Below, piece by piece: positions 1 through 64,000 of a stretch of 64,000 bases of DNA; position 1 is the stretch's first letter, and every line of letters starts with the position of its first letter. A program made the position numbers and the translations under genes. The notes below the pieces were generated by a model. That model worked only from the letters and a program-made list of their open reading frames with translations, searched no databases and was not told where the DNA came from. Source of the stretch: Pseudomonas lutea (GTDB taxonomy: Bacteria; Pseudomonadota; Gammaproteobacteria; Pseudomonadales; Pseudomonadaceae); contig NZ_JRMB01000001.1 of the NCBI RefSeq assembly GCF_000759445.1, positions 2,046,001 to 2,110,000 of the forward strand, read 5' to 3'.

Positions 1-420
1 CTCGCCAAAGCGCTGACGAACCGGATCGTCCGTGGCTGTCTCCACAGCCAGCACCGCGCGCTGGCCGCGAACGACCAGACTGCCGCGAAAATCGCGCAGG
101 AACAGACTGAAGTTGCTCAGGCACTGGCGCAGGGCTTTTTCCAGGTTGGGCTCCTGGATAAGCCCGCGGCAGATCAGCGCGAAGCTGCCCAACGGCATGC
201 CGTGGGAGTCGAGGCCGAAGAATTCATCGCCCAGTTCCTTGATTTGTATCAGCCACAGGGCTGCAAAGGCGCTGGCCGAGACGCGCGCGCCGGCGTCGTC
301 GAGCAACGCCATGTCGATCTCGGCCGCCTCCAGCACCGATTGCAGCCGCAGCGGCTGGTCGCGCAGCGCGTGGACCACCAGCTGGACGAAGTAGATCGAC
401 ACTGAATCCTTTTCCCGCAT
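1..420 (-). CDS. AraC-family transcriptional regulator, N-terminal part (runs off window)
   Basis: The 140 codons visible start at an ATG (complement of 418-420) preceded by a GGAAGG-type ribosome site and stay open to base 1. The protein begins MREKDSVSIYFVQLV and contains the segment GMPLGSFALICRGLIQEPNL, characteristic of the arabinose-binding-like N-terminal domain (PF12625) of OruR/ArgR-like AraC regulators. The C-terminal helix-turn-helix pair would lie outside the window. The gene is divergent from the thiolase gene, with a gap of about 185 bases, so it may control the thiolase/dehydrogenase pair; this is inference from position. The family assignment is fairly firm, the ligand unknown. 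Confidence 0.85.
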   Translation of the reverse strand, partial: MREKDSVSIYFVQLVVHALRDQPLRLQSVLEAAEIDMALLDDAGARVSASAFAALWLIQIKELGDEFFGLDSHGMPLGSFALICRGLIQEPNLEKALRQCLSNFSLFLRDFRGSLVVRGQRAVLAVETATDDPVRQRFGE

Positions 421-606
421 GACCGCCTTCCCTTTTTTGTGTGGTGCTCCACCGACTCATCTGCCGATGGTAAAGAACGCCATTCCATCTGGACAGTTTT
501 GGCATAGGCCCTGCTCAAACGCAGGTCTAGACTTGCCGCCAGCCGGTCTCTGGTCAAATCCCGATTTCAGATGACGCCTTACATCCCCAACGTTTCAGGA
601 GTCCTT
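421..606. promoter_or_regulatory. Divergent promoter region between AraC regulator and thiolase genes
   Basis: This gap separates two divergently transcribed genes and must hold both promoters. It contains the ribosome site AGGAG (597-601) before the thiolase ATG at 607 and a short inverted repeat CCTGC-N6-GCAGG around 510-525. I cannot assign -35/-10 boxes or AraC half-sites with confidence. Confidence 0.4.
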
Positions 607-1791
607 ATGAGCACTACCGAAGTTTTCGTCGTCAGCGCATTGCGTACCGCCATCGGTGGATTCGGCGGTTCGCTCAAGGATGTCTCGCCCATTGAACTGG
701 GCACCCAGGTCAGCCGCGCCGCGCTGGCAAAATCCGGTCTGGCGCCCGAGCACATCGGCCACGTGGTGATGGGCCATGTGATTCCGACTGAAGTGCGCGA
801 TGCCTATCTGTCCCGAGTCATCGCCATGGAAGCCGGCCTTACCAAAGAAACCCCGGCCATGAACGTCAACCGCCTGTGCGGTTCCGGGCTGCAAGCCATC
901 GTCTCTGCTGCGCAGTCGCTGATGCTCGGCGATGCGGGCGCGGCGCTGGCCGGTGGCGCCGAGTCCATGAGCCGCGGCGCCTATATCATGCCGCAGGCCC
1001 GCTGGGGCGCGCGCATGGGTAACATGCAGGCCTTGGATTACATGCTGGGCGCGCTGCATGACCCGTTTGCCAATATCCACATGGGTATTACTGCCGAGAA
1101 CATCGCCGAGCAGTACGGCATCACCCGCGCGGACCAGGACGCCCTTGCGCTGACCAGCCAGCAGCGTGCCGCCCGTGCCATCGCCGAGGGGCGTTTCGAC
1201 AGTCAGATCGTGCCGATTGAAATCGCCACGCGCAAAGGCACCGTGACCTTCGCCCAGGACGAGCATGTGCGCGGCGACGTAACTGCCGAGCAGCTGGAAA
1301 AGATGAAGACCGCCTTCAAGAAGGACGGCACTGTCACCGCCGGTAATGCCTCCGGCCTGAACGACGGCGCCGCGGCGCTGGTGTTGGCCAACGGCGACCT
1401 GGTTCGCGAACACGGCCTCAAGCCAATGGCGCGGTTGGTGGCGTATGCCCATGCCGGCGTTGAGCCCTCGCTGATGGGCCTCGGACCGATCCCGGCCAGC
1501 CGCAAGGTGCTGGAGCGAGCCGGTTTGACGGTGGCTGATCTGGACGTCATCGAATCCAACGAAGCCTTTGCCGCACAGGCCTGCGCAGTTGCCCGTGAGC
1601 TGGGGTTTGATCCCGCGAAGGTCAATCCGAACGGCTCGGGCATCTCCCTGGGTCATCCGGTGGGCGCCACCGGCGCGATCATCGCCACCAAAGCCATTCA
1701 CGAACTGCACCGCATCCAGGGCCGCTATGCGCTGGTGACCATGTGCATCGGCGGCGGTCAGGGCATCGCCGTCATCTTCGAACGCGTGTAA
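607..1791 (+). CDS. Acetyl-CoA C-acyltransferase (beta-ketothiolase)
   Basis: A 394-residue thiolase, the usual length for the family. It catalyses reversible condensation or cleavage of acyl-CoA and acetyl-CoA in the cytoplasm. All catalytic elements are visible: the nucleophilic Cys91 in NRLCGSGLQAI, His350 in GHPVGATG and Cys380 in MCIGGGQG. An in-frame ATG exists at 571, but the start at 607 has a good AGGAG site and the reading from there begins MSTTEVFVVSALRT as in other thiolases. The dehydrogenase gene follows after 11 bases, so the two are co-transcribed. Together they interconvert acetoacetyl-CoA or longer 3-ketoacyl-CoA and 3-hydroxyacyl-CoA. Whether this is the degradative (FadA-like) or short-chain biosynthetic (PhaA/BktB-like) role cannot be decided from sequence alone. 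Confidence 0.93.
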   Translation: MSTTEVFVVSALRTAIGGFGGSLKDVSPIELGTQVSRAALAKSGLAPEHIGHVVMGHVIPTEVRDAYLSRVIAMEAGLTKETPAMNVNRLCGSGLQAIVSAAQSLMLGDAGAALAGGAESMSRGAYIMPQARWGARMGNMQALDYMLGALHDPFANIHMGITAENIAEQYGITRADQDALALTSQQRAARAIAEGRFDSQIVPIEIATRKGTVTFAQDEHVRGDVTAEQLEKMKTAFKKDGTVTAGNASGLNDGAAALVLANGDLVREHGLKPMARLVAYAHAGVEPSLMGLGPIPASRKVLERAGLTVADLDVIESNEAFAAQACAVARELGFDPAKVNPNGSGISLGHPVGATGAIIATKAIHELHRIQGRYALVTMCIGGGQGIAVIFERV

Positions 1792-1802
1792 GGAGGCTGC
1801 TG

Positions 1803-2654
1803 ATGAACATGCATCACATTGCCGTGATCGGCGCGGGGACCATGGGCAACGGCATCGCGCAGGTGTGCGCGGTGGCCGGTTTCGACGTCACGCTGATGGA
1901 CGTTTCCGACACCGCACTGGAGCGCGGCATGGCGACCGTGCGCAAGAATCTGGAGCGTCAGGTGGTCAAGCAAACGGTGGCGGCCGATGTTGCCGAAGCG
2001 GCCCTGGGGCGCATCAGCCTCACCACCGACTATGGTCAGTTGCGTGGGGCGCAGCTGGTGATCGAAGCCGCTACCGAAAACCTTGAGCTGAAGCTGCGCC
2101 TGCTCAAGCAGATCGCCGGGGATGTCGACCGCGAGTGTGTCATCGCTTCGAACACCTCGTCGCTGTCCATTACCCAGCTGGCGGCCAGCGTCGAGCACCC
2201 GGAACGGTTCATCGGCCTGCACTTCTTCAACCCGGTGCCGATGATGAGCCTGATCGAGGTCATTCGTGGTTTGCAGACAGCGGACACCACCCACATCGCA
2301 GCGATCAAGCTGGCAGAGCGGCTGAACAAAACCGCGATCACCGCCGGCAACCGGCCGGGCTTTGTGGTCAACCGGATTCTGGTGCCGATGATCAACGAGG
2401 CGATTCTGGTGCTGCAGGAAGGTCTGGCCACCGCTCAGGACATCGACGACGGCATGCGCCTGGGTTGCAATCAGCCAATCGGGCCACTGGCGCTGGCGGA
2501 TCTGATCGGCCTGGACACCTTGCTGGCGATTGTCGAAGCGTTCCACGACGGCTTCAACGACAGCAAATACCGCCCCGCTCCCCTGCTCAAGGAAATGGTG
2601 GCGGCCGGGTATCTGGGACGCAAGACCGGGCGTGGGTTCTTTACCTATAACTGA
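1803..2654 (+). CDS. 3-hydroxybutyryl-CoA dehydrogenase
   Basis: A 283-residue NAD(P)-dependent 3-hydroxyacyl-CoA dehydrogenase of the short single-function type (family length about 280-290). The N-terminal Rossmann fold shows GAGTMGNGIAQ. The HFFNPVPMMSLIEV segment holds the catalytic His, followed by the dimerisation domain with GNRPGFVVNRILVPMINEA. The ATG at 1803 follows the ribosome site AGGAGG directly after the thiolase stop; an upstream in-frame extension from 1743 lies inside the thiolase gene and is rejected. It oxidises 3-hydroxyacyl-CoA to the 3-keto form that the neighbouring thiolase cleaves. The pair probably serves in short-chain acyl-CoA or carnitine-type catabolism, as no enoyl-CoA hydratase lies next to it. 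Confidence 0.93.
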   Translation: MNMHHIAVIGAGTMGNGIAQVCAVAGFDVTLMDVSDTALERGMATVRKNLERQVVKQTVAADVAEAALGRISLTTDYGQLRGAQLVIEAATENLELKLRLLKQIAGDVDRECVIASNTSSLSITQLAASVEHPERFIGLHFFNPVPMMSLIEVIRGLQTADTTHIAAIKLAERLNKTAITAGNRPGFVVNRILVPMINEAILVLQEGLATAQDIDDGMRLGCNQPIGPLALADLIGLDTLLAIVEAFHDGFNDSKYRPAPLLKEMVAAGYLGRKTGRGFFTYN

Positions 2655-2926
2655 GGCAAGTCAGCGTTGAACCCTTAAGCTAGACGCGAATTGCCAGTTT
2701 GGCACAATCCTTTGTAGGAGCCGGCTTGCTGGCGAAGGTGAGTCCGCAACGAAGATATCGGCCGACTCAACACATTCGCCAGCAAGCCGGCTCCTACAAA
2801 TATCGTGCCCAACGCCGGAGTGCCGATTCGACGCAACCCACTGTAGGAGCGCGCTTGCCCGCGAACGCAGTCCGTCATTCACCCCTCACCGCGTCGACCT
2901 TCAGAAATTCGCTTGAACGCCGTCAC
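2655..2926. repeat. Intergenic REP cluster (three palindromes) between convergent genes
   Basis: The 272-base gap between two convergent genes contains three Pseudomonas REP palindromes. They are TGTAGGAGCCGGCTTGCTGG at 2713, its inverted counterpart at 2775-2799, and the TGTAGGAGCGCGCTTGCCCG type at 2842-2865. The first two face each other like a REPIN doublet. No coding signal is visible. These elements commonly lie in such convergent gaps and can stabilise or end transcripts; that role here is inference. Confidence 0.85.
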
Positions 2927-5308
2927 TCAGTGGGAAAACAGCGAATTCCCGACCTTACCCGCCATCTTCTCCGGTTTGATCAGGAACCGCGCCAGCGCCG
3001 GCAGCAGCCACAGTGCGCCGAACATGTTCCACAGCAGCATGAAGGTCAGCATCAGGCCCATATCAGCCTGAAACTTGATCGCCGAGAAAATCCAGGTGCA
3101 CACGCCAATCGCCAGGCACAGGCCGGTGAACAACACCGCCTTGCCGGTGGACTTCAGCGTCTGGTAATAAGCTTCCTGCAACGGCAACCCTGCCCGCAGG
3201 AAACTCTCCAGACGGCTGTAGATGTAAATCCCGTAATCGACCCCAATGCCCACCCCAAGCGCCACCACCGGCAGCGTCGCGACTTTCACGCCGATGCCCA
3301 TGAAGGCCATCAGTGCGTTGCCCAGCACCGACGTCAGCACCAGCGGCAGGACGATGCACAGCGTCGCCGCCCAGGAGCGGAAGGTGATCATGCACATCAC
3401 TGCCACGCACACATACACCAGAATCAGGATGGTCAGCTCGGCCTGCTTGATGACCTCGTTGGTCGCCGCCTCGATGCCGGCATTACCCGCCGCGAGCAGA
3501 AACTCCAGGCCGTCCTTGTTGTTCTGTTGAGCAAACTCCTGCACCGCATGCACTGCCCTGTCCAGTGTCTCGGCTTTGTGGTCGTTGAGGAAAATCAACA
3601 GCGGTGCCAGCGAACAGGTGTTGTTATACAAGCCGTCGGCCCGCGCGATTGAGCTGTTGAGCACGTCCTTGTTGCGCGACAGCGACTCCCATTTCAGGTT
3701 GCCCTCGTTCATGCCCTTGATGACCTGCTTGGAAACGGTCACCAGCGAAATAGCCGACTGCACTCCTGGCGTGTTCTCCATCTTCCACGACAACTCGTTG
3801 ATCGCCGACAACGTTTGATACGCCGAGCATCCCTCGGGCGGTGTCTTGACCATCACCACCAGCACGTCGGAGCTGGTCGAGTAGTTGCTGATGATGAAAT
3901 TGTTGTCCTGGTTGTAACGCGAGTCCGGGCGCAACTCCGGCGCGCCTTGATCAAGGTCGCCGATCTTCAGGTTATGGCCATACCAAAGGCCACCCACCAG
4001 CGCGACCAATGCCAGCCCCACCGAGACGCGGGCCACATTGGGCGCGGCGAAATTCGACAGCAGACGCCAGAACGGATGCTCCCGTACTGAATCTTCCTTG
4101 CTGCGCACAATCGCTTTTTTACTGATGCCAGCATAGGAAATGGCAACGGGCAGAAGAATGAGATTGGTGAACACGATGACCGCGACACCGATGGAAGCGC
4201 CAATCGCCAGCTCGCGGATCACGCCGATGTCGATGATCAACAACGTGATGAAGCCGACGGCGTCCGCAAGAATCGCGATCATCCCCGGCAGGAACAACTG
4301 GCGAAACGTGCGTCGGGCGGCCGTCAGCGCGTTGTCAGCATCGCTGGACTGCAGAGCGATGCCGTTGATTTTCTGCACGCCGTGGGAAATACCGATGGCG
4401 AAGATCAGAAACGGCACCAGCATCGAGTAGGGATCCAGACCAAACCCCACCACATGCATCAGCCCCAACTGCCAGATCACGGCGATCAACGTGGTGCTCA
4501 ACACCGCGACGGTACTGCGCACGCAGCGGGTGAACCACATCAGCAAGACCAGCGTGATCAGGAAAGCGATGCCGAAGAACATCACCACCATGATCAGACC
4601 ATCAATCAGATCGCCGACTTTCTTGGCGAAACCGACGATGTGGATCTCTACGTTGGGGTTCTGCGCTTCGTACTTGTCGCGGATCTTCTCTTCAAGCTGG
4701 TGGGAGAACTGACGGTAATCCAGCGGCAGCAGTTTGCTCTGGTCGTTGGGGTCCGGGTAGAACTCCTGCAGCGGCACGTCGACAATGCTCGACTTGAAGT
4801 TGTTGGACACCAGACGCCCGACCTGTCCGGATTTGAGGACGTTGTTGCGCAGCGTGTCGAGGCTCTGCTGCGAGCCGTCGTAGCTTTGCGGGATCACTTC
4901 ACCGCCGGCGAACCCCTCTTCGGTAACCTCCGTCCAGCGCACGCTGGGACTCCATAACGACTTGAGTCCGGAGCGATCAACGCCCGATATGTAAAACACT
5001 TCGTCGTTGATCTGACGAAGGGTCTCCATGTAATCCTTCGAGAAGATATCCCCTTGTTTGGCCTCCACCGAGATGCGCACCGTGTTGCCGAGGTTCGTCA
5101 GGTCGCTGCGGTGCTCCATCATCTTCTGAACGAACGGGTGACCGAGAGGGATCATCTTTTCAAAACTGGTGGACGGGCGCACCAGCGTGGCTTGCCAGAA
5201 CAGGAAGATACTCACCAGCAGGCAAATGCCGATCACCATCGGACGGTTGTTGAAAATCAACTGCTCCAGGCGCGTCGGCTTGTCGTGATGTTGTTGAAGG
5301 TTGGTCAT
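2927..5308 (-). CDS. RND/MMPL-family exporter
   Basis: A 793-residue membrane protein of the RND superfamily, in the single-subunit MMPL-like class rather than the tripartite AcrB class. It has an N-terminal membrane segment (about residues 25-45), a large extracytoplasmic domain and two blocks of five to six membrane helices. Examples are LIMVVMFFGIAFLITLVLLM near residue 240 and, in the second half, VALGVGIGVDYGIYIYSR, a sterol-sensing-domain-like helix pair. The ATG at 5308 has a GAGG site upstream. It lies 30 bases behind the YCF48-like gene and is co-transcribed with it. In many Pseudomonas genomes this pair accompanies DUF1302/DUF1329 outer-membrane and periplasmic proteins; those are not seen here. 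The substrate is unknown, possibly hydrophobic. Confidence 0.88.
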   Translation of the reverse strand: MTNLQQHHDKPTRLEQLIFNNRPMVIGICLLVSIFLFWQATLVRPSTSFEKMIPLGHPFVQKMMEHRSDLTNLGNTVRISVEAKQGDIFSKDYMETLRQINDEVFYISGVDRSGLKSLWSPSVRWTEVTEEGFAGGEVIPQSYDGSQQSLDTLRNNVLKSGQVGRLVSNNFKSSIVDVPLQEFYPDPNDQSKLLPLDYRQFSHQLEEKIRDKYEAQNPNVEIHIVGFAKKVGDLIDGLIMVVMFFGIAFLITLVLLMWFTRCVRSTVAVLSTTLIAVIWQLGLMHVVGFGLDPYSMLVPFLIFAIGISHGVQKINGIALQSSDADNALTAARRTFRQLFLPGMIAILADAVGFITLLIIDIGVIRELAIGASIGVAVIVFTNLILLPVAISYAGISKKAIVRSKEDSVREHPFWRLLSNFAAPNVARVSVGLALVALVGGLWYGHNLKIGDLDQGAPELRPDSRYNQDNNFIISNYSTSSDVLVVMVKTPPEGCSAYQTLSAINELSWKMENTPGVQSAISLVTVSKQVIKGMNEGNLKWESLSRNKDVLNSSIARADGLYNNTCSLAPLLIFLNDHKAETLDRAVHAVQEFAQQNNKDGLEFLLAAGNAGIEAATNEVIKQAELTILILVYVCVAVMCMITFRSWAATLCIVLPLVLTSVLGNALMAFMGIGVKVATLPVVALGVGIGVDYGIYIYSRLESFLRAGLPLQEAYYQTLKSTGKAVLFTGLCLAIGVCTWIFSAIKFQADMGLMLTFMLLWNMFGALWLLPALARFLIKPEKMAGKVGNSLFSH

Positions 5309-5338
5309 GAAAACGAATCCTCGCCTGCGTCGTTCTTA

Positions 5339-6448
5339 TTATCGGGTGCCGTCAGCGCCCGTCGGCGAGGTGACGCGAACGCCGCCCTGTCCCACCAGAA
5401 TCAGATTGCCCTTGTCGTCTTCGGCCACGCCCGACAGCGACAGCCGGTCGGGACGATTGGCCACTGTGAAGCTTTCGCCATCATCGGTGCTGCGCATCAC
5501 GCTGCCTCCATTGCCCACCAGCACAATGGAGCGGTCCGGCATCAGCGACGCATTGGCGATGCTGAACTCCAGCGGGCCGCGCTCACCTTGCAGCGGAACG
5601 GGCTCCCAGGTGGTGCCAAAATCGGTCGAGCGGAACAGATTGCCGCGCAGACCGTAAGCCAGCAGCGTATTGGCTTCGGCGGTACCGACTGCACCGAATA
5701 ACGACCCCTGATACGGGCCTTCGAGCTTTTCCCACGTCTGGCCGTCGTCCGGCGAGCGAAACATGCTGCCCTGCTCACCGACCACGAAAAGGCCGGCGTC
5801 CTTCACGTACGCAATGCCGTTGAGATGAAACTGATCTTCGTTGTCCAGCCGCTCGCCGATGTCTTCCCAGTGCTGGCCGCCGTCGGTGGTTTCCAACACC
5901 GCACCGTAGGCGCCCACGGCGATGCCGGTGTTCAGGTCCTTGAACCAGACATCCAGCAGGGGTGCTTCGCGCTTGAGGTCTTCGAACTGTTTGGTCCAGG
6001 TGGCGCCGGCATCGCTGCTGGCAAGGATCTGCGCATCGTGCCCCACGGCCCAGCCGTGTTGCTCATCGACGAAATACACCGCCGTTAGCATCTGGCGCGT
6101 TGGCACCTTGGCCTGGGTCCAGGTTTTGCCCTGGTCGTCGGAATAGAGGATGTGGCCGCGATCCCCTACCGCCACCATGCGTTTGCCGGCATGGGTCACG
6201 TCCAGCAGCAGACTGCGGGAGGCTTTTGCGGATTCGAGGGCGTAGACGGCGGACTCGCCAGCGTTGGCAGGTGTAACGGCGGGCGTGACGGCGGGTGCGG
6301 TGTCGGCGGCAAACGCCACACCACAGAAGAAGGGGGTCATGAAAAGCGACAGCGCAGCGCTGAAAGGCAGGCTATTGAATCGTGTTCGTGTGCAGGAGTC
6401 GGCACGAACCCTTGCAAACCGAGTGCGCCAGATAACAGGCTCACGCAT
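5339..6448 (-). CDS. Secreted YCF48/BNR-repeat beta-propeller protein
   Basis: A 369-residue exported protein. A positively charged N-terminus, a hydrophobic stretch (PFSAALSLFMTPFFCGVAFA) and an AFAA-like cleavage site near residue 48 indicate a signal peptide. The mature part carries repeated SxDxGxTW motifs (YSDDQGKTW, ASSDAGATW, ETTDGGQHW, RSPDDGQTW, RSTDFGTTW, RSTDDGESF), six blades of a photosystem-assembly-factor-like (YCF48) or BNR propeller. The start at 6448 follows AAGGGGA at good spacing. It precedes and is co-transcribed with the RND exporter; a periplasmic scaffold or accessory role for that exporter is inference. Confidence 0.88.
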   Translation of the reverse strand: MREPVIWRTRFARVRADSCTRTRFNSLPFSAALSLFMTPFFCGVAFAADTAPAVTPAVTPANAGESAVYALESAKASRSLLLDVTHAGKRMVAVGDRGHILYSDDQGKTWTQAKVPTRQMLTAVYFVDEQHGWAVGHDAQILASSDAGATWTKQFEDLKREAPLLDVWFKDLNTGIAVGAYGAVLETTDGGQHWEDIGERLDNEDQFHLNGIAYVKDAGLFVVGEQGSMFRSPDDGQTWEKLEGPYQGSLFGAVGTAEANTLLAYGLRGNLFRSTDFGTTWEPVPLQGERGPLEFSIANASLMPDRSIVLVGNGGSVMRSTDDGESFTVANRPDRLSLSGVAEDDKGNLILVGQGGVRVTSPTGADGTR

Positions 6449-6751
6449 GGAGCTTCCCCTTCTTTATTTTTATTAGGTTCTTCAGGGCCTATTCGCCTCG
6501 CGCAGACGCTCTAGCCTGCGCGCGAGACGGCCGTACCGAAGCGACCTCATCCTAGCCAGCTTTGGAAACGTATGACAATCGACATGACGTTATCTTTTGT
6601 TAAGCACGGGGTGGGTGATTGGGGGGTTATCACTATGAGTGATTGAGGAATCCGCGATGGTGGGCGCGTCGTGGCTATAAATCGCCAATTCAGTCGTCAA
6701 CCGTGCCGAATGCGCATTCGGCACACGCTGCAGCACGGCTTGCGACAGGGC
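6449..6751. other. Intergenic region upstream of the YCF48-RND operon, no gene seen
   Basis: About 300 bases without a convincing gene. They contain an inverted repeat GCGCAG-N10-CTGCGC near 6500-6525 and a more A/T-rich stretch around 6560-6605 that may hold the promoter for the minus-strand YCF48/RND operon. Short frames here lack ribosome sites and family features. Confidence 0.4.
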
Positions 6752-7027
6752 CTAGAAGGCGTAAGCGAGCGCCAGCGTCGACATCGTCGTCCTGGCAGAC
6801 TGGCTGCCCGCGTGTCCCGCGATGCGGAAGCGATCCCCGCTGTGGGTGTCCTTGATCAGCGTGCTACTTACGTTTCCAAGTACAGGATTGATGCCAGTCG
6901 AGACCTTTGCACCAGCCTCATTTACGGGGTGGGCATACGGCATGCCAGCCTCACCATCCGTCGAGACAGTCGAGCTGTACGGCGCGTTTCCTGTGCCCGG
7001 GCCTTTTGCACCATTAACTATTCTGGG
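6752..7027 (-). pseudogene. Coding-like remnant downstream of the immunity gene
   Basis: A frame of 91 codons opens directly after a TGA (7028-7030) inside the end of the immunity gene and closes with TAG at 6752. It reads through small-residue-rich sequence (NGAKGPGTGNAPYSSTVS at its start) to SGDRFRIAGHAGSQSA and ends TLALAYAF. There is no start codon or ribosome site at its beginning; the first ATG (6943) gives only 63 residues. Low-complexity Gly/Ser/Thr content in the same orientation as the exoprotein fits a displaced C-terminal piece of a surface or secreted protein, perhaps an orphan exoprotein cassette. The terminal Phe also resembles an outer-membrane barrel end. I do not recognise the family. 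Confidence 0.35.
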
Positions 7028-7313
7028 TCAATATCTTTACAAACTTCTCAAATGCCTGAGAAACAGATTCCTTTTCTTTTGGCGAAAGCAATATATTCAT
7101 AACCTGATCATCAAGAGCACAGTCATATATATCAATACCCACCCAACCTTTAGACCAAAATTCTACAGTAGCTAGCTTGTTGAAACCGTCCAACTCTATC
7201 CTTTCAAGGTCACCAAAATCTCCATCAGCAAATGATGAGTATTCAAGAGAAAAACCCTTCAAAAGTGGTTTCACGCTTTCATTAAACCAAGCGCCATCCA
7301 TAAGACTTCTCAC
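7014..7313 (-). CDS. Putative immunity protein of the TpsA/CdiA-type toxin
   Basis: A 99-residue acidic, probably cytoplasmic protein with no signal peptide or membrane segment. The GTG start (7311-7313) overlaps the TGA stop of the giant exoprotein gene (GTGA), indicating translational coupling; an ATG five codons inside (7301) is an alternative. The base composition is visibly more A/T-rich than the neighbours, as is usual for horizontally exchanged toxin/immunity modules. Motifs such as FSLEYSSFADGDFGDLERI and FWSKGWVGIDIYD suggest a small alpha/beta fold, but I do not recognise a named family. The role as cognate antidote is inferred from the overlap with a toxin-tipped exoprotein, its small size and its composition. 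Confidence 0.7.
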   Translation of the reverse strand: MRSLMDGAWFNESVKPLLKGFSLEYSSFADGDFGDLERIELDGFNKLATVEFWSKGWVGIDIYDCALDDQVMNILLSPKEKESVSQAFEKFVKILTQNS

Positions 7314-10300
7314 TTCTTATCTAGAATTTCAATATTCTTGATCGCCGGAAGATACTCGCCGCCCTGCTTATTGAGCAAGAACTGTTGAGACTTACCCGCA
7401 TCAGGGCCAATCATTTTAAACCAGCCATCTTTCCCGCCTTGCAGCAAGCTGTTAGCTGGAACATCAAATTCAACATAGACAGAGCCTTTGGGTGCAGGCC
7501 CTTTAAAGTCGGCGACGCCATTAGTCGAAATAAAGGTTTGTCCTCCACCGCCTTGCACCACTTTTTTTGTATTTCGCATCTGCGCCAGCTCATCAGGAGA
7601 CATCCACCTTCCTACACGAGTCATGCTGACATCGTTGACTACCTTGGTTTCGCCAAGTTTTAACGGAGAGCTGACTGTTGCTTTTACACCGCTAAGCAAA
7701 GCGCCTTCCGCTGCGCCAGCTGCGCCAACGCCGTCCGCAAAAACCTTCGCGGCGATCGCGATCTTAATAGCCATCTCTTCTTCAAGCAAGAAAGCGAGCT
7801 GCCCGATCCTGGCGTCGTCTTCCTGGGCGGCTGCGATCTGAGCACTATGGCCAATACCGTTGTAAAGATGCTCGTCTTCGGAAGCCCCTCGAACCTGAGT
7901 CTGGAAAAAGTCCTTGACCGTCTGCGAATTGGCTGCCGTCCACGCTGCCTTCTGGTCTGCAGTGCCTGCAAAAGGATAATCGTAGGTTTTGTACACACCA
8001 TTCTGTTGCAGGCCGGATAAGGCATCTTGGGCAGCTTGGATACCCACTTGACCAGCCATTTCATCCAGATAAGATTTAAAGTCGTTATTGAGCTCCTCTC
8101 GCTCAGCATTAGTTAGCGTCTGATTGTTATGAAGCTTGTCAAAAAGATAATCACTTCGTTGATCGTTCTGCCATGCGCTGACAAATTCCGCCTTTTGCTC
8201 CGCAGTGGCAGTGCCGTTTTTCATCGCTTCACGGTCTGCATCGCGTCGCGCCTGTGAAACCGGCCCGAGAAAGTTGTATTCGGTTGCATTGGCTGCAACA
8301 GCTGCTCCAACGTTCAACTTGCCGCCAGTCGCAGCCGCTGCCAGAACACCAATTAGCTGAGACACACCCAACAATTTCGCGCTCTCAGCTTTTTGTTGTT
8401 CAGGTGTCGCTGTTCCACTCAAAGTGTTTGGCGCCACCACGCTGGCCACCGCTTCCACGAGCGCTTCATCACCGCCAGCCGCAAGCGCGCCAGTCGCAAA
8501 ATCACCGCCTTGAGCCATCGACAGTAATCCGCCCAACATTGCATGAAGGCCAACCTTTGTTATCTTTCCGCCTGCAAATGATGAACCACTGATGTTGTTG
8601 GCTAACGTTGCACCCGCAATGGTCACGCCCTCTCCAGCCAGCGCACCAAGAAAGTTTTTTCCAAGGTTTCCGCCCTGCAGAACTGTAGTGATAAACGCAT
8701 TTGCAAGTGCTGTTTCACCCGCTGCAATAACAGTATTTGCGTTTAGCACCGTTGGATCGAAGTTGAAAGTCTGACCAACTTCAGCAGTGAGTGCGGCAAC
8801 CGTAGCATTTTTAAGGCTGCTGCCGCTGAACGTGTCTTTAAACGCAGCACCAATATTGCCTTTGTTTGAGATCGCGCTATTTATGCCGGTATTGGCCAGA
8901 CTTGCCACAAAAGCGGCGTCAGTGGTAGCCAGTCCAAGACCTGCAGGGCCTAGTGCTACCGCCAATGCAATGGCGAGGACCAGTTGCGCGCCTGCACCTA
9001 ACCCTGAATTACTGTACTTAAAGGAGTCATGCGCCTCTTTCACCAAGTTCCAATCAACATCACCCCGCTTCTCCGCATCTTTCAGCCAGGCCAAATCAGG
9101 ATCAGCCTTGACCATCGCATCGATCGCTTGGCTTACCGTCTGCCGGTTAACCTGTTTAACGTCGATGTGCAGACCATCAACAGCATCTACAACGAGATTG
9201 CCTTTGGCGATCAATTCGCTCTGGCGCAACGTCTCATCGGTCTTGCCCTTCCCGGACATGGAGTTCCAGGCAAGGCTGCTATTGCTCTTCGAATGATTCT
9301 CCTGATGCAGGTCTTTAACACCCTCGAAGTTGATCGCACCTCCGCTGTTGATCGTGAGGTCTTTACCGCTGTTGAGTTTGGCGACCTGATAGGTCTGATC
9401 GCCGCTGCTCACCAGCACAAGGTTGCCGCCAGAAGTGATCTCACTGCTGATGTTGGTGACTTGCGTGACTTCGTCGTGCTTGGTTTTCTTGGCGCCGAAG
9501 TGACCCTTTTTCTTCATGTCGTACAGCGAGTAATCGTTGTCCTGCGCGGCCAGGATTTCGAGTTTGTTGCCAGCCGCCAGGTACGCCTCGTCGTTGGCGG
9601 CGATGCGGCTGGAGGTGACGGCCAGGTTTTGCCCGGCGCTGACAGCCACGCTACCGCCCGCCGTGATCTCGGTCTGGACCTGGCTGACGTGATCTTCCTG
9701 CTTTTTGACCTTCTTGCTCTTGCTGTACGAATGCTCCTCATCCGCCGCCGAGCTGATGGTGACGTCTTCGGTCGCAGCCATGGCGATGTCGCGTTTGGCG
9801 TCGATCTGGCTGGCGATGGCGTTGATATCGCGTCCGGCCTGAACCGAGAGGTCGCGGCCTGCGCTGACCGTCGAGCCGATCTGGGTGATGTCGCTGCTGG
9901 TGTGTTTGCGATTCAGCACGAGGCTGTCGGTCAGCTGGGTCGAGGCGGTGTTGACGTCTCGTCCAGCGTTCAGCGCCATGTCGCGGCCGCTCTGGAGCGC
10001 GCTGCCGATGTTGTTGATGTCTCGGCCAGCCGAGACGTTCAGGTCGTTGGCCGCTTCGATGCGCGCGGCGTTGTCGGCGTACTCCTTGTGCAGTTCGCCT
10101 CGCACGTCGCTGTCCAGCGAAGTGACGCTGCGCTCGTTGGTGACATCGCCGCCGATGGCGGTCACGGTGACGTCGCGACCGGCGATGATGCCGCCCGCTT
10201 TGTTGGTGACGTCGTTGCCCGCGAGCAAGTCCAGGCGGTTGCCCGCTGAGATCAGGCCGCTGTTGACGAGGTCATTGCCGGCGGTGGCGGACAGGTTGTG

Positions 10301-13300
10301 GGTGGCCTTGAGGGTGCCGACGTTGTCGAGGTTCTGGCCGGCGATGAGGGTCACGTCCTTACCGGCGATCAGCGCGCCGTTCGGGGCGAGACGACCGTCG
10401 GCCTGGGCCAGGTAGAGCACCGGCACCAGCACGTTTTCGCCATTCACTTCACGCTCTTCGAGCCAGACGATGTCGTGGGTCAGCGCCGCTACCTGCTGGG
10501 AGGTCAGCGACACGCCGACGGACAGGTTGAGCTGATCCTTGCTGGCGATGGCGTTGTTCATCAGGTACTTGAACTGATCCTCGTTGGAGGTCTGTCCGTC
10601 GATGAACGCCTGGCCGGTACGCGAGGTGACGGCTTGTTGCACCAGACGCTGTTCGTAGAGGCCATCGCCCAGGCGCTTGGCGCTTTCGTCGGGGTTGTAG
10701 CCCAGGCCCGCGAGCAGGTAGTCCGAGCTCATGAACTGCTTGAGGTCGGTGAGCACCGGGTTGGTTTCGATCAGGTATTTGCCGGTGTTGGGCGTGGCTG
10801 CGGTGGACGGCAGGCCCTGAACTCGGGCGACGGTTTGTGCGGTCGCGGAATGGCTTGTTGCGATGGCGCTTGCGCCGGTACCGGTGCCGAAAGTGCCTGT
10901 AGAGCCCCGAGTTCCTGAGGAGCCAGTAACGTCTGCTGGGCCGGCGACACCGGTACTACCGCTGACACCTGCTACGCCTCTGACGCCTGAGACACTCGCG
11001 ACACCTGCGACTTGGTCGACGGCTGCAATGCCGCCAGAGCCGGGCTGGTGGCTTGGAACCGAGAATCCGCCGTTCCCTGTATCGCCGGGTGCCGAGAGGT
11101 CGAAAGCCGATGCATTGGCATTGATCCCGGATGCATTGCGGGTCGAATCGCCGAGCTGCCGGCTTGTGCCGAGTGCCTGATTTGCGGAAGCGATCTGCAG
11201 GCTGCTGCCCTGACCTACGGGAAGGGCCTGGTCGCGTTGAGCGCTTGAAATGCTGGCGCCGGTCATGGTCCAGCTTTGCGGTGCGGCAGTGGGGGCAGCG
11301 ACAGCGGCGTTACTGCCGCCCTGCCCGCTCAGGCGAAAGAGGCCGTTTTGTCCGGTGGGGAGGCTGAATCCGGGCAGCGCGGTAGGATCGACCTGCCGTT
11401 GCGCGAGGTCGGGAGGCAGCTGTGCATTCAGGCGGACGACGACGGTCTGACCAGTGCCGTTGGCGTGGGTGTCGGCGACTTTGTTGGTGCCGCCGGCGGA
11501 AGCGTAGTCTTCGTGGATGACGCTGTTTTGCAGATCTTTGGTGGCAGTGATCGCCACGTTTCCGCCCGCCTGGATGACGGCGCTGCGACCGGCGTTGCCG
11601 GTGCCGTCTTTGGCGACTTCGACGTCGCTGACCAGCGTCATGGCCGTGATTTCGGTGGGTAGTTGCAGAAGGTTTGCCGGGTCGTATTGGGAGACCGGCT
11701 TGGAGCCGAATCCGTAACCTGTAAGCGTATTGGTAACAGCAGCGCCGGTTATCGCATCCGTGATTGAAGTCACTTTTACGGTGCCACCGTCATGCCCCGG
11801 CTCCCGGCCGGTTTTATAGGTGACAACCGCAAGGCGCAGCTCGCCCGACGGGGCCACGTAGTAGATCTTTGGAAAATCGGGGTTGTCGCGTTGGTTAAAG
11901 GCATCAATCGTAGGCAGGAAGCGTCTGACCGTCCCATCTGTAGAACCACCATGGAAGAACGTCCGTGTGCGCTCAACCGTCCCACTCACCGCACCAATGT
12001 TCTTGACGTTATCCGCCTGGATCGAAATATTGCCGACTGCACTTACCGTGCTCTTGCTGTTAAGAAAGCTGCCGCCGGTAAAGTTGAAATTACCGCCGGA
12101 CGTCATCAATGCAGAAGCGCTGGTATCGTTGTCCTGCCCTGCGTCGAAGGTTTCGCGGGCGATGTAATTAACCGAGTAATGGTCACCGCTGCAGTCGACG
12201 CACTGCACCGCAATAAACCCGCTCACCAGGGTGCGGCCGACCGCAAAATCCTGCGCGCCGCCCGAACCCTCGGTGCGATTTTCAAACGCTGTGGCATTGA
12301 TGGTGAACGTGCGACCGCTCTCCATCGAGCCGGAGACGTTGGAGACTTGGCCGGCACGTGCAGTCCCGTAACCGCCAATGCTCAGATCACGCAGGCTGTA
12401 GAAATCGCCCTTCGTGTTGGTCAGGGTGCCGGTATTCAGCTGCATGTTCGCGCCGCTGAAGATCAGCCCCTGATTGTTGTTCAGCGAAGGCGTCGTGATC
12501 GTGAGGGACTGGCCCGCGCCCAACGTGCCGTAGTTGGTGACGCTGCCCGCAGTGACAAAGAGGTCCGCACTTGAAGTCAGGCGACCGAAGTTGTTCACAG
12601 CCCCCGCCACATTGATATCCGTCCGCCCACCCCCTGCAATCGAGGTCGGCGCATTCAGATCGAGCCGATTCGCGCTCAAGCCCAACGTGCCCAGGCTGGT
12701 CAGTCGGCCATTGCCCGAGTAACCGCCCGACAACGAGACATTCATCGCGCCGTCACTGGCGATCAACCCGTCGTTAATCCAGTTGCCGCCCGTTCCGACA
12801 AATGCGTTCGAGGCCAGCAACTGACCCGCCGCTGTCTGGGTGAAGTTGTTGACGTTGACGTTCAACGTGCCGGCTTGAAGAACGCTGCTGTTGGTCCAGG
12901 TGTCGGCGTTGAGGGTCAGCACGCCGCGCGTGACCAGGCTGCCGCCGGCGTTCATGACGTTGTCGGTGGACACGCCGAAGTTGCCGCTGCCGACGTGCAA
13001 AATGCTGCCGCCGCCGTTGAGCAGGCTGCCGACGCCGACAGCCAGGTCGGTGTTGGCGGTTTCCAGGGCGCCGTTGCGGTTGTCGAACAGGCCACTGATT
13101 TGCAGGTTGGTCAGGCCGCTGGTGCCGAGTGCGCGCAGTTTGCCGGTCTGGTTGTCGAGGCTGGCGGCGCTGATGTTAAGGGTGCTGTCGCTCTCGATGA
13201 TGCCGAGTCGGTTGTTCAAGGCACCGGCGAGGCTGAGGTCGATTTGCTGACCGGCAATCTGGCCGTCGTTGTCGCCGCTGTTATCGAAATTGTTGCCGGT

Positions 13301-16300
13301 GACGTTGATCCGCTGTCTGGCGTACAGGCCGCCGTTGCGGTTGTCGAAGTTGCCGCCGCCGGTGTAGATGAGCGCGTCGCCGCTCTGCGCGGAGACCCGG
13401 CCGCCGTAGTTGTCGATGCCGGCGAGTGCGCGGATGTCGAGGCTTTGCGCCTGAGTGATGCCGCCCTGACGATTGGTGTCGTAGCCGTTTTTCAGCACGC
13501 CGGTGATGCGCGCGACGAAGGCGCTCTGCAGGCTCGACAGCACGCCGCCGCGGTTGTCGACGTTGTTGGCGGTCAGGTTGAGGTTGCCGGCTTGGGCGAT
13601 GATCCGGCCGTTCTGGCCGTCGATGTTGCCGTTGACGGTCAGGTCCAGCGCGCCCTGGCTTTGCAGGGTGCCGCTGGCGTTGGCAAGGCTTGCAGCCTGC
13701 AACGCGAGGTTGGCGTTTTTGCTGTAGATGAGGCCGTCGTTGTTGTTCTGAACGGCGCCGCTGGCGTTGACCTGAAACTGATCGTTGGCGGCGACGGTGC
13801 CGCGATTGCTGTTGTCCAGGCCACCGGTGGTGAGGGTCAGCGCGCGCTGGCTGGCGAGTTGGCCGCCCTGGTTGTTGATCTGGGCGGCGCGCTGGATAAG
13901 CAGGTTGCCAGCGCTGGCGAGCTTGCCGCCGGTGTTGGTCAGGGTGCCAAGCAGGTCGAGGGTGACGGCGGCGTTACCCGCGACCGTGCCCGCGCTGTTG
14001 TCCAGGTCGGTGCCGGTGAAGCTGATGTTCTGTTGCGCGTTGACCGTGCCTGCCGCGTTGCCGAGTTTCGCGGCATTGATGGTCAGGGCGGCGCCGCTGT
14101 CGATCAGGCCGTTCTGGCTGTTGTCCAGCACGCCGCCGACGTTGAACGTCTGGCCGCCGCCGCTGGACAGAATCCCGCCGCGGTTATCGACGCTGGCGGC
14201 GCGCACATTGAGGCCTTTCTGGCTGACCAGCGCCCCGGCGTTGCCGTTGAGCAATGCGCCCGTCAGGTTGACGCCGACATCGCCGCTACGGCTGGAGAGT
14301 GTGCCGCTGTTGCGGTTGTCCAGCGTTGCGCCGTTAACGCTGAGCCCTTCCCAACCGGAGATGAGGCCGGCCTGGTTGACCAGCGTACTGGCGTTGAGCG
14401 CCAGGTTCTGGTTGCTGATCAGTCGGCCGCTGCTGTTGTCCAGCGTGCGCCCGGTCAATGTGAAACTCTGGGCGCTGGACATCTCGCCAGCCTGGTTGTT
14501 GAAGTCGCGCAGACGGTTGACGGTCAAGGCGCCTTTCGCCGTGACCAGCCCGCGTTGGTTGTTGAGATCCCCGCCGTTGAGGTCCAGCGTCACGGCACCG
14601 TCACCCAAGAGCCGTCCGCCGTTCTGGGTCAGGCTGTTGAGCGCGAGGGTCACGTCACCCTTGGCCGAGACTTCACCGCCGTCGCTGGAATCCAGCGACG
14701 CAGCGTTCAGGTGCAGTGTGCCCTTGCTGTTGATCAGCCCGGAGGTGCGGTTGTCCAGCGAACCGCTGTGCAGGGTCAGGTCAGTGCCGGCCAGCAGCAG
14801 GCCGCCGCGGTTGTCGAGGTCGACAGCGGTGGCGTCGAGCGCGCCGGTCGCGTTGATCAAGCCGTTGCTCTGGTTGGTGAGCAGGCCGTGAACATTCAGG
14901 CCGAAGTCACTGCGGCTGGTCAGGGTGCCGGCGCTGTTGTCCAGCGAGCCGGCGTCGATGTTCAAGCTGGCGGCAGCGATCATGCCTTTGACGTTGGTCA
15001 ACGCCTGGGCAACGCGGACAATCAACGGCTGGTTGCTGAGCAGTTTGCCGTTGCTGTTGTCGAGACTGTCGGCGCTGAAGGTGAAGCCCTGAGTGCTGGA
15101 GATTTCACCCTTCTGGTTGTTAACGCCGGCCAGGTTTTTCAGCAGCAGAACGCCGGGGGCGTTGATCAGGCCGCTCTGGTTATTCAGCTGGCCGTGATTC
15201 AGATCAAGGGTCAGGTCGGTGTTGCTGAAGAGCATCCCGCCTTGTTGATCCAGCCCACTGACACTGGCCGAGAGCGCGCCGTTGCTGCCAATGCTGCCGC
15301 CGTCGCGGTTGCTCACCTGAGCCGCCACCATCTCCAGTGTCGAGGCGCTGCTGACGCGGCCGTTCTGGCTGTTAGTGAAGTCGCCGGTGTGCAGCGAGAG
15401 CGCGCCTTTGCCGCTGATGCTGCCGCTTTGGCTGTTGTCGAGGCTGCTGCTGTTAAGGGTCAACGCGCCATCAGTAACCAGCTTGCCGCCCTGGTTGCCG
15501 ATCGCACCGCTGCTGTTGACGGTCAACGCACCGGCACTGGACAGACTGCCGGCGTCGTTGGTCAACGCAGCGCTGCGCACGTTCAGGGTGCCTTCGCTGT
15601 CGATCAAGCCCTGGCTGTTGAGCAACGCGCCGCTGAGGTCTACGTCTATGTTCTGCTCGCTGGCCAGATTGCCGCCGCTGTTGTCCAGCTGCGTGCCCGT
15701 AACCGTCAGCAATGACTTGCCGGACAACACGCCGCTATTACGGTTGAGCAATTGATCGACGGTCAGGGTCAGGGACTTTTGGCCGATGACGCGGCCTGCG
15801 TCGCTGTTGTCCAGCCGCTGGCCGGTGATGCTGATGTTGTCCTGGCTGGACAGCTCACCGCCGCGGTTGTCGATGCTGTCGACGTTCAAGGTCATGACGC
15901 CGTTGGCGCTGACCAGGCCGTCCTGGCGGTTGTCCAGGCTTGCGCCGGTGAGGTTCAGCGCGCCCAGGGCGATCAACTGGCCGCCCTGCTGTTGCAGGCC
16001 GCCGATGTTGGCGATCAGGTCCTGTTTGCTGGCGATCTGGCCCAGGCCGTTGTCGACGCTGGCGGCATTGAGGGTCAGCTTGCCGTCGGCCACCAAGGTG
16101 GCGTTATGGTTATTCAGGGCGTTGCTGACGGTGAGGTTAAACGCACCTTGGCTGCTGAGCAGGCCGTCGGTGTTGTCGAGGCTGTCGCTATTGGCGTCGA
16201 GTGACGCGGCGGAAATCACGCCTTTCACGTTGTCGAGCGCTTGGGCCACGCGCACGATCAGGGCTTTATCGCTGAGCAACTTACCGCTGCTGTTATCGAG

Positions 16301-19300
16301 GCTGTCGGCGCTGAAGGTGAAGGCCTGGGTGCTGGAGATTTCGCCGTTCTGGTTGTTCACGCCCGCCAGGTTTTTCAACAGCAACGCGCCGGGCGAGTTG
16401 ATCAGGCCATTCTGGTTGTTGAGCTGGCCGTGATTGAGGTCGAGGGTCAAGGCGCCGTTGCTGAACAGCTCGCCGCCCTGCTGATCGAGGCCGGTCACGC
16501 TCGCGGTGACCGTCTTGGTGGCGGCGATGCGCGCGCCGTCCTGATTGGTCACCTGTTCTGCGGTGAGGGTCAGGGTGTCGGCGCTGGTGAGTTGACCGCC
16601 GTGGCTATTATCGAAGGCGCCGGTCGTGACCACCGCGCCGGTTTTGCCGGAAAGCGCCCCCTTGTTGCGGTTATCGAGGCTGGCACTGGCGAGGGTCAGC
16701 TCGCTGTCGGTGGTGATCGAGCCGTGCTGGTTGTTGATCGCGCCGGCGCTGGTGATCGTCAACGCACCCGCGCTGGATACGCTGCCTGCGGCATTCGACA
16801 GCGATGCTGCCTTGAGGCTCAGTGCGGCTTCGCTGCTGAGCAACCCGGCGTCGTTGAGCAGCGCGCCGCCAAGGTCGACGGCCAGACCGTTCTGGCTCGC
16901 GAGGGTGCCGGCGCTGTTGTCCAGCGTTGAGCCGGTCAGGTGCAGGGTGTCGCCAAACAGCATCCCTTTGGCGCGGTTGATCAGACGATCGACGTTGAGC
17001 TGCAAGGCCGTGCCGGCAATGACTTTGCCGGCGTCGCTGTTGTCCAGTTGCTGCCCGGTGATCGTCACGTCCTGCTGGCTGGACAGCTCGCCGCCACGGT
17101 TATTCACGTTTCCGACGCTGAGTTTCAGCGCTTTTGTCGCACCCACCAATCCTGCGCCGCTGTTATCGAGGGTGTTACCGGTCAGCGTCAGATTGCCCTG
17201 AGCGACGAACTCACCCCCCTGCTGCGCGAGGTCGCCGACGTTGGCCACCAGGTCGGACTGACTGGCGATGCGGCCAGCGCCGTTTCGCACTCTGTCGGCC
17301 TGGACTTGCAGCAAACCGGCGGCACTGAGCAGGCCGTTCTGGTTATTCAACTGCTGGCCGAAGAACGCAATCCCGCCCTTGCCGCTGATCAGGCCTTGCT
17401 GGCTGTTATCCAGCGCATCGATGAACAGCTGCATGTCTTTGTTGGCACGCATCGAGCCGCCGCGGTTATCGACGGTCGCGCTGCGCAGGGTCAAGGCGTT
17501 CTGCGTCGACACCACGCCGCCTCGGTTGTCCAGCGACAGGCTTTGCAAGGCCAATGCGCCTTTGGACTGAATACTGCCGCCGGCCTGATTGTTCAACGCG
17601 CCGATGAGCGTGAGCGTGACGTCGCCATCAGACACCACAGTGCCTGACTGGCTGTTGTCCAGACTGCTCGCGGTGAGGGTCACGCTATCGGCGGCACCCA
17701 GTGTGCCGCCCTGACTGTTGATCGCGCCGCTGACGCCTACGGTCAGGCGTTCATCGGCGGTGATCTGCCCGCCAGCGTTGTTCAGACTGGCCGCCGTGAC
17801 GGTGCCGATCTGCGCCGCCGACAGCTCGCCGTTCTGGTTCGACAGTGCGGCGTCGACGACCACATTCAACGCTGCATCACTGCTGACGCTGCCATCGTCG
17901 TTGAGCAGCGTGCCGGCGTGCAGGTCGATGCCCTTGCCGGAAATCAGCCCGCGCACGTTGCTCAGTTCCCGGTTAACCGTTAAGAGCAGCGACTGTTTGC
18001 TGATCAGCGAGCCGTCGTCGTTTTGCAGGTCGTCAGCTTCTAAGGCAAAGGCGTTGAGGCTGGAAATTTCGCCGGAGCGGTTGTCGACCCGAGTGAGGTT
18101 TTTCAGCAGCAACTGCCCCGGCGCCGTGATCACGCCACCCTGGTTGTTGAGCAGCCCGCCGTGGAGGTCCAGGCTGACATCGCCGTTGCTGTAAAGATGC
18201 CCGCCGTTGTGCTGGTCCAGCCCGGTGACAGACGCCGTTAGTGCCTTCGCACTGGCAATGCGACCTGCGTCGCTGTTATCGACTTGCTGCGCTGTCAGCA
18301 GCAGCGCGCCGGTGCTGGTCAATGTCCCGTTGCGGTTGTTGAATGCGGCGGTGTTGACGGTGACGCCAGCCCCCGCCATTCGACCGCCGTTGCTGTTGTC
18401 GGCCGCGCCGCTTTGCAGGCTCAGGTCACTGACGCTGGTCAGCTCGCCCCCGCGGTTGTCCACGCTGGCCGCGTTGATGCGGGTGCTGCCGTTGGCGGTG
18501 ACCGTTCCCGATCCGTTGAGCAGTTGTCCGGCGATATCCGCCGACAGCGCGCCAACACTGCTTACCTTGCCCTTCTGGCTGTTGTCGAAGGTTTGTGCCG
18601 TGATCGCCAGGTTGCCGTTGCTGGTGATCAGGCCGCCGCTGGCGTTCCACAGTTGGCTGGCGGCTATCGACAAATCGCCCTGGCTCAACACTTGACCGGC
18701 CTGACGGTTGTCCAGGCTGGCTGCTTTGATTTGCGCGCCATTAGAGGTGATCACACCGGCTTGATTGAGCAGTTGCCCGGAGATGTCCGCAGACAAAGCG
18801 GCAACGCTCGATATCTTGCCCAGAGTGCTGTTGTCGAGATCGCGCGCGGTGATCGACAGATTGCCGTTGCTCGAAATGAGACCGCCGCTGGCGTTCCATA
18901 CCTGAGGGGCTGCAATGGTCAGACTGCCCAGACTCAACACCTGACCCGCCTGACGGTTATCAAGCATGGTGGTGTTGATCTGCACACCGCTGCCGGTGAT
19001 CAACCCACCACCGTTATTGAGCAGTGGACCGGAAATGTTCGCGGTCAAGGCAGCAAGACTAGACACCTTGCCCTGCTGGCTGTTATCGAGGTTTTGCGCG
19101 GTGATCAACAGGTCACCGTTGCTAGTGACCGCACCGCCGCTGGCGTTCTTCAACTGATTGGCGGCAATCGAGAGAATGCCCTGACTCAACACTTGGCCGC
19201 CCTCGTGGTTATCCAGGGTCGCCGTGTTGATCTGCACACCGTTGGCGGTAATCAGGCCTGCGCTGTTGAGCAGTTGCCCGGAGATGTCCGCAGACAAAGC

Positions 19301-21010
19301 GGCAACGCTCGAGATCTTGCCCAGAGCGCTGTTGTCGAGATCGCGCGCGGTGATCGACAGGTTGCCGTTACTGGTGATCAGGCCACCGCCGGCGTTCCAC
19401 AGTTGGCCGGCGTTGAGGGTCAGACCGCCTTGACTCAGCACCTGACCGGCCTGGCGGTTGTCCAGTGTCGACGCTTTGATTTGCGCGCCGTTGGCGGTGA
19501 TCAGGCCTGCGCTGTTCAGCAGTTGCCCGGCAATGTCCGCCGTTAAGGCCGCCGCACTCGATACCTTGCCCTGCTGGCTGTTATCGAGGTTCTGCGCGGT
19601 GATCGACAGATTGCCGTTGCTCGCAATAAGGCCGCCGCTGGCGTTCCAGACCTGAGTGGCCACAAGGGTCAGGCCGCCCTGACTCAGCACGCGACCGGCC
19701 TGGCGATTGTCCAGACTGGCGGCGTTCAGTTGGGTGGCGGCCTGGCCGCTCAGTGTTCCGCCCTGATTATTGACCGACTGGGCAGCGCTGACTTGCAACG
19801 TTCGGCTGGCAACGACGTTACCGGCGTTGCGCACGTCCTGGGCGTTGATCGTCACATCGCCGGTGCCGTTGCGGCTGTTGTCGGCATTGACGCCGGCTTC
19901 GACGATGGCGCTGTTGGTCAGCTGCCCACTGGTGGACAGCCTGATCTGATCACGAGCGGCGACGTTCTGCTGGATGTTCAACGCATCGTGGCCCTGCAGG
20001 TCCACGCTGGCGCCATACACCGGGCCCTGAACCTGGGTGTTCAGGGCCTTGACGCTGACGGTGCCGGTCGCGGCCGCCTGGGCAATGTTCAGCTGGCCGT
20101 TGGCGTCAATCTGGATATCACCGGCGCTGGCGGCGAGATTGCCGGCGACCTTCACGCCGACCCCGGCTTCGGTACCCACCAGACGGATGGCCCCGGCATA
20201 CATGCCACCCAAAGCAGAGCTGTCGATGGCCAGTTGCGGCTTGGTACTGCCGTCATCGGCCAAAGCGGTGGCGGTGAGGCTCTGCGCGTTGACGTCGTTG
20301 CGGCCGGCAATGATGTTGAGCTTGTTGGCGTGTATTTCGGCGTTGATCCTGGCGCTGCGGGTGATGATGTCGAACTGATCGACACCGCCTGCATCCAGAC
20401 CGGCGCCGTCAATGGACACGCCGCCACCTTCAACGCGGAAATGATCAAGACGGCCGTTGTCCAGCACCGGTGTGCCCGTGGTGAGGGTTGCGCGCGGGGT
20501 GTTGATGAACCCGCAGCCGTTGCAACTGATGCCGTACGGGTTGGCGACGATCACGTGCGCGGCCTGCCCGGCCACTTCGGTGTAGCCGTTAAGCTGGCTG
20601 GCATTGGCGCCGGTCACTTCGTTAAGGATGATCGACGCGGCACGGCCATTGAGGTTGGGGTTGCCGACCACAATCCCGCCCAACTGCGTGTTCTGGGTGC
20701 GGGCCGTGGCGTTGTTGAGGATCACGCCCTGAGCGCCGACGTTGTACTGCTGGTACTGGTTGTGAGACAGGCCGCTGGCGTTGGGTGCGGCGATATTGAC
20801 GAGGGGCACGCCGTTGCCCGCCTGGCCCAATGTGGTGTTGGTCGTGCCACTCACGACGATCCCGTCTGCCTGTGCCAGCAGCGGTTGCCAGAACATGGCG
20901 TTGGCCAGTATCAACGCGATCCCGCGCTTGGGCATGCCCCAGAAACGCGGGCGCTCGGTCAGCGCAGCAGAAGGCTGGCGCACGAGGAAATCGAAGTGGC
21001 GAACGTCCAT
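7310..21010 (-). CDS. Giant FHA/CdiA-type two-partner secretion exoprotein with C-terminal ADP-ribosyltransferase-like toxin
   Basis: A 4566-residue TpsA protein counted from the ATG at 21010; a TTG six codons earlier is less likely because homologues begin MDVRxF. Residues 1-40 are an extended signal region ending in LLAQA. The TPS domain follows with NPNL near 117, NPYG near 157 and a CNGC pair just after. Residues about 400-2700 are FHA-type beta-helix repeats, including five near-identical 83-residue units. A Gly/Ser/Val/Thr-rich linker lies near 3330-3380, haemagglutinin repeats near 3540-3880 and a DUF637-like pretoxin region from about 3950, with a VENN-like NATEYNFLG at 4241. The last 115 residues (VGRWMSPDEL, GGGGQTF, GSVYVEFDVP) resemble ART-fold toxins such as TreTu, with Arg4466 and Glu4514 as candidate catalytic residues. 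It is secreted by the TpsB encoded 21 bases upstream and probably acts in contact-dependent inhibition. Confidence 0.93.
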   Translation of the reverse strand: MDVRHFDFLVRQPSAALTERPRFWGMPKRGIALILANAMFWQPLLAQADGIVVSGTTNTTLGQAGNGVPLVNIAAPNASGLSHNQYQQYNVGAQGVILNNATARTQNTQLGGIVVGNPNLNGRAASIILNEVTGANASQLNGYTEVAGQAAHVIVANPYGISCNGCGFINTPRATLTTGTPVLDNGRLDHFRVEGGGVSIDGAGLDAGGVDQFDIITRSARINAEIHANKLNIIAGRNDVNAQSLTATALADDGSTKPQLAIDSSALGGMYAGAIRLVGTEAGVGVKVAGNLAASAGDIQIDANGQLNIAQAAATGTVSVKALNTQVQGPVYGASVDLQGHDALNIQQNVAARDQIRLSTSGQLTNSAIVEAGVNADNSRNGTGDVTINAQDVRNAGNVVASRTLQVSAAQSVNNQGGTLSGQAATQLNAASLDNRQAGRVLSQGGLTLVATQVWNASGGLIASNGNLSITAQNLDNSQQGKVSSAAALTADIAGQLLNSAGLITANGAQIKASTLDNRQAGQVLSQGGLTLNAGQLWNAGGGLITSNGNLSITARDLDNSALGKISSVAALSADISGQLLNSAGLITANGVQINTATLDNHEGGQVLSQGILSIAANQLKNASGGAVTSNGDLLITAQNLDNSQQGKVSSLAALTANISGPLLNNGGGLITGSGVQINTTMLDNRQAGQVLSLGSLTIAAPQVWNASGGLISSNGNLSITARDLDNSTLGKISSVAALSADISGQLLNQAGVITSNGAQIKAASLDNRQAGQVLSQGDLSIAASQLWNASGGLITSNGNLAITAQTFDNSQKGKVSSVGALSADIAGQLLNGSGTVTANGSTRINAASVDNRGGELTSVSDLSLQSGAADNSNGGRMAGAGVTVNTAAFNNRNGTLTSTGALLLTAQQVDNSDAGRIASAKALTASVTGLDQHNGGHLYSNGDVSLDLHGGLLNNQGGVITAPGQLLLKNLTRVDNRSGEISSLNAFALEADDLQNDDGSLISKQSLLLTVNRELSNVRGLISGKGIDLHAGTLLNDDGSVSSDAALNVVVDAALSNQNGELSAAQIGTVTAASLNNAGGQITADERLTVGVSGAINSQGGTLGAADSVTLTASSLDNSQSGTVVSDGDVTLTLIGALNNQAGGSIQSKGALALQSLSLDNRGGVVSTQNALTLRSATVDNRGGSMRANKDMQLFIDALDNSQQGLISGKGGIAFFGQQLNNQNGLLSAAGLLQVQADRVRNGAGRIASQSDLVANVGDLAQQGGEFVAQGNLTLTGNTLDNSGAGLVGATKALKLSVGNVNNRGGELSSQQDVTITGQQLDNSDAGKVIAGTALQLNVDRLINRAKGMLFGDTLHLTGSTLDNSAGTLASQNGLAVDLGGALLNDAGLLSSEAALSLKAASLSNAAGSVSSAGALTITSAGAINNQHGSITTDSELTLASASLDNRNKGALSGKTGAVVTTGAFDNSHGGQLTSADTLTLTAEQVTNQDGARIAATKTVTASVTGLDQQGGELFSNGALTLDLNHGQLNNQNGLINSPGALLLKNLAGVNNQNGEISSTQAFTFSADSLDNSSGKLLSDKALIVRVAQALDNVKGVISAASLDANSDSLDNTDGLLSSQGAFNLTVSNALNNHNATLVADGKLTLNAASVDNGLGQIASKQDLIANIGGLQQQGGQLIALGALNLTGASLDNRQDGLVSANGVMTLNVDSIDNRGGELSSQDNISITGQRLDNSDAGRVIGQKSLTLTVDQLLNRNSGVLSGKSLLTVTGTQLDNSGGNLASEQNIDVDLSGALLNSQGLIDSEGTLNVRSAALTNDAGSLSSAGALTVNSSGAIGNQGGKLVTDGALTLNSSSLDNSQSGSISGKGALSLHTGDFTNSQNGRVSSASTLEMVAAQVSNRDGGSIGSNGALSASVSGLDQQGGMLFSNTDLTLDLNHGQLNNQSGLINAPGVLLLKNLAGVNNQKGEISSTQGFTFSADSLDNSNGKLLSNQPLIVRVAQALTNVKGMIAAASLNIDAGSLDNSAGTLTSRSDFGLNVHGLLTNQSNGLINATGALDATAVDLDNRGGLLLAGTDLTLHSGSLDNRTSGLINSKGTLHLNAASLDSSDGGEVSAKGDVTLALNSLTQNGGRLLGDGAVTLDLNGGDLNNQRGLVTAKGALTVNRLRDFNNQAGEMSSAQSFTLTGRTLDNSSGRLISNQNLALNASTLVNQAGLISGWEGLSVNGATLDNRNSGTLSSRSGDVGVNLTGALLNGNAGALVSQKGLNVRAASVDNRGGILSSGGGQTFNVGGVLDNSQNGLIDSGAALTINAAKLGNAAGTVNAQQNISFTGTDLDNSAGTVAGNAAVTLDLLGTLTNTGGKLASAGNLLIQRAAQINNQGGQLASQRALTLTTGGLDNSNRGTVAANDQFQVNASGAVQNNNDGLIYSKNANLALQAASLANASGTLQSQGALDLTVNGNIDGQNGRIIAQAGNLNLTANNVDNRGGVLSSLQSAFVARITGVLKNGYDTNRQGGITQAQSLDIRALAGIDNYGGRVSAQSGDALIYTGGGNFDNRNGGLYARQRINVTGNNFDNSGDNDGQIAGQQIDLSLAGALNNRLGIIESDSTLNISAASLDNQTGKLRALGTSGLTNLQISGLFDNRNGALETANTDLAVGVGSLLNGGGSILHVGSGNFGVSTDNVMNAGGSLVTRGVLTLNADTWTNSSVLQAGTLNVNVNNFTQTAAGQLLASNAFVGTGGNWINDGLIASDGAMNVSLSGGYSGNGRLTSLGTLGLSANRLDLNAPTSIAGGGRTDINVAGAVNNFGRLTSSADLFVTAGSVTNYGTLGAGQSLTITTPSLNNNQGLIFSGANMQLNTGTLTNTKGDFYSLRDLSIGGYGTARAGQVSNVSGSMESGRTFTINATAFENRTEGSGGAQDFAVGRTLVSGFIAVQCVDCSGDHYSVNYIARETFDAGQDNDTSASALMTSGGNFNFTGGSFLNSKSTVSAVGNISIQADNVKNIGAVSGTVERTRTFFHGGSTDGTVRRFLPTIDAFNQRDNPDFPKIYYVAPSGELRLAVVTYKTGREPGHDGGTVKVTSITDAITGAAVTNTLTGYGFGSKPVSQYDPANLLQLPTEITAMTLVSDVEVAKDGTGNAGRSAVIQAGGNVAITATKDLQNSVIHEDYASAGGTNKVADTHANGTGQTVVVRLNAQLPPDLAQRQVDPTALPGFSLPTGQNGLFRLSGQGGSNAAVAAPTAAPQSWTMTGASISSAQRDQALPVGQGSSLQIASANQALGTSRQLGDSTRNASGINANASAFDLSAPGDTGNGGFSVPSHQPGSGGIAAVDQVAGVASVSGVRGVAGVSGSTGVAGPADVTGSSGTRGSTGTFGTGTGASAIATSHSATAQTVARVQGLPSTAATPNTGKYLIETNPVLTDLKQFMSSDYLLAGLGYNPDESAKRLGDGLYEQRLVQQAVTSRTGQAFIDGQTSNEDQFKYLMNNAIASKDQLNLSVGVSLTSQQVAALTHDIVWLEEREVNGENVLVPVLYLAQADGRLAPNGALIAGKDVTLIAGQNLDNVGTLKATHNLSATAGNDLVNSGLISAGNRLDLLAGNDVTNKAGGIIAGRDVTVTAIGGDVTNERSVTSLDSDVRGELHKEYADNAARIEAANDLNVSAGRDINNIGSALQSGRDMALNAGRDVNTASTQLTDSLVLNRKHTSSDITQIGSTVSAGRDLSVQAGRDINAIASQIDAKRDIAMAATEDVTISSAADEEHSYSKSKKVKKQEDHVSQVQTEITAGGSVAVSAGQNLAVTSSRIAANDEAYLAAGNKLEILAAQDNDYSLYDMKKKGHFGAKKTKHDEVTQVTNISSEITSGGNLVLVSSGDQTYQVAKLNSGKDLTINSGGAINFEGVKDLHQENHSKSNSSLAWNSMSGKGKTDETLRQSELIAKGNLVVDAVDGLHIDVKQVNRQTVSQAIDAMVKADPDLAWLKDAEKRGDVDWNLVKEAHDSFKYSNSGLGAGAQLVLAIALAVALGPAGLGLATTDAAFVASLANTGINSAISNKGNIGAAFKDTFSGSSLKNATVAALTAEVGQTFNFDPTVLNANTVIAAGETALANAFITTVLQGGNLGKNFLGALAGEGVTIAGATLANNISGSSFAGGKITKVGLHAMLGGLLSMAQGGDFATGALAAGGDEALVEAVASVVAPNTLSGTATPEQQKAESAKLLGVSQLIGVLAAAATGGKLNVGAAVAANATEYNFLGPVSQARRDADREAMKNGTATAEQKAEFVSAWQNDQRSDYLFDKLHNNQTLTNAEREELNNDFKSYLDEMAGQVGIQAAQDALSGLQQNGVYKTYDYPFAGTADQKAAWTAANSQTVKDFFQTQVRGASEDEHLYNGIGHSAQIAAAQEDDARIGQLAFLLEEEMAIKIAIAAKVFADGVGAAGAAEGALLSGVKATVSSPLKLGETKVVNDVSMTRVGRWMSPDELAQMRNTKKVVQGGGGQTFISTNGVADFKGPAPKGSVYVEFDVPANSLLQGGKDGWFKMIGPDAGKSQQFLLNKQGGEYLPAIKNIEILDKK
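10860..11020 (-). other. Low-complexity Gly/Ser/Val/Thr linker in the exoprotein
   Basis: This stretch encodes a run of short repeats such as VSGVRGVAGVSGSTGVAG and GSSGTRGSTGTFGTGTG, quite unlike the beta-helix repeats before it and the haemagglutinin repeats after it. It marks a flexible or collagen-like hinge about 1.2 kilo-residues before the toxin, close to where CdiA proteins switch from the extracellular stalk to the part held back in the periplasm; that functional link is inference. Confidence 0.6.
18460..19720 (-). repeat. Five tandem repeats of about 249 bases inside the exoprotein gene
   Basis: The exoprotein gene contains five consecutive units of 83-84 codons. Each starts with LDNRQAGxVLSQG and contains WNASGGLITSNGNLSIT, DNSxxGKxSS and GQLLN. 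At DNA level the unit starts recur at about 18712, 18963, 19214, 19463 and 19713. Their high identity implies recent amplification or gene conversion within the beta-helix shaft. Copy number may differ between strains and may be misassembled in short-read data. Confidence 0.85.
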
Positions 21011-21031
21011 GTCAGGTATCTCGGTCAAACG

Positions 21032-22732
21032 TTAGAGAAAAAAGTCCATGCGGAAATAGATCGGCGACTCGCGCTCGATCAGGTCGCCGGGACGCTCCAG
21101 AGAGTGGGCAAAGGTGACGGTCGCGGCGACGTGCTGACCCCGTGCGAACAACTCGATGGAGTTGCTGGACAAGCGCCCATGGGTGTCGCCGTTGTATCGG
21201 TCGTTGGAGATCACGCCCTGGTCATACGCGGCGGCCGTGCCGTAATCGGTGAACGCGGGGCGCAGCCAGTCCAGAGTGACGGGCCGGGTCAGGCGCAGTT
21301 CGTTGCGCCAATAGCCGCCGCTGTCGCCCGCGAGCAGTTGGTCCTTGTAGCCGCGCACCGACGATGACCCGCCCAGGCTCATGCGCTGAGCGCTGAACAG
21401 CACGTCTTCGCTGCGCTGTCCGGTGGCGAGGCTGGTGAAGGTGAAACTTTCATTCCACAGCTTGAACGGTTGCAGATAACTCACGGTGCCGGTGTATTTG
21501 CGATAGCGCGCGTTCGCTTCGCCCGGCCCCGGGTGGTTGTTGGCCTGAGCGCCGAACGCACTGATGCCCTGCTGCATCCCCAGATCAATGTTGAGAAACG
21601 CCGAGCCCACGCGCCGCCCGTGGTTGATGCCGTACTGCGCTTCGCTGATGCGGTTGCTGCTCTGCGCCAGTCGGCTGTCTTCGATGTAATTGTTGGAGCG
21701 CAGGTTGGACACGCCCACATTCAGCGAAGTCTTGCTCACCGCGTCACGGTAGATCACCCGCTCTGCACGCAACTGGTGGGTCTGGCTGTCGCCGGTCTGC
21801 TTGAAATTGAAGCCGTTGGCTTGCGCCTGGGAGCGGTAATCGCTTTCGCTGTAGCTGTAAGCGAAGGTCCACCAGCCCCACGGCAGGTTATAGGCCAGCC
21901 CGGCGTTGTGTGAGGTGTGCTGATGGTCGGTCATCGCGTCATGGCCGCCGCGCAGGCTCAACTGATCGGCAAGCCCCAGCGGGCTGTCCCATTCAAACCC
22001 TGTGCCCCACATTTGCTCGCCGGTGCTGCGCTGGCCATCGTTGTTGCGCGACAAACTGACCCGCCACGGTTTTTGCGGGCTGTTCTTGACCAGCACGTCG
22101 CTGCCGCCGACTTCCTGACCTGGCGTCAGCTCCATTTGCGCCTGATTGGACGGCAGACGATTGAGCTGATCGACCATCTGCTCGATCTCCCGCAGGTTGA
22201 CCAACTGCCCTTCCCGCCCCGGAAAAGCCATCGCCAGCTCGCGCTCGCTCAGGCCGCTGTCGGCAGCACTGCGCAGTTTTTCCAGCTGGCCCTCGACCAC
22301 TAACACTTGCAACTGGCCCTTCGACAGATCCTGCTGCGGCAGGTAGGCACGGCTGGTCACCCATCCTTTCTCGATGTAGAGGTTGGTGATGGTCTTGAGC
22401 AATTCGTTGAGTTGGGACACGCCCATGCACGTGCCCAGATAAGGCTGGGTCAGGCGCTGCCGCTCGGAATCGGACAACGATGCAGCACCTTTGAGCTCGA
22501 TCGTAGTGATGGTGAAGCAACGCGAGTCGACAGGGGCAGCCGGCGCGACAGGTGCGGCTTGCTTGCCGGGCAGGCTCTTGAGGTCCTCGAGGCGACGTTG
22601 CTGGTCTTGAAGCAGTTGCTCCTGACGGTCGCGTAGCAAATCCTGATCGCCCGGGTTTGGGGCAGCGCGGGCGGTAAGCGGCGTTGCAGCGAGCAGCACA
22701 AGCAGCGCAACCCGGGAGGTGGAGAGGTCCAC
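21032..22732 (-). CDS. Two-partner secretion outer-membrane transporter (TpsB; ShlB/FhaC/HecB family)
   Basis: A 566-residue Omp85-superfamily transporter that exports the adjacent exoprotein across the outer membrane. A signal peptide (LVLLAATPLTARAA) precedes a coiled, Gln/Arg-rich linker (RDRQEQLLQDQQRRLEDL). Two POTRA-like domains follow, the first starting CFTITTIELKGAASL. The C-terminal 16-strand barrel contains the signature SVRGYKDQLLAGDSGGYWRN and ends in a beta-signal with terminal Leu after FRMDFF. I chose the GTG at 22732 because AAGGA sits six bases before it and the resulting N-terminus fits a normal signal peptide; the ATG at 22753 lacks a ribosome site. The exoprotein gene follows after 21 bases, so the two form an operon. 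Confidence 0.92.
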   Translation of the reverse strand: MDLSTSRVALLVLLAATPLTARAAPNPGDQDLLRDRQEQLLQDQQRRLEDLKSLPGKQAAPVAPAAPVDSRCFTITTIELKGAASLSDSERQRLTQPYLGTCMGVSQLNELLKTITNLYIEKGWVTSRAYLPQQDLSKGQLQVLVVEGQLEKLRSAADSGLSERELAMAFPGREGQLVNLREIEQMVDQLNRLPSNQAQMELTPGQEVGGSDVLVKNSPQKPWRVSLSRNNDGQRSTGEQMWGTGFEWDSPLGLADQLSLRGGHDAMTDHQHTSHNAGLAYNLPWGWWTFAYSYSESDYRSQAQANGFNFKQTGDSQTHQLRAERVIYRDAVSKTSLNVGVSNLRSNNYIEDSRLAQSSNRISEAQYGINHGRRVGSAFLNIDLGMQQGISAFGAQANNHPGPGEANARYRKYTGTVSYLQPFKLWNESFTFTSLATGQRSEDVLFSAQRMSLGGSSSVRGYKDQLLAGDSGGYWRNELRLTRPVTLDWLRPAFTDYGTAAAYDQGVISNDRYNGDTHGRLSSNSIELFARGQHVAATVTFAHSLERPGDLIERESPIYFRMDFFL

Positions 22733-22761
22733 GAAGCATCCTTGCAATAGCATAGTGATAT

Positions 22762-22806
22762 CAAATGACGGCGCGATGGTAATTAGTCATTAGAATGACG
22801 TCAATA
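22762..22806 (-). promoter_or_regulatory. Predicted promoter and operator of the two-partner secretion operon
   Basis: On the minus strand, TTGACG (22804-22799) and TACCAT (22781-22776) are spaced 17 bases and could form a sigma70 promoter. A perfect palindrome GTCATT-AG-AATGAC occupies 22786-22799 in the spacer. A further AATGAC half-site lies at 22764-22769, exactly 30 bases (about three helical turns) from the one at 22794. The arrangement looks like a repressor or regulator site; the protein binding it is unknown. Confidence 0.45.
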
Positions 22807-22887
22807 AGCCGACTAGATGTTTCTGAAAGTTTCATGTTTGAACGAAGCGTCGCTGATGCAACGTGTCGTTCAATGAGGGAGATGAGG

Positions 22888-22947
22888 ATGAAGCGCCGCG
22901 AGGCAAGTTTCTGCCGGGCGCTTCTGAAGAAGGTGCGTGAAAAATAA
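22888..22947 (+). CDS. Possible small basic peptide
   Basis: A 19-codon frame (MKRREASFCRALLKKVREK) with an AGGGAG ribosome site six bases upstream (22876-22881). It lies in the gap between the secretion operon and the Lrp-type regulator, on the opposite strand. It is short, strongly basic and could be chance; an imperfect hairpin (GAAGCGCC pairing with GGCGCTTC) spans the same bases. Reported because of the ribosome site, with low confidence. Confidence 0.2.
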   Translation: MKRREASFCRALLKKVREK

Positions 22948-22990
22948 ACACTGGGACGTCGAGATTGCCTACAAAACGCCTGAAGTCATG

Positions 22991-23479
22991 TCAGTGCCGC
23001 AGCAACTTGCGCAACGGCACTCCATCCTTGAGCACAGGCGATTTGATCACGATGTAGCTGAAGTACTTCGAGATGCCTATGTTTTTGTCGAGCAGGCTTT
23101 CCACTACCTCCTGATAGTGCTGAATGCTGCGCGTCATAAAGCGCACCAGGTAGTCGTAGCCGCCGCTAATGAGGTGGCATTCGAGGACTTCGTCAACCAG
23201 GCGGATGTTGGATTCGAACTTGGCGAAGTCTTCGCGCTTGTGGTCACTGAGGGTGATTTCGGTAAAGACGGTGACCGAGTCGGTGATCTTGGCCAGGTTC
23301 AGATGCGCTTTGTAGCTGGAGATATAACCGGCCGATTCAAGCCGTTTGACCCGTTGCAGGCACGGGCTGGCAGACAGACCGACAGCATCGGCAAGGCTGA
23401 CGTTGGTCATCCGGCCGTCCTTCTGCAGTTCGACCAGGATGCTGATGTCGATCCGATCCAGTTTTACGAGCCCTTCCAT
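22991..23479 (-). CDS. Lrp/AsnC-family transcriptional regulator
   Basis: A 162-residue regulator of the usual Lrp/AsnC length. The N-terminal winged helix-turn-helix reads LDRIDISILVELQKDGRMTN and LADAVGLSASPCLQRVKRLE; the C-terminal RAM ligand-binding domain includes EVLECHLISGGYDYLVRF. The ATG at 23479 has AGAGG at suitable distance; the much longer frame upstream is a shadow of the HAD gene. Such regulators respond to amino acids. Its place at the downstream end of the catabolic island (44 bases behind the HAD gene) suggests that it controls these genes, like BkdR or DoeX for their operons; this is inference. Confidence 0.93.
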   Translation of the reverse strand: MEGLVKLDRIDISILVELQKDGRMTNVSLADAVGLSASPCLQRVKRLESAGYISSYKAHLNLAKITDSVTVFTEITLSDHKREDFAKFESNIRLVDEVLECHLISGGYDYLVRFMTRSIQHYQEVVESLLDKNIGISKYFSYIVIKSPVLKDGVPLRKLLRH

Positions 23480-23523
23480 CACGTACCTCTTGACTGCCGT
23501 TGTAAGACAATCTTCTAGCAAAA

Positions 23524-24198
23524 TCAGCGCCGTAAAGACAGCTGATGCTGCGCCACCAGATCGGCCATGCTGTTGATGCAGTACTCGGCCGCACACGGCG
23601 ATGGCTGACGCGCCCGGTGGCGGCCGATCAAGCAGCGGTCCAGCGCGGCGAAGGGCTCGACCGACGGTCGGGTCACGTGCAGGACCGGTTGCACCTGATC
23701 GCCCTGATCGATGAGCCATTGCGGACCTTCGGCCAGGGAAATGAAATCTTCCGGTGCAATTCCCAGTCGCTCGCACAGAAGGTCGCGGTCCTCGGCATCG
23801 CGGTCGCCGCGTACCAGCAGTCGATAAAACTTGCGCAGATACAGCATTGCGCCCGGCGCGTCTTCGAACAGTGACCAGTTGCCCGCCGAACGGGCGAAGC
23901 TCATGCCCTCCTCCCAACTGGCGTGCAAGCCCCACTTTTCGGCGAGCTGGCGATGGGCGAAACACAACATGCCACTGAAGCCCAGCTCGGCGAAACGGGG
24001 ATAAAGGGTGGCGATGACGGCGTTGAATTCTTCCAGTACCTGGTCTTTGGCCGGTCGACCGCCACGGCTGTCGAGCAGCGGGTGCAGCGCGGCCCAGACG
24101 CCCGAATCGCGATCCACCAGCACTTCGTCGCAATCAATAACCAGCGCTCTGTACTCTGTTAGCCCAATTCCGGTCAGCCCCAATTCTGTCAGCCCCAT
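23524..24198 (-). CDS. HAD-superfamily hydrolase
   Basis: A 224-residue haloacid-dehalogenase-superfamily protein. Motif I is VIDCDEVLVD with nucleophile and acid Asp near residues 21 and 23. A helical cap follows with GMLCFAHRQLAEKWGLHASW, and motif III-like and motif IV-like regions are less clear. The start at 24198 has AGGAGG ten bases upstream. An unusual short triplication (GLTELGLTGIGLTEY) forms the N-terminus before the Rossmann core. It lies between the aminotransferase (46-base gap) and the Lrp regulator and is probably co-transcribed with both. A phosphatase role is typical of the superfamily, the substrate unknown. Confidence 0.82.
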   Translation of the reverse strand: MGLTELGLTGIGLTEYRALVIDCDEVLVDRDSGVWAALHPLLDSRGGRPAKDQVLEEFNAVIATLYPRFAELGFSGMLCFAHRQLAEKWGLHASWEEGMSFARSAGNWSLFEDAPGAMLYLRKFYRLLVRGDRDAEDRDLLCERLGIAPEDFISLAEGPQWLIDQGDQVQPVLHVTRPSVEPFAALDRCLIGRHRARQPSPCAAEYCINSMADLVAQHQLSLRR

Positions 24199-24244
24199 GT
24201 GGATCAAACCTCCTGGACGCATCTGGCCCGTTGCGGGCAAAGCG

Positions 24245-25549
24245 CTACTTCGAATTCGAGTTCAAGACCCGTGCCAAGGCGGCGTCGAGGATCTGTAGGG
24301 CTTCGTCGACTTGGGCTTCGGTGGTCACCAGCGGCGCAAGGAAGCGCAGCACGTTGCGGTAGACGCCGCATTTGATGACCAGCAAACCGCCGGCGCGGGC
24401 CTCGTCGATCACCCGTGCATTAAGGTCGGCATCCGGGGTGCGCGCGGCATCATCCTTGATCAGTTCGATCGCCAGCATGAAGCCGGTGCCGCGTACATCG
24501 CCGATGCGCGGATAACGCGCTTGCAGGCCGAGCAGGCCCTGGCGCAGGCGTTCGCCCAGGAGTTGGCTGCGCGCCAGCAGTTGTTCTTCTTCAAACGCAT
24601 CGATCACCGCCAGACCTGCCGCGCAGGCCAGCGCGTTGCCGCCGTAGGTTCCGCCCAAGCCGCCGGGCAGTGGCGCGTCCATGATGTGTGCCTTGCCGAC
24701 TACCGCCGACAACGGCAAACCACCGGCAAGGCTTTTGGCCACGGTGACGAGATCAGGCTGAATGCCAGAGTGCTGGTAGCCGAACCAAGTGCCGGTGCGG
24801 CCGAAGCCGGTCTGGATTTCGTCGAGGATCAACACGATGCCGTGCTTGTCGGCCAAGGCGCGCAGGGCCTGGAGAAACTCCGGCGGCGCGGTGAGGAAGC
24901 CGCCGTCGCCCTGCACCGGTTCAATCAAGATGGCGGCGACGCGGTCCGGTGCCACTTGGGTAGCGAGCAATTCGTTCAGGGCATTGATTGCGTCAACACT
25001 GCTAACGCCGCGATACGCGTTCGGATACGGCGTATGGAACACCTCCGGCGCAAACGGCCCGAAGTTTTGCTTGTACGGTTGGCTCATGCCGGTCAGCGTG
25101 GTGCCGAGCAAAGTGCGTCCATGGAAGCCGCCACGAAAGGCGATAACCGCCGAACGATTGGTGTGGGCGCGGGCAATTTTCACCGCGTTTTCCACCGCTT
25201 CAGCGCCGGAGGTGAAGAATGCGGCCTTGTAGGCTTCCTGCCCGCCGATCATCTCGCACAGGCGCTGGGCCAAATCGAGATAAGGCGTGTAAGCCGCCAC
25301 CTGAAAACAGGCGTGGGAAACTTTTTGCAATTGCGCCTGCACCGCCGCGACCACTTTCGGATGGTTATGGCCAATGTTGAGCACGCCGATGCCGCCGACA
25401 AAGTCCAGGTAGCGCTTGCCATCCACGTCCCACAACTCGGTACCCTGGGCGCGGTCGATCACCAGCGGGTGCGCGGTCACCAGGCCACGGGGCACAAACT
25501 GCTCGCGCTGACGGAGCAAATGAGGGGTTTCGTCGACTTTGCTGTTCAT
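24245..25549 (-). CDS. Class III aminotransferase, 4-aminobutyrate aminotransferase-like
   Basis: A 434-residue PLP enzyme close in layout to GabT. Visible features are [37 protein letters not shown] (PLP phosphate binding), [23 protein letters not shown] (the Asp that binds the pyridine nitrogen) and the Schiff-base lysine in [15 protein letters not shown]. It would transfer the terminal amino group of an omega-amino acid such as GABA to 2-oxoglutarate. The start at 25549 (MNSKVDE) has GGGA six bases before it; the ATG at 25561 has none. It fits with the semialdehyde dehydrogenase encoded upstream in the same island. The true substrate may differ from GABA. Confidence 0.9.
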
Positions 25550-25762
25550 GGCATTTCCCATCGTGAGTCCGGCAACCGGGAGGCGGTTGCGATGCTGTCA
25601 GGTTACGGCGTGCGGGCAACGCACTTAGCCGAACTTGGCCCGTGAGACATTCGGATCAACTGTTTTGGCCCCGGCTTTCGACAGATCCTGCGTCGGGCTT
25701 GGGGGATGATGGTGCTTGCTCACATCAACCTCCCTTCCGCCTCTCTTTAGCAGGAAATGCCC
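25550..25762. promoter_or_regulatory. Divergent intergenic region between aminotransferase and ghrA-like gene
   Basis: A 213-base gap between divergent genes that should contain both promoters. The aminotransferase side has the GGGA ribosome site and the ghrA side AGGAA at 25752-25756. No clear operator is recognised; the Lrp-type regulator encoded nearby is a candidate binder by analogy only. Confidence 0.4.
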
Positions 25763-26689
25763 ATGGCCTTGCTTTACAAAGCCGACCCCGCGCGCGCGCC
25801 ACACTGGCGGATGCTGTTCGCTGAACATGCACCGGACATTGAGTGGCGCGCTTGGCCGGACATTGGCAATGCCGAGGAGATCGAGTATTTGGCAGCGTGG
25901 CAGGCGCCGGACAATCTGCAGCAGTTGCTGCCCAATCTGAAAGTGCTGTTTGCCTTGTCGGCAGGGGTCGATCAGTTGGATCTGTCGCGTTTGCCGGCGG
26001 ATCTGCCGGTGGTGCGTCTGCTGGATCCGGGCATCACGAGGGGGATGTGCGAGTACGCGACGTGGGCGGTGTTGAGTTTGCATCGGGATATGCTGCGGTA
26101 TCGCGAGCAGCAGGCGGCACGCTGTTGGCAGGCGCACCTGTTGCAACCCGCCGAGAACCGGCGTGTGGGGGTGATGGGGCTGGGCACCCAGGCGCAGCAG
26201 ATTCTGGCGACGCTGGCGCCGTTCGGGTTTGCGTTGTCGGGTTGGGCACGCAGTGTTCACGAGATTGAGGGGGTGACTTGTTTTGCGGGTCAGGCGCAGT
26301 TGGCGGCGTTTCTGGGGCAGTGCGATATGTTGCTGTGTGTGTTGCCGTTGACGGAGCAGACGGAAGGGATACTGGACCGGAATCTGTTTGCGTTGCTGCC
26401 GCGAGGCGCAGGGCTGATCAATATGGGGCGCGGCGGGCATCTGGTGGAGGAGGATTTGCTGGAGGCACTTGAGAGTGGGCAGTTGGGGGGTGCTGTTCTG
26501 GATGTGCTGCAGGTGGAGCCGGCGGCGGCGGATCATCCGTTCTGGGGTCACCCGCAGGTGGTGCTGACGCCGCATGTGGCGGCGATGACGCAGCCGGCCA
26601 GTGCATTCGGGGTGTTGCTGGAGAATATTAGGCGGTTTGAGCGGGGGGAGCGGATGGTGGGTGAGATTGATCGAAATCGGGGCTATTGA
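25763..26689 (+). CDS. ghrA: Glyoxylate/hydroxypyruvate reductase A-like D-2-hydroxyacid dehydrogenase
   Basis: A 308-residue D-isomer-specific 2-hydroxyacid dehydrogenase of GhrA length. The NAD(P)-binding site is GVMGLGTQAQQ. The catalytic triad of the family is visible as Arg in NMGRGGHLVEEDLL, Glu in VLQVEP and His in VLTPHVAAMT. It reduces 2-oxo acids such as glyoxylate or hydroxypyruvate. The ATG at 25763 is preferred over 25757 because the AGGAA site would touch the latter. It is the only plus-strand gene inside an otherwise minus-strand catabolic island. The second half uses noticeably more GGG, TTG and GCG codons than its neighbours, which may mean weak expression or separate origin. 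Substrate in this setting is uncertain. Confidence 0.87.
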   Translation: MALLYKADPARAPHWRMLFAEHAPDIEWRAWPDIGNAEEIEYLAAWQAPDNLQQLLPNLKVLFALSAGVDQLDLSRLPADLPVVRLLDPGITRGMCEYATWAVLSLHRDMLRYREQQAARCWQAHLLQPAENRRVGVMGLGTQAQQILATLAPFGFALSGWARSVHEIEGVTCFAGQAQLAAFLGQCDMLLCVLPLTEQTEGILDRNLFALLPRGAGLINMGRGGHLVEEDLLEALESGQLGGAVLDVLQVEPAAADHPFWGHPQVVLTPHVAAMTQPASAFGVLLENIRRFERGERMVGEIDRNRGY

Positions 26690-26977
26690 GTTTTCTTAGA
26701 TCGACATCGCTTGAGGCTCGACGCTTGTGGCGTTCCAACCGAAGCATCCGCGAGCAAGCTCGCTCCCACAGGGACGGGCATGAAACTTTGATCGTTCCCA
26801 CGCTCTGCGTGGTAACGCAGCCTCGGACGCTCCGCGTCCCTGTGGGACCGGCTTCAGCCGGGAAGAGGCCAGTCCAGTCGTGATCAATTTTTGGGGTGTG
26901 CCGTGTGACGCCTTCCCGGCTAAAGCCGGTCCCACTAAACATCAAAAGCCGGTCCCACTGAAACGCTGCCCGCGCCG
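26690..26977. repeat. Intergenic REP elements between convergent genes
   Basis: The 288-base gap between convergent ghrA-like and D-malate dehydrogenase-like genes contains several Pseudomonas palindromes. They are a CGCGAGCAAGCTCGCTCCCA element near 26747-26770 and two facing elements, TGTGGGACCGGCTTCAGCCG at 26840 and its inverse at 26913-26935, with a partial fourth copy near 26947. Between them lies the frequent companion sequence GTTCCCACGCTCTGCGTGG. No gene is seen. Confidence 0.85.
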
Positions 26978-28060
26978 CTAAACCAACCTCTCGGCAATCG
27001 CCGCCCCGACATCTTGCGTCGAGCCCTTCCCGCCCAGGTCCGGGGTAATCGGGCCTTGCGCAATCACTTCCTCAATGGCCCTCAATATCCCGTCATGGGC
27101 CGCGCGGTAGCGTTCGTCGCCGTTGCCGAGGAAGTCGAGCATTAGCGCGCCGGACCAGATCATCGCGATGGGGTTGGCGATGTTCTGCCCATAGATGTCC
27201 GGCGCAGAGCCATGCACCGGTTCGAACAGCGAGGGGAAACGCCGTTCCGGGTCGAGATTGGCCGAGGGCGCGATGCCGATGGTGCCGGCGCACGCCGGGC
27301 CGAGGTCGGACAGGATGTCGCCGAACAGATTCGACGCCACCACCACATCAAAGCGGTCCGACTGCAATACGAAGCGTGCGCACAAGATGTCGATGTGCTG
27401 CTTGTCCCACGTCACCTCGGGGTAGTTCGCCGCCATCAATGCCGTGCGCTCGTCCCAGTACGGCATGCTGATGGAGATGCCGTTGGATTTGGTCGCCGCC
27501 GTCAGGCATTTACGCGGGCGGGTCTGAGCGAGTTCGAAAGCGAATTTGAGGATGCGGTCGACGCCACGGCGAGTGAACACCGATTCCTGAAGCACGAACT
27601 CGTGGTCGGTGCCTTCGAACATCTTGCCGCCTACGGACGAATATTCGCCCTCGGTGTTCTCGCGGATCACCACGAAGTCGATGTCGCCCGGTTTGCGCCC
27701 CGCCAGCGAACAGGGTACGCCGGGGAACAGGCGTACCGGACGGATGTTCACGTACTGGTCGAAGTCCCGGCGAAACTTGAGCAAGGACCCCCACAGAGAA
27801 ATGTGGTCCGGGACCTTGTCGGGCCAGCCGACCGCGCCGAAGTAGATCGCGTCATAGCCTTTAAGCTGCTCGAACCAGTCATCGGGCATCATCTGCCCGT
27901 GCGCCAGGTAGTAGTCGCAGTGGGCCCAGTCGAGCACATCGATGCTCAGGTTCAGTTGCCATTTCCTGGCCGCCTGCTCCAGGACCCGCAACCCTTCCGG
28001 CAGGACTTCCTTGCCGATGCCATCGCCCGCAATTGCGGCGATTCTGAATGCCTTGCTCAT
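26978..28060 (-). CDS. D-malate/tartrate dehydrogenase (isopropylmalate-dehydrogenase family)
   Basis: A 360-residue NAD-dependent beta-decarboxylating dehydrogenase of the TtuC/DmlA branch. Supporting features are AAIAGDGIGKEVLPEG at the N-terminus, the substrate-binding Arg and Glu segment NIRPVRLFPGVPC with VIRENTEGEYSSVGG, the metal-binding Asp residues in FDVVVASNLFGDILSD, and FEPVHGSAPDI near the cofactor site. It converts D-malate or tartrate to pyruvate or oxaloglycolate derivatives with NAD. The start at 28060 has a G-rich stretch upstream but only a weak ribosome site. It lies 21 bases behind the aldehyde dehydrogenase and probably feeds C3/C4 products of the island into central metabolism. 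Confidence 0.92.
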   Translation of the reverse strand: MSKAFRIAAIAGDGIGKEVLPEGLRVLEQAARKWQLNLSIDVLDWAHCDYYLAHGQMMPDDWFEQLKGYDAIYFGAVGWPDKVPDHISLWGSLLKFRRDFDQYVNIRPVRLFPGVPCSLAGRKPGDIDFVVIRENTEGEYSSVGGKMFEGTDHEFVLQESVFTRRGVDRILKFAFELAQTRPRKCLTAATKSNGISISMPYWDERTALMAANYPEVTWDKQHIDILCARFVLQSDRFDVVVASNLFGDILSDLGPACAGTIGIAPSANLDPERRFPSLFEPVHGSAPDIYGQNIANPIAMIWSGALMLDFLGNGDERYRAAHDGILRAIEEVIAQGPITPDLGGKGSTQDVGAAIAERLV

Positions 28061-28081
28061 GCTGCGCCCCCCCGGGATGAA

Positions 28082-29542
28082 TCAGTTCAAGCCGCCGATG
28101 TGGAAGGCTTTGACTTCAAGGTACTCGTCCAGGCCGTATTTGCTGCCTTCGCGGCCGAGACCCGATTGTTTGATGCCGCCGAACGGCGCGACTTCCATCG
28201 AGATGATCCCGGTGTTGAGGCCGACCATGCCGAATTCCAGCGCCTCGCCAAAACGCCACGAGCGCTTGAGGTCCTGGGTGAAAAAGTAGGCGCCCAAGCC
28301 AAACGGGGTGGCATTTGCCAAGGCCAGCGCCTGGGCTTCATCAATAAAGCGCATCAACGGCGCCACCGGGCCAAAGGTTTCCTCATTCGCCAACAACATC
28401 CCGGCGTGGGCCTCAGCCAGCACAGTGGGTTGCACGAACTGGCTGTCGCCTGCGGGAATCGCGCCGCAGAGCAGTTTCGCGCCCTGACTCAGGGCATCGT
28501 CGATGTGCCGCGCCACCTTGCTGACCGCCGCAGGGTTGATCAGCGGGCCGATGGTCACGCCCTCTTCCAGGCCGTTGCCGACCTTGAGTTTGCCCACCTC
28601 CTCCACCAGTCGCGCGGCGAAGCGGTCGTAAATCCCCGCCTGCACCAGGATGCGGTTGGCGCACACGCAGGTTTGCCCGGCGTTGCGAAACTTGCTGATC
28701 ATCACCCCGGCCACGGCCTGTTCCAGGTCGGCGTCGTCGAACACCACAAACGGGGCGTTGCCGCCCAGTTCCAGACTCAGGCGCTTGATGTGTTCGGCGC
28801 TTTGGCGCATCAGCAGGCGGCCGACGGCAGTGGAGCCGGTAAATGAAATCTTGCGCACCGTCGGGTTGCCGGTAAGTTCTGCACCGATGCCGGCAGGCAT
28901 TCCGGTGAGGACGTTGAACACACCGGCTGGAATGCCGACGCGCTCGGCCAGGACCGCCAGCGCGAGGGCCGACAGCGGCGTGAGGTCAGACGGCTTGACG
29001 ATGACCGGGCAACCGGCAGCCAGCGCCGGGGCGCATTTGCGGGTGATCATCGCGTTGGGGAAATTCCACGGGGTGATCGCCGCGCAGACGCCCACGGGTT
29101 GCTTGAGGGTCAGCAGACGGCGGTCGCCACTGGGGGCCGGCATGGTTTCGCCGTAGACCCGGCGCGCTTCTTCCGCGAACCATTTGACGAAGCCGGCGCC
29201 GTAGCGGACCTCGCCCTTGGCCTCGTTCAGCGGCTTGCCCTGCTCGCAGGTCATGATCAGCGCGAGGTCGTCGAGGTGGTCGATCATTGCCTGGAACCAG
29301 CGCTCCAGCAGCGCCGCGCGTTCTGCCGCCGGCCGCGCCCGCCAGGCCGGCCAGGCGAGTTCGGCCGCTTCGATGGCGCGGCGGGTATCGATTGCGTCCA
29401 TGGCCGGGAGCTGCGCAAGCAGGTCGCCCGTGGCGGGGTCGCGGACTTCAAGGGTAGCGCCGCTGTCGGCGGCGATCCACTCACCATTTACGTAAGCGCG
29501 TTCAGCCAGCAGGCCGGGGTCTTGCAAGCGATTCTTGAGCAT
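28082..29542 (-). CDS. NAD(P)-dependent succinate-semialdehyde dehydrogenase-like enzyme
   Basis: A 486-residue aldehyde dehydrogenase whose motifs match the GabD branch: ITPWNFPNAMITRKCAPALA, the general base Glu in LELGGNAPFVVF and the nucleophile in GQTCVCANRILVQ, where the CVC arrangement is typical of GabD. The N-terminus AYVNGEWIAADSGATLEVRDP is complete. The ATG at 29542 has AGGA at good distance. It oxidises succinate semialdehyde or a related omega-semialdehyde to the acid, the step after the class III aminotransferase of the same island. The gap to the M20 deacetylase gene upstream is 117 bases, so a separate promoter is possible. Confidence 0.92.
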   Translation of the reverse strand: MLKNRLQDPGLLAERAYVNGEWIAADSGATLEVRDPATGDLLAQLPAMDAIDTRRAIEAAELAWPAWRARPAAERAALLERWFQAMIDHLDDLALIMTCEQGKPLNEAKGEVRYGAGFVKWFAEEARRVYGETMPAPSGDRRLLTLKQPVGVCAAITPWNFPNAMITRKCAPALAAGCPVIVKPSDLTPLSALALAVLAERVGIPAGVFNVLTGMPAGIGAELTGNPTVRKISFTGSTAVGRLLMRQSAEHIKRLSLELGGNAPFVVFDDADLEQAVAGVMISKFRNAGQTCVCANRILVQAGIYDRFAARLVEEVGKLKVGNGLEEGVTIGPLINPAAVSKVARHIDDALSQGAKLLCGAIPAGDSQFVQPTVLAEAHAGMLLANEETFGPVAPLMRFIDEAQALALANATPFGLGAYFFTQDLKRSWRFGEALEFGMVGLNTGIISMEVAPFGGIKQSGLGREGSKYGLDEYLEVKAFHIGGLN

Positions 29543-29659
29543 GGTCGAGTCCTGATCCGAGACAGATTCCAGTCTAGGGATCTGGCTCGGCGGAGGATGC
29601 CGAAAGCGCCTTCAAACCAGCGTGCCGTGCTGAAATTCAACGCAGGACGGCAGGCTCTG

Positions 29660-30817
29660 CTACGCCTTCAGCGAGCCCAGCAAACCTTGCAAAAAGCGTT
29701 CACCGGCGTCCATCTGGCTGACCTCGATAAACTCGTCCGGCTTGTGCGCCTGCTCGATGGACCCCGGGCCACACACCACCACCGGCACATCGAGGCGCTG
29801 CTTGAACAGGCCGCCTTCGGTACCGAACGAGACCTTGTTCATGCCGGTGTCCGGCGCGGCAAATTGCTTGAGGAAGCTCACCGCCTCGACGGTGGGGTGG
29901 GTGTCGAGACCAGGGTAGACGTTGATGGTTTCGATCTCGATGGCCGCCACGCTCGAAAGCTTCTGCGCCTCACGCACAATCACTTCGGCACGCTCGCGCA
30001 TCTGCTCGATGAATTGATCCAGGTTATCCGCCGGCAGGTTGCGCACTTCGAAATCCAGGGTGCACAGGTTCGGCACGATGTTCAGCGCCTTGCCGCCGCT
30101 GATCTGGCCGACATGCACGGTGCTGTAGGGCACGTCGTAGTCGGTGTCCTGCGCGCCGTGGTGTTGCAGGTGCTGCTGGCTTTCCCGCAGGGAAGCGATG
30201 AAGTCACAGGCCACGTGAATGGCGTTGACCGAACGCGGCGCCAGCGACGAATGCGCCTCCTGGCCCCGACAATGGGTGCGGTAGGAGCCCTTGCCCTTGT
30301 GGCCCAGGACGAACTGCATGTTGGTCGGTTCGCCGACCACGCAGAGAAACGGCCGCACAGGGGTCAGGTGCAGCACGTCGAGCAAGCGTCGCACGCCCAC
30401 GCAACCGATCTCCTCGTCATGGGACAACGCCAGTTGCAGCGGGCGGTTGAGTGAGTGCTCTGCCGCGTCGAGCATGGTGTCGATGGCCAGGGCGATGAAG
30501 CCCTTCATGTCGCAGCTGCCACGGCCATAAATTCGCCCGTCCTGCACGGTGGCGGCGAACGCTGGAAAGGTCCATGCCTGCCCCGCCGCCGGCACCACGT
30601 CGGTGTGCCCGGAGAGCAGCACGCCGGGCTGGTCCTTCGGCCCGGTGCTGGCGAACAGGTTGGCTTTTTTGCCACTCGCGTCCTTGACGATCAGCGACTC
30701 GACGCCCTTGCTGAGCAGCAGGTCGCGGACGTACTCGATCAACGCCATGTTGGACTCTGACGACACCGTTTCGAAGGCCATCAGCCGTTTGAGAATCTCG
30801 AGGACGCGGGGTTTCAT
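29660..30817 (-). CDS. M20-family deacetylase, acetylornithine deacetylase (ArgE)-like
   Basis: A 385-residue zinc hydrolase of the M20/ArgE family. The first metal motif is LSGHTDVVPA (His plus catalytic Asp), followed by GRGSCDMKGFIAL, LALSHDEEIGCVG with the catalytic Glu-Glu pair, and a C-terminal His in CGPGSIEQAHKPDE. It removes an acyl group from an amino acid nitrogen in the cytoplasm. The ATG overlaps the stop of the upstream FAD-oxidase gene (ATGA). As part of this catabolic operon it may deacylate an imported N-acyl or opine-like compound rather than serve arginine synthesis; that is inference from context. Confidence 0.9.
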   Translation of the reverse strand: MKPRVLEILKRLMAFETVSSESNMALIEYVRDLLLSKGVESLIVKDASGKKANLFASTGPKDQPGVLLSGHTDVVPAAGQAWTFPAFAATVQDGRIYGRGSCDMKGFIALAIDTMLDAAEHSLNRPLQLALSHDEEIGCVGVRRLLDVLHLTPVRPFLCVVGEPTNMQFVLGHKGKGSYRTHCRGQEAHSSLAPRSVNAIHVACDFIASLRESQQHLQHHGAQDTDYDVPYSTVHVGQISGGKALNIVPNLCTLDFEVRNLPADNLDQFIEQMRERAEVIVREAQKLSSVAAIEIETINVYPGLDTHPTVEAVSFLKQFAAPDTGMNKVSFGTEGGLFKQRLDVPVVVCGPGSIEQAHKPDEFIEVSQMDAGERFLQGLLGSLKA

Positions 30818-31968
30818 GAGGCTTGGCTCCGTTGCTCGGCAGGAAGGGCAAAACGCGTGATGGAAAATGGCTCGACGGGCGTTGTGGTGCTGCCGGTGGC
30901 GAGCAGTTCGGCCATCACGTCACCGACCCCCGGGCCCAGTTGAAAACCGTGGCCGCAGAAGCCGAAGGCGTAAAACAATCCCTCGACCGTGCCGCTGGCC
31001 CCCATGATGGGCAGCGAATCGGGCAGGTAGCCTTCGATACCGCTCCATACGCGGATGATGTTCAGGTTCTGGACGCCCGGCAGCAGGCGGCGCATCTGTT
31101 CGATCTGATTGACAATGCTGCGCGGCTCGACATAAGCGCGACGGTTGAGCATGTCCGGTTTGCTGCGAACGCCACCGCCGATAACGATATTGCCGCGGGG
31201 GATCTGGCGGAAGTAGATCACCTCCTCCGGAATCTTCGTGTACACGCCGATTACCGTCGGCAACGCGTAGGGCACCGGCTCGGTGACGGCCATCTGCGGG
31301 CCATGAGTATCCAGCGGCACCGGTTCGCCAAATTGCGCCGAGAGTTTCTGGCCCCAGGCGCCAGCGGTGATTAACAGTTGCGCGGCCTGATACCGGCGGC
31401 CGTCGGTGGTGGTGACGTGGAAATCACCGCCGACCTTCTCGACCTCGGCCACTTCCGTGCGCTCCTCAATCTGCGCCCCGAGCCGTCGGGCGGCGCGGGC
31501 GAAGGCCGGCGCGGCGAGGCGCGGGTTGGCGTGGCCGTCGTGGGGCGCGTGCGAGCCGCCTTTGACGTCTGCGCCGAGGAAGCCAAAACGCTGGTGCAGC
31601 TCGGCGCCGCGGTAGATTTTCAAATCCAGCTGCTCGGCTTCCGGCGCAGCCGCATAGGCCTCCAGCTCGGCAATTTCGTCCTCGCGATAACACACGCGCA
31701 TGTGCCCGCTGGGGATGAACTCAAGGTCGTCGTCGATCAGTTCCGGCAGGCGTTTCCACAGCGCCCACGAGCGGTTGGCCAGCGCCAGTTGCCCAAGGAA
31801 TCGCCCTTGTCGACGCACGTTGCCGAAGTTGACGCCGCTGGCGTACTGGCCGATCTGATCACGCTCCAGGAGGATCACCGACTGCCCGCGCCGGCGCAGA
31901 AAGAACGCCGTCGCCGCGCCCATGAAGCCACCGCCGACAATCACCACATCTGCTTTTTGCACGCTCAC
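30814..31968 (-). CDS. FAD-dependent amino-acid dehydrogenase subunit (HcnC/OoxB/DadA-like)
   Basis: A 384-residue DAO-family flavoprotein. VVIVGGGFMGAATAFFLRRRG is the FAD Rossmann motif (about residues 8-28), and SIEGYLPD-like and FCGHGFQLGPGVGD segments mark the C-terminal FAD contacts. I start it at GTG 31968, seven bases after AGGAGG; the GTGA overlaps the stop of the preceding gene, so the two are coupled. It resembles the beta subunit of heterotrimeric dehydrogenases such as HcnABC, octopine/nopaline oxidase or D-hydroxyproline dehydrogenase, and the two other subunits are encoded immediately upstream. It probably oxidises the C-N bond of an imported secondary amine or amino acid. Confidence 0.9.
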   Translation of the reverse strand: MSVQKADVVIVGGGFMGAATAFFLRRRGQSVILLERDQIGQYASGVNFGNVRRQGRFLGQLALANRSWALWKRLPELIDDDLEFIPSGHMRVCYREDEIAELEAYAAAPEAEQLDLKIYRGAELHQRFGFLGADVKGGSHAPHDGHANPRLAAPAFARAARRLGAQIEERTEVAEVEKVGGDFHVTTTDGRRYQAAQLLITAGAWGQKLSAQFGEPVPLDTHGPQMAVTEPVPYALPTVIGVYTKIPEEVIYFRQIPRGNIVIGGGVRSKPDMLNRRAYVEPRSIVNQIEQMRRLLPGVQNLNIIRVWSGIEGYLPDSLPIMGASGTVEGLFYAFGFCGHGFQLGPGVGDVMAELLATGSTTTPVEPFSITRFALPAEQRSQAS

Positions 31969-33356
31969 GGCGACACCTCCTCGATGAGCATCGACAATGG
32001 TTTGACCGGCGCCTGCCCGCGCTGGCGACCGACCTCCTGCACCTGCACACCCGCTTCTGCGGCAATCACCTCGGCACCCGCCTGGGAGCAATAACGCCCC
32101 TGGCAGCGGCCCATGCCGACGCGGCTGAAAGCCTTGGCTCGGTTGACTTCACAAGCGCCCTTCTCGTTGACCGTGCGGCGTAATTCGCCGGCCGTAATCA
32201 TCTCGCAGCGGCAAATGATGGCGCTGTCGGGCAAGGCCTTCGCTTGTTCGCCGGGCCAGGGAAAGGCTTCGGCCAGGCCCAGACGAAACTGGTCCATCAC
32301 CGCCAGCGCCTGTTGTTGTTCATCGCGCAGCCCGGCATTGAACGGCTGCTTGAGGTCTTCAAGCAGCGCCAGGGCCACGCGGCGTCCGGCGAGCTCGGCA
32401 GCATCGGCGCCACGAATCTTCGCCCCGTCGCCGGCGGCATACACGCCGCTCACCGAAGTACGACCGGCCTCGTCGGTCGCCAGCCACCATTGGCTGGAAG
32501 CCTGATCGAAGGCCATGGTGCAACCGGCCAGGTCACCCAACTGGGTTTCCGGACGCAGGTGATAACCCAGGGCGACGGCATCCGCCTGCACGGTCACGGC
32601 TCGGCCGCTGCCTGTGATAAAGCTCACCCCGGCCACGCCGTTGGCGGCATCCCCCAGTACCTGCTGCGGCTTGACGCCCAAATGTACCGGCACTTTGGCC
32701 TGATACAACTGCGCCAGGAACTTCATTCCGGTCCACAACAAACCTGGCCGCGCCAACAGTTTGGGCAGGGCTTTGACGCGCAGACTGAAGGGCGAAGTAT
32801 CGAGGACCGCCGCCACAGTGGCGCCGGCTTTGACGTACTGACTGGCGACCAGATAAAGCAACGGACCGGTGCCCATGAACACCACACGATGGCCAATGGA
32901 AACGGCCTGATTTTTCAACGCGATCTGCGCCCCGCCCAGGCTGTAGGTGCCCGCCAGTTGCCAGCCTTCGACGGGCATCAGCCGGTCGGTGGCGCCGGTG
33001 CAGAGGATCAGCGCGTCGTAGTCCAGCGTGCTGTGACGGCCCTGACTGACGCAGCACAACTGCCCCGGCGTGAGGTTCCAGACCAAGGTGTCGGGTCGGT
33101 AATCGATGGCGCCGCGCAGGCGGTCGAACGTCTGGTGCAGGTCTTTGGCTTTGTCGGCTTCGCTGCCATACAAGGCGGAATAATCACGGGTGAAGCCGTC
33201 TGGCTGGCGGCGGTAGATCTGTCCGCCGTCGCGGCGGTTTTCGTCCACCAGAATCGGTTTGATGCCCGCCGCGAGCAGGGTTTCGGCACAGCGCACACCG
33301 GCAGGCCCCGCGCCCACGATAACGACCCGATGGGAACTCAGCTGTGAAGTGGCCAT
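31965..33356 (-). CDS. FAD/NAD-binding and BFD [2Fe-2S] subunit of a heterotrimeric dehydrogenase (HcnB/OoxA-like)
   Basis: A 463-residue protein. The N-terminal FAD site is VVIVGAGPAGVRCAETLLAAG, a second nucleotide-binding segment lies near residues 150-190 (GHRVVFMGTGPLLYLVA) and an ATG-type motif appears in GVYAAGDGAKIRG. The C-terminal bacterioferredoxin-like domain has the cysteine pattern C-x-C in IICRCEMI and C-x4-C in GRCQGRYC, enough for a [2Fe-2S] cluster. This architecture is that of HcnB, OoxA and the alpha subunit of D-hydroxyproline dehydrogenase. The start at 33356 has GGAGG and overlaps the end of the small iron-sulfur gene by 19 bases. Confidence 0.9.
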   Translation of the reverse strand: MATSQLSSHRVVIVGAGPAGVRCAETLLAAGIKPILVDENRRDGGQIYRRQPDGFTRDYSALYGSEADKAKDLHQTFDRLRGAIDYRPDTLVWNLTPGQLCCVSQGRHSTLDYDALILCTGATDRLMPVEGWQLAGTYSLGGAQIALKNQAVSIGHRVVFMGTGPLLYLVASQYVKAGATVAAVLDTSPFSLRVKALPKLLARPGLLWTGMKFLAQLYQAKVPVHLGVKPQQVLGDAANGVAGVSFITGSGRAVTVQADAVALGYHLRPETQLGDLAGCTMAFDQASSQWWLATDEAGRTSVSGVYAAGDGAKIRGADAAELAGRRVALALLEDLKQPFNAGLRDEQQQALAVMDQFRLGLAEAFPWPGEQAKALPDSAIICRCEMITAGELRRTVNEKGACEVNRAKAFSRVGMGRCQGRYCSQAGAEVIAAEAGVQVQEVGRQRGQAPVKPLSMLIEEVSP

Positions 33357-33646
33357 GTCGCCTCCGGTTGTGTGGTGACGATGTCCAGACCGTCGCGGAC
33401 CTCATTGGAGCAGGCTCGCAGGCGTTCACCGCCACGGGTCCAGACCCAGCAATCCTGACAGGCGCCCATCAGGCAGAAACCGGCACGGCGGCCGCTGTCG
33501 AATTCCGACTGGCGCAGCGCGTTACCCTGGGTCAGCAACGCCACCATCAGCGTGTCGCCCTGCAATGCTTCGACCGGCGTGCCATCCACGGTCAGCCTGA
33601 CCGTCGGCCGGCCCTGTTCGGCCAGCCTCACAAAACGCCCTTTCAT
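33338..33646 (-). CDS. Small [2Fe-2S] ferredoxin-like subunit (HcnA/OoxX-like)
   Basis: A 102-residue protein with a ferredoxin-type fold. The cluster ligands follow C-x4-C-x2-C-x12-C in FCLMGACQDCWVW and LRACSNEV, and the upstream GDTLMVALLTQG matches HcnA-type subunits. The ATG at 33646 overlaps the stop of the ABC ATPase gene (ATGA). It completes a three-subunit flavin/iron-sulfur dehydrogenase with the next two genes and would pass electrons from substrate towards the respiratory chain. The name HcnA is given for architecture only: the surrounding importer and catabolic genes do not fit cyanide synthesis. Confidence 0.88.
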   Translation of the reverse strand: MKGRFVRLAEQGRPTVRLTVDGTPVEALQGDTLMVALLTQGNALRQSEFDSGRRAGFCLMGACQDCWVWTRGGERLRACSNEVRDGLDIVTTQPEATWPLHS

Positions 33647-35484
33647 GCATATGCTCCCAAGCTGGTAAGGGTAACGCCGCGCTGGGTGGCCAGCAGATCG
33701 GCGCCGTCGCGGTGACAGAGGATTTCGCTGCCGTTGTCCAGCGTGCGGCGCTTCGGCGCGGTCCGGTTGCACAGGCCGTCGACGCGCACCGGGCAGCGAT
33801 TGAGGAAGGTGCACAGCTCAGGCAGGTTGGCCCGCTCGCCGATCGGAGGCAGCTCGCCATGGGTGGCGCCGCAGGTTTCCAGCCAGCCCTGGCGCAGTTC
33901 CGGCACCGAGTGAATGAGCAGGTCGGTGTACGGATGGTACGGTGCCTCGGTAAACGACTCGCGGCGGCCGGCGTGGACTTTGTGGCCGCTGTACATCACC
34001 ACGATGTCGTCGCACAGCGCGCGCACGGTGGAGATGTCATGGCTGATAAACAGGTAGGACACCCCCAGTTGCTGACGCAGGTCGCGCAACAGTTCGAGAA
34101 TCGCCGCGCCGACCACCGTGTCGAGGGCCGAGGTGACTTCATCGCAGAGGATCAGGTCGGGCTTGGCCGCCAGCGCCCGGGCCAGATTGACCCGCTGTTT
34201 CTGCCCCCCGGACAGCTCGTTGGGCCGGCGGTCGGCCATGTCCCGCGGCAGGCGCACCAGGTCGAGCAGCTCGCCGATACGCGCCTGCAACGCCGCCCCC
34301 TTCAGGCCGAAATACATTTTCAGCGGACGGCTGAGGATGGTTGCGACGCTGTGCATCGGATTGAGCGCTGTGTCGGCGTTCTGGAAGACCATCTGGATCC
34401 GCCGAAACTGCTCCGGCGTGCGCTCGGACAGGCTGCCACCCAAGGGCTGGCCGTCAAACGTAAGCGCGCCGAGGGCCGGGGTCAGCAGCCCCGCCACTAC
34501 CCGCGCCAGGGTTGATTTGCCCGAACCCGACTCACCGATCACGCCAATGGCCTGACCCCGACGCACCGTCAGGTCGATGTCTTCGAGCACGCGGATGGCC
34601 GGCATGCCGTGCAGGTTTTTGTTGCCGTAGCCGGCGGTCAGGCCTGAGATGGTCAGCAACGGCGCCTCTTCGGCGACGCCGCAGGGCGGGCGAATGCGCG
34701 TGTCGGGGCGCGCCGCCGCCAGCAGGCTGCGGGTGTAATCGTGGGCCGGCGCCTTGAGCAGCGGCGCGGTGGCGCTTTGTTCAAGGATCTGCCCACCGTT
34801 GAGCACGACAATCTGGTCGGCCATTTGCGCGACCACCGCCAGGTCGTGGGACACGTAGACCGCCGTGGCGCCGCGCTCACGCACCACACGCTTGAAGGCC
34901 CGCAGCACGTCGATCTGGGTGGTCACGTCCAGCGCCGTGGTCGGCTCATCGAGCACCACCAGCAACGGGTCGCTGATCAGCGCCATCGCCGCCATCACCC
35001 GTTGCAGTTGCCCGCCGGACACCTGGTGCGGGTAGCGACGGCCGATGCGTTCCGGGTTCGGCAAGGCCAGGTCGTGGAACAGGCCGATGGCCTTGGCTTC
35101 CAGCTCCGCGCGGGTGCCGAGGCCATGGATCAAGGGGCCTTCCACCACTTGATCGAGGAGTTTTTTCGCCGGATTGAACGCTGCAGCAGCGCTTTGCGCG
35201 ATGTAGGACACGCGATTGCCGCGCAGGCCCTGCAGCTGTTTTTCGCTCAGGGCGAGCATGTCGTGGTCGCCGACCTGCACCACGCCGCCGGACAACCGGC
35301 AGCCGCGCCGCGCATAACCGAGCAAGGCCAGGGCAATCGTGGTTTTGCCGGAGCCGGACTCGCCTATCAGTGCCAGCACTTCGCCTCTTTCAAGGGCAAA
35401 GCTAAGCCCTTTGACGATTTCAACCTCTTGGCCCGGATCACCGGCTACCACGCGCAAGTCTTCGACGCGAATCAATTGAGTCAT
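33643..35484 (-). CDS. Dual ATP-binding protein of a dipeptide/opine-type ABC importer (DppD-DppF fusion)
   Basis: A 613-residue protein with two complete ABC domains. The first has Walker A GESGSGKTT, signature VSGGQLQR and Walker B LLVVLDEPTTALD. The second, from about residue 275, has GESGSGKST, LSGGQKQR and LILCDEVTSALD. Each ends with the oligopeptide-type extension rich in Cys and Pro (LCTFLNRCPVRVDGLCN in the second), which may bind an iron-sulfur cluster as in other Opp-type ATPases. The ATG at 35484 has GGAGG eight bases before it. It sits one base after the permease stop. Fusion of the D and F ATPases is common in this transporter class (GsiA-like). Confidence 0.93.
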   Translation of the reverse strand: MTQLIRVEDLRVVAGDPGQEVEIVKGLSFALERGEVLALIGESGSGKTTIALALLGYARRGCRLSGGVVQVGDHDMLALSEKQLQGLRGNRVSYIAQSAAAAFNPAKKLLDQVVEGPLIHGLGTRAELEAKAIGLFHDLALPNPERIGRRYPHQVSGGQLQRVMAAMALISDPLLVVLDEPTTALDVTTQIDVLRAFKRVVRERGATAVYVSHDLAVVAQMADQIVVLNGGQILEQSATAPLLKAPAHDYTRSLLAAARPDTRIRPPCGVAEEAPLLTISGLTAGYGNKNLHGMPAIRVLEDIDLTVRRGQAIGVIGESGSGKSTLARVVAGLLTPALGALTFDGQPLGGSLSERTPEQFRRIQMVFQNADTALNPMHSVATILSRPLKMYFGLKGAALQARIGELLDLVRLPRDMADRRPNELSGGQKQRVNLARALAAKPDLILCDEVTSALDTVVGAAILELLRDLRQQLGVSYLFISHDISTVRALCDDIVVMYSGHKVHAGRRESFTEAPYHPYTDLLIHSVPELRQGWLETCGATHGELPPIGERANLPELCTFLNRCPVRVDGLCNRTAPKRRTLDNGSEILCHRDGADLLATQRGVTLTSLGAYA

Positions 35485-35485
35485 A

Positions 35486-36361
35486 TCAATGGCCTCCCGA
35501 GCGCCGACCACGTCGGGACGACAGGTAGTCGATCAGCAGATTGACGCCGATGGTCAGCGTGCCAATGGCCAGCGCCGGAATGATGATCGCCATTGCGCCC
35601 TGATTGAGGCCGCCGATGTTTTCCCGCACCAGCGAACCCAGGTCGGCGTCCGGCGGCTGCACGCCAAGGCCCAGAAAGCTCATGCCGCTGAGCAACAGCA
35701 CGATGTAGCCGAAACGCAGGCCCAGGTCCGTCAGCACCGGATTGAGCATGTTTGGCAGAATTTCACGGCACGCCACGTACAACTTGCTTTCGCCCCGGGT
35801 GCGCGCCACTTGCACGTATTCGAGCGCTTCGATGTTCACCGCCATGCTGCGGGCCACCCGAAACGAACCGGGGATGTAACTGATGACCGCCGTGCAGATC
35901 AGCAGCGTGACTGACGAGCCAAATGCCGAGACCATGATCAACGCGAGCATTTTGCTGGGGATCGATATGAAGGCGTCCATGATCCGGCTGATGATTTCGT
36001 CCAGCCACTTTGGCGACACCACTGACAGCAGCGCGCAACCGGTGCCCAAGGTGCTGGCCAACAGCGCCGCCACCAGCGACAGGCCGACGGTGAAGCGCGC
36101 GCCCACCAGCACCCGGCTGAGCATGTCGCGGCCCAGGTAGTCGGTGCCGAACGGATGCGCCAGCGTGAAGCCTTCAAAGATGTTGTCGGAGATCACTTCG
36201 CCGACCGGGTGCGGCGCCACCCAAGGACCCAACAGCGCCACCAACAGCCAGATCACGCAGACGGCGGCGCCGACCAGCCCCAGCCAGGGCGGGTTGCCGG
36301 AGACTTTGGCCAGGGCCAGAGCAGAAGATGCAGGCCTGGATTTCGCAATGAGCGGGTTCAT
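35486..36361 (-). CDS. ABC importer permease (DppC-like)
   Basis: A 291-residue inner-membrane permease. An N-terminal membrane segment (GLVGAAVCVIWLLVALLGPW) precedes the OppC-type loop HPFGTDYLGRDMLSRVLVGAR and further helices; the EAA-like coupling loop is within ALEYVQVARTRGESKLYVAC. The ATG at 36361 overlaps the TGA of the DppB-like gene (ATGA); the longer frame upstream is a shadow. It pairs with the DppB-like permease to form the channel of the importer. Confidence 0.93.
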   Translation of the reverse strand: MNPLIAKSRPASSALALAKVSGNPPWLGLVGAAVCVIWLLVALLGPWVAPHPVGEVISDNIFEGFTLAHPFGTDYLGRDMLSRVLVGARFTVGLSLVAALLASTLGTGCALLSVVSPKWLDEIISRIMDAFISIPSKMLALIMVSAFGSSVTLLICTAVISYIPGSFRVARSMAVNIEALEYVQVARTRGESKLYVACREILPNMLNPVLTDLGLRFGYIVLLLSGMSFLGLGVQPPDADLGSLVRENIGGLNQGAMAIIIPALAIGTLTIGVNLLIDYLSSRRGRRSGGH

Positions 36362-37314
36362 TGGTTTCTCAGCCTCGGGTTGGAGAGGATGGCGCACAGG
36401 TCGGCAAGTAAGACCAACGCCAGATAGGCCGCGCAGAACAGCATGGTGCAGGCTTGCACCAGGGCCATGTCGCGGTTGGTTACGGCATCGACCATCAGGC
36501 TGGCGATGCCGGGGTAATTGAAGATGGTCTCGACGATCACCACCCCGCCCAGCAGGTACGACAGGCTCAGGGCGATGGCGTTGGCAATCGGTCCAATCGC
36601 GTTGGGCAGGGCGTGCCGCAGCACGATGCGGATCGGGCTCACGCCTTTGAGACGGGCCATTTCTACGTAGGGGCTGTCGAGCTGGTCGATGACGGCAGCG
36701 CGGGTCATGCGCGCCATTTGCGCCACAATCACGCAGCACAGGGTCATCACCGGTAAGGCATAAGTACGCAAAAACTGCAGCGGCGAGGTGATGTCGGTGG
36801 CATAGGACAGCGCCGACAGCCAACCGAGGTTGACCGCGAAAATCAGCACCGCCAGGGTCGCCACCAGAAACTCCGGCACCGCGACCATGGCCAGGGTGAT
36901 GAAGCTCAGGCAGCTGTCGATGCGCCCGCCCCGGCCCATGGCCGAACCGATGCCGAGGATCAGCGCCAGAGGCACAGACACCAGCGCCGTGGCCGCCGCC
37001 AGCATCAGCGTATTCGGCACGCGGCCGGCCATCAATTCACCCACCGGCATGGCGTTGGACACCGACTGGCCCATGTCGCCGGTCAGCAGGCTCATCAACC
37101 AGTGCAGATAGCGCAACACGCCGGGTTGATCGAGCCCCAGTTTCAGGCGCAGCGCCGCCACCTGTTCCGGGGTGGCGAACTGACCGAGGGATTGCTGCGC
37201 CGCGTCGCCCGGCAGCACGGCCGTGATCGCGAAGACGACCATCGACACGATCAATAAGGTCACGATCCCGGCACCGAAGCGCCGGCAGATCAACCACAGC
37301 GTATGGCTATTCAT
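36358..37314 (-). CDS. ABC importer permease (DppB-like)
   Basis: A 318-residue inner-membrane permease of the OppB/DppB family. The first helix is FGAGIVTLLIVSMVVFAITAVL, followed by the typical periplasmic segment LPGDAAQQSLG and about five more membrane helices; the coupling loop reads SPYVEMARLKGVSPIRIVLR. It starts at 37314, 12 bases after the binding-protein stop. Operon order (binding protein, B, C, fused D/F) is canonical for peptide, nickel or opine importers. Confidence 0.93.
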   Translation of the reverse strand: MNSHTLWLICRRFGAGIVTLLIVSMVVFAITAVLPGDAAQQSLGQFATPEQVAALRLKLGLDQPGVLRYLHWLMSLLTGDMGQSVSNAMPVGELMAGRVPNTLMLAAATALVSVPLALILGIGSAMGRGGRIDSCLSFITLAMVAVPEFLVATLAVLIFAVNLGWLSALSYATDITSPLQFLRTYALPVMTLCCVIVAQMARMTRAAVIDQLDSPYVEMARLKGVSPIRIVLRHALPNAIGPIANAIALSLSYLLGGVVIVETIFNYPGIASLMVDAVTNRDMALVQACTMLFCAAYLALVLLADLCAILSNPRLRNQ

Positions 37315-37326
37315 CGCACAGCCTCC

Positions 37327-38964
37327 TCAAGCGTCCAGCCACACCTGTTCGGCGAACATGTAACCCATGAAGCCGCCCAGCGGGTTAGAGTCGTAGCCCT
37401 TGATGCGCTGGTCGACGCCGTCGATGTTGCTGATGAACACCGGTACGCCGATGCCGCAGTGATCGTGAACCAGCGTTTGCATGTCGCCATACATCCTGGC
37501 GCGCTTGGCGTCGTCGGTTTCGCCCCGTGCCAGCATCAGCAACTGGTCAAACTGGTCGTTCTGCCACCCGGACTCGTTCCACGGCGCCTTGGACTGGAAG
37601 AACTGGGAGAACATCACGTCGGCGTTCGGCCGCGGGTTGATGTTGCCGAAACTCAACGGGTGCTTCATCCAGTGGTTGGACCAATAGCCGTCGCTGGGCA
37701 GACGGTTCACGTCCAGCTTCAGCCCGGCCTGTTTCGCCGACTGCTGCAGCAGCACGGCGATGTCCACCGAACCGGTGGCGGCAGGCGACGCCATGACCGG
37801 CATGGTGATGCTTTCCATGCCGGCCTTCTTCAGCAGGAACCTGGCTTTTTCAGGGTCGTAAACGGTCTGCGGCAAGTCAGTGTTGAAGTAGCGCGACCCT
37901 GGGGCAATCGGGTGATCGTTGCCGACCACGGCGAAGCCACGGAACACGGCTGACTTGACCTGTTCGCGGTCCAGCAACAGCTTCATGGCCTGGGTGAATT
38001 CCGGGCTTTTGCCGGGCAACTGGTCTTGGCGAATGATCAAATCAGTGTAGTTGCCCGACGGTGCATCGACGACGCGGTGCTTGGGGCTGGCAGCAATGCG
38101 CGTGGTGGAGCGCGGGTTAACCTCGTTGATCATGTGTACGTCGCCGGACAGCAGCGCGTTGACCCGCGATGGCTCGTCGCCAATGGCGATGAACTCGATC
38201 TCGTCGAGGTACGGCAGGCCCGGTTTCCAGTAGTTCTTGTTGCGCACGGCCACCGAACGGACACCCGGCTTGAACTCGCCGACGGTAAACGGCCCGGTGC
38301 CGATGCCTTTGTTGAAGTCGGTGGTGCCCTCGGGAACGATCAGCAGGTGTGACACGGCGAGGATCGACGGCAGTTCGGCGTTCGCGGCGCTGAGGCGAAT
38401 CTGCACCTCGTTAGGGCCGGTGGCCTTGATCTCGGCAAACTGCTCCATCAGCGGCATGACTTTGGAACCGGTCAGCGGGTCCTTGTGGCGGCTGAGGGAG
38501 AACACCACGTCGGCGGCGCTGAGGCCTTTGCCGTTGTGGAACGTCACGTCCTTGCGCAAGGTGATGGTCCACAGCGTGGCATCTACGTTGTCGATGCGCT
38601 CGGCCAGCTCCAGCTGCGGCACCAGATGCTTATCGAAACGGGTCAGGCCGTTGTAGAACATGTACTGACGGGCATAGTCGGTGGACAACGCACCCTTGGC
38701 CGGGTCGAGGGTGTCGGCGGTGGAACTGGACATGCCGGCCACACGAATCTTGCCGCCAGGCTTGCCCTTGCCGCCGGCGGTGGCTTCTTCGGCGAACAGT
38801 TTGCCGGCGCTGCCGAACAGGCTGCCCGCCCCCGCTGCAGCGACGCCAGCCAGGCCGAGCATCTGCAAGGCGTTGCGCCGCGACATGCCGCGATTGAGGC
38901 CTTCAAATACCCGCAGGCTGTCTGGGCCGGAGATAAGCTCGGGGGTGTCTTTGTGGTCAGTCAT
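37327..38964 (-). CDS. Periplasmic substrate-binding protein, family 5, Tat-exported
   Basis: A 545-residue SBP_bac_5 protein. Export is by the Tat pathway, judging from SRRNALQMLGLAGVAAAG near residues 28-45, preceded by an unusually long hydrophilic N-region. The mature part has family features such as DTLDPAKGALSTDYARQ, LRKDVTFHNGKGLSAADVVFSL and GTGPFTVGEFKPG. It captures the substrate for the importer encoded next. Family members bind peptides, opines, glutathione or nickel, so the ligand cannot be assigned. The start at 38964 has AGGT upstream. Confidence 0.92.
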   Translation of the reverse strand: MTDHKDTPELISGPDSLRVFEGLNRGMSRRNALQMLGLAGVAAAGAGSLFGSAGKLFAEEATAGGKGKPGGKIRVAGMSSSTADTLDPAKGALSTDYARQYMFYNGLTRFDKHLVPQLELAERIDNVDATLWTITLRKDVTFHNGKGLSAADVVFSLSRHKDPLTGSKVMPLMEQFAEIKATGPNEVQIRLSAANAELPSILAVSHLLIVPEGTTDFNKGIGTGPFTVGEFKPGVRSVAVRNKNYWKPGLPYLDEIEFIAIGDEPSRVNALLSGDVHMINEVNPRSTTRIAASPKHRVVDAPSGNYTDLIIRQDQLPGKSPEFTQAMKLLLDREQVKSAVFRGFAVVGNDHPIAPGSRYFNTDLPQTVYDPEKARFLLKKAGMESITMPVMASPAATGSVDIAVLLQQSAKQAGLKLDVNRLPSDGYWSNHWMKHPLSFGNINPRPNADVMFSQFFQSKAPWNESGWQNDQFDQLLMLARGETDDAKRARMYGDMQTLVHDHCGIGVPVFISNIDGVDQRIKGYDSNPLGGFMGYMFAEQVWLDA

Positions 38965-39070
38965 ATCAGGCTACCTGTCGATGATCGGGATATTCGAGTG
39001 CTCACGGATGTCCGGAGCGTCCTGGAAACGCAAACGACGGTGACGCTACAGCGGCGAGTCAGTGCATGAT

Positions 39071-40345
39071 TCAGTGCAGATAGTCCTGCAAGCGGTAATA
39101 GGCGCCCACAAACGGCAGAAACCAGGGCTTGCCGAAGTGCCCGGGGATCGCCGGCCATTCCAGCTCACGCCAGGGATTGGCCGCTGCGTTGCCGGCCATG
39201 ACCTCAGCCATGACCTGGCCCATGTGCACCGACATCTGCACGCCATGGCCGCTGTAACCCATGGAATGAAACACGCCGCCGTGCTGGCCGGCGCGGGGCA
39301 GACGGTCGGACGTCATGTCCACCAGGCCGCCCCAGCAATAGTCGATCTTCACGTCGGCCAATTGCGGGAACATCTGAAGCATTGCCGCCTGCAGCACCTT
39401 GCCGCTCTTGGCGTCGGACACGCCGTCGGACATGGCAAACCGCGCGCGGCCGCCAAACAGCAGGCGGTTGTCCGGGGTCAGGCGGAAGTAGTTGCCGATC
39501 ATCCGGCTGGTGACGTACGCCCGATGCTGCGGCAACAACTGGTCGATCAGCGCCTGAGGCAAGACTTCGGTGGCGATGACAAAACTGCCCACCGGCACGA
39601 TCCGCCGGCGGTACCAGCCAAGGTCCCCGTGCTGGCAAGCGCCGGTCGCCAACAGCACCTGACCTGCCTGCAGCGAACCCTTGGCGGTGTTGACCTGATA
39701 ACCGCCAGCCTTGGGCTTCCAGTCCTTGACCGGGGTGTGTTCGTAGACCATTGCGCCGCGGCGGGCAGCGGCTTCCGCCAGCCCGACACCAAAACGGCCG
39801 ACGTGCATCTGAACGCCATTACGCTGCAACAAGCCACCGTGAAACTGCGCCGAGTTGACTTCGGTACGGGTTTGCTCGGCATTCAGCAGCTCGACATCGG
39901 CGTCCACCTCCTGACGGATCAGCTCGCAGGTGCGAGCCAGGCCTTCGTAATGCAGGGGTTTGGCCGCCAGTTTGAGCTTGCCGTTGCGCACCAGATCACA
40001 AGAGATTGCTTCCTGCTCGACCAGCGAAACCACGGTCTGCACCGCGCTTTCATACGCCTGGTAATAGGCTCGCGCTTTGGCCGCACCGAGGCTGGCGCGC
40101 AGACCGGCGTAGTCCTGCGCCACGCCGGTATTGCACTGCCCGCCGTTGCGCCCCGAGGCTTCGCCGATCACGCGACCGGCGTCCAGCACCACCACGCTGG
40201 CACCCTTGAGCGCTAACGCACGTGCTGCCGACAGGCCGGTGAATCCACCCCCGATCACGGCCACGTCGACCTGCCCGGGCAAGCCGCCGAGTTGGGCACC
40301 GGTGAAGGCCGGTGCGGTGTCGAGCCAATAGGATTCACTGCCCAT
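39071..40345 (-). CDS. FAD-dependent oxidoreductase, gamma-glutamylputrescine oxidase (PuuB/OrdL)-like
   Basis: A 424-residue DAO-family flavoprotein. The FAD motif is VDVAVIGGGFTGLSAARALA (about residues 27-46), followed by ASGRNGGQCNTGVAQ, the conserved stretch typical of PuuB/OrdL and sarcosine-oxidase relatives, and the C-terminal GYSGHGVQMSVHMGQ. It oxidises an amine or N-substituted amino acid to imine with release of aldehyde or keto acid and hydrogen peroxide. It lies 106 bases upstream of the binding-protein gene. A second, unrelated-subunit amine-oxidising system in the same island suggests a multi-step oxidation of one imported compound. Confidence 0.9.
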   Translation of the reverse strand: MGSESYWLDTAPAFTGAQLGGLPGQVDVAVIGGGFTGLSAARALALKGASVVVLDAGRVIGEASGRNGGQCNTGVAQDYAGLRASLGAAKARAYYQAYESAVQTVVSLVEQEAISCDLVRNGKLKLAAKPLHYEGLARTCELIRQEVDADVELLNAEQTRTEVNSAQFHGGLLQRNGVQMHVGRFGVGLAEAAARRGAMVYEHTPVKDWKPKAGGYQVNTAKGSLQAGQVLLATGACQHGDLGWYRRRIVPVGSFVIATEVLPQALIDQLLPQHRAYVTSRMIGNYFRLTPDNRLLFGGRARFAMSDGVSDAKSGKVLQAAMLQMFPQLADVKIDYCWGGLVDMTSDRLPRAGQHGGVFHSMGYSGHGVQMSVHMGQVMAEVMAGNAAANPWRELEWPAIPGHFGKPWFLPFVGAYYRLQDYLH

Positions 40346-40400
40346 CTTTAACCCCTTGCGTCAAAACCTGCGTGCCGAAAACCGGTAGACGGTGCCTGAG

Positions 40401-41069
40401 TTACAGCCCCACCAGCGCCGGCAGTCCGCCGATGTCGGTAATTTGCTGATACTCGAAGAACGCATTCGCCGGTACTTCATGCCCACGGGCCACGAAGGCC
40501 TTGTGCTTGATCTTCATGTCGTGGGCCGACATCAGGTCGTAACGGAAGCTGGAAGACACATGCAAGATGTCTTCCGGGCCGCAGCCGAGGTTGTCGAGCA
40601 TGAACTCGAACGCGGCCAGACGTGGCTTGTAGGCCTGGGCCTGTTCGGCGGTGAAGACCTTGTGGAACGGCGCGCCGAGCTTGTCGACGTTGGACATGAT
40701 CTGGCTGTCGCTGGCATTGGAGAAGATCACCAGGGGAATCTTGTCGGCGATCTTCGACAGACCGGCCGGCACGTCGGCATGGGGACCCCAGGTCGGCACG
40801 GCGTCGTAATACAGCTGGCCTTCATCACGGTACTCCACGCCCCAACGTTTGCAGGTTCGGGCCAGGGCGGTCTTGAGAATGACGTCGTAGGGCTGCCAGT
40901 CGCCCATTACCTGGTCGAGCCGGTAGGCCGAAAAGTCTTTGACGAACTGGTCCATCTGTTCAGGCTTGACGCGGTCGGCGAACAGCTCGCGGGTCATGGT
41001 GCCCATGTGGAAGTTGGTGAGCGTGCCGTAGCAGTCGAACGTAATGAATTTGGGACGAAGAAAGCTCAT
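40401..41069 (-). CDS. Haloacid dehalogenase, type II-like HAD hydrolase
   Basis: A 222-residue HAD enzyme resembling L-2-haloacid dehalogenases. Motif I is FITFDCYGTLTNF with nucleophile Asp near residue 11, motif II VIFSNASDSQI and motif III in AEQAQAYKPRLAAFEF; motif IV is SSSFRYDLMSAHDM instead of the usual acid pair, as in type II dehalogenases. The ATG at 41069 has AGGA about ten bases upstream; the extension to 41144 is not supported. It is the first gene of the minus-strand island. Activity on haloacids is not certain, since many relatives are phosphatases or serve amino-acid-linked pathways. Confidence 0.88.
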   Translation of the reverse strand: MSFLRPKFITFDCYGTLTNFHMGTMTRELFADRVKPEQMDQFVKDFSAYRLDQVMGDWQPYDVILKTALARTCKRWGVEYRDEGQLYYDAVPTWGPHADVPAGLSKIADKIPLVIFSNASDSQIMSNVDKLGAPFHKVFTAEQAQAYKPRLAAFEFMLDNLGCGPEDILHVSSSFRYDLMSAHDMKIKHKAFVARGHEVPANAFFEYQQITDIGGLPALVGL

Positions 41070-41590
41070 TGAGTGCGGTCCTGAAGTCAGTTGAGTGTGG
41101 CAAGCGTTCGCTGCCCTGGCGGCGCGGCGGCCTCGTTGCAGCACAGGTTCATTACATCACTGTGAAATCAGCATATGCCGTCTAAAACGACCCGCGCTCA
41201 ATACAAACCACCGTTTTGGTGGCTGGCCTCAGCAGACTTTGCGGTGCGCGCCAGGCTTGGGCGGGGCCTGTGTTTGTGCGCCTTTAGGGGGCTTTTCCGG
41301 GGATTGCAGCGTGGGAAGGCTTAAGAATGGGGCTTGCGGCGGCAGATAATGTGGCGAGGCGGCTTGATCGCCTGCACGCAGAGCGCAGGATCGATCGTAG
41401 CGGCTGAAACGATAAAATCCGGGCTTGGCATTTGCTGCCGCACTCGCCCCGGATTTAAGTACGAAGTAGGGTCCCGTCCCCCGGCGCGGGACGAATCTGC
41501 CGAATATGCCAACGCCCCTTGTCAGCCCTCGCATCAGGTGGGATACAGGCCTCCAGCGCTTACCTTAATAATGCATAACGGAGCCTCGCC
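41070..41590. other. Structured divergent intergenic region
   Basis: About 520 bases between divergent genes with no convincing gene. It holds a 9-base inverted repeat AAATCCGGG (41415-41423) and CCCGGATTT (41448-41456) with a nested GGCA/TGCC stem, followed by a second hairpin GTCCCG (41471-41476) and CGGGAC (41487-41492). Promoters for the HAD gene (minus) and GNAT gene (plus) must lie here but cannot be pinned down. Confidence 0.5.
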
Positions 41591-42442
41591 ATGTCCGCCC
41601 TGCCACACCCTTCTTATACCTACCGCCCCATGACCGTGGCTGACCTGCCCGCCGCCCACGACCTGTCGGTTCAACTGAAGTGGCCCCACCGCCTGGACGA
41701 CTGGGCCATGTTGCATCGGGTCAGCGACGGCTTCGTGGTGATGGACGGCAGCCGCCTGATCGGCAGCGCCTTTGTCTGCCCTCAAGGTGATTTCGCAACC
41801 ATCGGGCTGGTGATCGTCAGCAGTGATTATCAGGGCCAGGGCATCGGCCGCCGCTTGATGGAGATGGCCCTAGCCGCATGCGAGCCGCGCACGCCGACCC
41901 TCAATGCCACCGTTGCCGGCAAGCCGTTATATGCCAGCCAGGGTTTTGTTGAGTTTGGTCGGGTGCAGCAGCATCAAGGCCAGGCCATCGTGCCGGCGTT
42001 GGTGGAGCTGGCGGACGGCGAAACCTGCCGTGCCCTTAATGCTGACGATCATGCTGCCCTGCTCACCCTCGCCAACGCCGCCAGCGGCCTGGACCGCAGC
42101 GACGTGTTGCGCGACCTGCAAGTGGAGCACGCCGTGGGCATCGAGCGTGACGGTCAGCTGCGCGGCTTCGCCCTGCTGCGACCGTTCGGGCGCGGGCGCT
42201 GCATCGGCCCGGTGGTGGCGGAGAACAGCCATCAGGCCAAACACCTGATCGCCGTTTTGCTGGCGCAGGTGCCGGACACGTTTGTGCGCATCGACATCCC
42301 CGTGGCGTGCGGCCTCAGTGACTGGCTGGAAGCAGCAGGCCTGAAGAACATCGACACCGTTGTTCAGATGGCGCGGGGCACGCCGCCCGAGTCCAGCCAG
42401 GGCATTCAACCTTTTGCGCTGATCACTCAGGCGATCGGCTGA
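41591..42442 (+). CDS. Two-domain GNAT-family N-acetyltransferase
   Basis: A 283-residue protein with an N-terminal GNAT domain. Acetyl-CoA binding motif A is SSDYQGQGIGRRLMEMAL near residues 76-93, followed by LNATVAGKPLYASQGFVEFG. The second half (ASGLDRSDVLRDL onward) matches the C-terminal Acetyltransf_18-type domain. It would transfer an acetyl group to a small amine or amino acid. GGAG precedes the ATG at 41591. The cupin gene follows after 20 bases and is probably co-transcribed. Substrate unknown. Confidence 0.9.
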   Translation: MSALPHPSYTYRPMTVADLPAAHDLSVQLKWPHRLDDWAMLHRVSDGFVVMDGSRLIGSAFVCPQGDFATIGLVIVSSDYQGQGIGRRLMEMALAACEPRTPTLNATVAGKPLYASQGFVEFGRVQQHQGQAIVPALVELADGETCRALNADDHAALLTLANAASGLDRSDVLRDLQVEHAVGIERDGQLRGFALLRPFGRGRCIGPVVAENSHQAKHLIAVLLAQVPDTFVRIDIPVACGLSDWLEAAGLKNIDTVVQMARGTPPESSQGIQPFALITQAIG

Positions 42443-42462
42443 TTCCCCACGGAGCGTTACCC

Positions 42463-43176
42463 ATGTCTACTCCCGGTATTTTGCTGTTGGCGCGTGCTGA
42501 TGGCAGCGGCGTTGCGACGTCGTTTAGCTCGGCGCCGTTAAACGCGCGTGACCCCTTCGCCGAGGCACGAAAGGTGGCGTGGCGAGGCGACGATGGTGTG
42601 TCTGCCGGTGTTGTGCGGTTCAGCGGCGATGCCTTGATTGAGGATTTTCCCTATAGCGAGACGCTGGTGGTGCACGCCGGGCATGTGGTGTTGAGCAGTG
42701 CGGACCAGACGCTTGAGTTGGGCATCGGGAGCAGCGCGGTGATTGGCCGTGGCAGTCGCGTCACGGTGCAGGCGAGCGCTGGCAGCGAGTGGGCATTTTG
42801 TGCGGTGGATGTGGAAAACGCACCGGCGCGCCCCGGCTTGACGCTGTTGCCGGCGCATCTGTGGCTGGATCCGTCTGCGACGCTGGAGCCGCCGATTTTG
42901 ATTGGACCGGCGCCGCAGTGTCGGGCGTTGAGTCTGTTTGATGATGCGGTGACGGAGTTTAAAGTGGGGATTTGGGATTCGACGCCTTATCAGCGTCATG
43001 GTCGTGCGCACCGGTTGCATGAGTTGATGCATCTGTTGGAGGGGAGCGTGACGCTGGCGGATGAGGCGGGTGTTGAGGTGACGGTGAATGCGGGTGATAC
43101 GGTTTTTGTGGCGAAGGGGGCGTTTTGTGCGTGGACGAGTGCGGTTTACGTTCGCAAGGTATATGCGGTGAAATAA
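42463..43176 (+). CDS. Bicupin (DUF861-like) protein
   Basis: A 237-residue protein with two cupin folds. The N-terminal one covers LVVHAGHVVLSSADQTLELG and the C-terminal one RLHELMHLLEGSVTLADEAG with the metal-type His and Glu pattern and GDTVFVAKGAFCAWTS. It resembles ureidoglycine aminohydrolase-like or DUF861 cupins without a specific match. GGAG precedes the ATG. The third quarter of the gene uses many GGG, TTG and GTG codons, different from the upstream acetyltransferase. Function is not known; an isomerase, hydrolase or ligand-sensing role is possible. Confidence 0.83.
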   Translation: MSTPGILLLARADGSGVATSFSSAPLNARDPFAEARKVAWRGDDGVSAGVVRFSGDALIEDFPYSETLVVHAGHVVLSSADQTLELGIGSSAVIGRGSRVTVQASAGSEWAFCAVDVENAPARPGLTLLPAHLWLDPSATLEPPILIGPAPQCRALSLFDDAVTEFKVGIWDSTPYQRHGRAHRLHELMHLLEGSVTLADEAGVEVTVNAGDTVFVAKGAFCAWTSAVYVRKVYAVK

Positions 43177-43191
43177 GCGTTTTTTCAGATC

Positions 43192-43465
43192 AAGATCAAG
43201 GGCGTCGGCCTAACGGCCTCGGGTTTCGCCTTCGGCGAGTTACTTGGAAAAACACCCCAAGTAACCAAGGGTGCTTGCTCCTGGTTGGGCCCTTCCTTCG
43301 TCAGGGTTCCTTCACTTCGGTCTCGCTCCGTGGGCCCGCCGCCATCCGCCATCCATGGCGGGGGGCGGCTCTCGCGGCATCCATGCCGCTCGGCCCACTC
43401 CACGAGACCTGCGTTCAGCCTGCACCCAAGTCGCGATTGGCGGTGACTGGACTTTTTGTATACGG
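43192..43465 (-). repeat. Dispersed Pseudomonas intergenic repeat (spurious 95-codon frame)
   Basis: This stretch can be read on the minus strand as a 95-residue frame containing AGLVEWAERHGCRESR and TERDRSEGTLTKEG. Near-identical frames are scattered through Pseudomonas genomes in intergenic space and are usually annotated as hypothetical proteins. It has no ribosome site and an odd composition, so I treat it as a repeat element rather than a gene. The wide distribution is from general knowledge, not computed here. Confidence 0.6.
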
Positions 43466-43498
43466 AGATCAAAAGCGCTCTTAAAGCAGATCAAAAAC

Positions 43499-43810
43499 TT
43501 CCCGGCTGAAGCCGGTCCCACTGAAAAACGCCGACACCTTGTGGGACCGGCTTTAGCCGGGAAGCCTTTGATCTCGATCGTATCGATCGTTCCCACGCTC
43601 TGCGTGGGAATGCATCCGCTGACGCTCCGCGTCATCGCCACCACTGGTGTTCAAGCACTGATTGTGGGACCGGCTTTAGCCGGGAAGCCTTTGATCTCGA
43701 TCGTATCGATCGTTCCCACGCTCTGCGTGGGAATGCATCCCCTGACGCTCCGCGTCATCGCCACCACTGGTGTTCAAGCACTCATTGTGGGACCGGCTTT
43801 AGCCGGGAAA
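43499..43810. repeat. REP elements within a 123-base tandem duplication
   Basis: An inverted REP at 43499-43521 is followed by three direct REP copies TGTGGGACCGGCTTTAGCCG starting at 43540, 43663 and 43786. The intervening 123-base unit, which includes GATCGTATCGATCGTTCCCA and GACGCTCCGCGTCATCGCC, is present twice with only single-base differences. Because 123 is divisible by three, a plus-strand frame runs through both copies, but it has no coding features. Confidence 0.88.
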
Positions 43811-43979
43811 GCGTCGGCAGTTACACCGCAAAACTGATGGCGCGCACGCCGCCGGATTCAGCAGATTCTCCCTTGCAGGCTGCAACAACGGCATCTTTCG
43901 CCTGGGCCGGTTTGTTAGCGTATGAGGACGTTTGAACGGGCTGTTCGCAGCACTTTTTCCGCTCCAGGGAGCTCACCGG

Positions 43980-45443
43980 ATGACCTCACACCCTTTCAAC
44001 ACCCACGGCACTGAGCTGCAACACGCCGGGCATTTTTACATCAACGGCGAGTGGGCATCCCCCGTTGTTCCAGCCCGTCTTCCCGTGGTCAATCCAGCCA
44101 CTGAAGAGGTGGTGGCCCAGGTGGCGCAAGGTTCGGCCGAGGACGTTGACCGGGCCGTGGCAGCTGCGCGGGGGGCGTTCGCGGGCTGGTCCGCAACGCC
44201 GGCCGTAGAACGCGCAGCGATTCTGGGGAAAATCCATGCATTGATCTTGGAGCGCAAAGAGTCGCTGGCCCAGACCCTGTCGCTGGAGATGGGCGCGGCG
44301 ATCAGTTTCTCCCGTTCCATGCAGGTGCCGTTGGCCGCCGAACACGTACGCGTCGCCCGGGATCTGCTGTCCACCTATCGCTTTCAGACCGTCGAAGGCA
44401 CCACCGCCATCGAACGTGAAGCCATCGGCGTCTGCGGCCTGATCACGCCATGGAACTGGCCGCTGTACCAGATCACCGCCAAAGTCGCGCCGGCCATTGC
44501 TGCCGGTTGCACGGTGGTCCTGAAACCCAGCGAACTCTCACCCTTGAGTGCCCTGCTGTTCGCCCAGCTGGTGCACGACGCCGGCCTGCCCCCCGGCGTG
44601 TTCAACCTGGTCAACGGCAGCGGTCCTGACGTCGGCGCAGCCCTCGCCTCGCACCCTGACATCGACATGATTTCCATCACCGGCTCAAACCGTGCCGGCG
44701 CCCTCGTCGCGCAGGCGGCTGCGGTGACGGTGAAACGCGTGACCCAGGAATTGGGCGGCAAATCGCCGAACGTCATGCTGCCCGACGCTGACTTCGCCAA
44801 GGCGGTGCCGCTGGGGGTGCTGTCGGCCCTGCGCAACGTCGGCCAGTCGTGCAGTGCGCCTACCCGAATGATCGTGCCCCGCGCCCGCCTCGCCGAAGTC
44901 GAGGCATTGGCAACGGCCACCGCCAATGCGTTGATCGTCGGGGACCCGCAATCGCCGGATACCCAACTCGGGCCAATTGCCAATCAAGCCCAGTTCAGCC
45001 GTGTTCAAGCCATGATCCAGACGGGCATCAGCGAAGGGGCGAAACTGTTGTGCGGCGGGCCGGGCCGTGTGCATGGGTTTGAAAAAGGTTATTACACCCG
45101 GCCGACGGTGTTTTCCGAAGTGGACTCAGCGATGCGCATCGCGCAAGAGGAAATCTTCGGTCCGGTGCTGTGCATTCTCGCCTACGACACGATCGACGAA
45201 GCGGTGGCCATCGCCAATGACACCGTCTACGGCCTGGGCGCCCATGTGCAGGCGCAGGACCTGGAACTGGGCCGAGCAGTCGCCTCGCGCATCCGCGCCG
45301 GGCAAGTGCACCTGAACTATCCGGCGTGGGACCCCATGGCGCCCTTCGGCGGCTACAAGCGTTCGGGCAATGGCCGCGAGTACGGCGTGCAGGGGTTTGA
45401 AGAGTATCTCGAGACCAAAGCCATTATCGGCTTCAACGCCTGA
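43980..45443 (+). CDS. Aldehyde dehydrogenase family protein
   Basis: A 487-residue NAD(P)-dependent aldehyde dehydrogenase. Motifs include GLITPWNWPLYQITAKVAPAI, the NAD-binding SITGSNRAG, the base Glu in TQELGGKSPNVML, the nucleophilic Cys in NVGQSCSAPTRM and EEIFGPVLCIL. The ATG at 43980 has GGGAG upstream; a TTG at 43932 would extend it without support. Compared with the GabD-like enzyme of this window the active site is CSA rather than CVC, so it belongs to a different branch of unknown aldehyde specificity. It stands alone between repeat-rich gaps. Confidence 0.92.
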   Translation: MTSHPFNTHGTELQHAGHFYINGEWASPVVPARLPVVNPATEEVVAQVAQGSAEDVDRAVAAARGAFAGWSATPAVERAAILGKIHALILERKESLAQTLSLEMGAAISFSRSMQVPLAAEHVRVARDLLSTYRFQTVEGTTAIEREAIGVCGLITPWNWPLYQITAKVAPAIAAGCTVVLKPSELSPLSALLFAQLVHDAGLPPGVFNLVNGSGPDVGAALASHPDIDMISITGSNRAGALVAQAAAVTVKRVTQELGGKSPNVMLPDADFAKAVPLGVLSALRNVGQSCSAPTRMIVPRARLAEVEALATATANALIVGDPQSPDTQLGPIANQAQFSRVQAMIQTGISEGAKLLCGGPGRVHGFEKGYYTRPTVFSEVDSAMRIAQEEIFGPVLCILAYDTIDEAVAIANDTVYGLGAHVQAQDLELGRAVASRIRAGQVHLNYPAWDPMAPFGGYKRSGNGREYGVQGFEEYLETKAIIGFNA

Positions 45444-45475
45444 TCGACCGCTCGCCGGAATTGGACATCTCGGCT

Positions 45476-45571
45476 TGTGGGACCGGCTTCAGCCGGGAAG
45501 GCGTCATTCGTCGCACCGCAAACTGGATGACACACAAACCGGCCTCTTCCCGGCTAAAGCCAGTCCTACAA
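45476..45571. repeat. Facing REP pair (REPIN-like)
   Basis: TGTGGGACCGGCTTCAGCCG at 45476 faces an inverse copy CTTCCCGGCTAAAGCCAGTC at about 45546-45571 in the gap between two convergent genes. The second copy has a base change (AGTCCTACAA) mixing two REP subtypes. Confidence 0.8.
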
Positions 45572-45630
45572 AGGCATCGGCGTGCAAGACAACGTCCAAA
45601 GCCGCTGAAACCTTGAAGCAGCGCCCACAA

Positions 45631-45664
45631 AAAAGGGCTGTCCGCGCAAACGGACAGCCCTTTT
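45631..45664. terminator. Bidirectional intrinsic terminator
   Basis: A perfect 14-base stem AAAAGGGCTGTCCG (45631-45644) pairs with CGGACAGCCCTTTT (45651-45664) around the loop CGCAAA. The flanking A and T runs make it a terminator in both directions, serving the aldehyde dehydrogenase (plus) and the nadK-pepN operon (minus). Confidence 0.92.
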
Positions 45665-45679
45665 CAACAATCGCCCGAG

Positions 45680-48361
45680 TTACGCCAGGCTTTTGCTCAC
45701 CACTTCATAGACGTCCGGCGACAGCGGGCCGGAGGCCAGGATGCGCTCCAGTTCCGCCTTCATCAGCGCTTGCCGCGCGCTGTCGTATTTGCGCCAGCGG
45801 GTCAACGGCGCCAACTGGCGCGATGCGATCTGCGGGTTGAAGCCGTTCAGTTCGATGACCAGATCGGCCAGGAAGCGATAGCCGGAACCGTCCGCTGCAT
45901 GGAAGTTGATCAGGTTCTGGCCGGCAAACGCACCGATCAGCGCACGCACCTTGTTCGGGTTCTTCATGGTGAAGGCCGGGTGCTGCATCAGCGCTTTGAC
46001 GCGTTCCAACCCGCCCGGCAACGTGCTGCCCGCCTGCACGCTGAACCACTGATCCATCACCAGCGCGTTGTCCTTGAAGTTCTCGGCAAACACTTCAAGC
46101 GCCTTGGCCTTCTCGGCGTCGAACGGCGAGTTCACCAGCACGGCCAGCGCGGTCAGGCGCTCGGTCATGTTGTCGGCAGTGTCGAACTGGTCGATGGCCG
46201 CGGCCAGCACTTCAGGTTTGCCGGTCAGCATCAGGTACGACAGCGCGATGTTCTGCAGCGTACGGCGAGCGAAGTGCTCGGACGCGGCCACGTACGGCGT
46301 CTGCCTGGACAGTTCACGGTTGGTCTGATAGCGCTTCCACAAGGCGTCGCTGAGGTTGTCAGCCAGTTGCTGGCGAGCAAACTCGCGTGCGGCGTGGATG
46401 GCATCGACGTCCGCCACTTCGCTGATTTCGATGAGGTACGCCTCACCCGGCAGCGACAGCATCTCGGCGACCATGGCCTGATCCAGGCTCTCATCCGACA
46501 GCACGGTGTGCAGCGCGGTGATCAGGCGCTGGTCCATGACCAGAAGCTCGCCTTTCTGGTGCTGGGCGATCATGTCCTGAAGCACCTGAACCGACAGTTG
46601 CTGCCCGGCATCCCAGCGGTTGAAACCGTCGCTGTCGTGTTGCATCAGGAACATCAGCTGGTCGCGGTTGTACGGGAAGCTCAGTTTCACCGGAGCGGAG
46701 AAGCCGCGAAGCAAGGAAGGCAGCGGCTGCTCAGCGATGTCGACGAAGGTGAACGTCTGCTCGGCTTCGGTGACTGAAAGCACGCGTGAGGTATTCACCG
46801 CCGGCGCTTCGCCCTGCAACCGCAGAGGCAGTTCCTGGCCCTCGGCATCCAGCAAGCCCATGGCAACCGGAATCACAAACGGCAGTTTCTGCTCACCCGG
46901 TTGGCCCGGCGTGGTCGGTGCGCTTTGGCGGAACGTCAGGCTGTAGGTTTTGGCGTCGGCATCATAGGATTCGCTGACCGCCAGACGCGGCGTGCCGGCC
47001 TGGGAGTACCAGCGCTTGAACTGGGTGAAGTCGACACCGTTGGCGTCTTCCATGGACTTGATGAAGTCGTCGCAGGTCACGGCCTGGCCGTCGTGGCGCT
47101 CGAAGAATAAATCGGTGCCCTTGCGGAAGCCCTCCACGCCCAGAAGCGTGTGGATCATGCCGACCACTTCCGCACCCTTCTCGTACACGGTCAGGGTGTA
47201 GAAGTTGGAAATCTCGATGAAGCTGTCCGGGCGCACGGCATGGGCCATGGGGCCAGCGTCTTCGGCGAACTGGTGCGTGCGCAGGTAGGCCACGTCTTGA
47301 ATGCGCTTGACCGTGGCGGAGTTCATGTCGGCCGAGAAGCCGGAATCACGGAACACCGTGAAGCCTTCTTTCAGCGACAGCTGGAACCAGTCGCGGCAGG
47401 TGACGCGGTTGCCCGACCAGTTGTGGAAGTATTCATGGGCGACGATGGCCTCGACCCGCTGGTGTGCAGCGTCGGTGGCCGTCTCGGCGCGGGCCAGCAC
47501 GGCGCTGGAGTTGAAGATATTGAGGCCCTTGTTCTCCATGGCGCCCATGTTGAAGTCGTTGACCGCCACGATCATGAAGATGTCCAGATCGTATTCGCGG
47601 CCGTAAACCTCTTCGTCCCAGCGCATGGACTTCTTCAGGCTGTCCATGGCGTGCTGGCATTTATCGACGTTTTCGGGCTCGACGAAGATGCGCAACGTGA
47701 CCTTGCGGTCGGTCATGGTGATGAAGGTGTCCTCGATGCACCACAGGTCGCCAGCGACCAGCGCGAACAGGTAAGCCGGCTTCTTGAACGGGTCTTCCCA
47801 GGTGGCCCAGTGACGGCCTTCTTCCTCGGACGGGCCGGCGGCAATCAGGTTGCCGTTGGACAGCAGGATCGGGAAGGCCTGCTTGTTGGCGCTGACCGTG
47901 GTGGTGAACTTGCTCATCACGTCCGGGCGGTCGAGGTAGTAGGTGATCTTGCGAAAGCCTTCGGCTTCGCACTGGGTGCAGAACATGCCGCTGGACTTGT
48001 ACAGGCCTTCCAGCGCGGTGTTGGTTTCCGGGTGGATCTTCACGCTGGTGTCCAGCGTGAAAGACTCGCTGGCCGGCTGCACCGTCAGGCTGTCCGACGT
48101 CAGCTGATAGTCCTGCGGCGTGAGCTCGGCGTCCGCCAGTTTCACCGACAGCAGCTCAAGCAACTGACCGTCGAGCACCAGTGGCGGCAACGCGCCGCCT
48201 TGTGCCAGCTGGGCGCGCTCGGGGTTGCGGCGCATCACCAACTGCGCATGAACCAGCGAATGGTCCTCGAACAATTCAAAGGTCAGGTGGGTCTCGTCGA
48301 TGAGGTACTCAGGCGCCTGATAGTCCTTCAGGTAAATCATTTTCGGCTGGTCGGTGCGCAT
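45680..48361 (-). CDS. pepN: Aminopeptidase N
   Basis: An 893-residue M1 metallopeptidase, slightly above the roughly 885 usual in the genus. The substrate-anchoring GAMENKGLNIFNS motif is near residue 270. The zinc site HEYFHNW (HExxH) is near 305, with the third ligand Glu in SLKEGFTVFRD 18-19 residues later. The long helical C-terminal domain is intact. It removes N-terminal residues from peptides in the cytoplasm. The ATG at 48361 has AAGGGA upstream and lies 29 bases after the DUF2797 gene, so pepN closes the nadK operon before the terminator at 45631-45664. Confidence 0.96.
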   Translation of the reverse strand: MRTDQPKMIYLKDYQAPEYLIDETHLTFELFEDHSLVHAQLVMRRNPERAQLAQGGALPPLVLDGQLLELLSVKLADAELTPQDYQLTSDSLTVQPASESFTLDTSVKIHPETNTALEGLYKSSGMFCTQCEAEGFRKITYYLDRPDVMSKFTTTVSANKQAFPILLSNGNLIAAGPSEEEGRHWATWEDPFKKPAYLFALVAGDLWCIEDTFITMTDRKVTLRIFVEPENVDKCQHAMDSLKKSMRWDEEVYGREYDLDIFMIVAVNDFNMGAMENKGLNIFNSSAVLARAETATDAAHQRVEAIVAHEYFHNWSGNRVTCRDWFQLSLKEGFTVFRDSGFSADMNSATVKRIQDVAYLRTHQFAEDAGPMAHAVRPDSFIEISNFYTLTVYEKGAEVVGMIHTLLGVEGFRKGTDLFFERHDGQAVTCDDFIKSMEDANGVDFTQFKRWYSQAGTPRLAVSESYDADAKTYSLTFRQSAPTTPGQPGEQKLPFVIPVAMGLLDAEGQELPLRLQGEAPAVNTSRVLSVTEAEQTFTFVDIAEQPLPSLLRGFSAPVKLSFPYNRDQLMFLMQHDSDGFNRWDAGQQLSVQVLQDMIAQHQKGELLVMDQRLITALHTVLSDESLDQAMVAEMLSLPGEAYLIEISEVADVDAIHAAREFARQQLADNLSDALWKRYQTNRELSRQTPYVAASEHFARRTLQNIALSYLMLTGKPEVLAAAIDQFDTADNMTERLTALAVLVNSPFDAEKAKALEVFAENFKDNALVMDQWFSVQAGSTLPGGLERVKALMQHPAFTMKNPNKVRALIGAFAGQNLINFHAADGSGYRFLADLVIELNGFNPQIASRQLAPLTRWRKYDSARQALMKAELERILASGPLSPDVYEVVSKSLA

Positions 48362-48390
48362 GGTGCGGTCCCTTCTTCTGCTAATACGGG

Positions 48391-49221
48391 CTACTGATGC
48401 ACGGCGAGTTGGTACGCCGTGTATTTGCGAATATTGATCACGCCGGTGTCGAAAATCAGGTATTGCCCTTTGACACCCAGCAGGGTCCCTTCGGCGATCG
48501 GATCCTTGTCCAGATTGAAGCTGACGATCTTGGTCGGGTAGGCCTCTGCCGGGTATCGGATCTCAATGGGCTCGACATCGTTCATCACCTGAATGGCCTG
48601 CAAGCCGAAACGCATCTGCAACGCGACCAGGCCTTCGGCGCAGGACTCGAACAGTTGCTGGCGGATGGCACTCAGGTCGACCGCCGGCGCATCGCCCTTG
48701 AGCAACGCCCGCCAGTTGGTGCGGTCGGCCACCTGACTGCGAAACAGGTCTTCCACGAAGCCGGACTGCTGCCGGGTGGCGCAGCGCACGATGGGCAAGG
48801 CCTGACTCGCACCCTGGTCAAGCCAGCGCGTCGGCAACTGGGTCGCGCGGGTGATGCCGACTTTAACCCCCGACGAATTGGCCAGGTACACCACGTGCTC
48901 GGTCATGCAGAACTGCTCGCCCCAGGCCGGATCCCGGCAGGTGCCGTGCTCGTGGTGGCAGCGCTCGGGGCTCATGATGCACAGGTCACACTGCGCCAGC
49001 TTGAGCATGCACGGGTAGCAATAACCCTGGCTGTAGCTGGTTTTGGTGCGCTTGCCGCAATGACTGCAGTGAATCGCGCCGAGGTATTCCAGGCGCACGG
49101 TCTTGCCGATCAACGGGTTGACCGGGATCTGCGCATCACCCAGACGAAATGCGTATTCAACCCGCGAGGCCTCAAGCCGCGCGGACATTTTGTTGACAGC
49201 GCCTCTACCGATTTCAATCAA
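48391..49221 (-). CDS. DUF2797 domain protein
   Basis: A 276-residue cytoplasmic protein of the DUF2797 family. A cysteine-rich region near residues 50-95 (IHCSHCGKRTK, YCYPCMLK, CDLCIMSPERC) is likely to bind one or two zinc ions. It is followed by a conserved HVVYLANSSGVKVGITR stretch reminiscent of GIY-YIG-type nuclease folds (YLA...KVGIT), a resemblance I offer as inference. The start is taken as TTG at 49221, which overlaps the TGA of the preceding gene (TTGA) and fits the family N-terminus IEIGRGA; the ATG at 49188 would lose it. Function unknown. Confidence 0.85.
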   Translation of the reverse strand: MIEIGRGAVNKMSARLEASRVEYAFRLGDAQIPVNPLIGKTVRLEYLGAIHCSHCGKRTKTSYSQGYCYPCMLKLAQCDLCIMSPERCHHEHGTCRDPAWGEQFCMTEHVVYLANSSGVKVGITRATQLPTRWLDQGASQALPIVRCATRQQSGFVEDLFRSQVADRTNWRALLKGDAPAVDLSAIRQQLFESCAEGLVALQMRFGLQAIQVMNDVEPIEIRYPAEAYPTKIVSFNLDKDPIAEGTLLGVKGQYLIFDTGVINIRKYTAYQLAVHQ

Positions 49222-49478
49222 TGAATGGAGTCCGACTTGAACAGGATATTGGGCACGGGTGCCGATTTGGACGCGCACTCTTGCGGCCCCATGTAGCCGA
49301 TGCGCTGGTCTTCGGGAACGTTGCGCACTTCCCAGGCAATCAGGGCCTGCAGCGACAGCTCGCGTTGCTCCTGTGTCAGCTTGCGACCGTCGAACCATTT
49401 GCCGATTTCCACCGCCAGCTTCAAGCTTTCGTAGACGTCGGGGGTGATGTTTTCAATCATTTCGACAAAAGAGGACAT
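49218..49478 (-). CDS. yeaC: YeaC family protein (DUF1315)
   Basis: An 86-residue protein matching the YeaC/DUF1315 family: MIENITPDVYESLKLAVEIG and KWFDGRKLTQEQRELSLQAL correspond to the conserved N-terminal half. No catalytic motif or membrane segment is seen. GGGAG precedes the ATG at 49478. It is translationally coupled to the DUF2797 gene through the TTGA overlap and follows the rhomboid gene by 29 bases. Function unknown. Confidence 0.85.
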   Translation of the reverse strand: MSSFVEMIENITPDVYESLKLAVEIGKWFDGRKLTQEQRELSLQALIAWEVRNVPEDQRIGYMGPQECASKSAPVPNILFKSDSIH

Positions 49479-49507
49479 TGGGTTCTCCCAGAATTGAGCG
49501 GGCGATT

Positions 49508-50380
49508 TTAATGTTTGCGGCGGGCCAATGCACCGCCCACAAGACCTGTAGCACAACCGATGATCAGCCCGCCGACGTGGGCGCCATTGGCGATTTCGCC
49601 AAAGCCCAGCACACCGACCACGCCAGTCATGCACACCACCAGCCAGATCAGCATCATGGCCAGTACGCCACGCGGTAAACGATAGATGGGGTTGGGGGCG
49701 AGCAATTGAAAGATCCAGCAATGACCGAGCAACGCATACAGCACGCCGGAGAGGCCGCCGAACAGGCTCGGTCCGCTCCAGAAATACTGGCCGTAGTTGG
49801 AAAACGCACTGAACGCCAGGGTCAGTCCGAGCAACTGCCAATGGCCCTGACGCGTTTCGATGCGCCGGCCAAGCTCCCAGAACCACAGGGCGTTCATCAC
49901 CAGATGCAGCACGCCAAAGTGGATGAACATCGGCGTAAAGATGCGCCACCACTCGCCGGCGGCCAGCGTTGCTGCCACGGGGGTGAAAGCGATGTACTCG
50001 CCGCGCACGCGAAAGTCGTTGAAGGTCAGCCAGCTCAGCGCCTCGAAGTTGTCGCCGAGCAAGGTCACGCCGGCCACGATCAGGCACAGCAGCAGAATAA
50101 TGCTGGTCACCGGACTGCGGCGCACCTGCAGCAGCGGGCTCGGGCGGCTGACAGCCACGACTTCCCGGCCCGGCGGCAATTGCGCGGTGGGGTCGCCTTC
50201 AGGGTACTGCTGATACAGCTGACGAATGTCATCGGCCAGCTGCGGCGCATCCGGCACCCAGAGCACCTGTTGGCCTGCCTCCTCGCTCACCCGGTGGGGC
50301 ACGTTGAGGCGACGCAGCAATTCGACGAAGCCGCTTAAATCGGTCTGCAGCGGCAGGCGTAATACAGCGACAGGACTCAT
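49508..50380 (-). CDS. glpG: Rhomboid-family intramembrane serine protease
   Basis: A 290-residue membrane protease. An N-terminal soluble domain of about 65 residues (AVLRLPLQTDLSGFVELLRR) resembles the cytoplasmic NRho domain of GlpG. Six membrane helices follow. The catalytic Ser is in GGLSGVLYALLGH and the partner His in AHVGGLIIGCATG; the L1 loop region FIHFGVLHLVMNALW carries the conserved His and Asn. It cleaves membrane proteins within the bilayer. The ATG overlaps the TGA of the metallophosphoesterase gene (ATGA). Confidence 0.93.
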   Translation of the reverse strand: MSPVAVLRLPLQTDLSGFVELLRRLNVPHRVSEEAGQQVLWVPDAPQLADDIRQLYQQYPEGDPTAQLPPGREVVAVSRPSPLLQVRRSPVTSIILLLCLIVAGVTLLGDNFEALSWLTFNDFRVRGEYIAFTPVAATLAAGEWWRIFTPMFIHFGVLHLVMNALWFWELGRRIETRQGHWQLLGLTLAFSAFSNYGQYFWSGPSLFGGLSGVLYALLGHCWIFQLLAPNPIYRLPRGVLAMMLIWLVVCMTGVVGVLGFGEIANGAHVGGLIIGCATGLVGGALARRKH

Positions 50381-51348
50381 TGAGGTATTTCCGGACGAGT
50401 GACGTCGACCCAGACGAATTTGTTCGGGTCAATTCGGGTTTCCTGATCAAGCCGGTACGCGACCAGTTTGCCGAACAGTACGGCGCTGTAGTCCAGGCAC
50501 GCCAGGTTGGGACGGATAGGGGCGGGAACGCCGCTGCGCCAGTAATGGCCGACGAACAGCAGTGGCTCATCAGCGCCATAGCGCAGCAACGCGTTCTTTT
50601 CACTGGGCGACAGCGGCCTTCTGGCCACCGGCTCCGGCAGGGCATCGGGCTGAAACACCACGTCGCCGTAAGTTTGCGGGTCATCTTCCCAGAACTTGGT
50701 GCGAAACGAGGCGCGGGTCAGGCCGTCGCCGCCGGTCAGGGTCATGCCATGGGGCAGACGCAGGTCGGTGCCACGCAATAGACGGTCGAACACCGCACTG
50801 GCAAAGCTGCCCGGCAGCGCCGACGCCTGAACGAAGGCTTGGTCGATGCGCCCGTCACCGCGGTCACTGCGCATGGCGTCGATGAGCGCTGCGTCCCAGC
50901 ACGCATGCACCAGCCGGAACCGCTCGGCGTCGATGAACAGCGGCAGCTCGTAGAACCATTCGAGAAAGTCGTTCCACTCCCCCGGATGCTGCTCGAACTG
51001 CGCCAGGGTTTCACCCAGCAGGCGCGCATGACGCGGGGTGTGTTCGCGCACGAACTGTTTGCCGCTGTCCGCCGGCGCAGGTGTGCTCCAGCCCAGCGCA
51101 TTGAACTCGTGGTTGCCCATGATGCAAAACGCGTGGCCGGCCTCGACCATGTCATGGACGATATGCAGCGTCTCGCGAATTCGCGGGCCGCGGTCGATGA
51201 TGTCGCCGAGGAACACGGCAATACGTTCAGGGTGGCGCCAGACGCCCGCCTGAAAACGGTAACCGAGGGTGTCGAGCAAGTGCTCAAGGGTCTGGGCACA
51301 TCCATGCACGTCACCGATCAGATCGTAGCTACGCGCGGGATCGAGCAT
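50377..51348 (-). CDS. Calcineurin-like metallophosphoesterase
   Basis: A 323-residue phosphoesterase with the complete metal-binding signature: DLIGDVHGCAQTL near residue 11, FLGDIIDRGPR near 45 and IMGNHEFNALG near 75. The closest type is the PrpE/bis(5'-nucleosyl)-tetraphosphatase-like serine/threonine phosphatase group; substrate unknown. The ATG at 51348 has GGAG and shares one base with the nadK stop (TGATG). Placement straight after NAD kinase might indicate a nucleotide-related substrate, but that is inference. Confidence 0.9.
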   Translation of the reverse strand: MLDPARSYDLIGDVHGCAQTLEHLLDTLGYRFQAGVWRHPERIAVFLGDIIDRGPRIRETLHIVHDMVEAGHAFCIMGNHEFNALGWSTPAPADSGKQFVREHTPRHARLLGETLAQFEQHPGEWNDFLEWFYELPLFIDAERFRLVHACWDAALIDAMRSDRGDGRIDQAFVQASALPGSFASAVFDRLLRGTDLRLPHGMTLTGGDGLTRASFRTKFWEDDPQTYGDVVFQPDALPEPVARRPLSPSEKNALLRYGADEPLLFVGHYWRSGVPAPIRPNLACLDYSAVLFGKLVAYRLDQETRIDPNKFVWVDVTRPEIPQ

Positions 51349-52238
51349 CAATCGCTCCCGCCGCCGAGCCGACTGCCCCAACCGAGTTTGGTCCGGCAGA
51401 CTTCGTAGTAGTTGTGGTCGAGGGGGTGAATCAGTCGCAGTTTCTGCGGCTTCTTTTTCACGGTCACGGTGTCACCCGGGGCACAGGTGAAGTGGTTCTG
51501 GCCATCGCAGGAAACCTGGGGATAGATCGTCATGTCCTTTGAGACAACGATTTTCAACTCACTGTTTCCATCCACGACAATCGGCCTGCCCGACAGCGTA
51601 TGCGGGTACATCGGCACGATGACAATGGCGTCGAGCTTGGGGTGCATGATCGGGCCGCCCGCCGACAGCGCATAGGCGGTGGACCCGGTCGGCGTGGCAA
51701 CGATCAGACCGTCGGCCTTCTGGCTGCAGACGAACTGGCCGTCGATGTAAATTTCGAATTCGATCATGCGTGTGGATTTGCCGGGGTGCAGAACGACGTC
51801 GTTAAGGGCGTCGCCCTGCCCGATCGCCTCGCCGTGGCGGCGCACTTCGGCCTGCAGCAGGAAGCGGTTTTCAACCAGATAGTGGCCGTCGAGGACTTCG
51901 GCGACTTTGACTTCCAGTTCGTCGGGGCGGATATCGGTTAGAAAACCCAGGCTGCCGCGGTTGATCCCCAGTACCGGAACGTTGTGCTTGGCCAGCGCAC
52001 GCGCGGCACCGAGCAAACTGCCGTCGCCGCCGACGACGATGACCATGTCGCAGACTTCGCCGAGCATCTTGCGTGAAGAGGTTTGCAGGCCATGGCCTGG
52101 CAAGACTTCGGCGATGGCATCCTCGAGGATCACATGCAGGTGCCGCGAGATCAGAAATTTCTTGAGTCGGCGAACGGTCTCCACCACCTGAGTACTGCCC
52201 AGGCGACCAATGATGCCGATGTTTCGAAATTGCTCCAT
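51348..52238 (-). CDS. nadK: NAD kinase
   Basis: A 296-residue ATP-NAD kinase producing NADP in the cytoplasm, the usual length for the genus. The GGDG motif is in IVVGGDGSLLGAARAL, the NAD-binding segment is LNDVVLHPGKSTRMIEFE, and DGLIVATPTGSTAYALSAGG forms the second conserved block. The ATG at 52238 has GGGAG four bases before it; the upstream extension to 52358 is not supported. It is the first gene of a six-gene operon that ends with pepN. Confidence 0.96.
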   Translation of the reverse strand: MEQFRNIGIIGRLGSTQVVETVRRLKKFLISRHLHVILEDAIAEVLPGHGLQTSSRKMLGEVCDMVIVVGGDGSLLGAARALAKHNVPVLGINRGSLGFLTDIRPDELEVKVAEVLDGHYLVENRFLLQAEVRRHGEAIGQGDALNDVVLHPGKSTRMIEFEIYIDGQFVCSQKADGLIVATPTGSTAYALSAGGPIMHPKLDAIVIVPMYPHTLSGRPIVVDGNSELKIVVSKDMTIYPQVSCDGQNHFTCAPGDTVTVKKKPQKLRLIHPLDHNYYEVCRTKLGWGSRLGGGSD

Positions 52239-52672
52239 GGGGCTCCCGCAGGCTTGATGCATGTAAAGAACGCGATTATGGGCGAAGGGGTCGGGTGCGG
52301 CAAATGGGGAACTGCGCGGATAGGGCCAGCGCCCGCGTTGTGGTGCATTAATAGGCATCCCACCGTGCGGCTAACGACGCCGTAGCTGCGGGCTTGTTGG
52401 CTTCTCGTTGGCTTGTTGGCTTGTGGGCTTGTGGGCTTGTGGGCTTGTGGGCTAACGCGATGTACCAGCCGGCATGTTTGACGCTGAAACACCGCATTCG
52501 CCAGCAAGCCGGCTCCTACAGAAGATTGGCGTTAACCGGGCAGCCTGGAGCGCGCTAAACCTGTAGGAGCGCGCTTGCCCGCGAAGACGTCGGCAGGTTC
52601 GGCACAGATGCCGGCTGACGCTCCGCCTGGATACGATGGCCGCGAGCGCCCATCACCCGCTATTCTGCCCGG
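52239..52672. repeat. Intergenic region with octamer repeat and two REP elements
   Basis: This 434-base gap between divergent genes holds a run of GCTTGTGG octamers and variants (52392-52453, four exact copies in a row) and two REP palindromes in opposite orientation (about 52497-52520 and 52562-52585). The octamer core GGCTTG echoes the REP stem, so the run may have grown from a REP fragment by slippage. No gene is seen. Confidence 0.8.
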
Positions 52673-53659
52673 ATGAACAACCCTTTTCCGACCCTGAGCG
52701 CCCTGCCCCGTCAACTCCGTACGCCCATCGTGCGTGATCTGGCATGGACCCTCCTGTCCCCGGCCATGCTGGCAGAAACCCAATGGCCTCAACGTCATCC
52801 CCTGAGCGGCAGCCACTGGGTACACCATCCCGAGGCGCTCGAAGTTTTTTTAAAGCAACTGGACCGCGACGACAGCGCACTCAGCGACTGGCTTTCAAGA
52901 AGCTCGACTCGCCGGCTGGGGCTGTACTACGAGCGCCTGTGGCACTTCGCAATCCAACACGCGCCCGGTGTCGAGATGCTCGCCGCCAACCTGCCGATTC
53001 AAGGCGAAGGCCGCACATTGGGCGAGCTGGACATACTGCTGCGGGACACGCACGGCGTCCATCACATCGAGCTGGCGATCAAGCTGTACCTGGGAGCTCA
53101 AGCGGCCAACGGCGACGACCCGGCGAACTGGCTCGGGCCGGGCTCGCAGGACCGGCTGGATCTCAAACTTGCGCATCTGGAACAGCATCAACTGCCCATG
53201 TCTTCGCGCCCGGAGAGCACCGCCATTCTCGCCGCGCGGGGTGTGGAAACGTTTAGCGCTTCACTCTGGTTGGGGGGCTATCTGTTTTATCCGTGGCCCG
53301 GTGTCGCCGCCTCGCCGCGAGGGGTAAACCCCGAGCATCTGCGCGGCCACTGGCTGCATCAAAAAGACTGGCCTGCGTACGCCGCACACTCGCCCGAAGG
53401 CCGCTGGCAACTGCTGCCGCGCCCTTCGTGGCTGGCACCGGCGCGCTGTGACGGGGCCTGGACACCGCACCAGTTTCAAAACTGGCTGGACGCCCTCGAC
53501 CCGCTGGCACCCGCGCAACTGCTGGTGCGCCTGGCGCAACTTGGCGACGCCCACTGGGAGGAAGCCGAGCGGCTGTTTCTGGTGTCCGACCTGTGGCCGA
53601 ATCTGCCGGATGCCCGCCGCGTCAAAGACTCAAGCGCAGCACCAGCGCCGCCAGGGTGA
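52673..53659 (+). CDS. DUF1853 family protein, possible PD-(D/E)XK nuclease fold
   Basis: A 328-residue cytoplasmic protein of the DUF1853 family. The segment [20 protein letters not shown] followed by KLYL places Asp, Glu and Lys in the spacing of a PD-(D/E)XK active site (D near 121, E-x-K near 134-136), with an upstream Glu in YYERLWHF. This suggests a nuclease-like fold; it is inference from the motif. The ATG at 52673 begins directly with [14 protein letters not shown]; the ribosome site is weak. Its 3' end overlaps the convergent arsB gene by 38 bases. Confidence 0.87.
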
Positions 53660-54905
53660 TCAACAGCACTGGCACCGTCAGAACGATGCCGACCCTGAAG
53701 TAATAGCCCCAGCCGATGGTCACGCCTTTCTTGGCCAGAACATGCAGCCACAGTAGTGTCGCGAGGCTGCCGATCGGGGTGATCTTCGGGCCCAGGTCAC
53801 TGCCGATGACGTTGGCGTAAATCATCGCCTCTTGCAGCAGACCATGGGCCTGGCTGGCGTCAATGGAGAGCAGACCGATCAGCACCGTCGGCAGGTTGTT
53901 CATCACCGACGACAGCAACGCCGTCAGCACCCCGGTGCCCATCGCCGCGCCCCAGAGACCGTGCTCGGCGAAGCGGTCCAGCCAGGTCGCCAGATAGTCA
54001 GTCAGCCCCTGATTGCGCAGGCCGTAGACCACCAGATACATGCCTAGCGAGAAAATCACGATCTGCCACGGCGCGTCTTTCAGCACCTTGCGCGTCGAAA
54101 TGCGGTGGCCCTTGGCAGCGATGCCCAGCAGGATCGCTGCGCACACGGCGGAAATCGCGCTGATGGGGATGCCCAGCGGCTCCAGCGCAAAACAGCCCAC
54201 CAGCAAAATGCCAAGCACCCACCAGCCGGTCATGAAGGTCGCGCGGTCCTTGATCGCCGAGGACGGCTCGGCCAGTTGCGAAGCGTCGAACGTTTTCGGA
54301 ATGTCGCGGCGGAAGAACAGCATCAGCACCGCGAGCGTCGCCGTCACGCTGACCAGATTGACCGGCACCATGACCGAAGCGTAGCGATTGAAGCCGATGC
54401 CGAAGTAATCGGCGGACACGATGTTGACGAGGTTGGAGACCACCAGCGGCAGGCTCGCGGTATCCGCAATGAACCCCGCCGCCATCACAAACGCCAGCGT
54501 CGTCGCAGGCGAAAAGCGCAGCGCCAGCAGCATCGACATGACGATCGGGGTGAGGATCAGCGCCGCGCCATCGTTGGCAAACAGCGCCGACACCAGGGCC
54601 CCGAGCAGCACGATGAACGCAAACAAGCGCCGGCCCTTGCCGTTGCCCCAGCGCGCCACGTGCAGCGCGGCCCAATTGAAAAACCCGGCTTCGTCCAGCA
54701 ACAGGCTGATAATGATCAGCGCAATGAAGGTGCCGGTGGCGTTCCAGATGATGTGCCACACCTGCGGGATATCACTCAGATGCACCACGCCGGACAGCAG
54801 CGCAAGCACGGCGCCAAAGGTTGCACTCCAGCCAACGCCCAGGCCTTTGGGTTGCCAGATCACCAACGTGATGGTGATCAGAAAAATCAGGACGGCGATC
54901 AGCAT
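53622..54905 (-). CDS. arsB: Arsenite efflux transporter ArsB
   Basis: A 427-residue inner-membrane protein closely matching E. coli ArsB (429 residues) along its length: [76 protein letters not shown] and [20 protein letters not shown]. It exports arsenite or antimonite by proton exchange or together with an ArsA ATPase, which is not present here. The ATG at 54905 lies inside the last codons of the fsr-like gene (7-base overlap), so the two are translationally coupled. There is no arsR, arsC or arsH in the window, unusual for an ars locus. Confidence 0.93.
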
Positions 54906-56131
54906 TTCTTGGGAGTTCTCGGAAGCAGAATGGCGAGGATGCCCAGCAAGGGCAGATAGGAGCACAGCGAGTAGACATAGAGGATGCCGTGAAGGTCCGC
55001 CAGGTGCCCCAATAAAGCGGCAGCGATGCCGCCGAACCCGAACATCAGCCCGAAGAAGATACCGGCGATCATGCCAACATTGCCCGGCACCAATTCCTGC
55101 GCGTACACCACGATGGCCGAAAACGCCGAAGCGAGGATGAAACCGATGATCACGCTGAGCACGCTGGTCCAGAACAGGTCCGCATAGGGCAGCGCGAGGG
55201 TGAACGGGGCGACGCCGAGGATCGAGAACCAGATCACCGCCTTGCGCCCGATGCGGTCACCGATAGGGCCGCCGAAAAACGTGCCTGCCGCGACGGCTGC
55301 CAGGAACATGAACAGGTGCAACTGCGAGCTGGCGACCGACAACTGGAATTTTTCGATCAGGAAGAAGGTGAAGTAGCTGGTGAAGCTGGCCATATAGAAG
55401 TACTTGGAGAACACCAGCAGCGCCAGCACCACCAGCGCGCTGGTCACCCGGCGCTTCGACAGGCCGTGGGTGGCGGCGTGCCCGGCCTTGAGTTTGAACA
55501 GCGCCAGGTGCGCCTTGTACCAGCGGCTGATCGCGTAGAGCAAACCTACGGAGAACAACGCCACCAACCCGAACCAGGCGATGTGCCCCTGGCCGAACGG
55601 AATGATGATCGCCGCTGCAAGCAACGGTCCGATGGCCGAGCCGCTGTTGCCGCCGACTTGAAAGGTTGACTGCGCCAGACCGAAGCGCCCGCCCGAGGCC
55701 AGCCGGGCGATGCGGGAGGCTTCAGGGTGAAATGTCGACGAACCGATGCCGATCAGGCCGGCTGCCAGCAAGATCAGCGGGAAGCTGCCTACAGTCGCCA
55801 GCATCAACACGCCGCCGAGAATGCACAGCGATCCCACCGGCAGGACCAGAGGATTGGGGTGCCGGTCGGTGTAGAACCCGACCCAGGGTTGCAGCAGGGA
55901 GGCAGTGACCTGAAACGTAAGGGTAATCAGCCCCACCTGCGTAAAGCTCAGGTTGTAGGAGGCTTTGAGCATGGGGTAGATCGAGGGCAGGATCGACTGA
56001 ATCAGGTCATTGAGCAGATGCGCCAGTGCGACTGCACCGATGATGCGCATGACCAGTGGGCTGGATTGCGGCGCGGACGTGGCGCCGGTCGCGGGCGAAG
56101 TTGCGGTGCGGGTAACGGCCATCGGGTGCAT
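54899..56131 (-). CDS. fsr: MFS transporter, fosmidomycin-resistance (Fsr) type
   Basis: A 410-residue major-facilitator transporter that matches E. coli Fsr in many segments, for instance [73 protein letters not shown] and [16 protein letters not shown]. About 12 membrane helices are expected. The start may be 56131 or, with a slightly better ribosome site, 56122. Coupled expression with ArsB is noteworthy; the substrate could be an organic compound or an arsenic derivative, but the sequence resembles Fsr rather than ArsJ. Confidence 0.9.
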
Positions 56132-56351
56132 CCGTCGAACGTTGACGCGCCGTGGAACTCGTTACAGAACATGTCAGCGGCGCAAGGGGCCGCCAATGTG
56201 CCATTTTTTGGGGCAGCGCTGCCATGTTTTGTTGCTGGTTTGTGCGTTGATCGTGACCGCAGTCTTTTTGGTACTTAACAGCAAAGCCACCCTTTTGGAG
56301 CCTGCGTTGTCATGGGGTGTCAGCCGAAACCGGTGCTGAATGCGTGGCCGT

Positions 56352-56703
56352 CTTCGCGGGCAGCGCGCTCCTGCAGGTTTATGGATGGCGCATATTCCGC
56401 GTCTAACGCAATCCATTGTAGGAGCGCGCTTGCCCGCGAATGCATTCTTTCAGCCGTCGCGTGTATTGCTGACCCAACGTGTTCGCGGGCAGCGCGCTCC
56501 TACAGGTTTGTGGACGACGCATATTCCGCGTCTGACGCAATCCGCTGTTGGCGCGCGCTTGCCCGCGAATGCATTCTTTCAGCCGCCGCGTGTATTGCTG
56601 ACCCAACGTGTTCGAGGGCAAGCGCGCTCCTGCAGGTTTGTGGATGGCGCATATTCCGCGTCTAACGCAATCCATTGTAGGAGCGCGCTTGCCCGCGAAT
56701 GCA
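56352..56703. repeat. Tandem array of six alternating REP palindromes
   Basis: Six REP elements alternate in orientation: inverse copies at 56352, 56482 and 56611, direct copies TGTAGGAGCGCGCTTGCCCG or variants at 56417, 56546 and 56676. The two spacers are themselves repeated (GGATGGCGCATATTCCGCGT-type three times, CGTGTATTGCTGACCCAACG twice), giving a unit of about 129-130 bases present nearly three times. The array lies just upstream of the minus-strand fsr-arsB pair and downstream of the MHS transporter gene. Confidence 0.92.
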
Positions 56704-56779
56704 TTTGTCGTGTCTCTTCATGGCTGACTGACCCACCGCGATCGTCGGACCACGGCACGCCTCAGCCGATGGCGCGGCT

Positions 56780-58120
56780 TCAGACTGCTGTCTGAAGCTT
56801 GCCCCGCGACGTCAGCGAACCTTCGACCTCATGCAACGACACCCTGGACGTTTCCGGCAAGGCCAGCCCGCCCGCCAGCGCCAACAGGGCAATCACAATC
56901 AGGTAAAACGCCGGCGCCAGGTTGCTGCCCGTCGCGCCAATCAGCCAGGTCGCCATCAGCGGTGCCGTTCCACCGAAAATGGTGTACGCCATGTTGTAAG
57001 TTATTGCCGAGGCGGTGTAGCGAGTGCGCGTAGGAAAAGTCTCCGACAGCAAGGCCGCCGTGACCACGCCACACAGCACGGCACCGATCGCCAGCAGCAT
57101 CACACCGACAATCGACGCTGCAAACGAACCGGAACTCGCCATGAGGAACGAGGGATACACCACCACGATGAGCAAGGCGCAGGTGCTGACCACTGTCGCG
57201 CGCCGCCCGACCTTGTCGGAAAACGCCCCGGCCAGTGGACAGATCGCAGCCGCGAACAGCAGCGCAATCAACGACACCAGCAACGCGGTAGCCCGGGTCA
57301 GGCCACCGGCGACCTGCAAGTACGTCGCGAAATAAGTGGTGAACATGTAGAACGACAGCGCCGTCAGCGACACGAAAGCCCCCAGGCAACAGATCGCGGC
57401 GCCGTGGTTGCGCAGGGTTTCTTTCAACGGCGAATGAGCGACTGCATGTTCCTCCTTCACCGCCTGGAACGCCGGCGTTTCGTCGAGCTTCCAGCGCAGG
57501 TACAACCCGACCAGACCCAACGGTGCCGCAATCAGAAATGGAAGCCGCCACCCCCAACTGCCCATGGCCTCCGCGCTGAGCGAAGCCTCAAGCGCGTAAG
57601 CGATGATGGCCGCTGCCGCGAATGCCGAGAAGGTCGACACCGGCACGAAACTCCCGTACCACGCCCGTTGCGTGCGCGGTGCGTGCTCCATCAGGTAAGC
57701 GCATGCACCGGCGTATTCGCCCCCGGCGGAAAAACCTTGAGCGCAGCGGATGATCGTCAACAGAATCGGCGCGGTGACCCCGATCGCTGCATAAGTGGGC
57801 AACAAGCCGATGATCGTCGTGGCCCCGGCCATCAGCAGAATGGTGAACGCCAATGTGCGTTTGCGGCCAATGCGGTCGCCGAGCATGCCGAAAAACACCC
57901 CGCCAAGGGGCCGGAACGCGAAGGCGACCGCGAACACCGCAAAGGTCTTCAACAGCGCCACGCTCGCGTCGCCGCTGGGAAAGAACTGCTGGGCGATGGT
58001 GGTGGCCAGGAATCCATAGACAGCGAAATCGAACCATTCGACGAAATTGCCGATGGCGGCCGCAACGATGACTTTTCGCAAAGTGGCAGGCTCCACCTGC
58101 TCAGAGACGGGAGTGGTCAT
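56780..58120 (-). CDS. MFS transporter of the metabolite:H+ symporter (MHS) family
   Basis: A 446-residue, 12-helix transporter of the ProP/KgtP/ShiA type. Signature segments are AAAIGNFVEWFDFAVYGFLA at the N-terminus, FRPLGGVFFGMLGDRIGRKR in the loop between helices 2 and 3, and RCAQGFSAGGEYAGACAYLM. It takes up a small organic acid, betaine or similar solute with protons. The ATG at 58120 has GAGG six bases upstream; the frame extending to 58243 has no ribosome site. It stands alone between the REP array and the PLP-enzyme gene. Confidence 0.92.
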   Translation of the reverse strand: MTTPVSEQVEPATLRKVIVAAAIGNFVEWFDFAVYGFLATTIAQQFFPSGDASVALLKTFAVFAVAFAFRPLGGVFFGMLGDRIGRKRTLAFTILLMAGATTIIGLLPTYAAIGVTAPILLTIIRCAQGFSAGGEYAGACAYLMEHAPRTQRAWYGSFVPVSTFSAFAAAAIIAYALEASLSAEAMGSWGWRLPFLIAAPLGLVGLYLRWKLDETPAFQAVKEEHAVAHSPLKETLRNHGAAICCLGAFVSLTALSFYMFTTYFATYLQVAGGLTRATALLVSLIALLFAAAICPLAGAFSDKVGRRATVVSTCALLIVVVYPSFLMASSGSFAASIVGVMLLAIGAVLCGVVTAALLSETFPTRTRYTASAITYNMAYTIFGGTAPLMATWLIGATGSNLAPAFYLIVIALLALAGGLALPETSRVSLHEVEGSLTSRGKLQTAV

Positions 58121-58339
58121 GCAAACCTCGGCGCGCGTGGGAAAGATCCGATTATCGGTACAGCGCCCCGATCGCCTGACTCCAGAAGTGTCACCGACGT
58201 ATTCAGGACCGACCTGTTGATCTCTCTCGTCCGCAGGATTCATGCCAGTGTTCGGGCGATTCGGGATGACGCTGCTCTAGATGCCGACCGGCGCTTTCGC
58301 CAGGAAGCCCAGATGGCTCGGCAACCGTCAGCGACGCGC

Positions 58340-59311
58340 CTATGCGAGGTCGAAGGTCCGCCTGCCCTGCAATCCTCCCGTGTGCAGGAAGATCAGTCGC
58401 GTGCCCTCGGCGATCCGTCCCGCCTCCACCGCTTCTCGCAGGGCCAGCAAGGCCTTGGCGGTATACAGGGGCTCAAAGGGAACAGCGGACTCGGCCTCAT
58501 GGTGAGCCATGAAGTCCAGCAAGGCCGAATCGGTCTTGGCAAAACCTCCACGGCTGGCATCCACCAGCCGATAGCGCCCCGTGCTGGATAACACCTCATC
58601 GGTGCGGAAAGACATCGCACTCGTGGGAGCGAGCTTGCTCGCGAAGGGCTCAAGAATGGCGTCGATGTTCCGTTCGACCCCATGATGTGCAGGCAGCGCC
58701 GTTGCGCCGATCACTTCATGCTGCCCCGCTTCAGCCAGCACCAGACCGGCGAGCGTCGTGCCAGTCCCGCACGCGAGCCACCAGGCGTCGTAATCCTGCC
58801 AACCCAACTGCCCAAGCTGACTACGCGCCTGATGAACGATGTCGGCGCACCCCAACGCGCCATCAAGCCCGCCACCGCCCTCTGGCACCGGAAACAGGTG
58901 GGGATAACGTTCACGCCACGGGTCCCAGAAGTCGGCAGCATGCCGCGCACGATAGCCGGCGTAACCCAGCCAGTGCAGTTCCATGCCGAAAGCTTGCAGA
59001 TCCAGCACCGTCGGCGTCTCGACCGCATGCCCGCGCATCAGCCCGACGGTGGCAAAACCAAACCGCTTGCCTGCCGCCGCCAGCGCATGAAGGTGATTGG
59101 AATGCGCACCGCCCAGGCTGATGACACCCCGCGCACCGGCTCGCTCAGCTGCTTCCAGGTGATGCTTGAGCTTGAACCACTTATTGCCGCTGATCAGCGG
59201 ATCGACCAGGTCCAGACGCAGGATCGCCAGCTGCACGCCGGCCGACTGGAGCCAGTCGAACTGCAGGCGTTGCAGCGGTGCGGGCGGCATGGGTGACGTA
59301 ACAGCAAACAT
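58340..59311 (-). CDS. PLP-dependent ACC deaminase/D-cysteine desulfhydrase-like enzyme
   Basis: A 323-residue fold-type II PLP enzyme. The Schiff-base lysine is in PLISGNKWFKLKHHLE near residue 45. SLGGAHSNHLHALAAAGKRF binds substrate, and WLACGTGTTLAGL holds the phosphate-binding loop. It belongs to the family of D-cysteine desulfhydrase and 1-aminocyclopropane-1-carboxylate deaminase; the sequence does not decide between them and other D-amino acid lyases. A REP palindrome (58623-58646) lies inside the gene and encodes FASKLAPT. The start at 59311 (MFAVTSPMP) could alternatively be the second Met. No operon partner. Confidence 0.88.
   Translation of the reverse strand: MFAVTSPMPPAPLQRLQFDWLQSAGVQLAILRLDLVDPLISGNKWFKLKHHLEAAERAGARGVISLGGAHSNHLHALAAAGKRFGFATVGLMRGHAVETPTVLDLQAFGMELHWLGYAGYRARHAADFWDPWRERYPHLFPVPEGGGGLDGALGCADIVHQARSQLGQLGWQDYDAWWLACGTGTTLAGLVLAEAGQHEVIGATALPAHHGVERNIDAILEPFASKLAPTSAMSFRTDEVLSSTGRYRLVDASRGGFAKTDSALLDFMAHHEAESAVPFEPLYTAKALLALREAVEAGRIAEGTRLIFLHTGGLQGRRTFDLA
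58623..58646. repeat. REP element inside a coding sequence
   Basis: GTGGGAGCGAGCTTGCTCGC, a standard Pseudomonas REP palindrome, lies in frame inside the PLP-enzyme gene and is translated on the minus strand as FASKLAPT. REP sequences are otherwise confined to gaps in this window. Confidence 0.85.
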
Positions 59312-59553
59312 GTGTTTGGGTCGGGTAACGGAAGGTGCGCGAGTCTAGCACCCTCGCGTTTGATCGCCGTTTTTGCGCGCTGTGTAGGGCGATTCCTGAC
59401 TTTTATTAGGACGCTTCTTCTTCGTGTTTTGGCTATGGAATGGGGCTTTGAAATGCCGCATCTTCGCCCGCTTCAGCCCTCTCTCATGGACGAGTTGATC
59501 CGGTTTTTGCTTGACCGGTCAGGGGCGCTTCTTCCTGCCAGGGACGCTCATCC
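59312..59553. promoter_or_regulatory. Region upstream of vgrG
   Basis: A 242-base gap between divergent genes. It contains the palindrome GACCGGTC (about 59513-59520) and AGGGA ahead of the vgrG ATG. No REP element or clear promoter boxes are recognised. Confidence 0.35.
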
Positions 59554-62500
59554 ATGCTCACCGCACTGCCACCTTTCTTCGATCACAGCCGCCACACGCT
59601 CGTTGTCCATAGCTTGCCTGTCTCGCTCGATGTTCTGGCTTTTGAAGGCGAAGAACAGCTGAGTCAGCCGTTTCTTTACCGCATCGAATTCACCTCCCTT
59701 GATCGCGACATCGCGGCCGATCAAATCCTGGGCAAGAGCGCCCAGTTCAGCCTGCATGCTGCCCCGCATACCTTGCCCAAAGCCATTCGGGGCTTGCCGG
59801 TGCCGAAGGTCCAGGCGCTGCGCACGCTGCATGGCGCGATTACCGGTTTCAAGCGGCTCTCGGGTTCGGCGGATGAAGCGCGCTACGAAGTGACGCTGCA
59901 GCCGCTGCTGGCCTTGCTCGGGCGTGGCAAGCAATACCGGATCTACCAGCACCAGTCGGTGCCGGAGATCGTTGAGAGCATCTTGCGCACGCGGCATGAT
60001 TTCGAGGGGCAGGATTTCCGGTTCACCCTTGTGCGCGAGTATCCACGTCGCGAGCAGGTGATGCAGTACGGCGAGAGTGACCTGGCCTTCATTTCGCGCC
60101 TGCTCGCAGAAGTGGGCATTTGGTACCGGTTCACCAACGACGAGCGATTGGGTCTTGCGGTGGTCGAGTTTCACGACGATCAGCGCCACTACGTCAAGCC
60201 GCGGATCAGTCTTCCGTATCGCCCTCAGTCCGGTTTGGGAAGCAGTGGCGAGGACGGCGTCTGGCAGTTGCAGGCGAGTCATGAGGTGGTCGAAAAAAGC
60301 ATCCACTTTCGGGCTTATCACCATCGCGATGCCCGTGCATGGCTGGACGGGTCGGTGGATCAGACCCGGGGTGACACGACGACTTATGGTGAGGCGTATC
60401 ACTACGCCGAACCTTATACCGCGCTGGGTGACAAGCTTGATCAGGATGAGGACCTGCTGGGGGAAAGCGGGTTTTTCTATGCCCGGCTTCGGCATGAACG
60501 GTATCTGAATGGGCAGACGTTGCTCAGCGGTGTTTGTAGCAGTGCTTCTTTGGGACTGGCGCAGGTGCTGCAGATTTCAGGCGGCGCGCCGCAGGCGTTT
60601 GAGCCAGGCGCGGTTGTTACCCGATTGGTGCTGCGTGCCGCGCGGGACCGCAGTTTCGAGCTGAGCTTCGAGGCGATTCCCTATTCGGAAAGCCTGTGCT
60701 TCCGACCGCCGTTGCTTGGAAAACCGAAGATGGCCGGGACTGTTCCGGCCCGCGTGACCAGTTCGCTGGCCAACGATCCGTACAGCCACATCGACAGTGA
60801 AGGCCGCTACAAGGTCAGCTTCTTATTCGACCGCGACAGCTGGAAGCTGGGTCAGGAGAGCCTGTGGTTGCGTCTTGCCAGGTCGTATGCCGGAGATACC
60901 CACGGCCTGCACCTGCCGCTGATCTGCGGCACCGAAGTGGCGATTGCGTTTGAACAAGGCGACCCCGACCGGCCGTACATCGCCCACGCTTTGCACGACA
61001 GCCGACATCCCGACCACGTCACGTTGCTGCGCCGGGATTACACCCGCAATGTCTTGCGTACCCCGGCCAACAACAAACTGCGCATGGAGGACGAGCGCGG
61101 CAAAGAGCACATCAAACTCAGCACCGTACACAGCGGCAAGAGCCAGCTGAATCTTGGGCATCTGGTCGATGACGAGAAGCTCAAGCGTGGTGAAGGGTTC
61201 GAGCTGCGTACCGATGCCCAGGGTGCGATTCGGGCCGGGAATGGGTTGTTTATCAGTGCGGATGAACAGACCAAAGCCCAAGGCAAGCAGCTGGACATGG
61301 ATGCAGCAGTGGGCCGCTTGCAGCACGCCGGCGAACAGCTCGAACGGCTATCGGCCGACGCCGCTCTCAGCCAGGCAGATCCAGCGGATGTACAGGCGCA
61401 GCTCGATCTGCTGACAGACAAGCTCAAGGCACTGCAGCAATCCGTCCTTCTGCTCAGCGCCCCGCAGGGCATTGCGCTGACCAGCGGCGGGCATCTGCAG
61501 CTGGCCTCGCAAGACAACCTGATGCTCAACGCGGGCGGCGCAGCCGACATCAGCGTGGTGAAGAAAATGTTCATGGGCATCGGCCAGGGGCTGAGCGTGT
61601 TCGTGCGCAAGCTCGGGATCAAACTGATCGCCAACCAGGGACCGGTGAGTATCCAGGCGCAAAACGATCATCTGGAACTGCTGGCCCGCCAAGGCCTGAA
61701 CATCACCAGCACCGAAGACGAAATTCACATCACCGCCAAGAAACGCATCGTCCTCAATGCAGGCGGCAGCTACCTCGCCATTGAGCAATGCAGCATCGAA
61801 ACCGGCACCGCCGGCGACTACCTGATCAAGGCCGCGCACTTCGACTTCAGACCAAAAGCCACACAGGCGGCAATTCTGCCCGTCTTGCCGGCGGGGCTGG
61901 AGGCTCCATCGAACCTGCATGGGCTTGGACCCAGCCTTCGCGGCAGTAACACCCACTCCGAGCAGAGCGCGACGGGCGATACCGGGCCTGAGCTAGAGCC
62001 CGAGCCATTGGAAGAGGAAGAGGAGGAAGAGGAGATCACCGAAGGGCTCACCGAGGGCATCACCCTGAGGATTGGCCTGTTCTTCGACGGCACCGGCAAC
62101 AACCAGAGCAATGCGGCGGCGACGGAGCAATGCCGACGTCAGGATCTGAACAGTTTCACGGCCGAAGAACTGGAGAGCATTGCGGCAATGTGCGAGCAAT
62201 ACGGGTTTGGCGAGTTTGACGGGAGCGGGTTCAACAGCGCGCCGGATAACAGTTACGGGAATGCACCGAGCAATGTGGCGCATTTGTACCGGTTGTACCC
62301 TGACAGCGCCGTAGATGGCCTTTCGGCTGACGCAGAAACCGGATACATCAAGGTGTACCTCGAAGGGATCGGCACTCGTAGCGGCGGTGCGGATGCAACG
62401 CTGATTGGGCAGGGTCTCGGGCAGGGGGAAACGGGCGTGGTAGCGCGGGTGAGGCAGGTACCATTATTGATTGCAGAGCAGTTAGATCGTTTTCGTTCAG

Positions 62501-63492
62501 CGAATCCTAACCTGCTGATAGGGCAAATTGAGTTCGACATCTTTGGGTTCAGCCGTGGCGCAGCGGCCGCTCGGCACTGTGCCAACGAGGTATTGAAGCC
62601 TGGGCGCGGAATATTTGCCAAGCTACTCAAGGCCGATAAGTCTGGAAATGTGAAAAAGCGCGCCGTCGCTGACGCATGCATCAACCTGGTCGGCCTTTTC
62701 GACACCGTCGCTGCGATCTCAGACCCTTTGCATGGCGACTTCAGTCCCGGCGATGACGTCAATCGTGGCGTCAATCTCTACCTTCCACCTGACTGCGCCC
62801 GACAAGTCATCCAGCTGCAAGCTCTTGACGAATATCGGGCTGATTACTCTCTTAAGGCCGTGCACTCCACCCACCTGCAAATCGGCCTGCCCGGCGCGCA
62901 TTCGGATATCGGTGGCGGCTACCTGCCTCGTGCCCGAGAAAAGTTATGGATGATACGGCCACGCAAGGCCAGTGTCGGCGAGCGTCAGAGAATCGAAGCC
63001 CATCCGATCTGGCTCAGCGCGGATGGCCAGGCCAAGGTGCTACGCGAATCAGGCGCGGCGCGTGAAGGGACTGTTGCGGTCAAGGCATGGCCTGCACCGA
63101 CCAGTCCTCGGGGCAAGGCTGAGTCGGTTACGCAGGATTACTGGGTTACCGTCACGCTGGAGCGGCCTATCCGCGGTGAACTGGCCCTCATTGCGCTTCG
63201 GGTGATGCGCGAGTTGGGCGTGCGTCATGGCGTTCCTTTCAAAGGGCTGGAAGAGTGGCCTGGGCTCGAATTGCCAGATGAGCTCAAGCCTATCAACGAG
63301 CAAATCATACGGCAGGTCATGGCAAACCAGGCCGTGCGACTTGAACCCACGCAGGAAGTGTTGCTAAGAGCGCGTTACATCCACATGTCTGCACATTGGA
63401 CCCCGATAGGGCCTTTCTTACTGAGCAGACCGGCAGCGCTGAACCGCCGTAACGTGCACCTCAACCGTCCGCAAGAAGGTTATCCAGCATGA
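59554..63492 (+). CDS. vgrG: VgrG spike fused to a DUF2235 (Tle1-type) lipase effector domain
   Basis: A 1312-residue type VI secretion protein, about 500 residues longer than a plain VgrG. Residues 1-490 form the gp27/gp5-like VgrG core (LVVHSLPVSLDVLAFEGEEQ at the start, the OB region VSFLFDRDSWKLGQESLWLR). DUF2345 spans about 500-780. An acidic linker of Glu residues (about 812-828) leads to a DUF2235 alpha/beta hydrolase: GLFFDGTGNN near 840, the nucleophile elbow GFSRGAAAARH with Ser1000, VGLFDTVAAISDP with Asp1050 and PGAHSDIGGGY with His1116. The domain belongs to the Tle1 phospholipases that attack target-cell membranes from the periplasm. AGGGA precedes the ATG. The stop overlaps the start of the next gene (ATGA), whose product is the likely antidote. 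Confidence 0.94.
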   Translation: MLTALPPFFDHSRHTLVVHSLPVSLDVLAFEGEEQLSQPFLYRIEFTSLDRDIAADQILGKSAQFSLHAAPHTLPKAIRGLPVPKVQALRTLHGAITGFKRLSGSADEARYEVTLQPLLALLGRGKQYRIYQHQSVPEIVESILRTRHDFEGQDFRFTLVREYPRREQVMQYGESDLAFISRLLAEVGIWYRFTNDERLGLAVVEFHDDQRHYVKPRISLPYRPQSGLGSSGEDGVWQLQASHEVVEKSIHFRAYHHRDARAWLDGSVDQTRGDTTTYGEAYHYAEPYTALGDKLDQDEDLLGESGFFYARLRHERYLNGQTLLSGVCSSASLGLAQVLQISGGAPQAFEPGAVVTRLVLRAARDRSFELSFEAIPYSESLCFRPPLLGKPKMAGTVPARVTSSLANDPYSHIDSEGRYKVSFLFDRDSWKLGQESLWLRLARSYAGDTHGLHLPLICGTEVAIAFEQGDPDRPYIAHALHDSRHPDHVTLLRRDYTRNVLRTPANNKLRMEDERGKEHIKLSTVHSGKSQLNLGHLVDDEKLKRGEGFELRTDAQGAIRAGNGLFISADEQTKAQGKQLDMDAAVGRLQHAGEQLERLSADAALSQADPADVQAQLDLLTDKLKALQQSVLLLSAPQGIALTSGGHLQLASQDNLMLNAGGAADISVVKKMFMGIGQGLSVFVRKLGIKLIANQGPVSIQAQNDHLELLARQGLNITSTEDEIHITAKKRIVLNAGGSYLAIEQCSIETGTAGDYLIKAAHFDFRPKATQAAILPVLPAGLEAPSNLHGLGPSLRGSNTHSEQSATGDTGPELEPEPLEEEEEEEEITEGLTEGITLRIGLFFDGTGNNQSNAAATEQCRRQDLNSFTAEELESIAAMCEQYGFGEFDGSGFNSAPDNSYGNAPSNVAHLYRLYPDSAVDGLSADAETGYIKVYLEGIGTRSGGADATLIGQGLGQGETGVVARVRQVPLLIAEQLDRFRSANPNLLIGQIEFDIFGFSRGAAAARHCANEVLKPGRGIFAKLLKADKSGNVKKRAVADACINLVGLFDTVAAISDPLHGDFSPGDDVNRGVNLYLPPDCARQVIQLQALDEYRADYSLKAVHSTHLQIGLPGAHSDIGGGYLPRAREKLWMIRPRKASVGERQRIEAHPIWLSADGQAKVLRESGAAREGTVAVKAWPAPTSPRGKAESVTQDYWVTVTLERPIRGELALIALRVMRELGVRHGVPFKGLEEWPGLELPDELKPINEQIIRQVMANQAVRLEPTQEVLLRARYIHMSAHWTPIGPFLLSRPAALNRRNVHLNRPQEGYPA

Positions 63493-64000
63493 GGCGCCTG
63501 GCCTGTGCGGTAATTTTGGTCTGCAGCCTAAGTGCCTGTGCGAGTGGCCCGAGGTTGCCGCCGACACCGAAACTTCCTTACCCCGCATGGTATGTCAGCC
63601 TTATCGCGCCTCGCCACATGGAAGTCTGGGTGGAGGGCGTTGATGTGCTTGACCAGCGCGGGCTCGCTTTTTATCGAGTGCATGGTGGCCGGGCCAGTTA
63701 TACCGGCACTGTCGAAGGATGGCCTACAGAGGGCGGGGGAGGAAAACCCATAAACAATGTAGACCTCCCTGAGCGTATCCACTTACGTTGGCAGTCGCTG
63801 GCGGAGCCTCAGGCTTACAAGATAACAATCAGTGTTCCACAGTGGGTTCGTGACGAGATGGTAAAGCCTCAACGAGTGTTCTGTACTTGGGATCAAAAGG
63901 TTGTGACGCTCTTTCCGCAAACGATCAGCCTAGGTATGGCTCCCGGTGGCATTGTTAAGGTATGGATAGGTGCAGGTTGTATTAAAGATAAAGAAGTTGG
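63489..64000 (+). CDS. DUF2931 lipoprotein, probable immunity protein for the VgrG-lipase (runs off window)
   Basis: The frame stays open from the ATG at 63489 to the window end (170 codons visible). The N-terminus has a short signal and lipobox (ACAVILVCSLSAC, Cys15 as +1), so the protein is a lipoprotein facing the periplasm. The mature part reads YPAWYVSLIAPRHMEVWVEG, DLPERIHLRWQSLAEPQAYK and ISLGMAPGGIVKVW, typical of DUF2931. The ATGA overlap with the vgrG-lipase gene implies coupled translation. Members of this family often sit next to type VI lipase effectors. A periplasmic location fits protection from a phospholipase acting there; immunity is inference from this arrangement. Confidence 0.87.
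   Translation, partial: MRRLACAVILVCSLSACASGPRLPPTPKLPYPAWYVSLIAPRHMEVWVEGVDVLDQRGLAFYRVHGGRASYTGTVEGWPTEGGGGKPINNVDLPERIHLRWQSLAEPQAYKITISVPQWVRDEMVKPQRVFCTWDQKVVTLFPQTISLGMAPGGIVKVWIGAGCIKDKEV

Follow-up and report, generated by a model that had tools for sequence, protein, structure and literature searches.

Trimeric enzymes of the HcnABC type are known as cyanide synthase and as opine and D-hydroxyproline oxidases, and ectoine utilisation clusters contain an Lrp/AsnC regulator, a class III aminotransferase and a semialdehyde dehydrogenase. The L-azetidine-2-carboxylate (Aze) hydrolases of Pseudomonas sp. A2C (PDB 3smv, 8ywo) and Aspergillus nidulans (AzhA) act on the free amino acid. As regards plant chelators, a 2021 study called the genes degrading nicotianamine or grass phytosiderophores unknown, and no described genes for such degradation were found in the open-access literature beyond the candidates in PMC7786132. 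One P. putida strain is reported to have been unable to degrade phytosiderophores. Here, a gene block of Pseudomonas lutea, lying in a window of 64,000 nucleotides (NZ_JRMB01000001.1, positions 2,046,001 to 2,110,000), is compared with these systems.

Pfam and NCBIfam analysis confirmed at 22991-41069 every gene that an earlier sequence-only reading had named (Table 1), except that the FAD oxidase labelled PuuB has L-pipecolate oxidase as its top NCBIfam match, far under the cut-off. The acetylornithine-deacetylase NCBIfam score of the M20 gene (358.5 against a cut-off of 297.7) and the scores of GabT (527.9 against 506.65), GabD (673.7 against 646.35) and the tartrate/D-malate dehydrogenase (544.4 against 470.4) exceed their cut-offs, while the GhrA score of the GhrA-like gene (228.8) is under the cut-off of 403. 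The Fer2_4, FAD/NAD plus BFD and DAO subunits of the HcnABC-type trimer are encoded by overlapping genes within one operon (30814-33646). HAD1, the degenerate HAD2 and the GhrA-like gene were missing from the earlier reading. A foreign-DNA island was rejected on composition, the GC content of the block (63.4%) being unremarkable against that of the window (61.8%), and a promoter and terminator scan revealed no excess.

Table 1. Genes of the block and of its extended flank (positions in the window).
Feature	Position	Strand	Family or evidence
HAD1, HAD type II hydrolase, first gene of long operon	40401..41069	-	TIGR01428
DAO-family FAD oxidase	39071..40345	-	PF01266
Family 5 substrate-binding protein, Tat-like SRR signal	37327..38964	-	PF00496 (SBP_bac_5)
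ABC permease 1, Opp/Nik type	36358..37314	-	NCBIfam
ABC permease 2	35486..36361	-	NCBIfam
Fused double ABC ATPase	33643..35484	-	PF00005 in two stretches, PF08352 (oligo_HPY)
HcnA-like [2Fe-2S] subunit	33338..33646	-	PF13510 (Fer2_4)
HcnB-like FAD/NAD subunit with BFD [2Fe-2S] domain	31965..33356	-	PF07992 (Pyr_redox_2), PF04324 (Fer2_BFD)
HcnC-like FAD amine dehydrogenase subunit	30814..31968	-	PF01266 (DAO); PDB sarcosine/glycine oxidases
M20 acetylornithine-deacetylase-type hydrolase	29660..30817	-	TIGR01892 above cut-off
GabD-type semialdehyde dehydrogenase	28082..29542	-	TIGR01780 above cut-off
Tartrate/D-malate dehydrogenase family enzyme	26978..28060	-	TIGR02089 above cut-off
GhrA-like 2-hydroxyacid dehydrogenase, divergent from gabT	25757..26689	+	PF02826
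GabT-type class III aminotransferase	24245..25549	-	TIGR00700 above cut-off
HAD2, degenerate HAD, nearest azetidine-2-carboxylate hydrolase clade	23524..24198	-	Alignment, tree
Lrp/AsnC regulator	22991..23479	-	PF01037, PF13412
GNAT acetyltransferase, divergent from HAD1, extended member	41591..42442	+	
EutQ-like cupin, extended member	42463..43176	+	
Second aldehyde dehydrogenase (ALDH2), extended member	43932..45443	+	PF00171

The importer is complete, with a SBP_bac_5 protein, two permeases and two ATPase domains. R29 and R30 of the binding protein are invariant in 6/6 aligned sequences, and its SRR signal is one that we take to be Tat-like. The binding protein scores far under the NikA (144.6 of 600) and CntA (45.9 of 800) cut-offs; the fused ATPase is above those of NikE and NikD and slightly under those of staphylopine CntD/CntF, its whole-protein scores being inflated by the sum of two domains.

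Gene layouts of the comparison loci were obtained by tblastn. All ten core genes occur in a single order and strand in 50 of the 53 fetched Pseudomonas loci, and the remaining three are one gene short each at the thresholds used, owing to a contig end, a permease at 54% against a threshold of 55%, and a poorly covered HcnC. All ten are also present in 23 of 24 named loci (order unscored), the 24th being truncated by a contig end. The named locus of P. fluorescens FW300-N2E3 (L084) carries GabD, TTC (tartrate dehydrogenase), GhrA, GabT, HAD2 and Lrp in addition to the ten. Four HcnB-paralogue loci, serving as a control, contain HcnABC and a weak ABC match with zero other block genes. The clustering is more than chance, and the block, earlier proposed as one unit, is not scattered over unrelated operons within Pseudomonas (conserved-neighbourhood comparison, 53 loci). 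The DAO-family oxidase accompanies HAD1 in 53/53 of these loci, and lies near it in 21/24 loci outside Pseudomonas. The GNAT, cupin and ALDH2 genes (41591-45443) lie within or adjoin the block in other Pseudomonas, being found in 32, 13 and 6 of the 53 stretches, respectively (each up to 20 kb). TonB receptors adjoin the Massilia, Sphingobium and Variovorax plasmid loci, but a search with two query receptors placed none near the block in the unbiased loci (0/24), and a linkage to iron uptake was rejected. An EutB/BhcB- and EutC/BhcD-family pair occurs in some blocks, with every score below the curated cut-offs. The Sinorhizobium meliloti tags SMa1850-SMa1869, a putative counterpart of the block, occur in one table of PMC12542648, and the mutated genes first listed in PMC8905175 are scattered SBW25 genes, with no block among them.

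The two HAD genes are the best clue to the substrate. HAD1 scores 161.3 against the TIGR01428 (haloacid dehalogenase type II) cut-off of 125.4, and has 8hp5 and 3smv as its best PDB matches. Its catalytic residues are kept across the alignment (n=111), with Asp12 and Ser/Thr121 in 111/111 and Lys152 and Asp185 in 110/111 sequences, the other being a gap. At position 14, 109 sequences have Tyr and two have His, and the D+2 acid, a phosphatase motif in HAD proteins, is missing. Sequence comparison gives 71/66 bits to L-azetidine-2-carboxylate hydrolase, at only 29% identity, as compared to at most 45 bits to dehalogenases and epoxide hydrolases, whereas the fold comparison is tied, being level with dehalogenases and having cis-epoxysuccinate hydrolase as the Foldseek top hit. 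HAD1 is proposed as a candidate opener of a C-N (azetidine) ring. HAD2 has a degenerate catalytic set, short of the Lys and the last Asp (Lys152 replaced by Asp in 25/31, Thr16 by Val in 30/31, the Asp185 region missing in 31/31), and is placed on the azetidine-hydrolase side relative to HAD1 in a tree with long branches and no dehalogenase outgroup. For the rhizobial HAD of the block, L-azetidine-2-carboxylate hydrolase is specifically the nearest family (best PDB match), and the catalytic residues are kept in 12/12.

We tentatively read the block as catabolising an opine-like amino-carboxylate that contains azetidine-2-carboxylate; a plant metallophore, namely nicotianamine, mugineic acid or 2'-deoxymugineic acid, is the likeliest candidate. 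Gene content, synteny, family membership and the kept catalytic residues of HAD1 are observed, and the substrate, the individual reactions and their order are those that we infer: a Tat-exported binding protein and the Opp/Nik-type importer would take up the metallophore, and the HAD1 Asp would attack C2, opening the four-membered ring to (2R)-4-amino-2-hydroxybutyrate or an N-substituted form. HcnABC, or an L-amino-acid-deaminase-like FAD enzyme in some blocks, would act on the secondary amine by oxidising its N-C-alpha bond, with oxidation of the N-CH2 bond falling to the DAO-type oxidase. The omega-amino group set free would be removed by GabT, malate/aspartate-level acids would be formed by both aldehyde dehydrogenases, GhrA would interconvert 2-oxo and 2-hydroxy acids, and the D-malate-type dehydrogenase would lead to pyruvate. 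A role for GNAT and M20 may lie in the acetylation and deacetylation of intermediates that are toxic or cyclise, and Lrp may sense the substrate. The earlier suggestion that a conjugated amino compound is imported, oxidised at a C-N bond and transaminated at the omega position, and that malate-level acids are fed, fits these findings; a (2R)-hydroxy intermediate accounts better for a D-malate-type dehydrogenase than the succinate-level GABA route does. It is also conceivable, though doubtful, that the block represents a dedicated and widespread nicotianamine/mugineic-acid phytosiderophore pathway of Pseudomonas, Burkholderiales, Sphingomonadales and rhizobia, in which HAD1 opens the N-substituted azetidine of the intact chelator and a lineage-specific hydroxyaspartate-type dehydratase/reductase pair serves hydroxylated mugineic acids.

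HcnABC is not the defining piece of the block, as evident from its replacement in 9/64 Pseudomonas loci and its occurrence near HAD1 in only 1/24 HAD1-bearing genomes outside Pseudomonas. Among the 64 loci with HAD1 and the oxidase (68 minus 4 lacking either), the fetched 20-kb stretches hold HcnABC only in 53, another FAD enzyme (FAD2) only in 9, neither in 2 and both in 0. A clean mutual exclusion is, however, broken at the whole-genome level, where FAD2 is also found in 11/54 HcnB genomes as compared to 9/12 HAD1-only genomes; both enzymes likewise co-occur in L064, one of the dropped loci, and in L088, one of the named loci. FAD2 adjoins the HAD1 of the block in genome G208, and lies ~9 kb off in G185 and G224 and ~22 kb off in G082. 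This coexistence slightly lowered our confidence both in metallophore catabolism and in a dedicated phytosiderophore pathway.

Detoxification and assimilation of free Aze or a small derivative, with the extra flavoenzymes handling side products, is rather unlikely: an azetidine hydrolase-GABA route and fungal GNAT acetylation of Aze are already described (PMC8016842), but free Aze requires no family 5 importer, HcnABC, second oxidase or second aldehyde dehydrogenase, and the DAO oxidase stays near HAD1 outside Pseudomonas. The TIGR01428 assignment, the tied fold with its Foldseek hit and the tartrate dehydrogenase name of the block enzyme would suit a halogenated or epoxide acid pathway, with HAD1 as L-2-haloacid dehalogenase or cis-epoxysuccinate hydrolase passing D-2-hydroxyacids or tartrate to that enzyme. 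Such a pathway is improbable, as it leaves the importer, amine dehydrogenase and oxidase, aminotransferase and acetyltransferase unexplained, and the epoxide hydrolase match is weaker (45 against 71 bits).

HcnABC-type trimers oxidise opines, and this activity, together with the Nik- and Cnt-like (inflated) scores of the fused ATPase, agrees with an opine or opine-type metallophore without azetidine (staphylopine/pseudopaline-like or octopine-like), HAD1 being otherwise employed. Two HAD genes and the D-malate-type dehydrogenase would then have no role, the binding protein is far from CntA and NikA, and HcnABC is frequently missing, which makes this quite unlikely. Another C4 amino-carboxylate, of the ectoine/2,4-diaminobutyrate or hydroxyaspartate type, or the GABA conjugate of the sequence-only reading, is an unlikely substrate as well. 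The Lrp, aminotransferase and semialdehyde dehydrogenase genes resemble ectoine clusters, and the sub-threshold EutB/BhcB and EutC/BhcD pair points the same way; the pair is present in only 2/24 unbiased loci, however, and the HADs are left without a role. M24 ectoine hydrolase had no match among the Pfam-scanned block proteins (the two permeases being covered by NCBIfam only), and ectoine utilisation was rejected. The earlier substrate guess was a broad one (opine-like compound or GABA derivative) and overlooked both HAD genes; an opine or GABA derivative is rejected as the sole reading, as it gives the HADs no role.

If metallophore catabolism is right, it provides named genes and marker strains for phytosiderophore degradation, checkable by simple knock-out, and a genomic marker of rhizosphere bacteria competing with plants over the plants' own chelators. 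Even with another azetidine substrate, what is known of azetidine degradation would come to include a complete catabolic operon beside the detoxifying enzyme.

As compared to known systems, the block shares the three subunits and the same domains with HcnABC-type dehydrogenases, but the neighbours differ; HcnB paralogues (50-54% identity among the matches listed) are located elsewhere, and the four fetched are without other block genes. It shares the binding protein, two permeases and ATPases with the Opp/Nik/Cnt family 5 importers, and departs from them in the fused ATPase, the Tat-like signal and the binding-protein scores. The regulator, aminotransferase and semialdehyde dehydrogenase are common to ectoine clusters, whereas HAD and FAD enzymes are found here in place of ectoine hydrolase. 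The A2C hydrolase and AzhA systems are alike in combining a HAD hydrolase with GABA-type downstream enzymes, and their product, 2-hydroxy-4-aminobutyrate, would be shared by the block; in the block, these are clustered with importer genes, amine dehydrogenases, enzymes acting at malate level and another HAD family.

The catabolic block proposed by the sequence-only reading is present in the window, where all the genes it named exist; HAD1 (a HAD type II hydrolase), HAD2 (a degenerate HAD) and GhrA were missing from its list. The genes from the binding protein through M20 overlap or are separated by short gaps. The GNAT and cupin genes and one for a second aldehyde dehydrogenase (ALDH2) were counted as extended members, since they lie within the block in some other Pseudomonas (for example GNAT and cupin in one locus, ALDH2 in another). 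In the neighbouring two-partner secretion pair, the 4572-aa frame is probably the exoprotein of the FhaC/ShlB-type transporter.

Features of the block and its surroundings
Feature	Position	Strand	Remarks
Two-partner secretion pair	7310-22753	-	adjoins Lrp gene; includes FhaC/ShlB-type transporter
HAD2	23524-24198		
GhrA-like gene	25757-26689	+	divergent from GabT-HAD2-Lrp
Long operon	from 41069 downwards	-	in order: HAD1, DAO-type FAD oxidase, binding protein, two permeases, fused ATPases, HcnA/B/C-like subunits, M20, GabD, tartrate/D-malate dehydrogenase
GNAT, cupin, ALDH2	beyond 41069		divergent from HAD1
123-bp tandem repeat	43539-43809		2.2 copies with 98% matches; located between the cupin and ALDH2 genes
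VgrG	59554-63492	+	C-terminal Tle1-like phospholipase domain

Among 298 Pseudomonas genomes, including that of the window, 54 carry an orthologue (≥65% identity) of HcnB from the trimeric flavin/[2Fe-2S] dehydrogenase HcnABC; below these, the matches listed comprise one 61% second copy and then paralogues of 50-54%. HAD1 occurs in 66 of the 298, namely all 54 HcnB genomes and 12 without an HcnB orthologue. The ten core genes keep the same order and strand in 50 of 53 HcnB loci fetched from the other genomes, each of the remaining three being short of one core gene at the thresholds used (one at a contig end). Counts for the outer genes among the 53 loci (Lrp and HAD2 at least 22 each, GabT at least 30, tartrate dehydrogenase at least 37, GhrA at least 38, GabD at least 50) are lower bounds, because stretches ended at 20 kb or at contig ends. 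All ten core genes are also found in 23 of 24 named HcnB loci, whose carriers include P. graminis, P. viridiflava, P. marginalis, P. cedrina and P. fluorescens FW300-N2E3; four control loci with HcnB paralogues showed HcnABC and a weak ABC match, and nothing else of the block. Among the 120 HcnB relatives listed, two are labelled P. putida.

Across the phylum, HAD1 was detected in 28 of 398 genomes, 24 of them non-Pseudomonas. Around these 24 loci, picked by HAD1 alone and scored in stretches of ≤20 kb, GNAT (22), DAO oxidase (21), aldehyde dehydrogenase (21), the family 5 importer (19), GhrA (18) and a class III aminotransferase (15) are followed by Lrp (11), an azetidine-hydrolase-clade HAD (11), tartrate dehydrogenase (10), another FAD enzyme, FAD2 (10), M20 (8), a hydroxyaspartate-type pair (2) and HcnABC (1); a TonB receptor was found in none. 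Overlapping sets lie on annotated plasmids of Paraburkholderia sprentiae, Acidovorax, Massilia, Sphingobium and Sinorhizobium meliloti (pSymA). These neighbour counts and plasmid sets show that the constant heart of the block is HAD1 with oxidase, GNAT, aldehyde dehydrogenase and importer, and not HcnABC. In P. sprentiae the block includes an M14 gene, M20 being absent from the stretch seen. Three lone HAD1 copies (75-87%) occur with the rest of the block absent. HAD1 relatives include some labelled Vibrio and Tara, and a 58.6% relative in MT835842.1 ('Bacteriophage sp.', human faeces), which is perhaps bacterial DNA.

FAD2 stands in place of HcnABC in 9 of 11 Pseudomonas blocks without the latter, and its best PDB relative is an L-amino-acid deaminase (196 bits), an N-Cα oxidiser, which hints weakly that both may serve the same step. 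The hint is weak because FAD2 also co-occurs in 11 of 54 HcnB genomes (near the block in four), and because the loci share ancestry. In six genomes with an HcnABC block, FAD2 tends to lie close to a second HAD1 copy. Outside Pseudomonas, 29 loci with HAD1 and oxidase (37 minus 8 dropped, five of the 37 chosen for HcnB) carry HcnABC in 6, FAD2 in 5 and neither in 18 of the stretches examined.

PMC8016842 describes a Pseudomonas A2C hydrolase converting L-azetidine-2-carboxylate to 2-hydroxy-4-aminobutyrate, which is then transaminated, and, in A. nidulans, assimilation via GABA enzymes with a GNAT aiding detoxification. The title of PDB 8hp7 gives a (2R) product, which GabT could convert to D-malic semialdehyde, GabD to D-malate and D-malate dehydrogenase to pyruvate; this chain is suggested by the enzyme families, all three of which are in the window above curated cut-offs. 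M20 and GNAT have no assigned step. Against azetidine chemistry stand the 29% identity of HAD1 to the azetidine hydrolase and the failure to find a close member of that clade in the window's own genome; on balance we consider such chemistry somewhat probable. Were free azetidine-carboxylate the substrate, the peptide-type importer and amine dehydrogenases would be superfluous. Mugineic acids derive from nicotianamine (PMC7786132), and the C-N bonds of these plant metallophores would suit two enzymes, one for N-Cα and one for N-CH2; such a substrate is proposed tentatively, at somewhat less than even chance. HAD2 is predicted to be a conserved pseudo-enzyme, the nucleophile Asp being retained in 30 of 31 sequences (window and other Pseudomonas loci) and the catalytic Lys and last Asp gone in nearly all. 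Seven blocks also encode a pair of the threonine-dehydratase and ornithine-cyclodeaminase families that is similar to EutB/EutC or BhcB/BhcD, with scores under cut-offs, and could act on hydroxyaspartate coming from hydroxylated mugineic acids.

No gene set for nicotianamine or phytosiderophore degradation was described in the open-access literature searched, and PMC7786132 states that genes for phytosiderophore metabolism are unknown. The four iron-responsive genes of its SBW25 study are of other kinds than those of the block, though the comparison there was of iron levels, not of phytosiderophore. The enzyme families of the block are already known; we regard their catabolic combination as undescribed.
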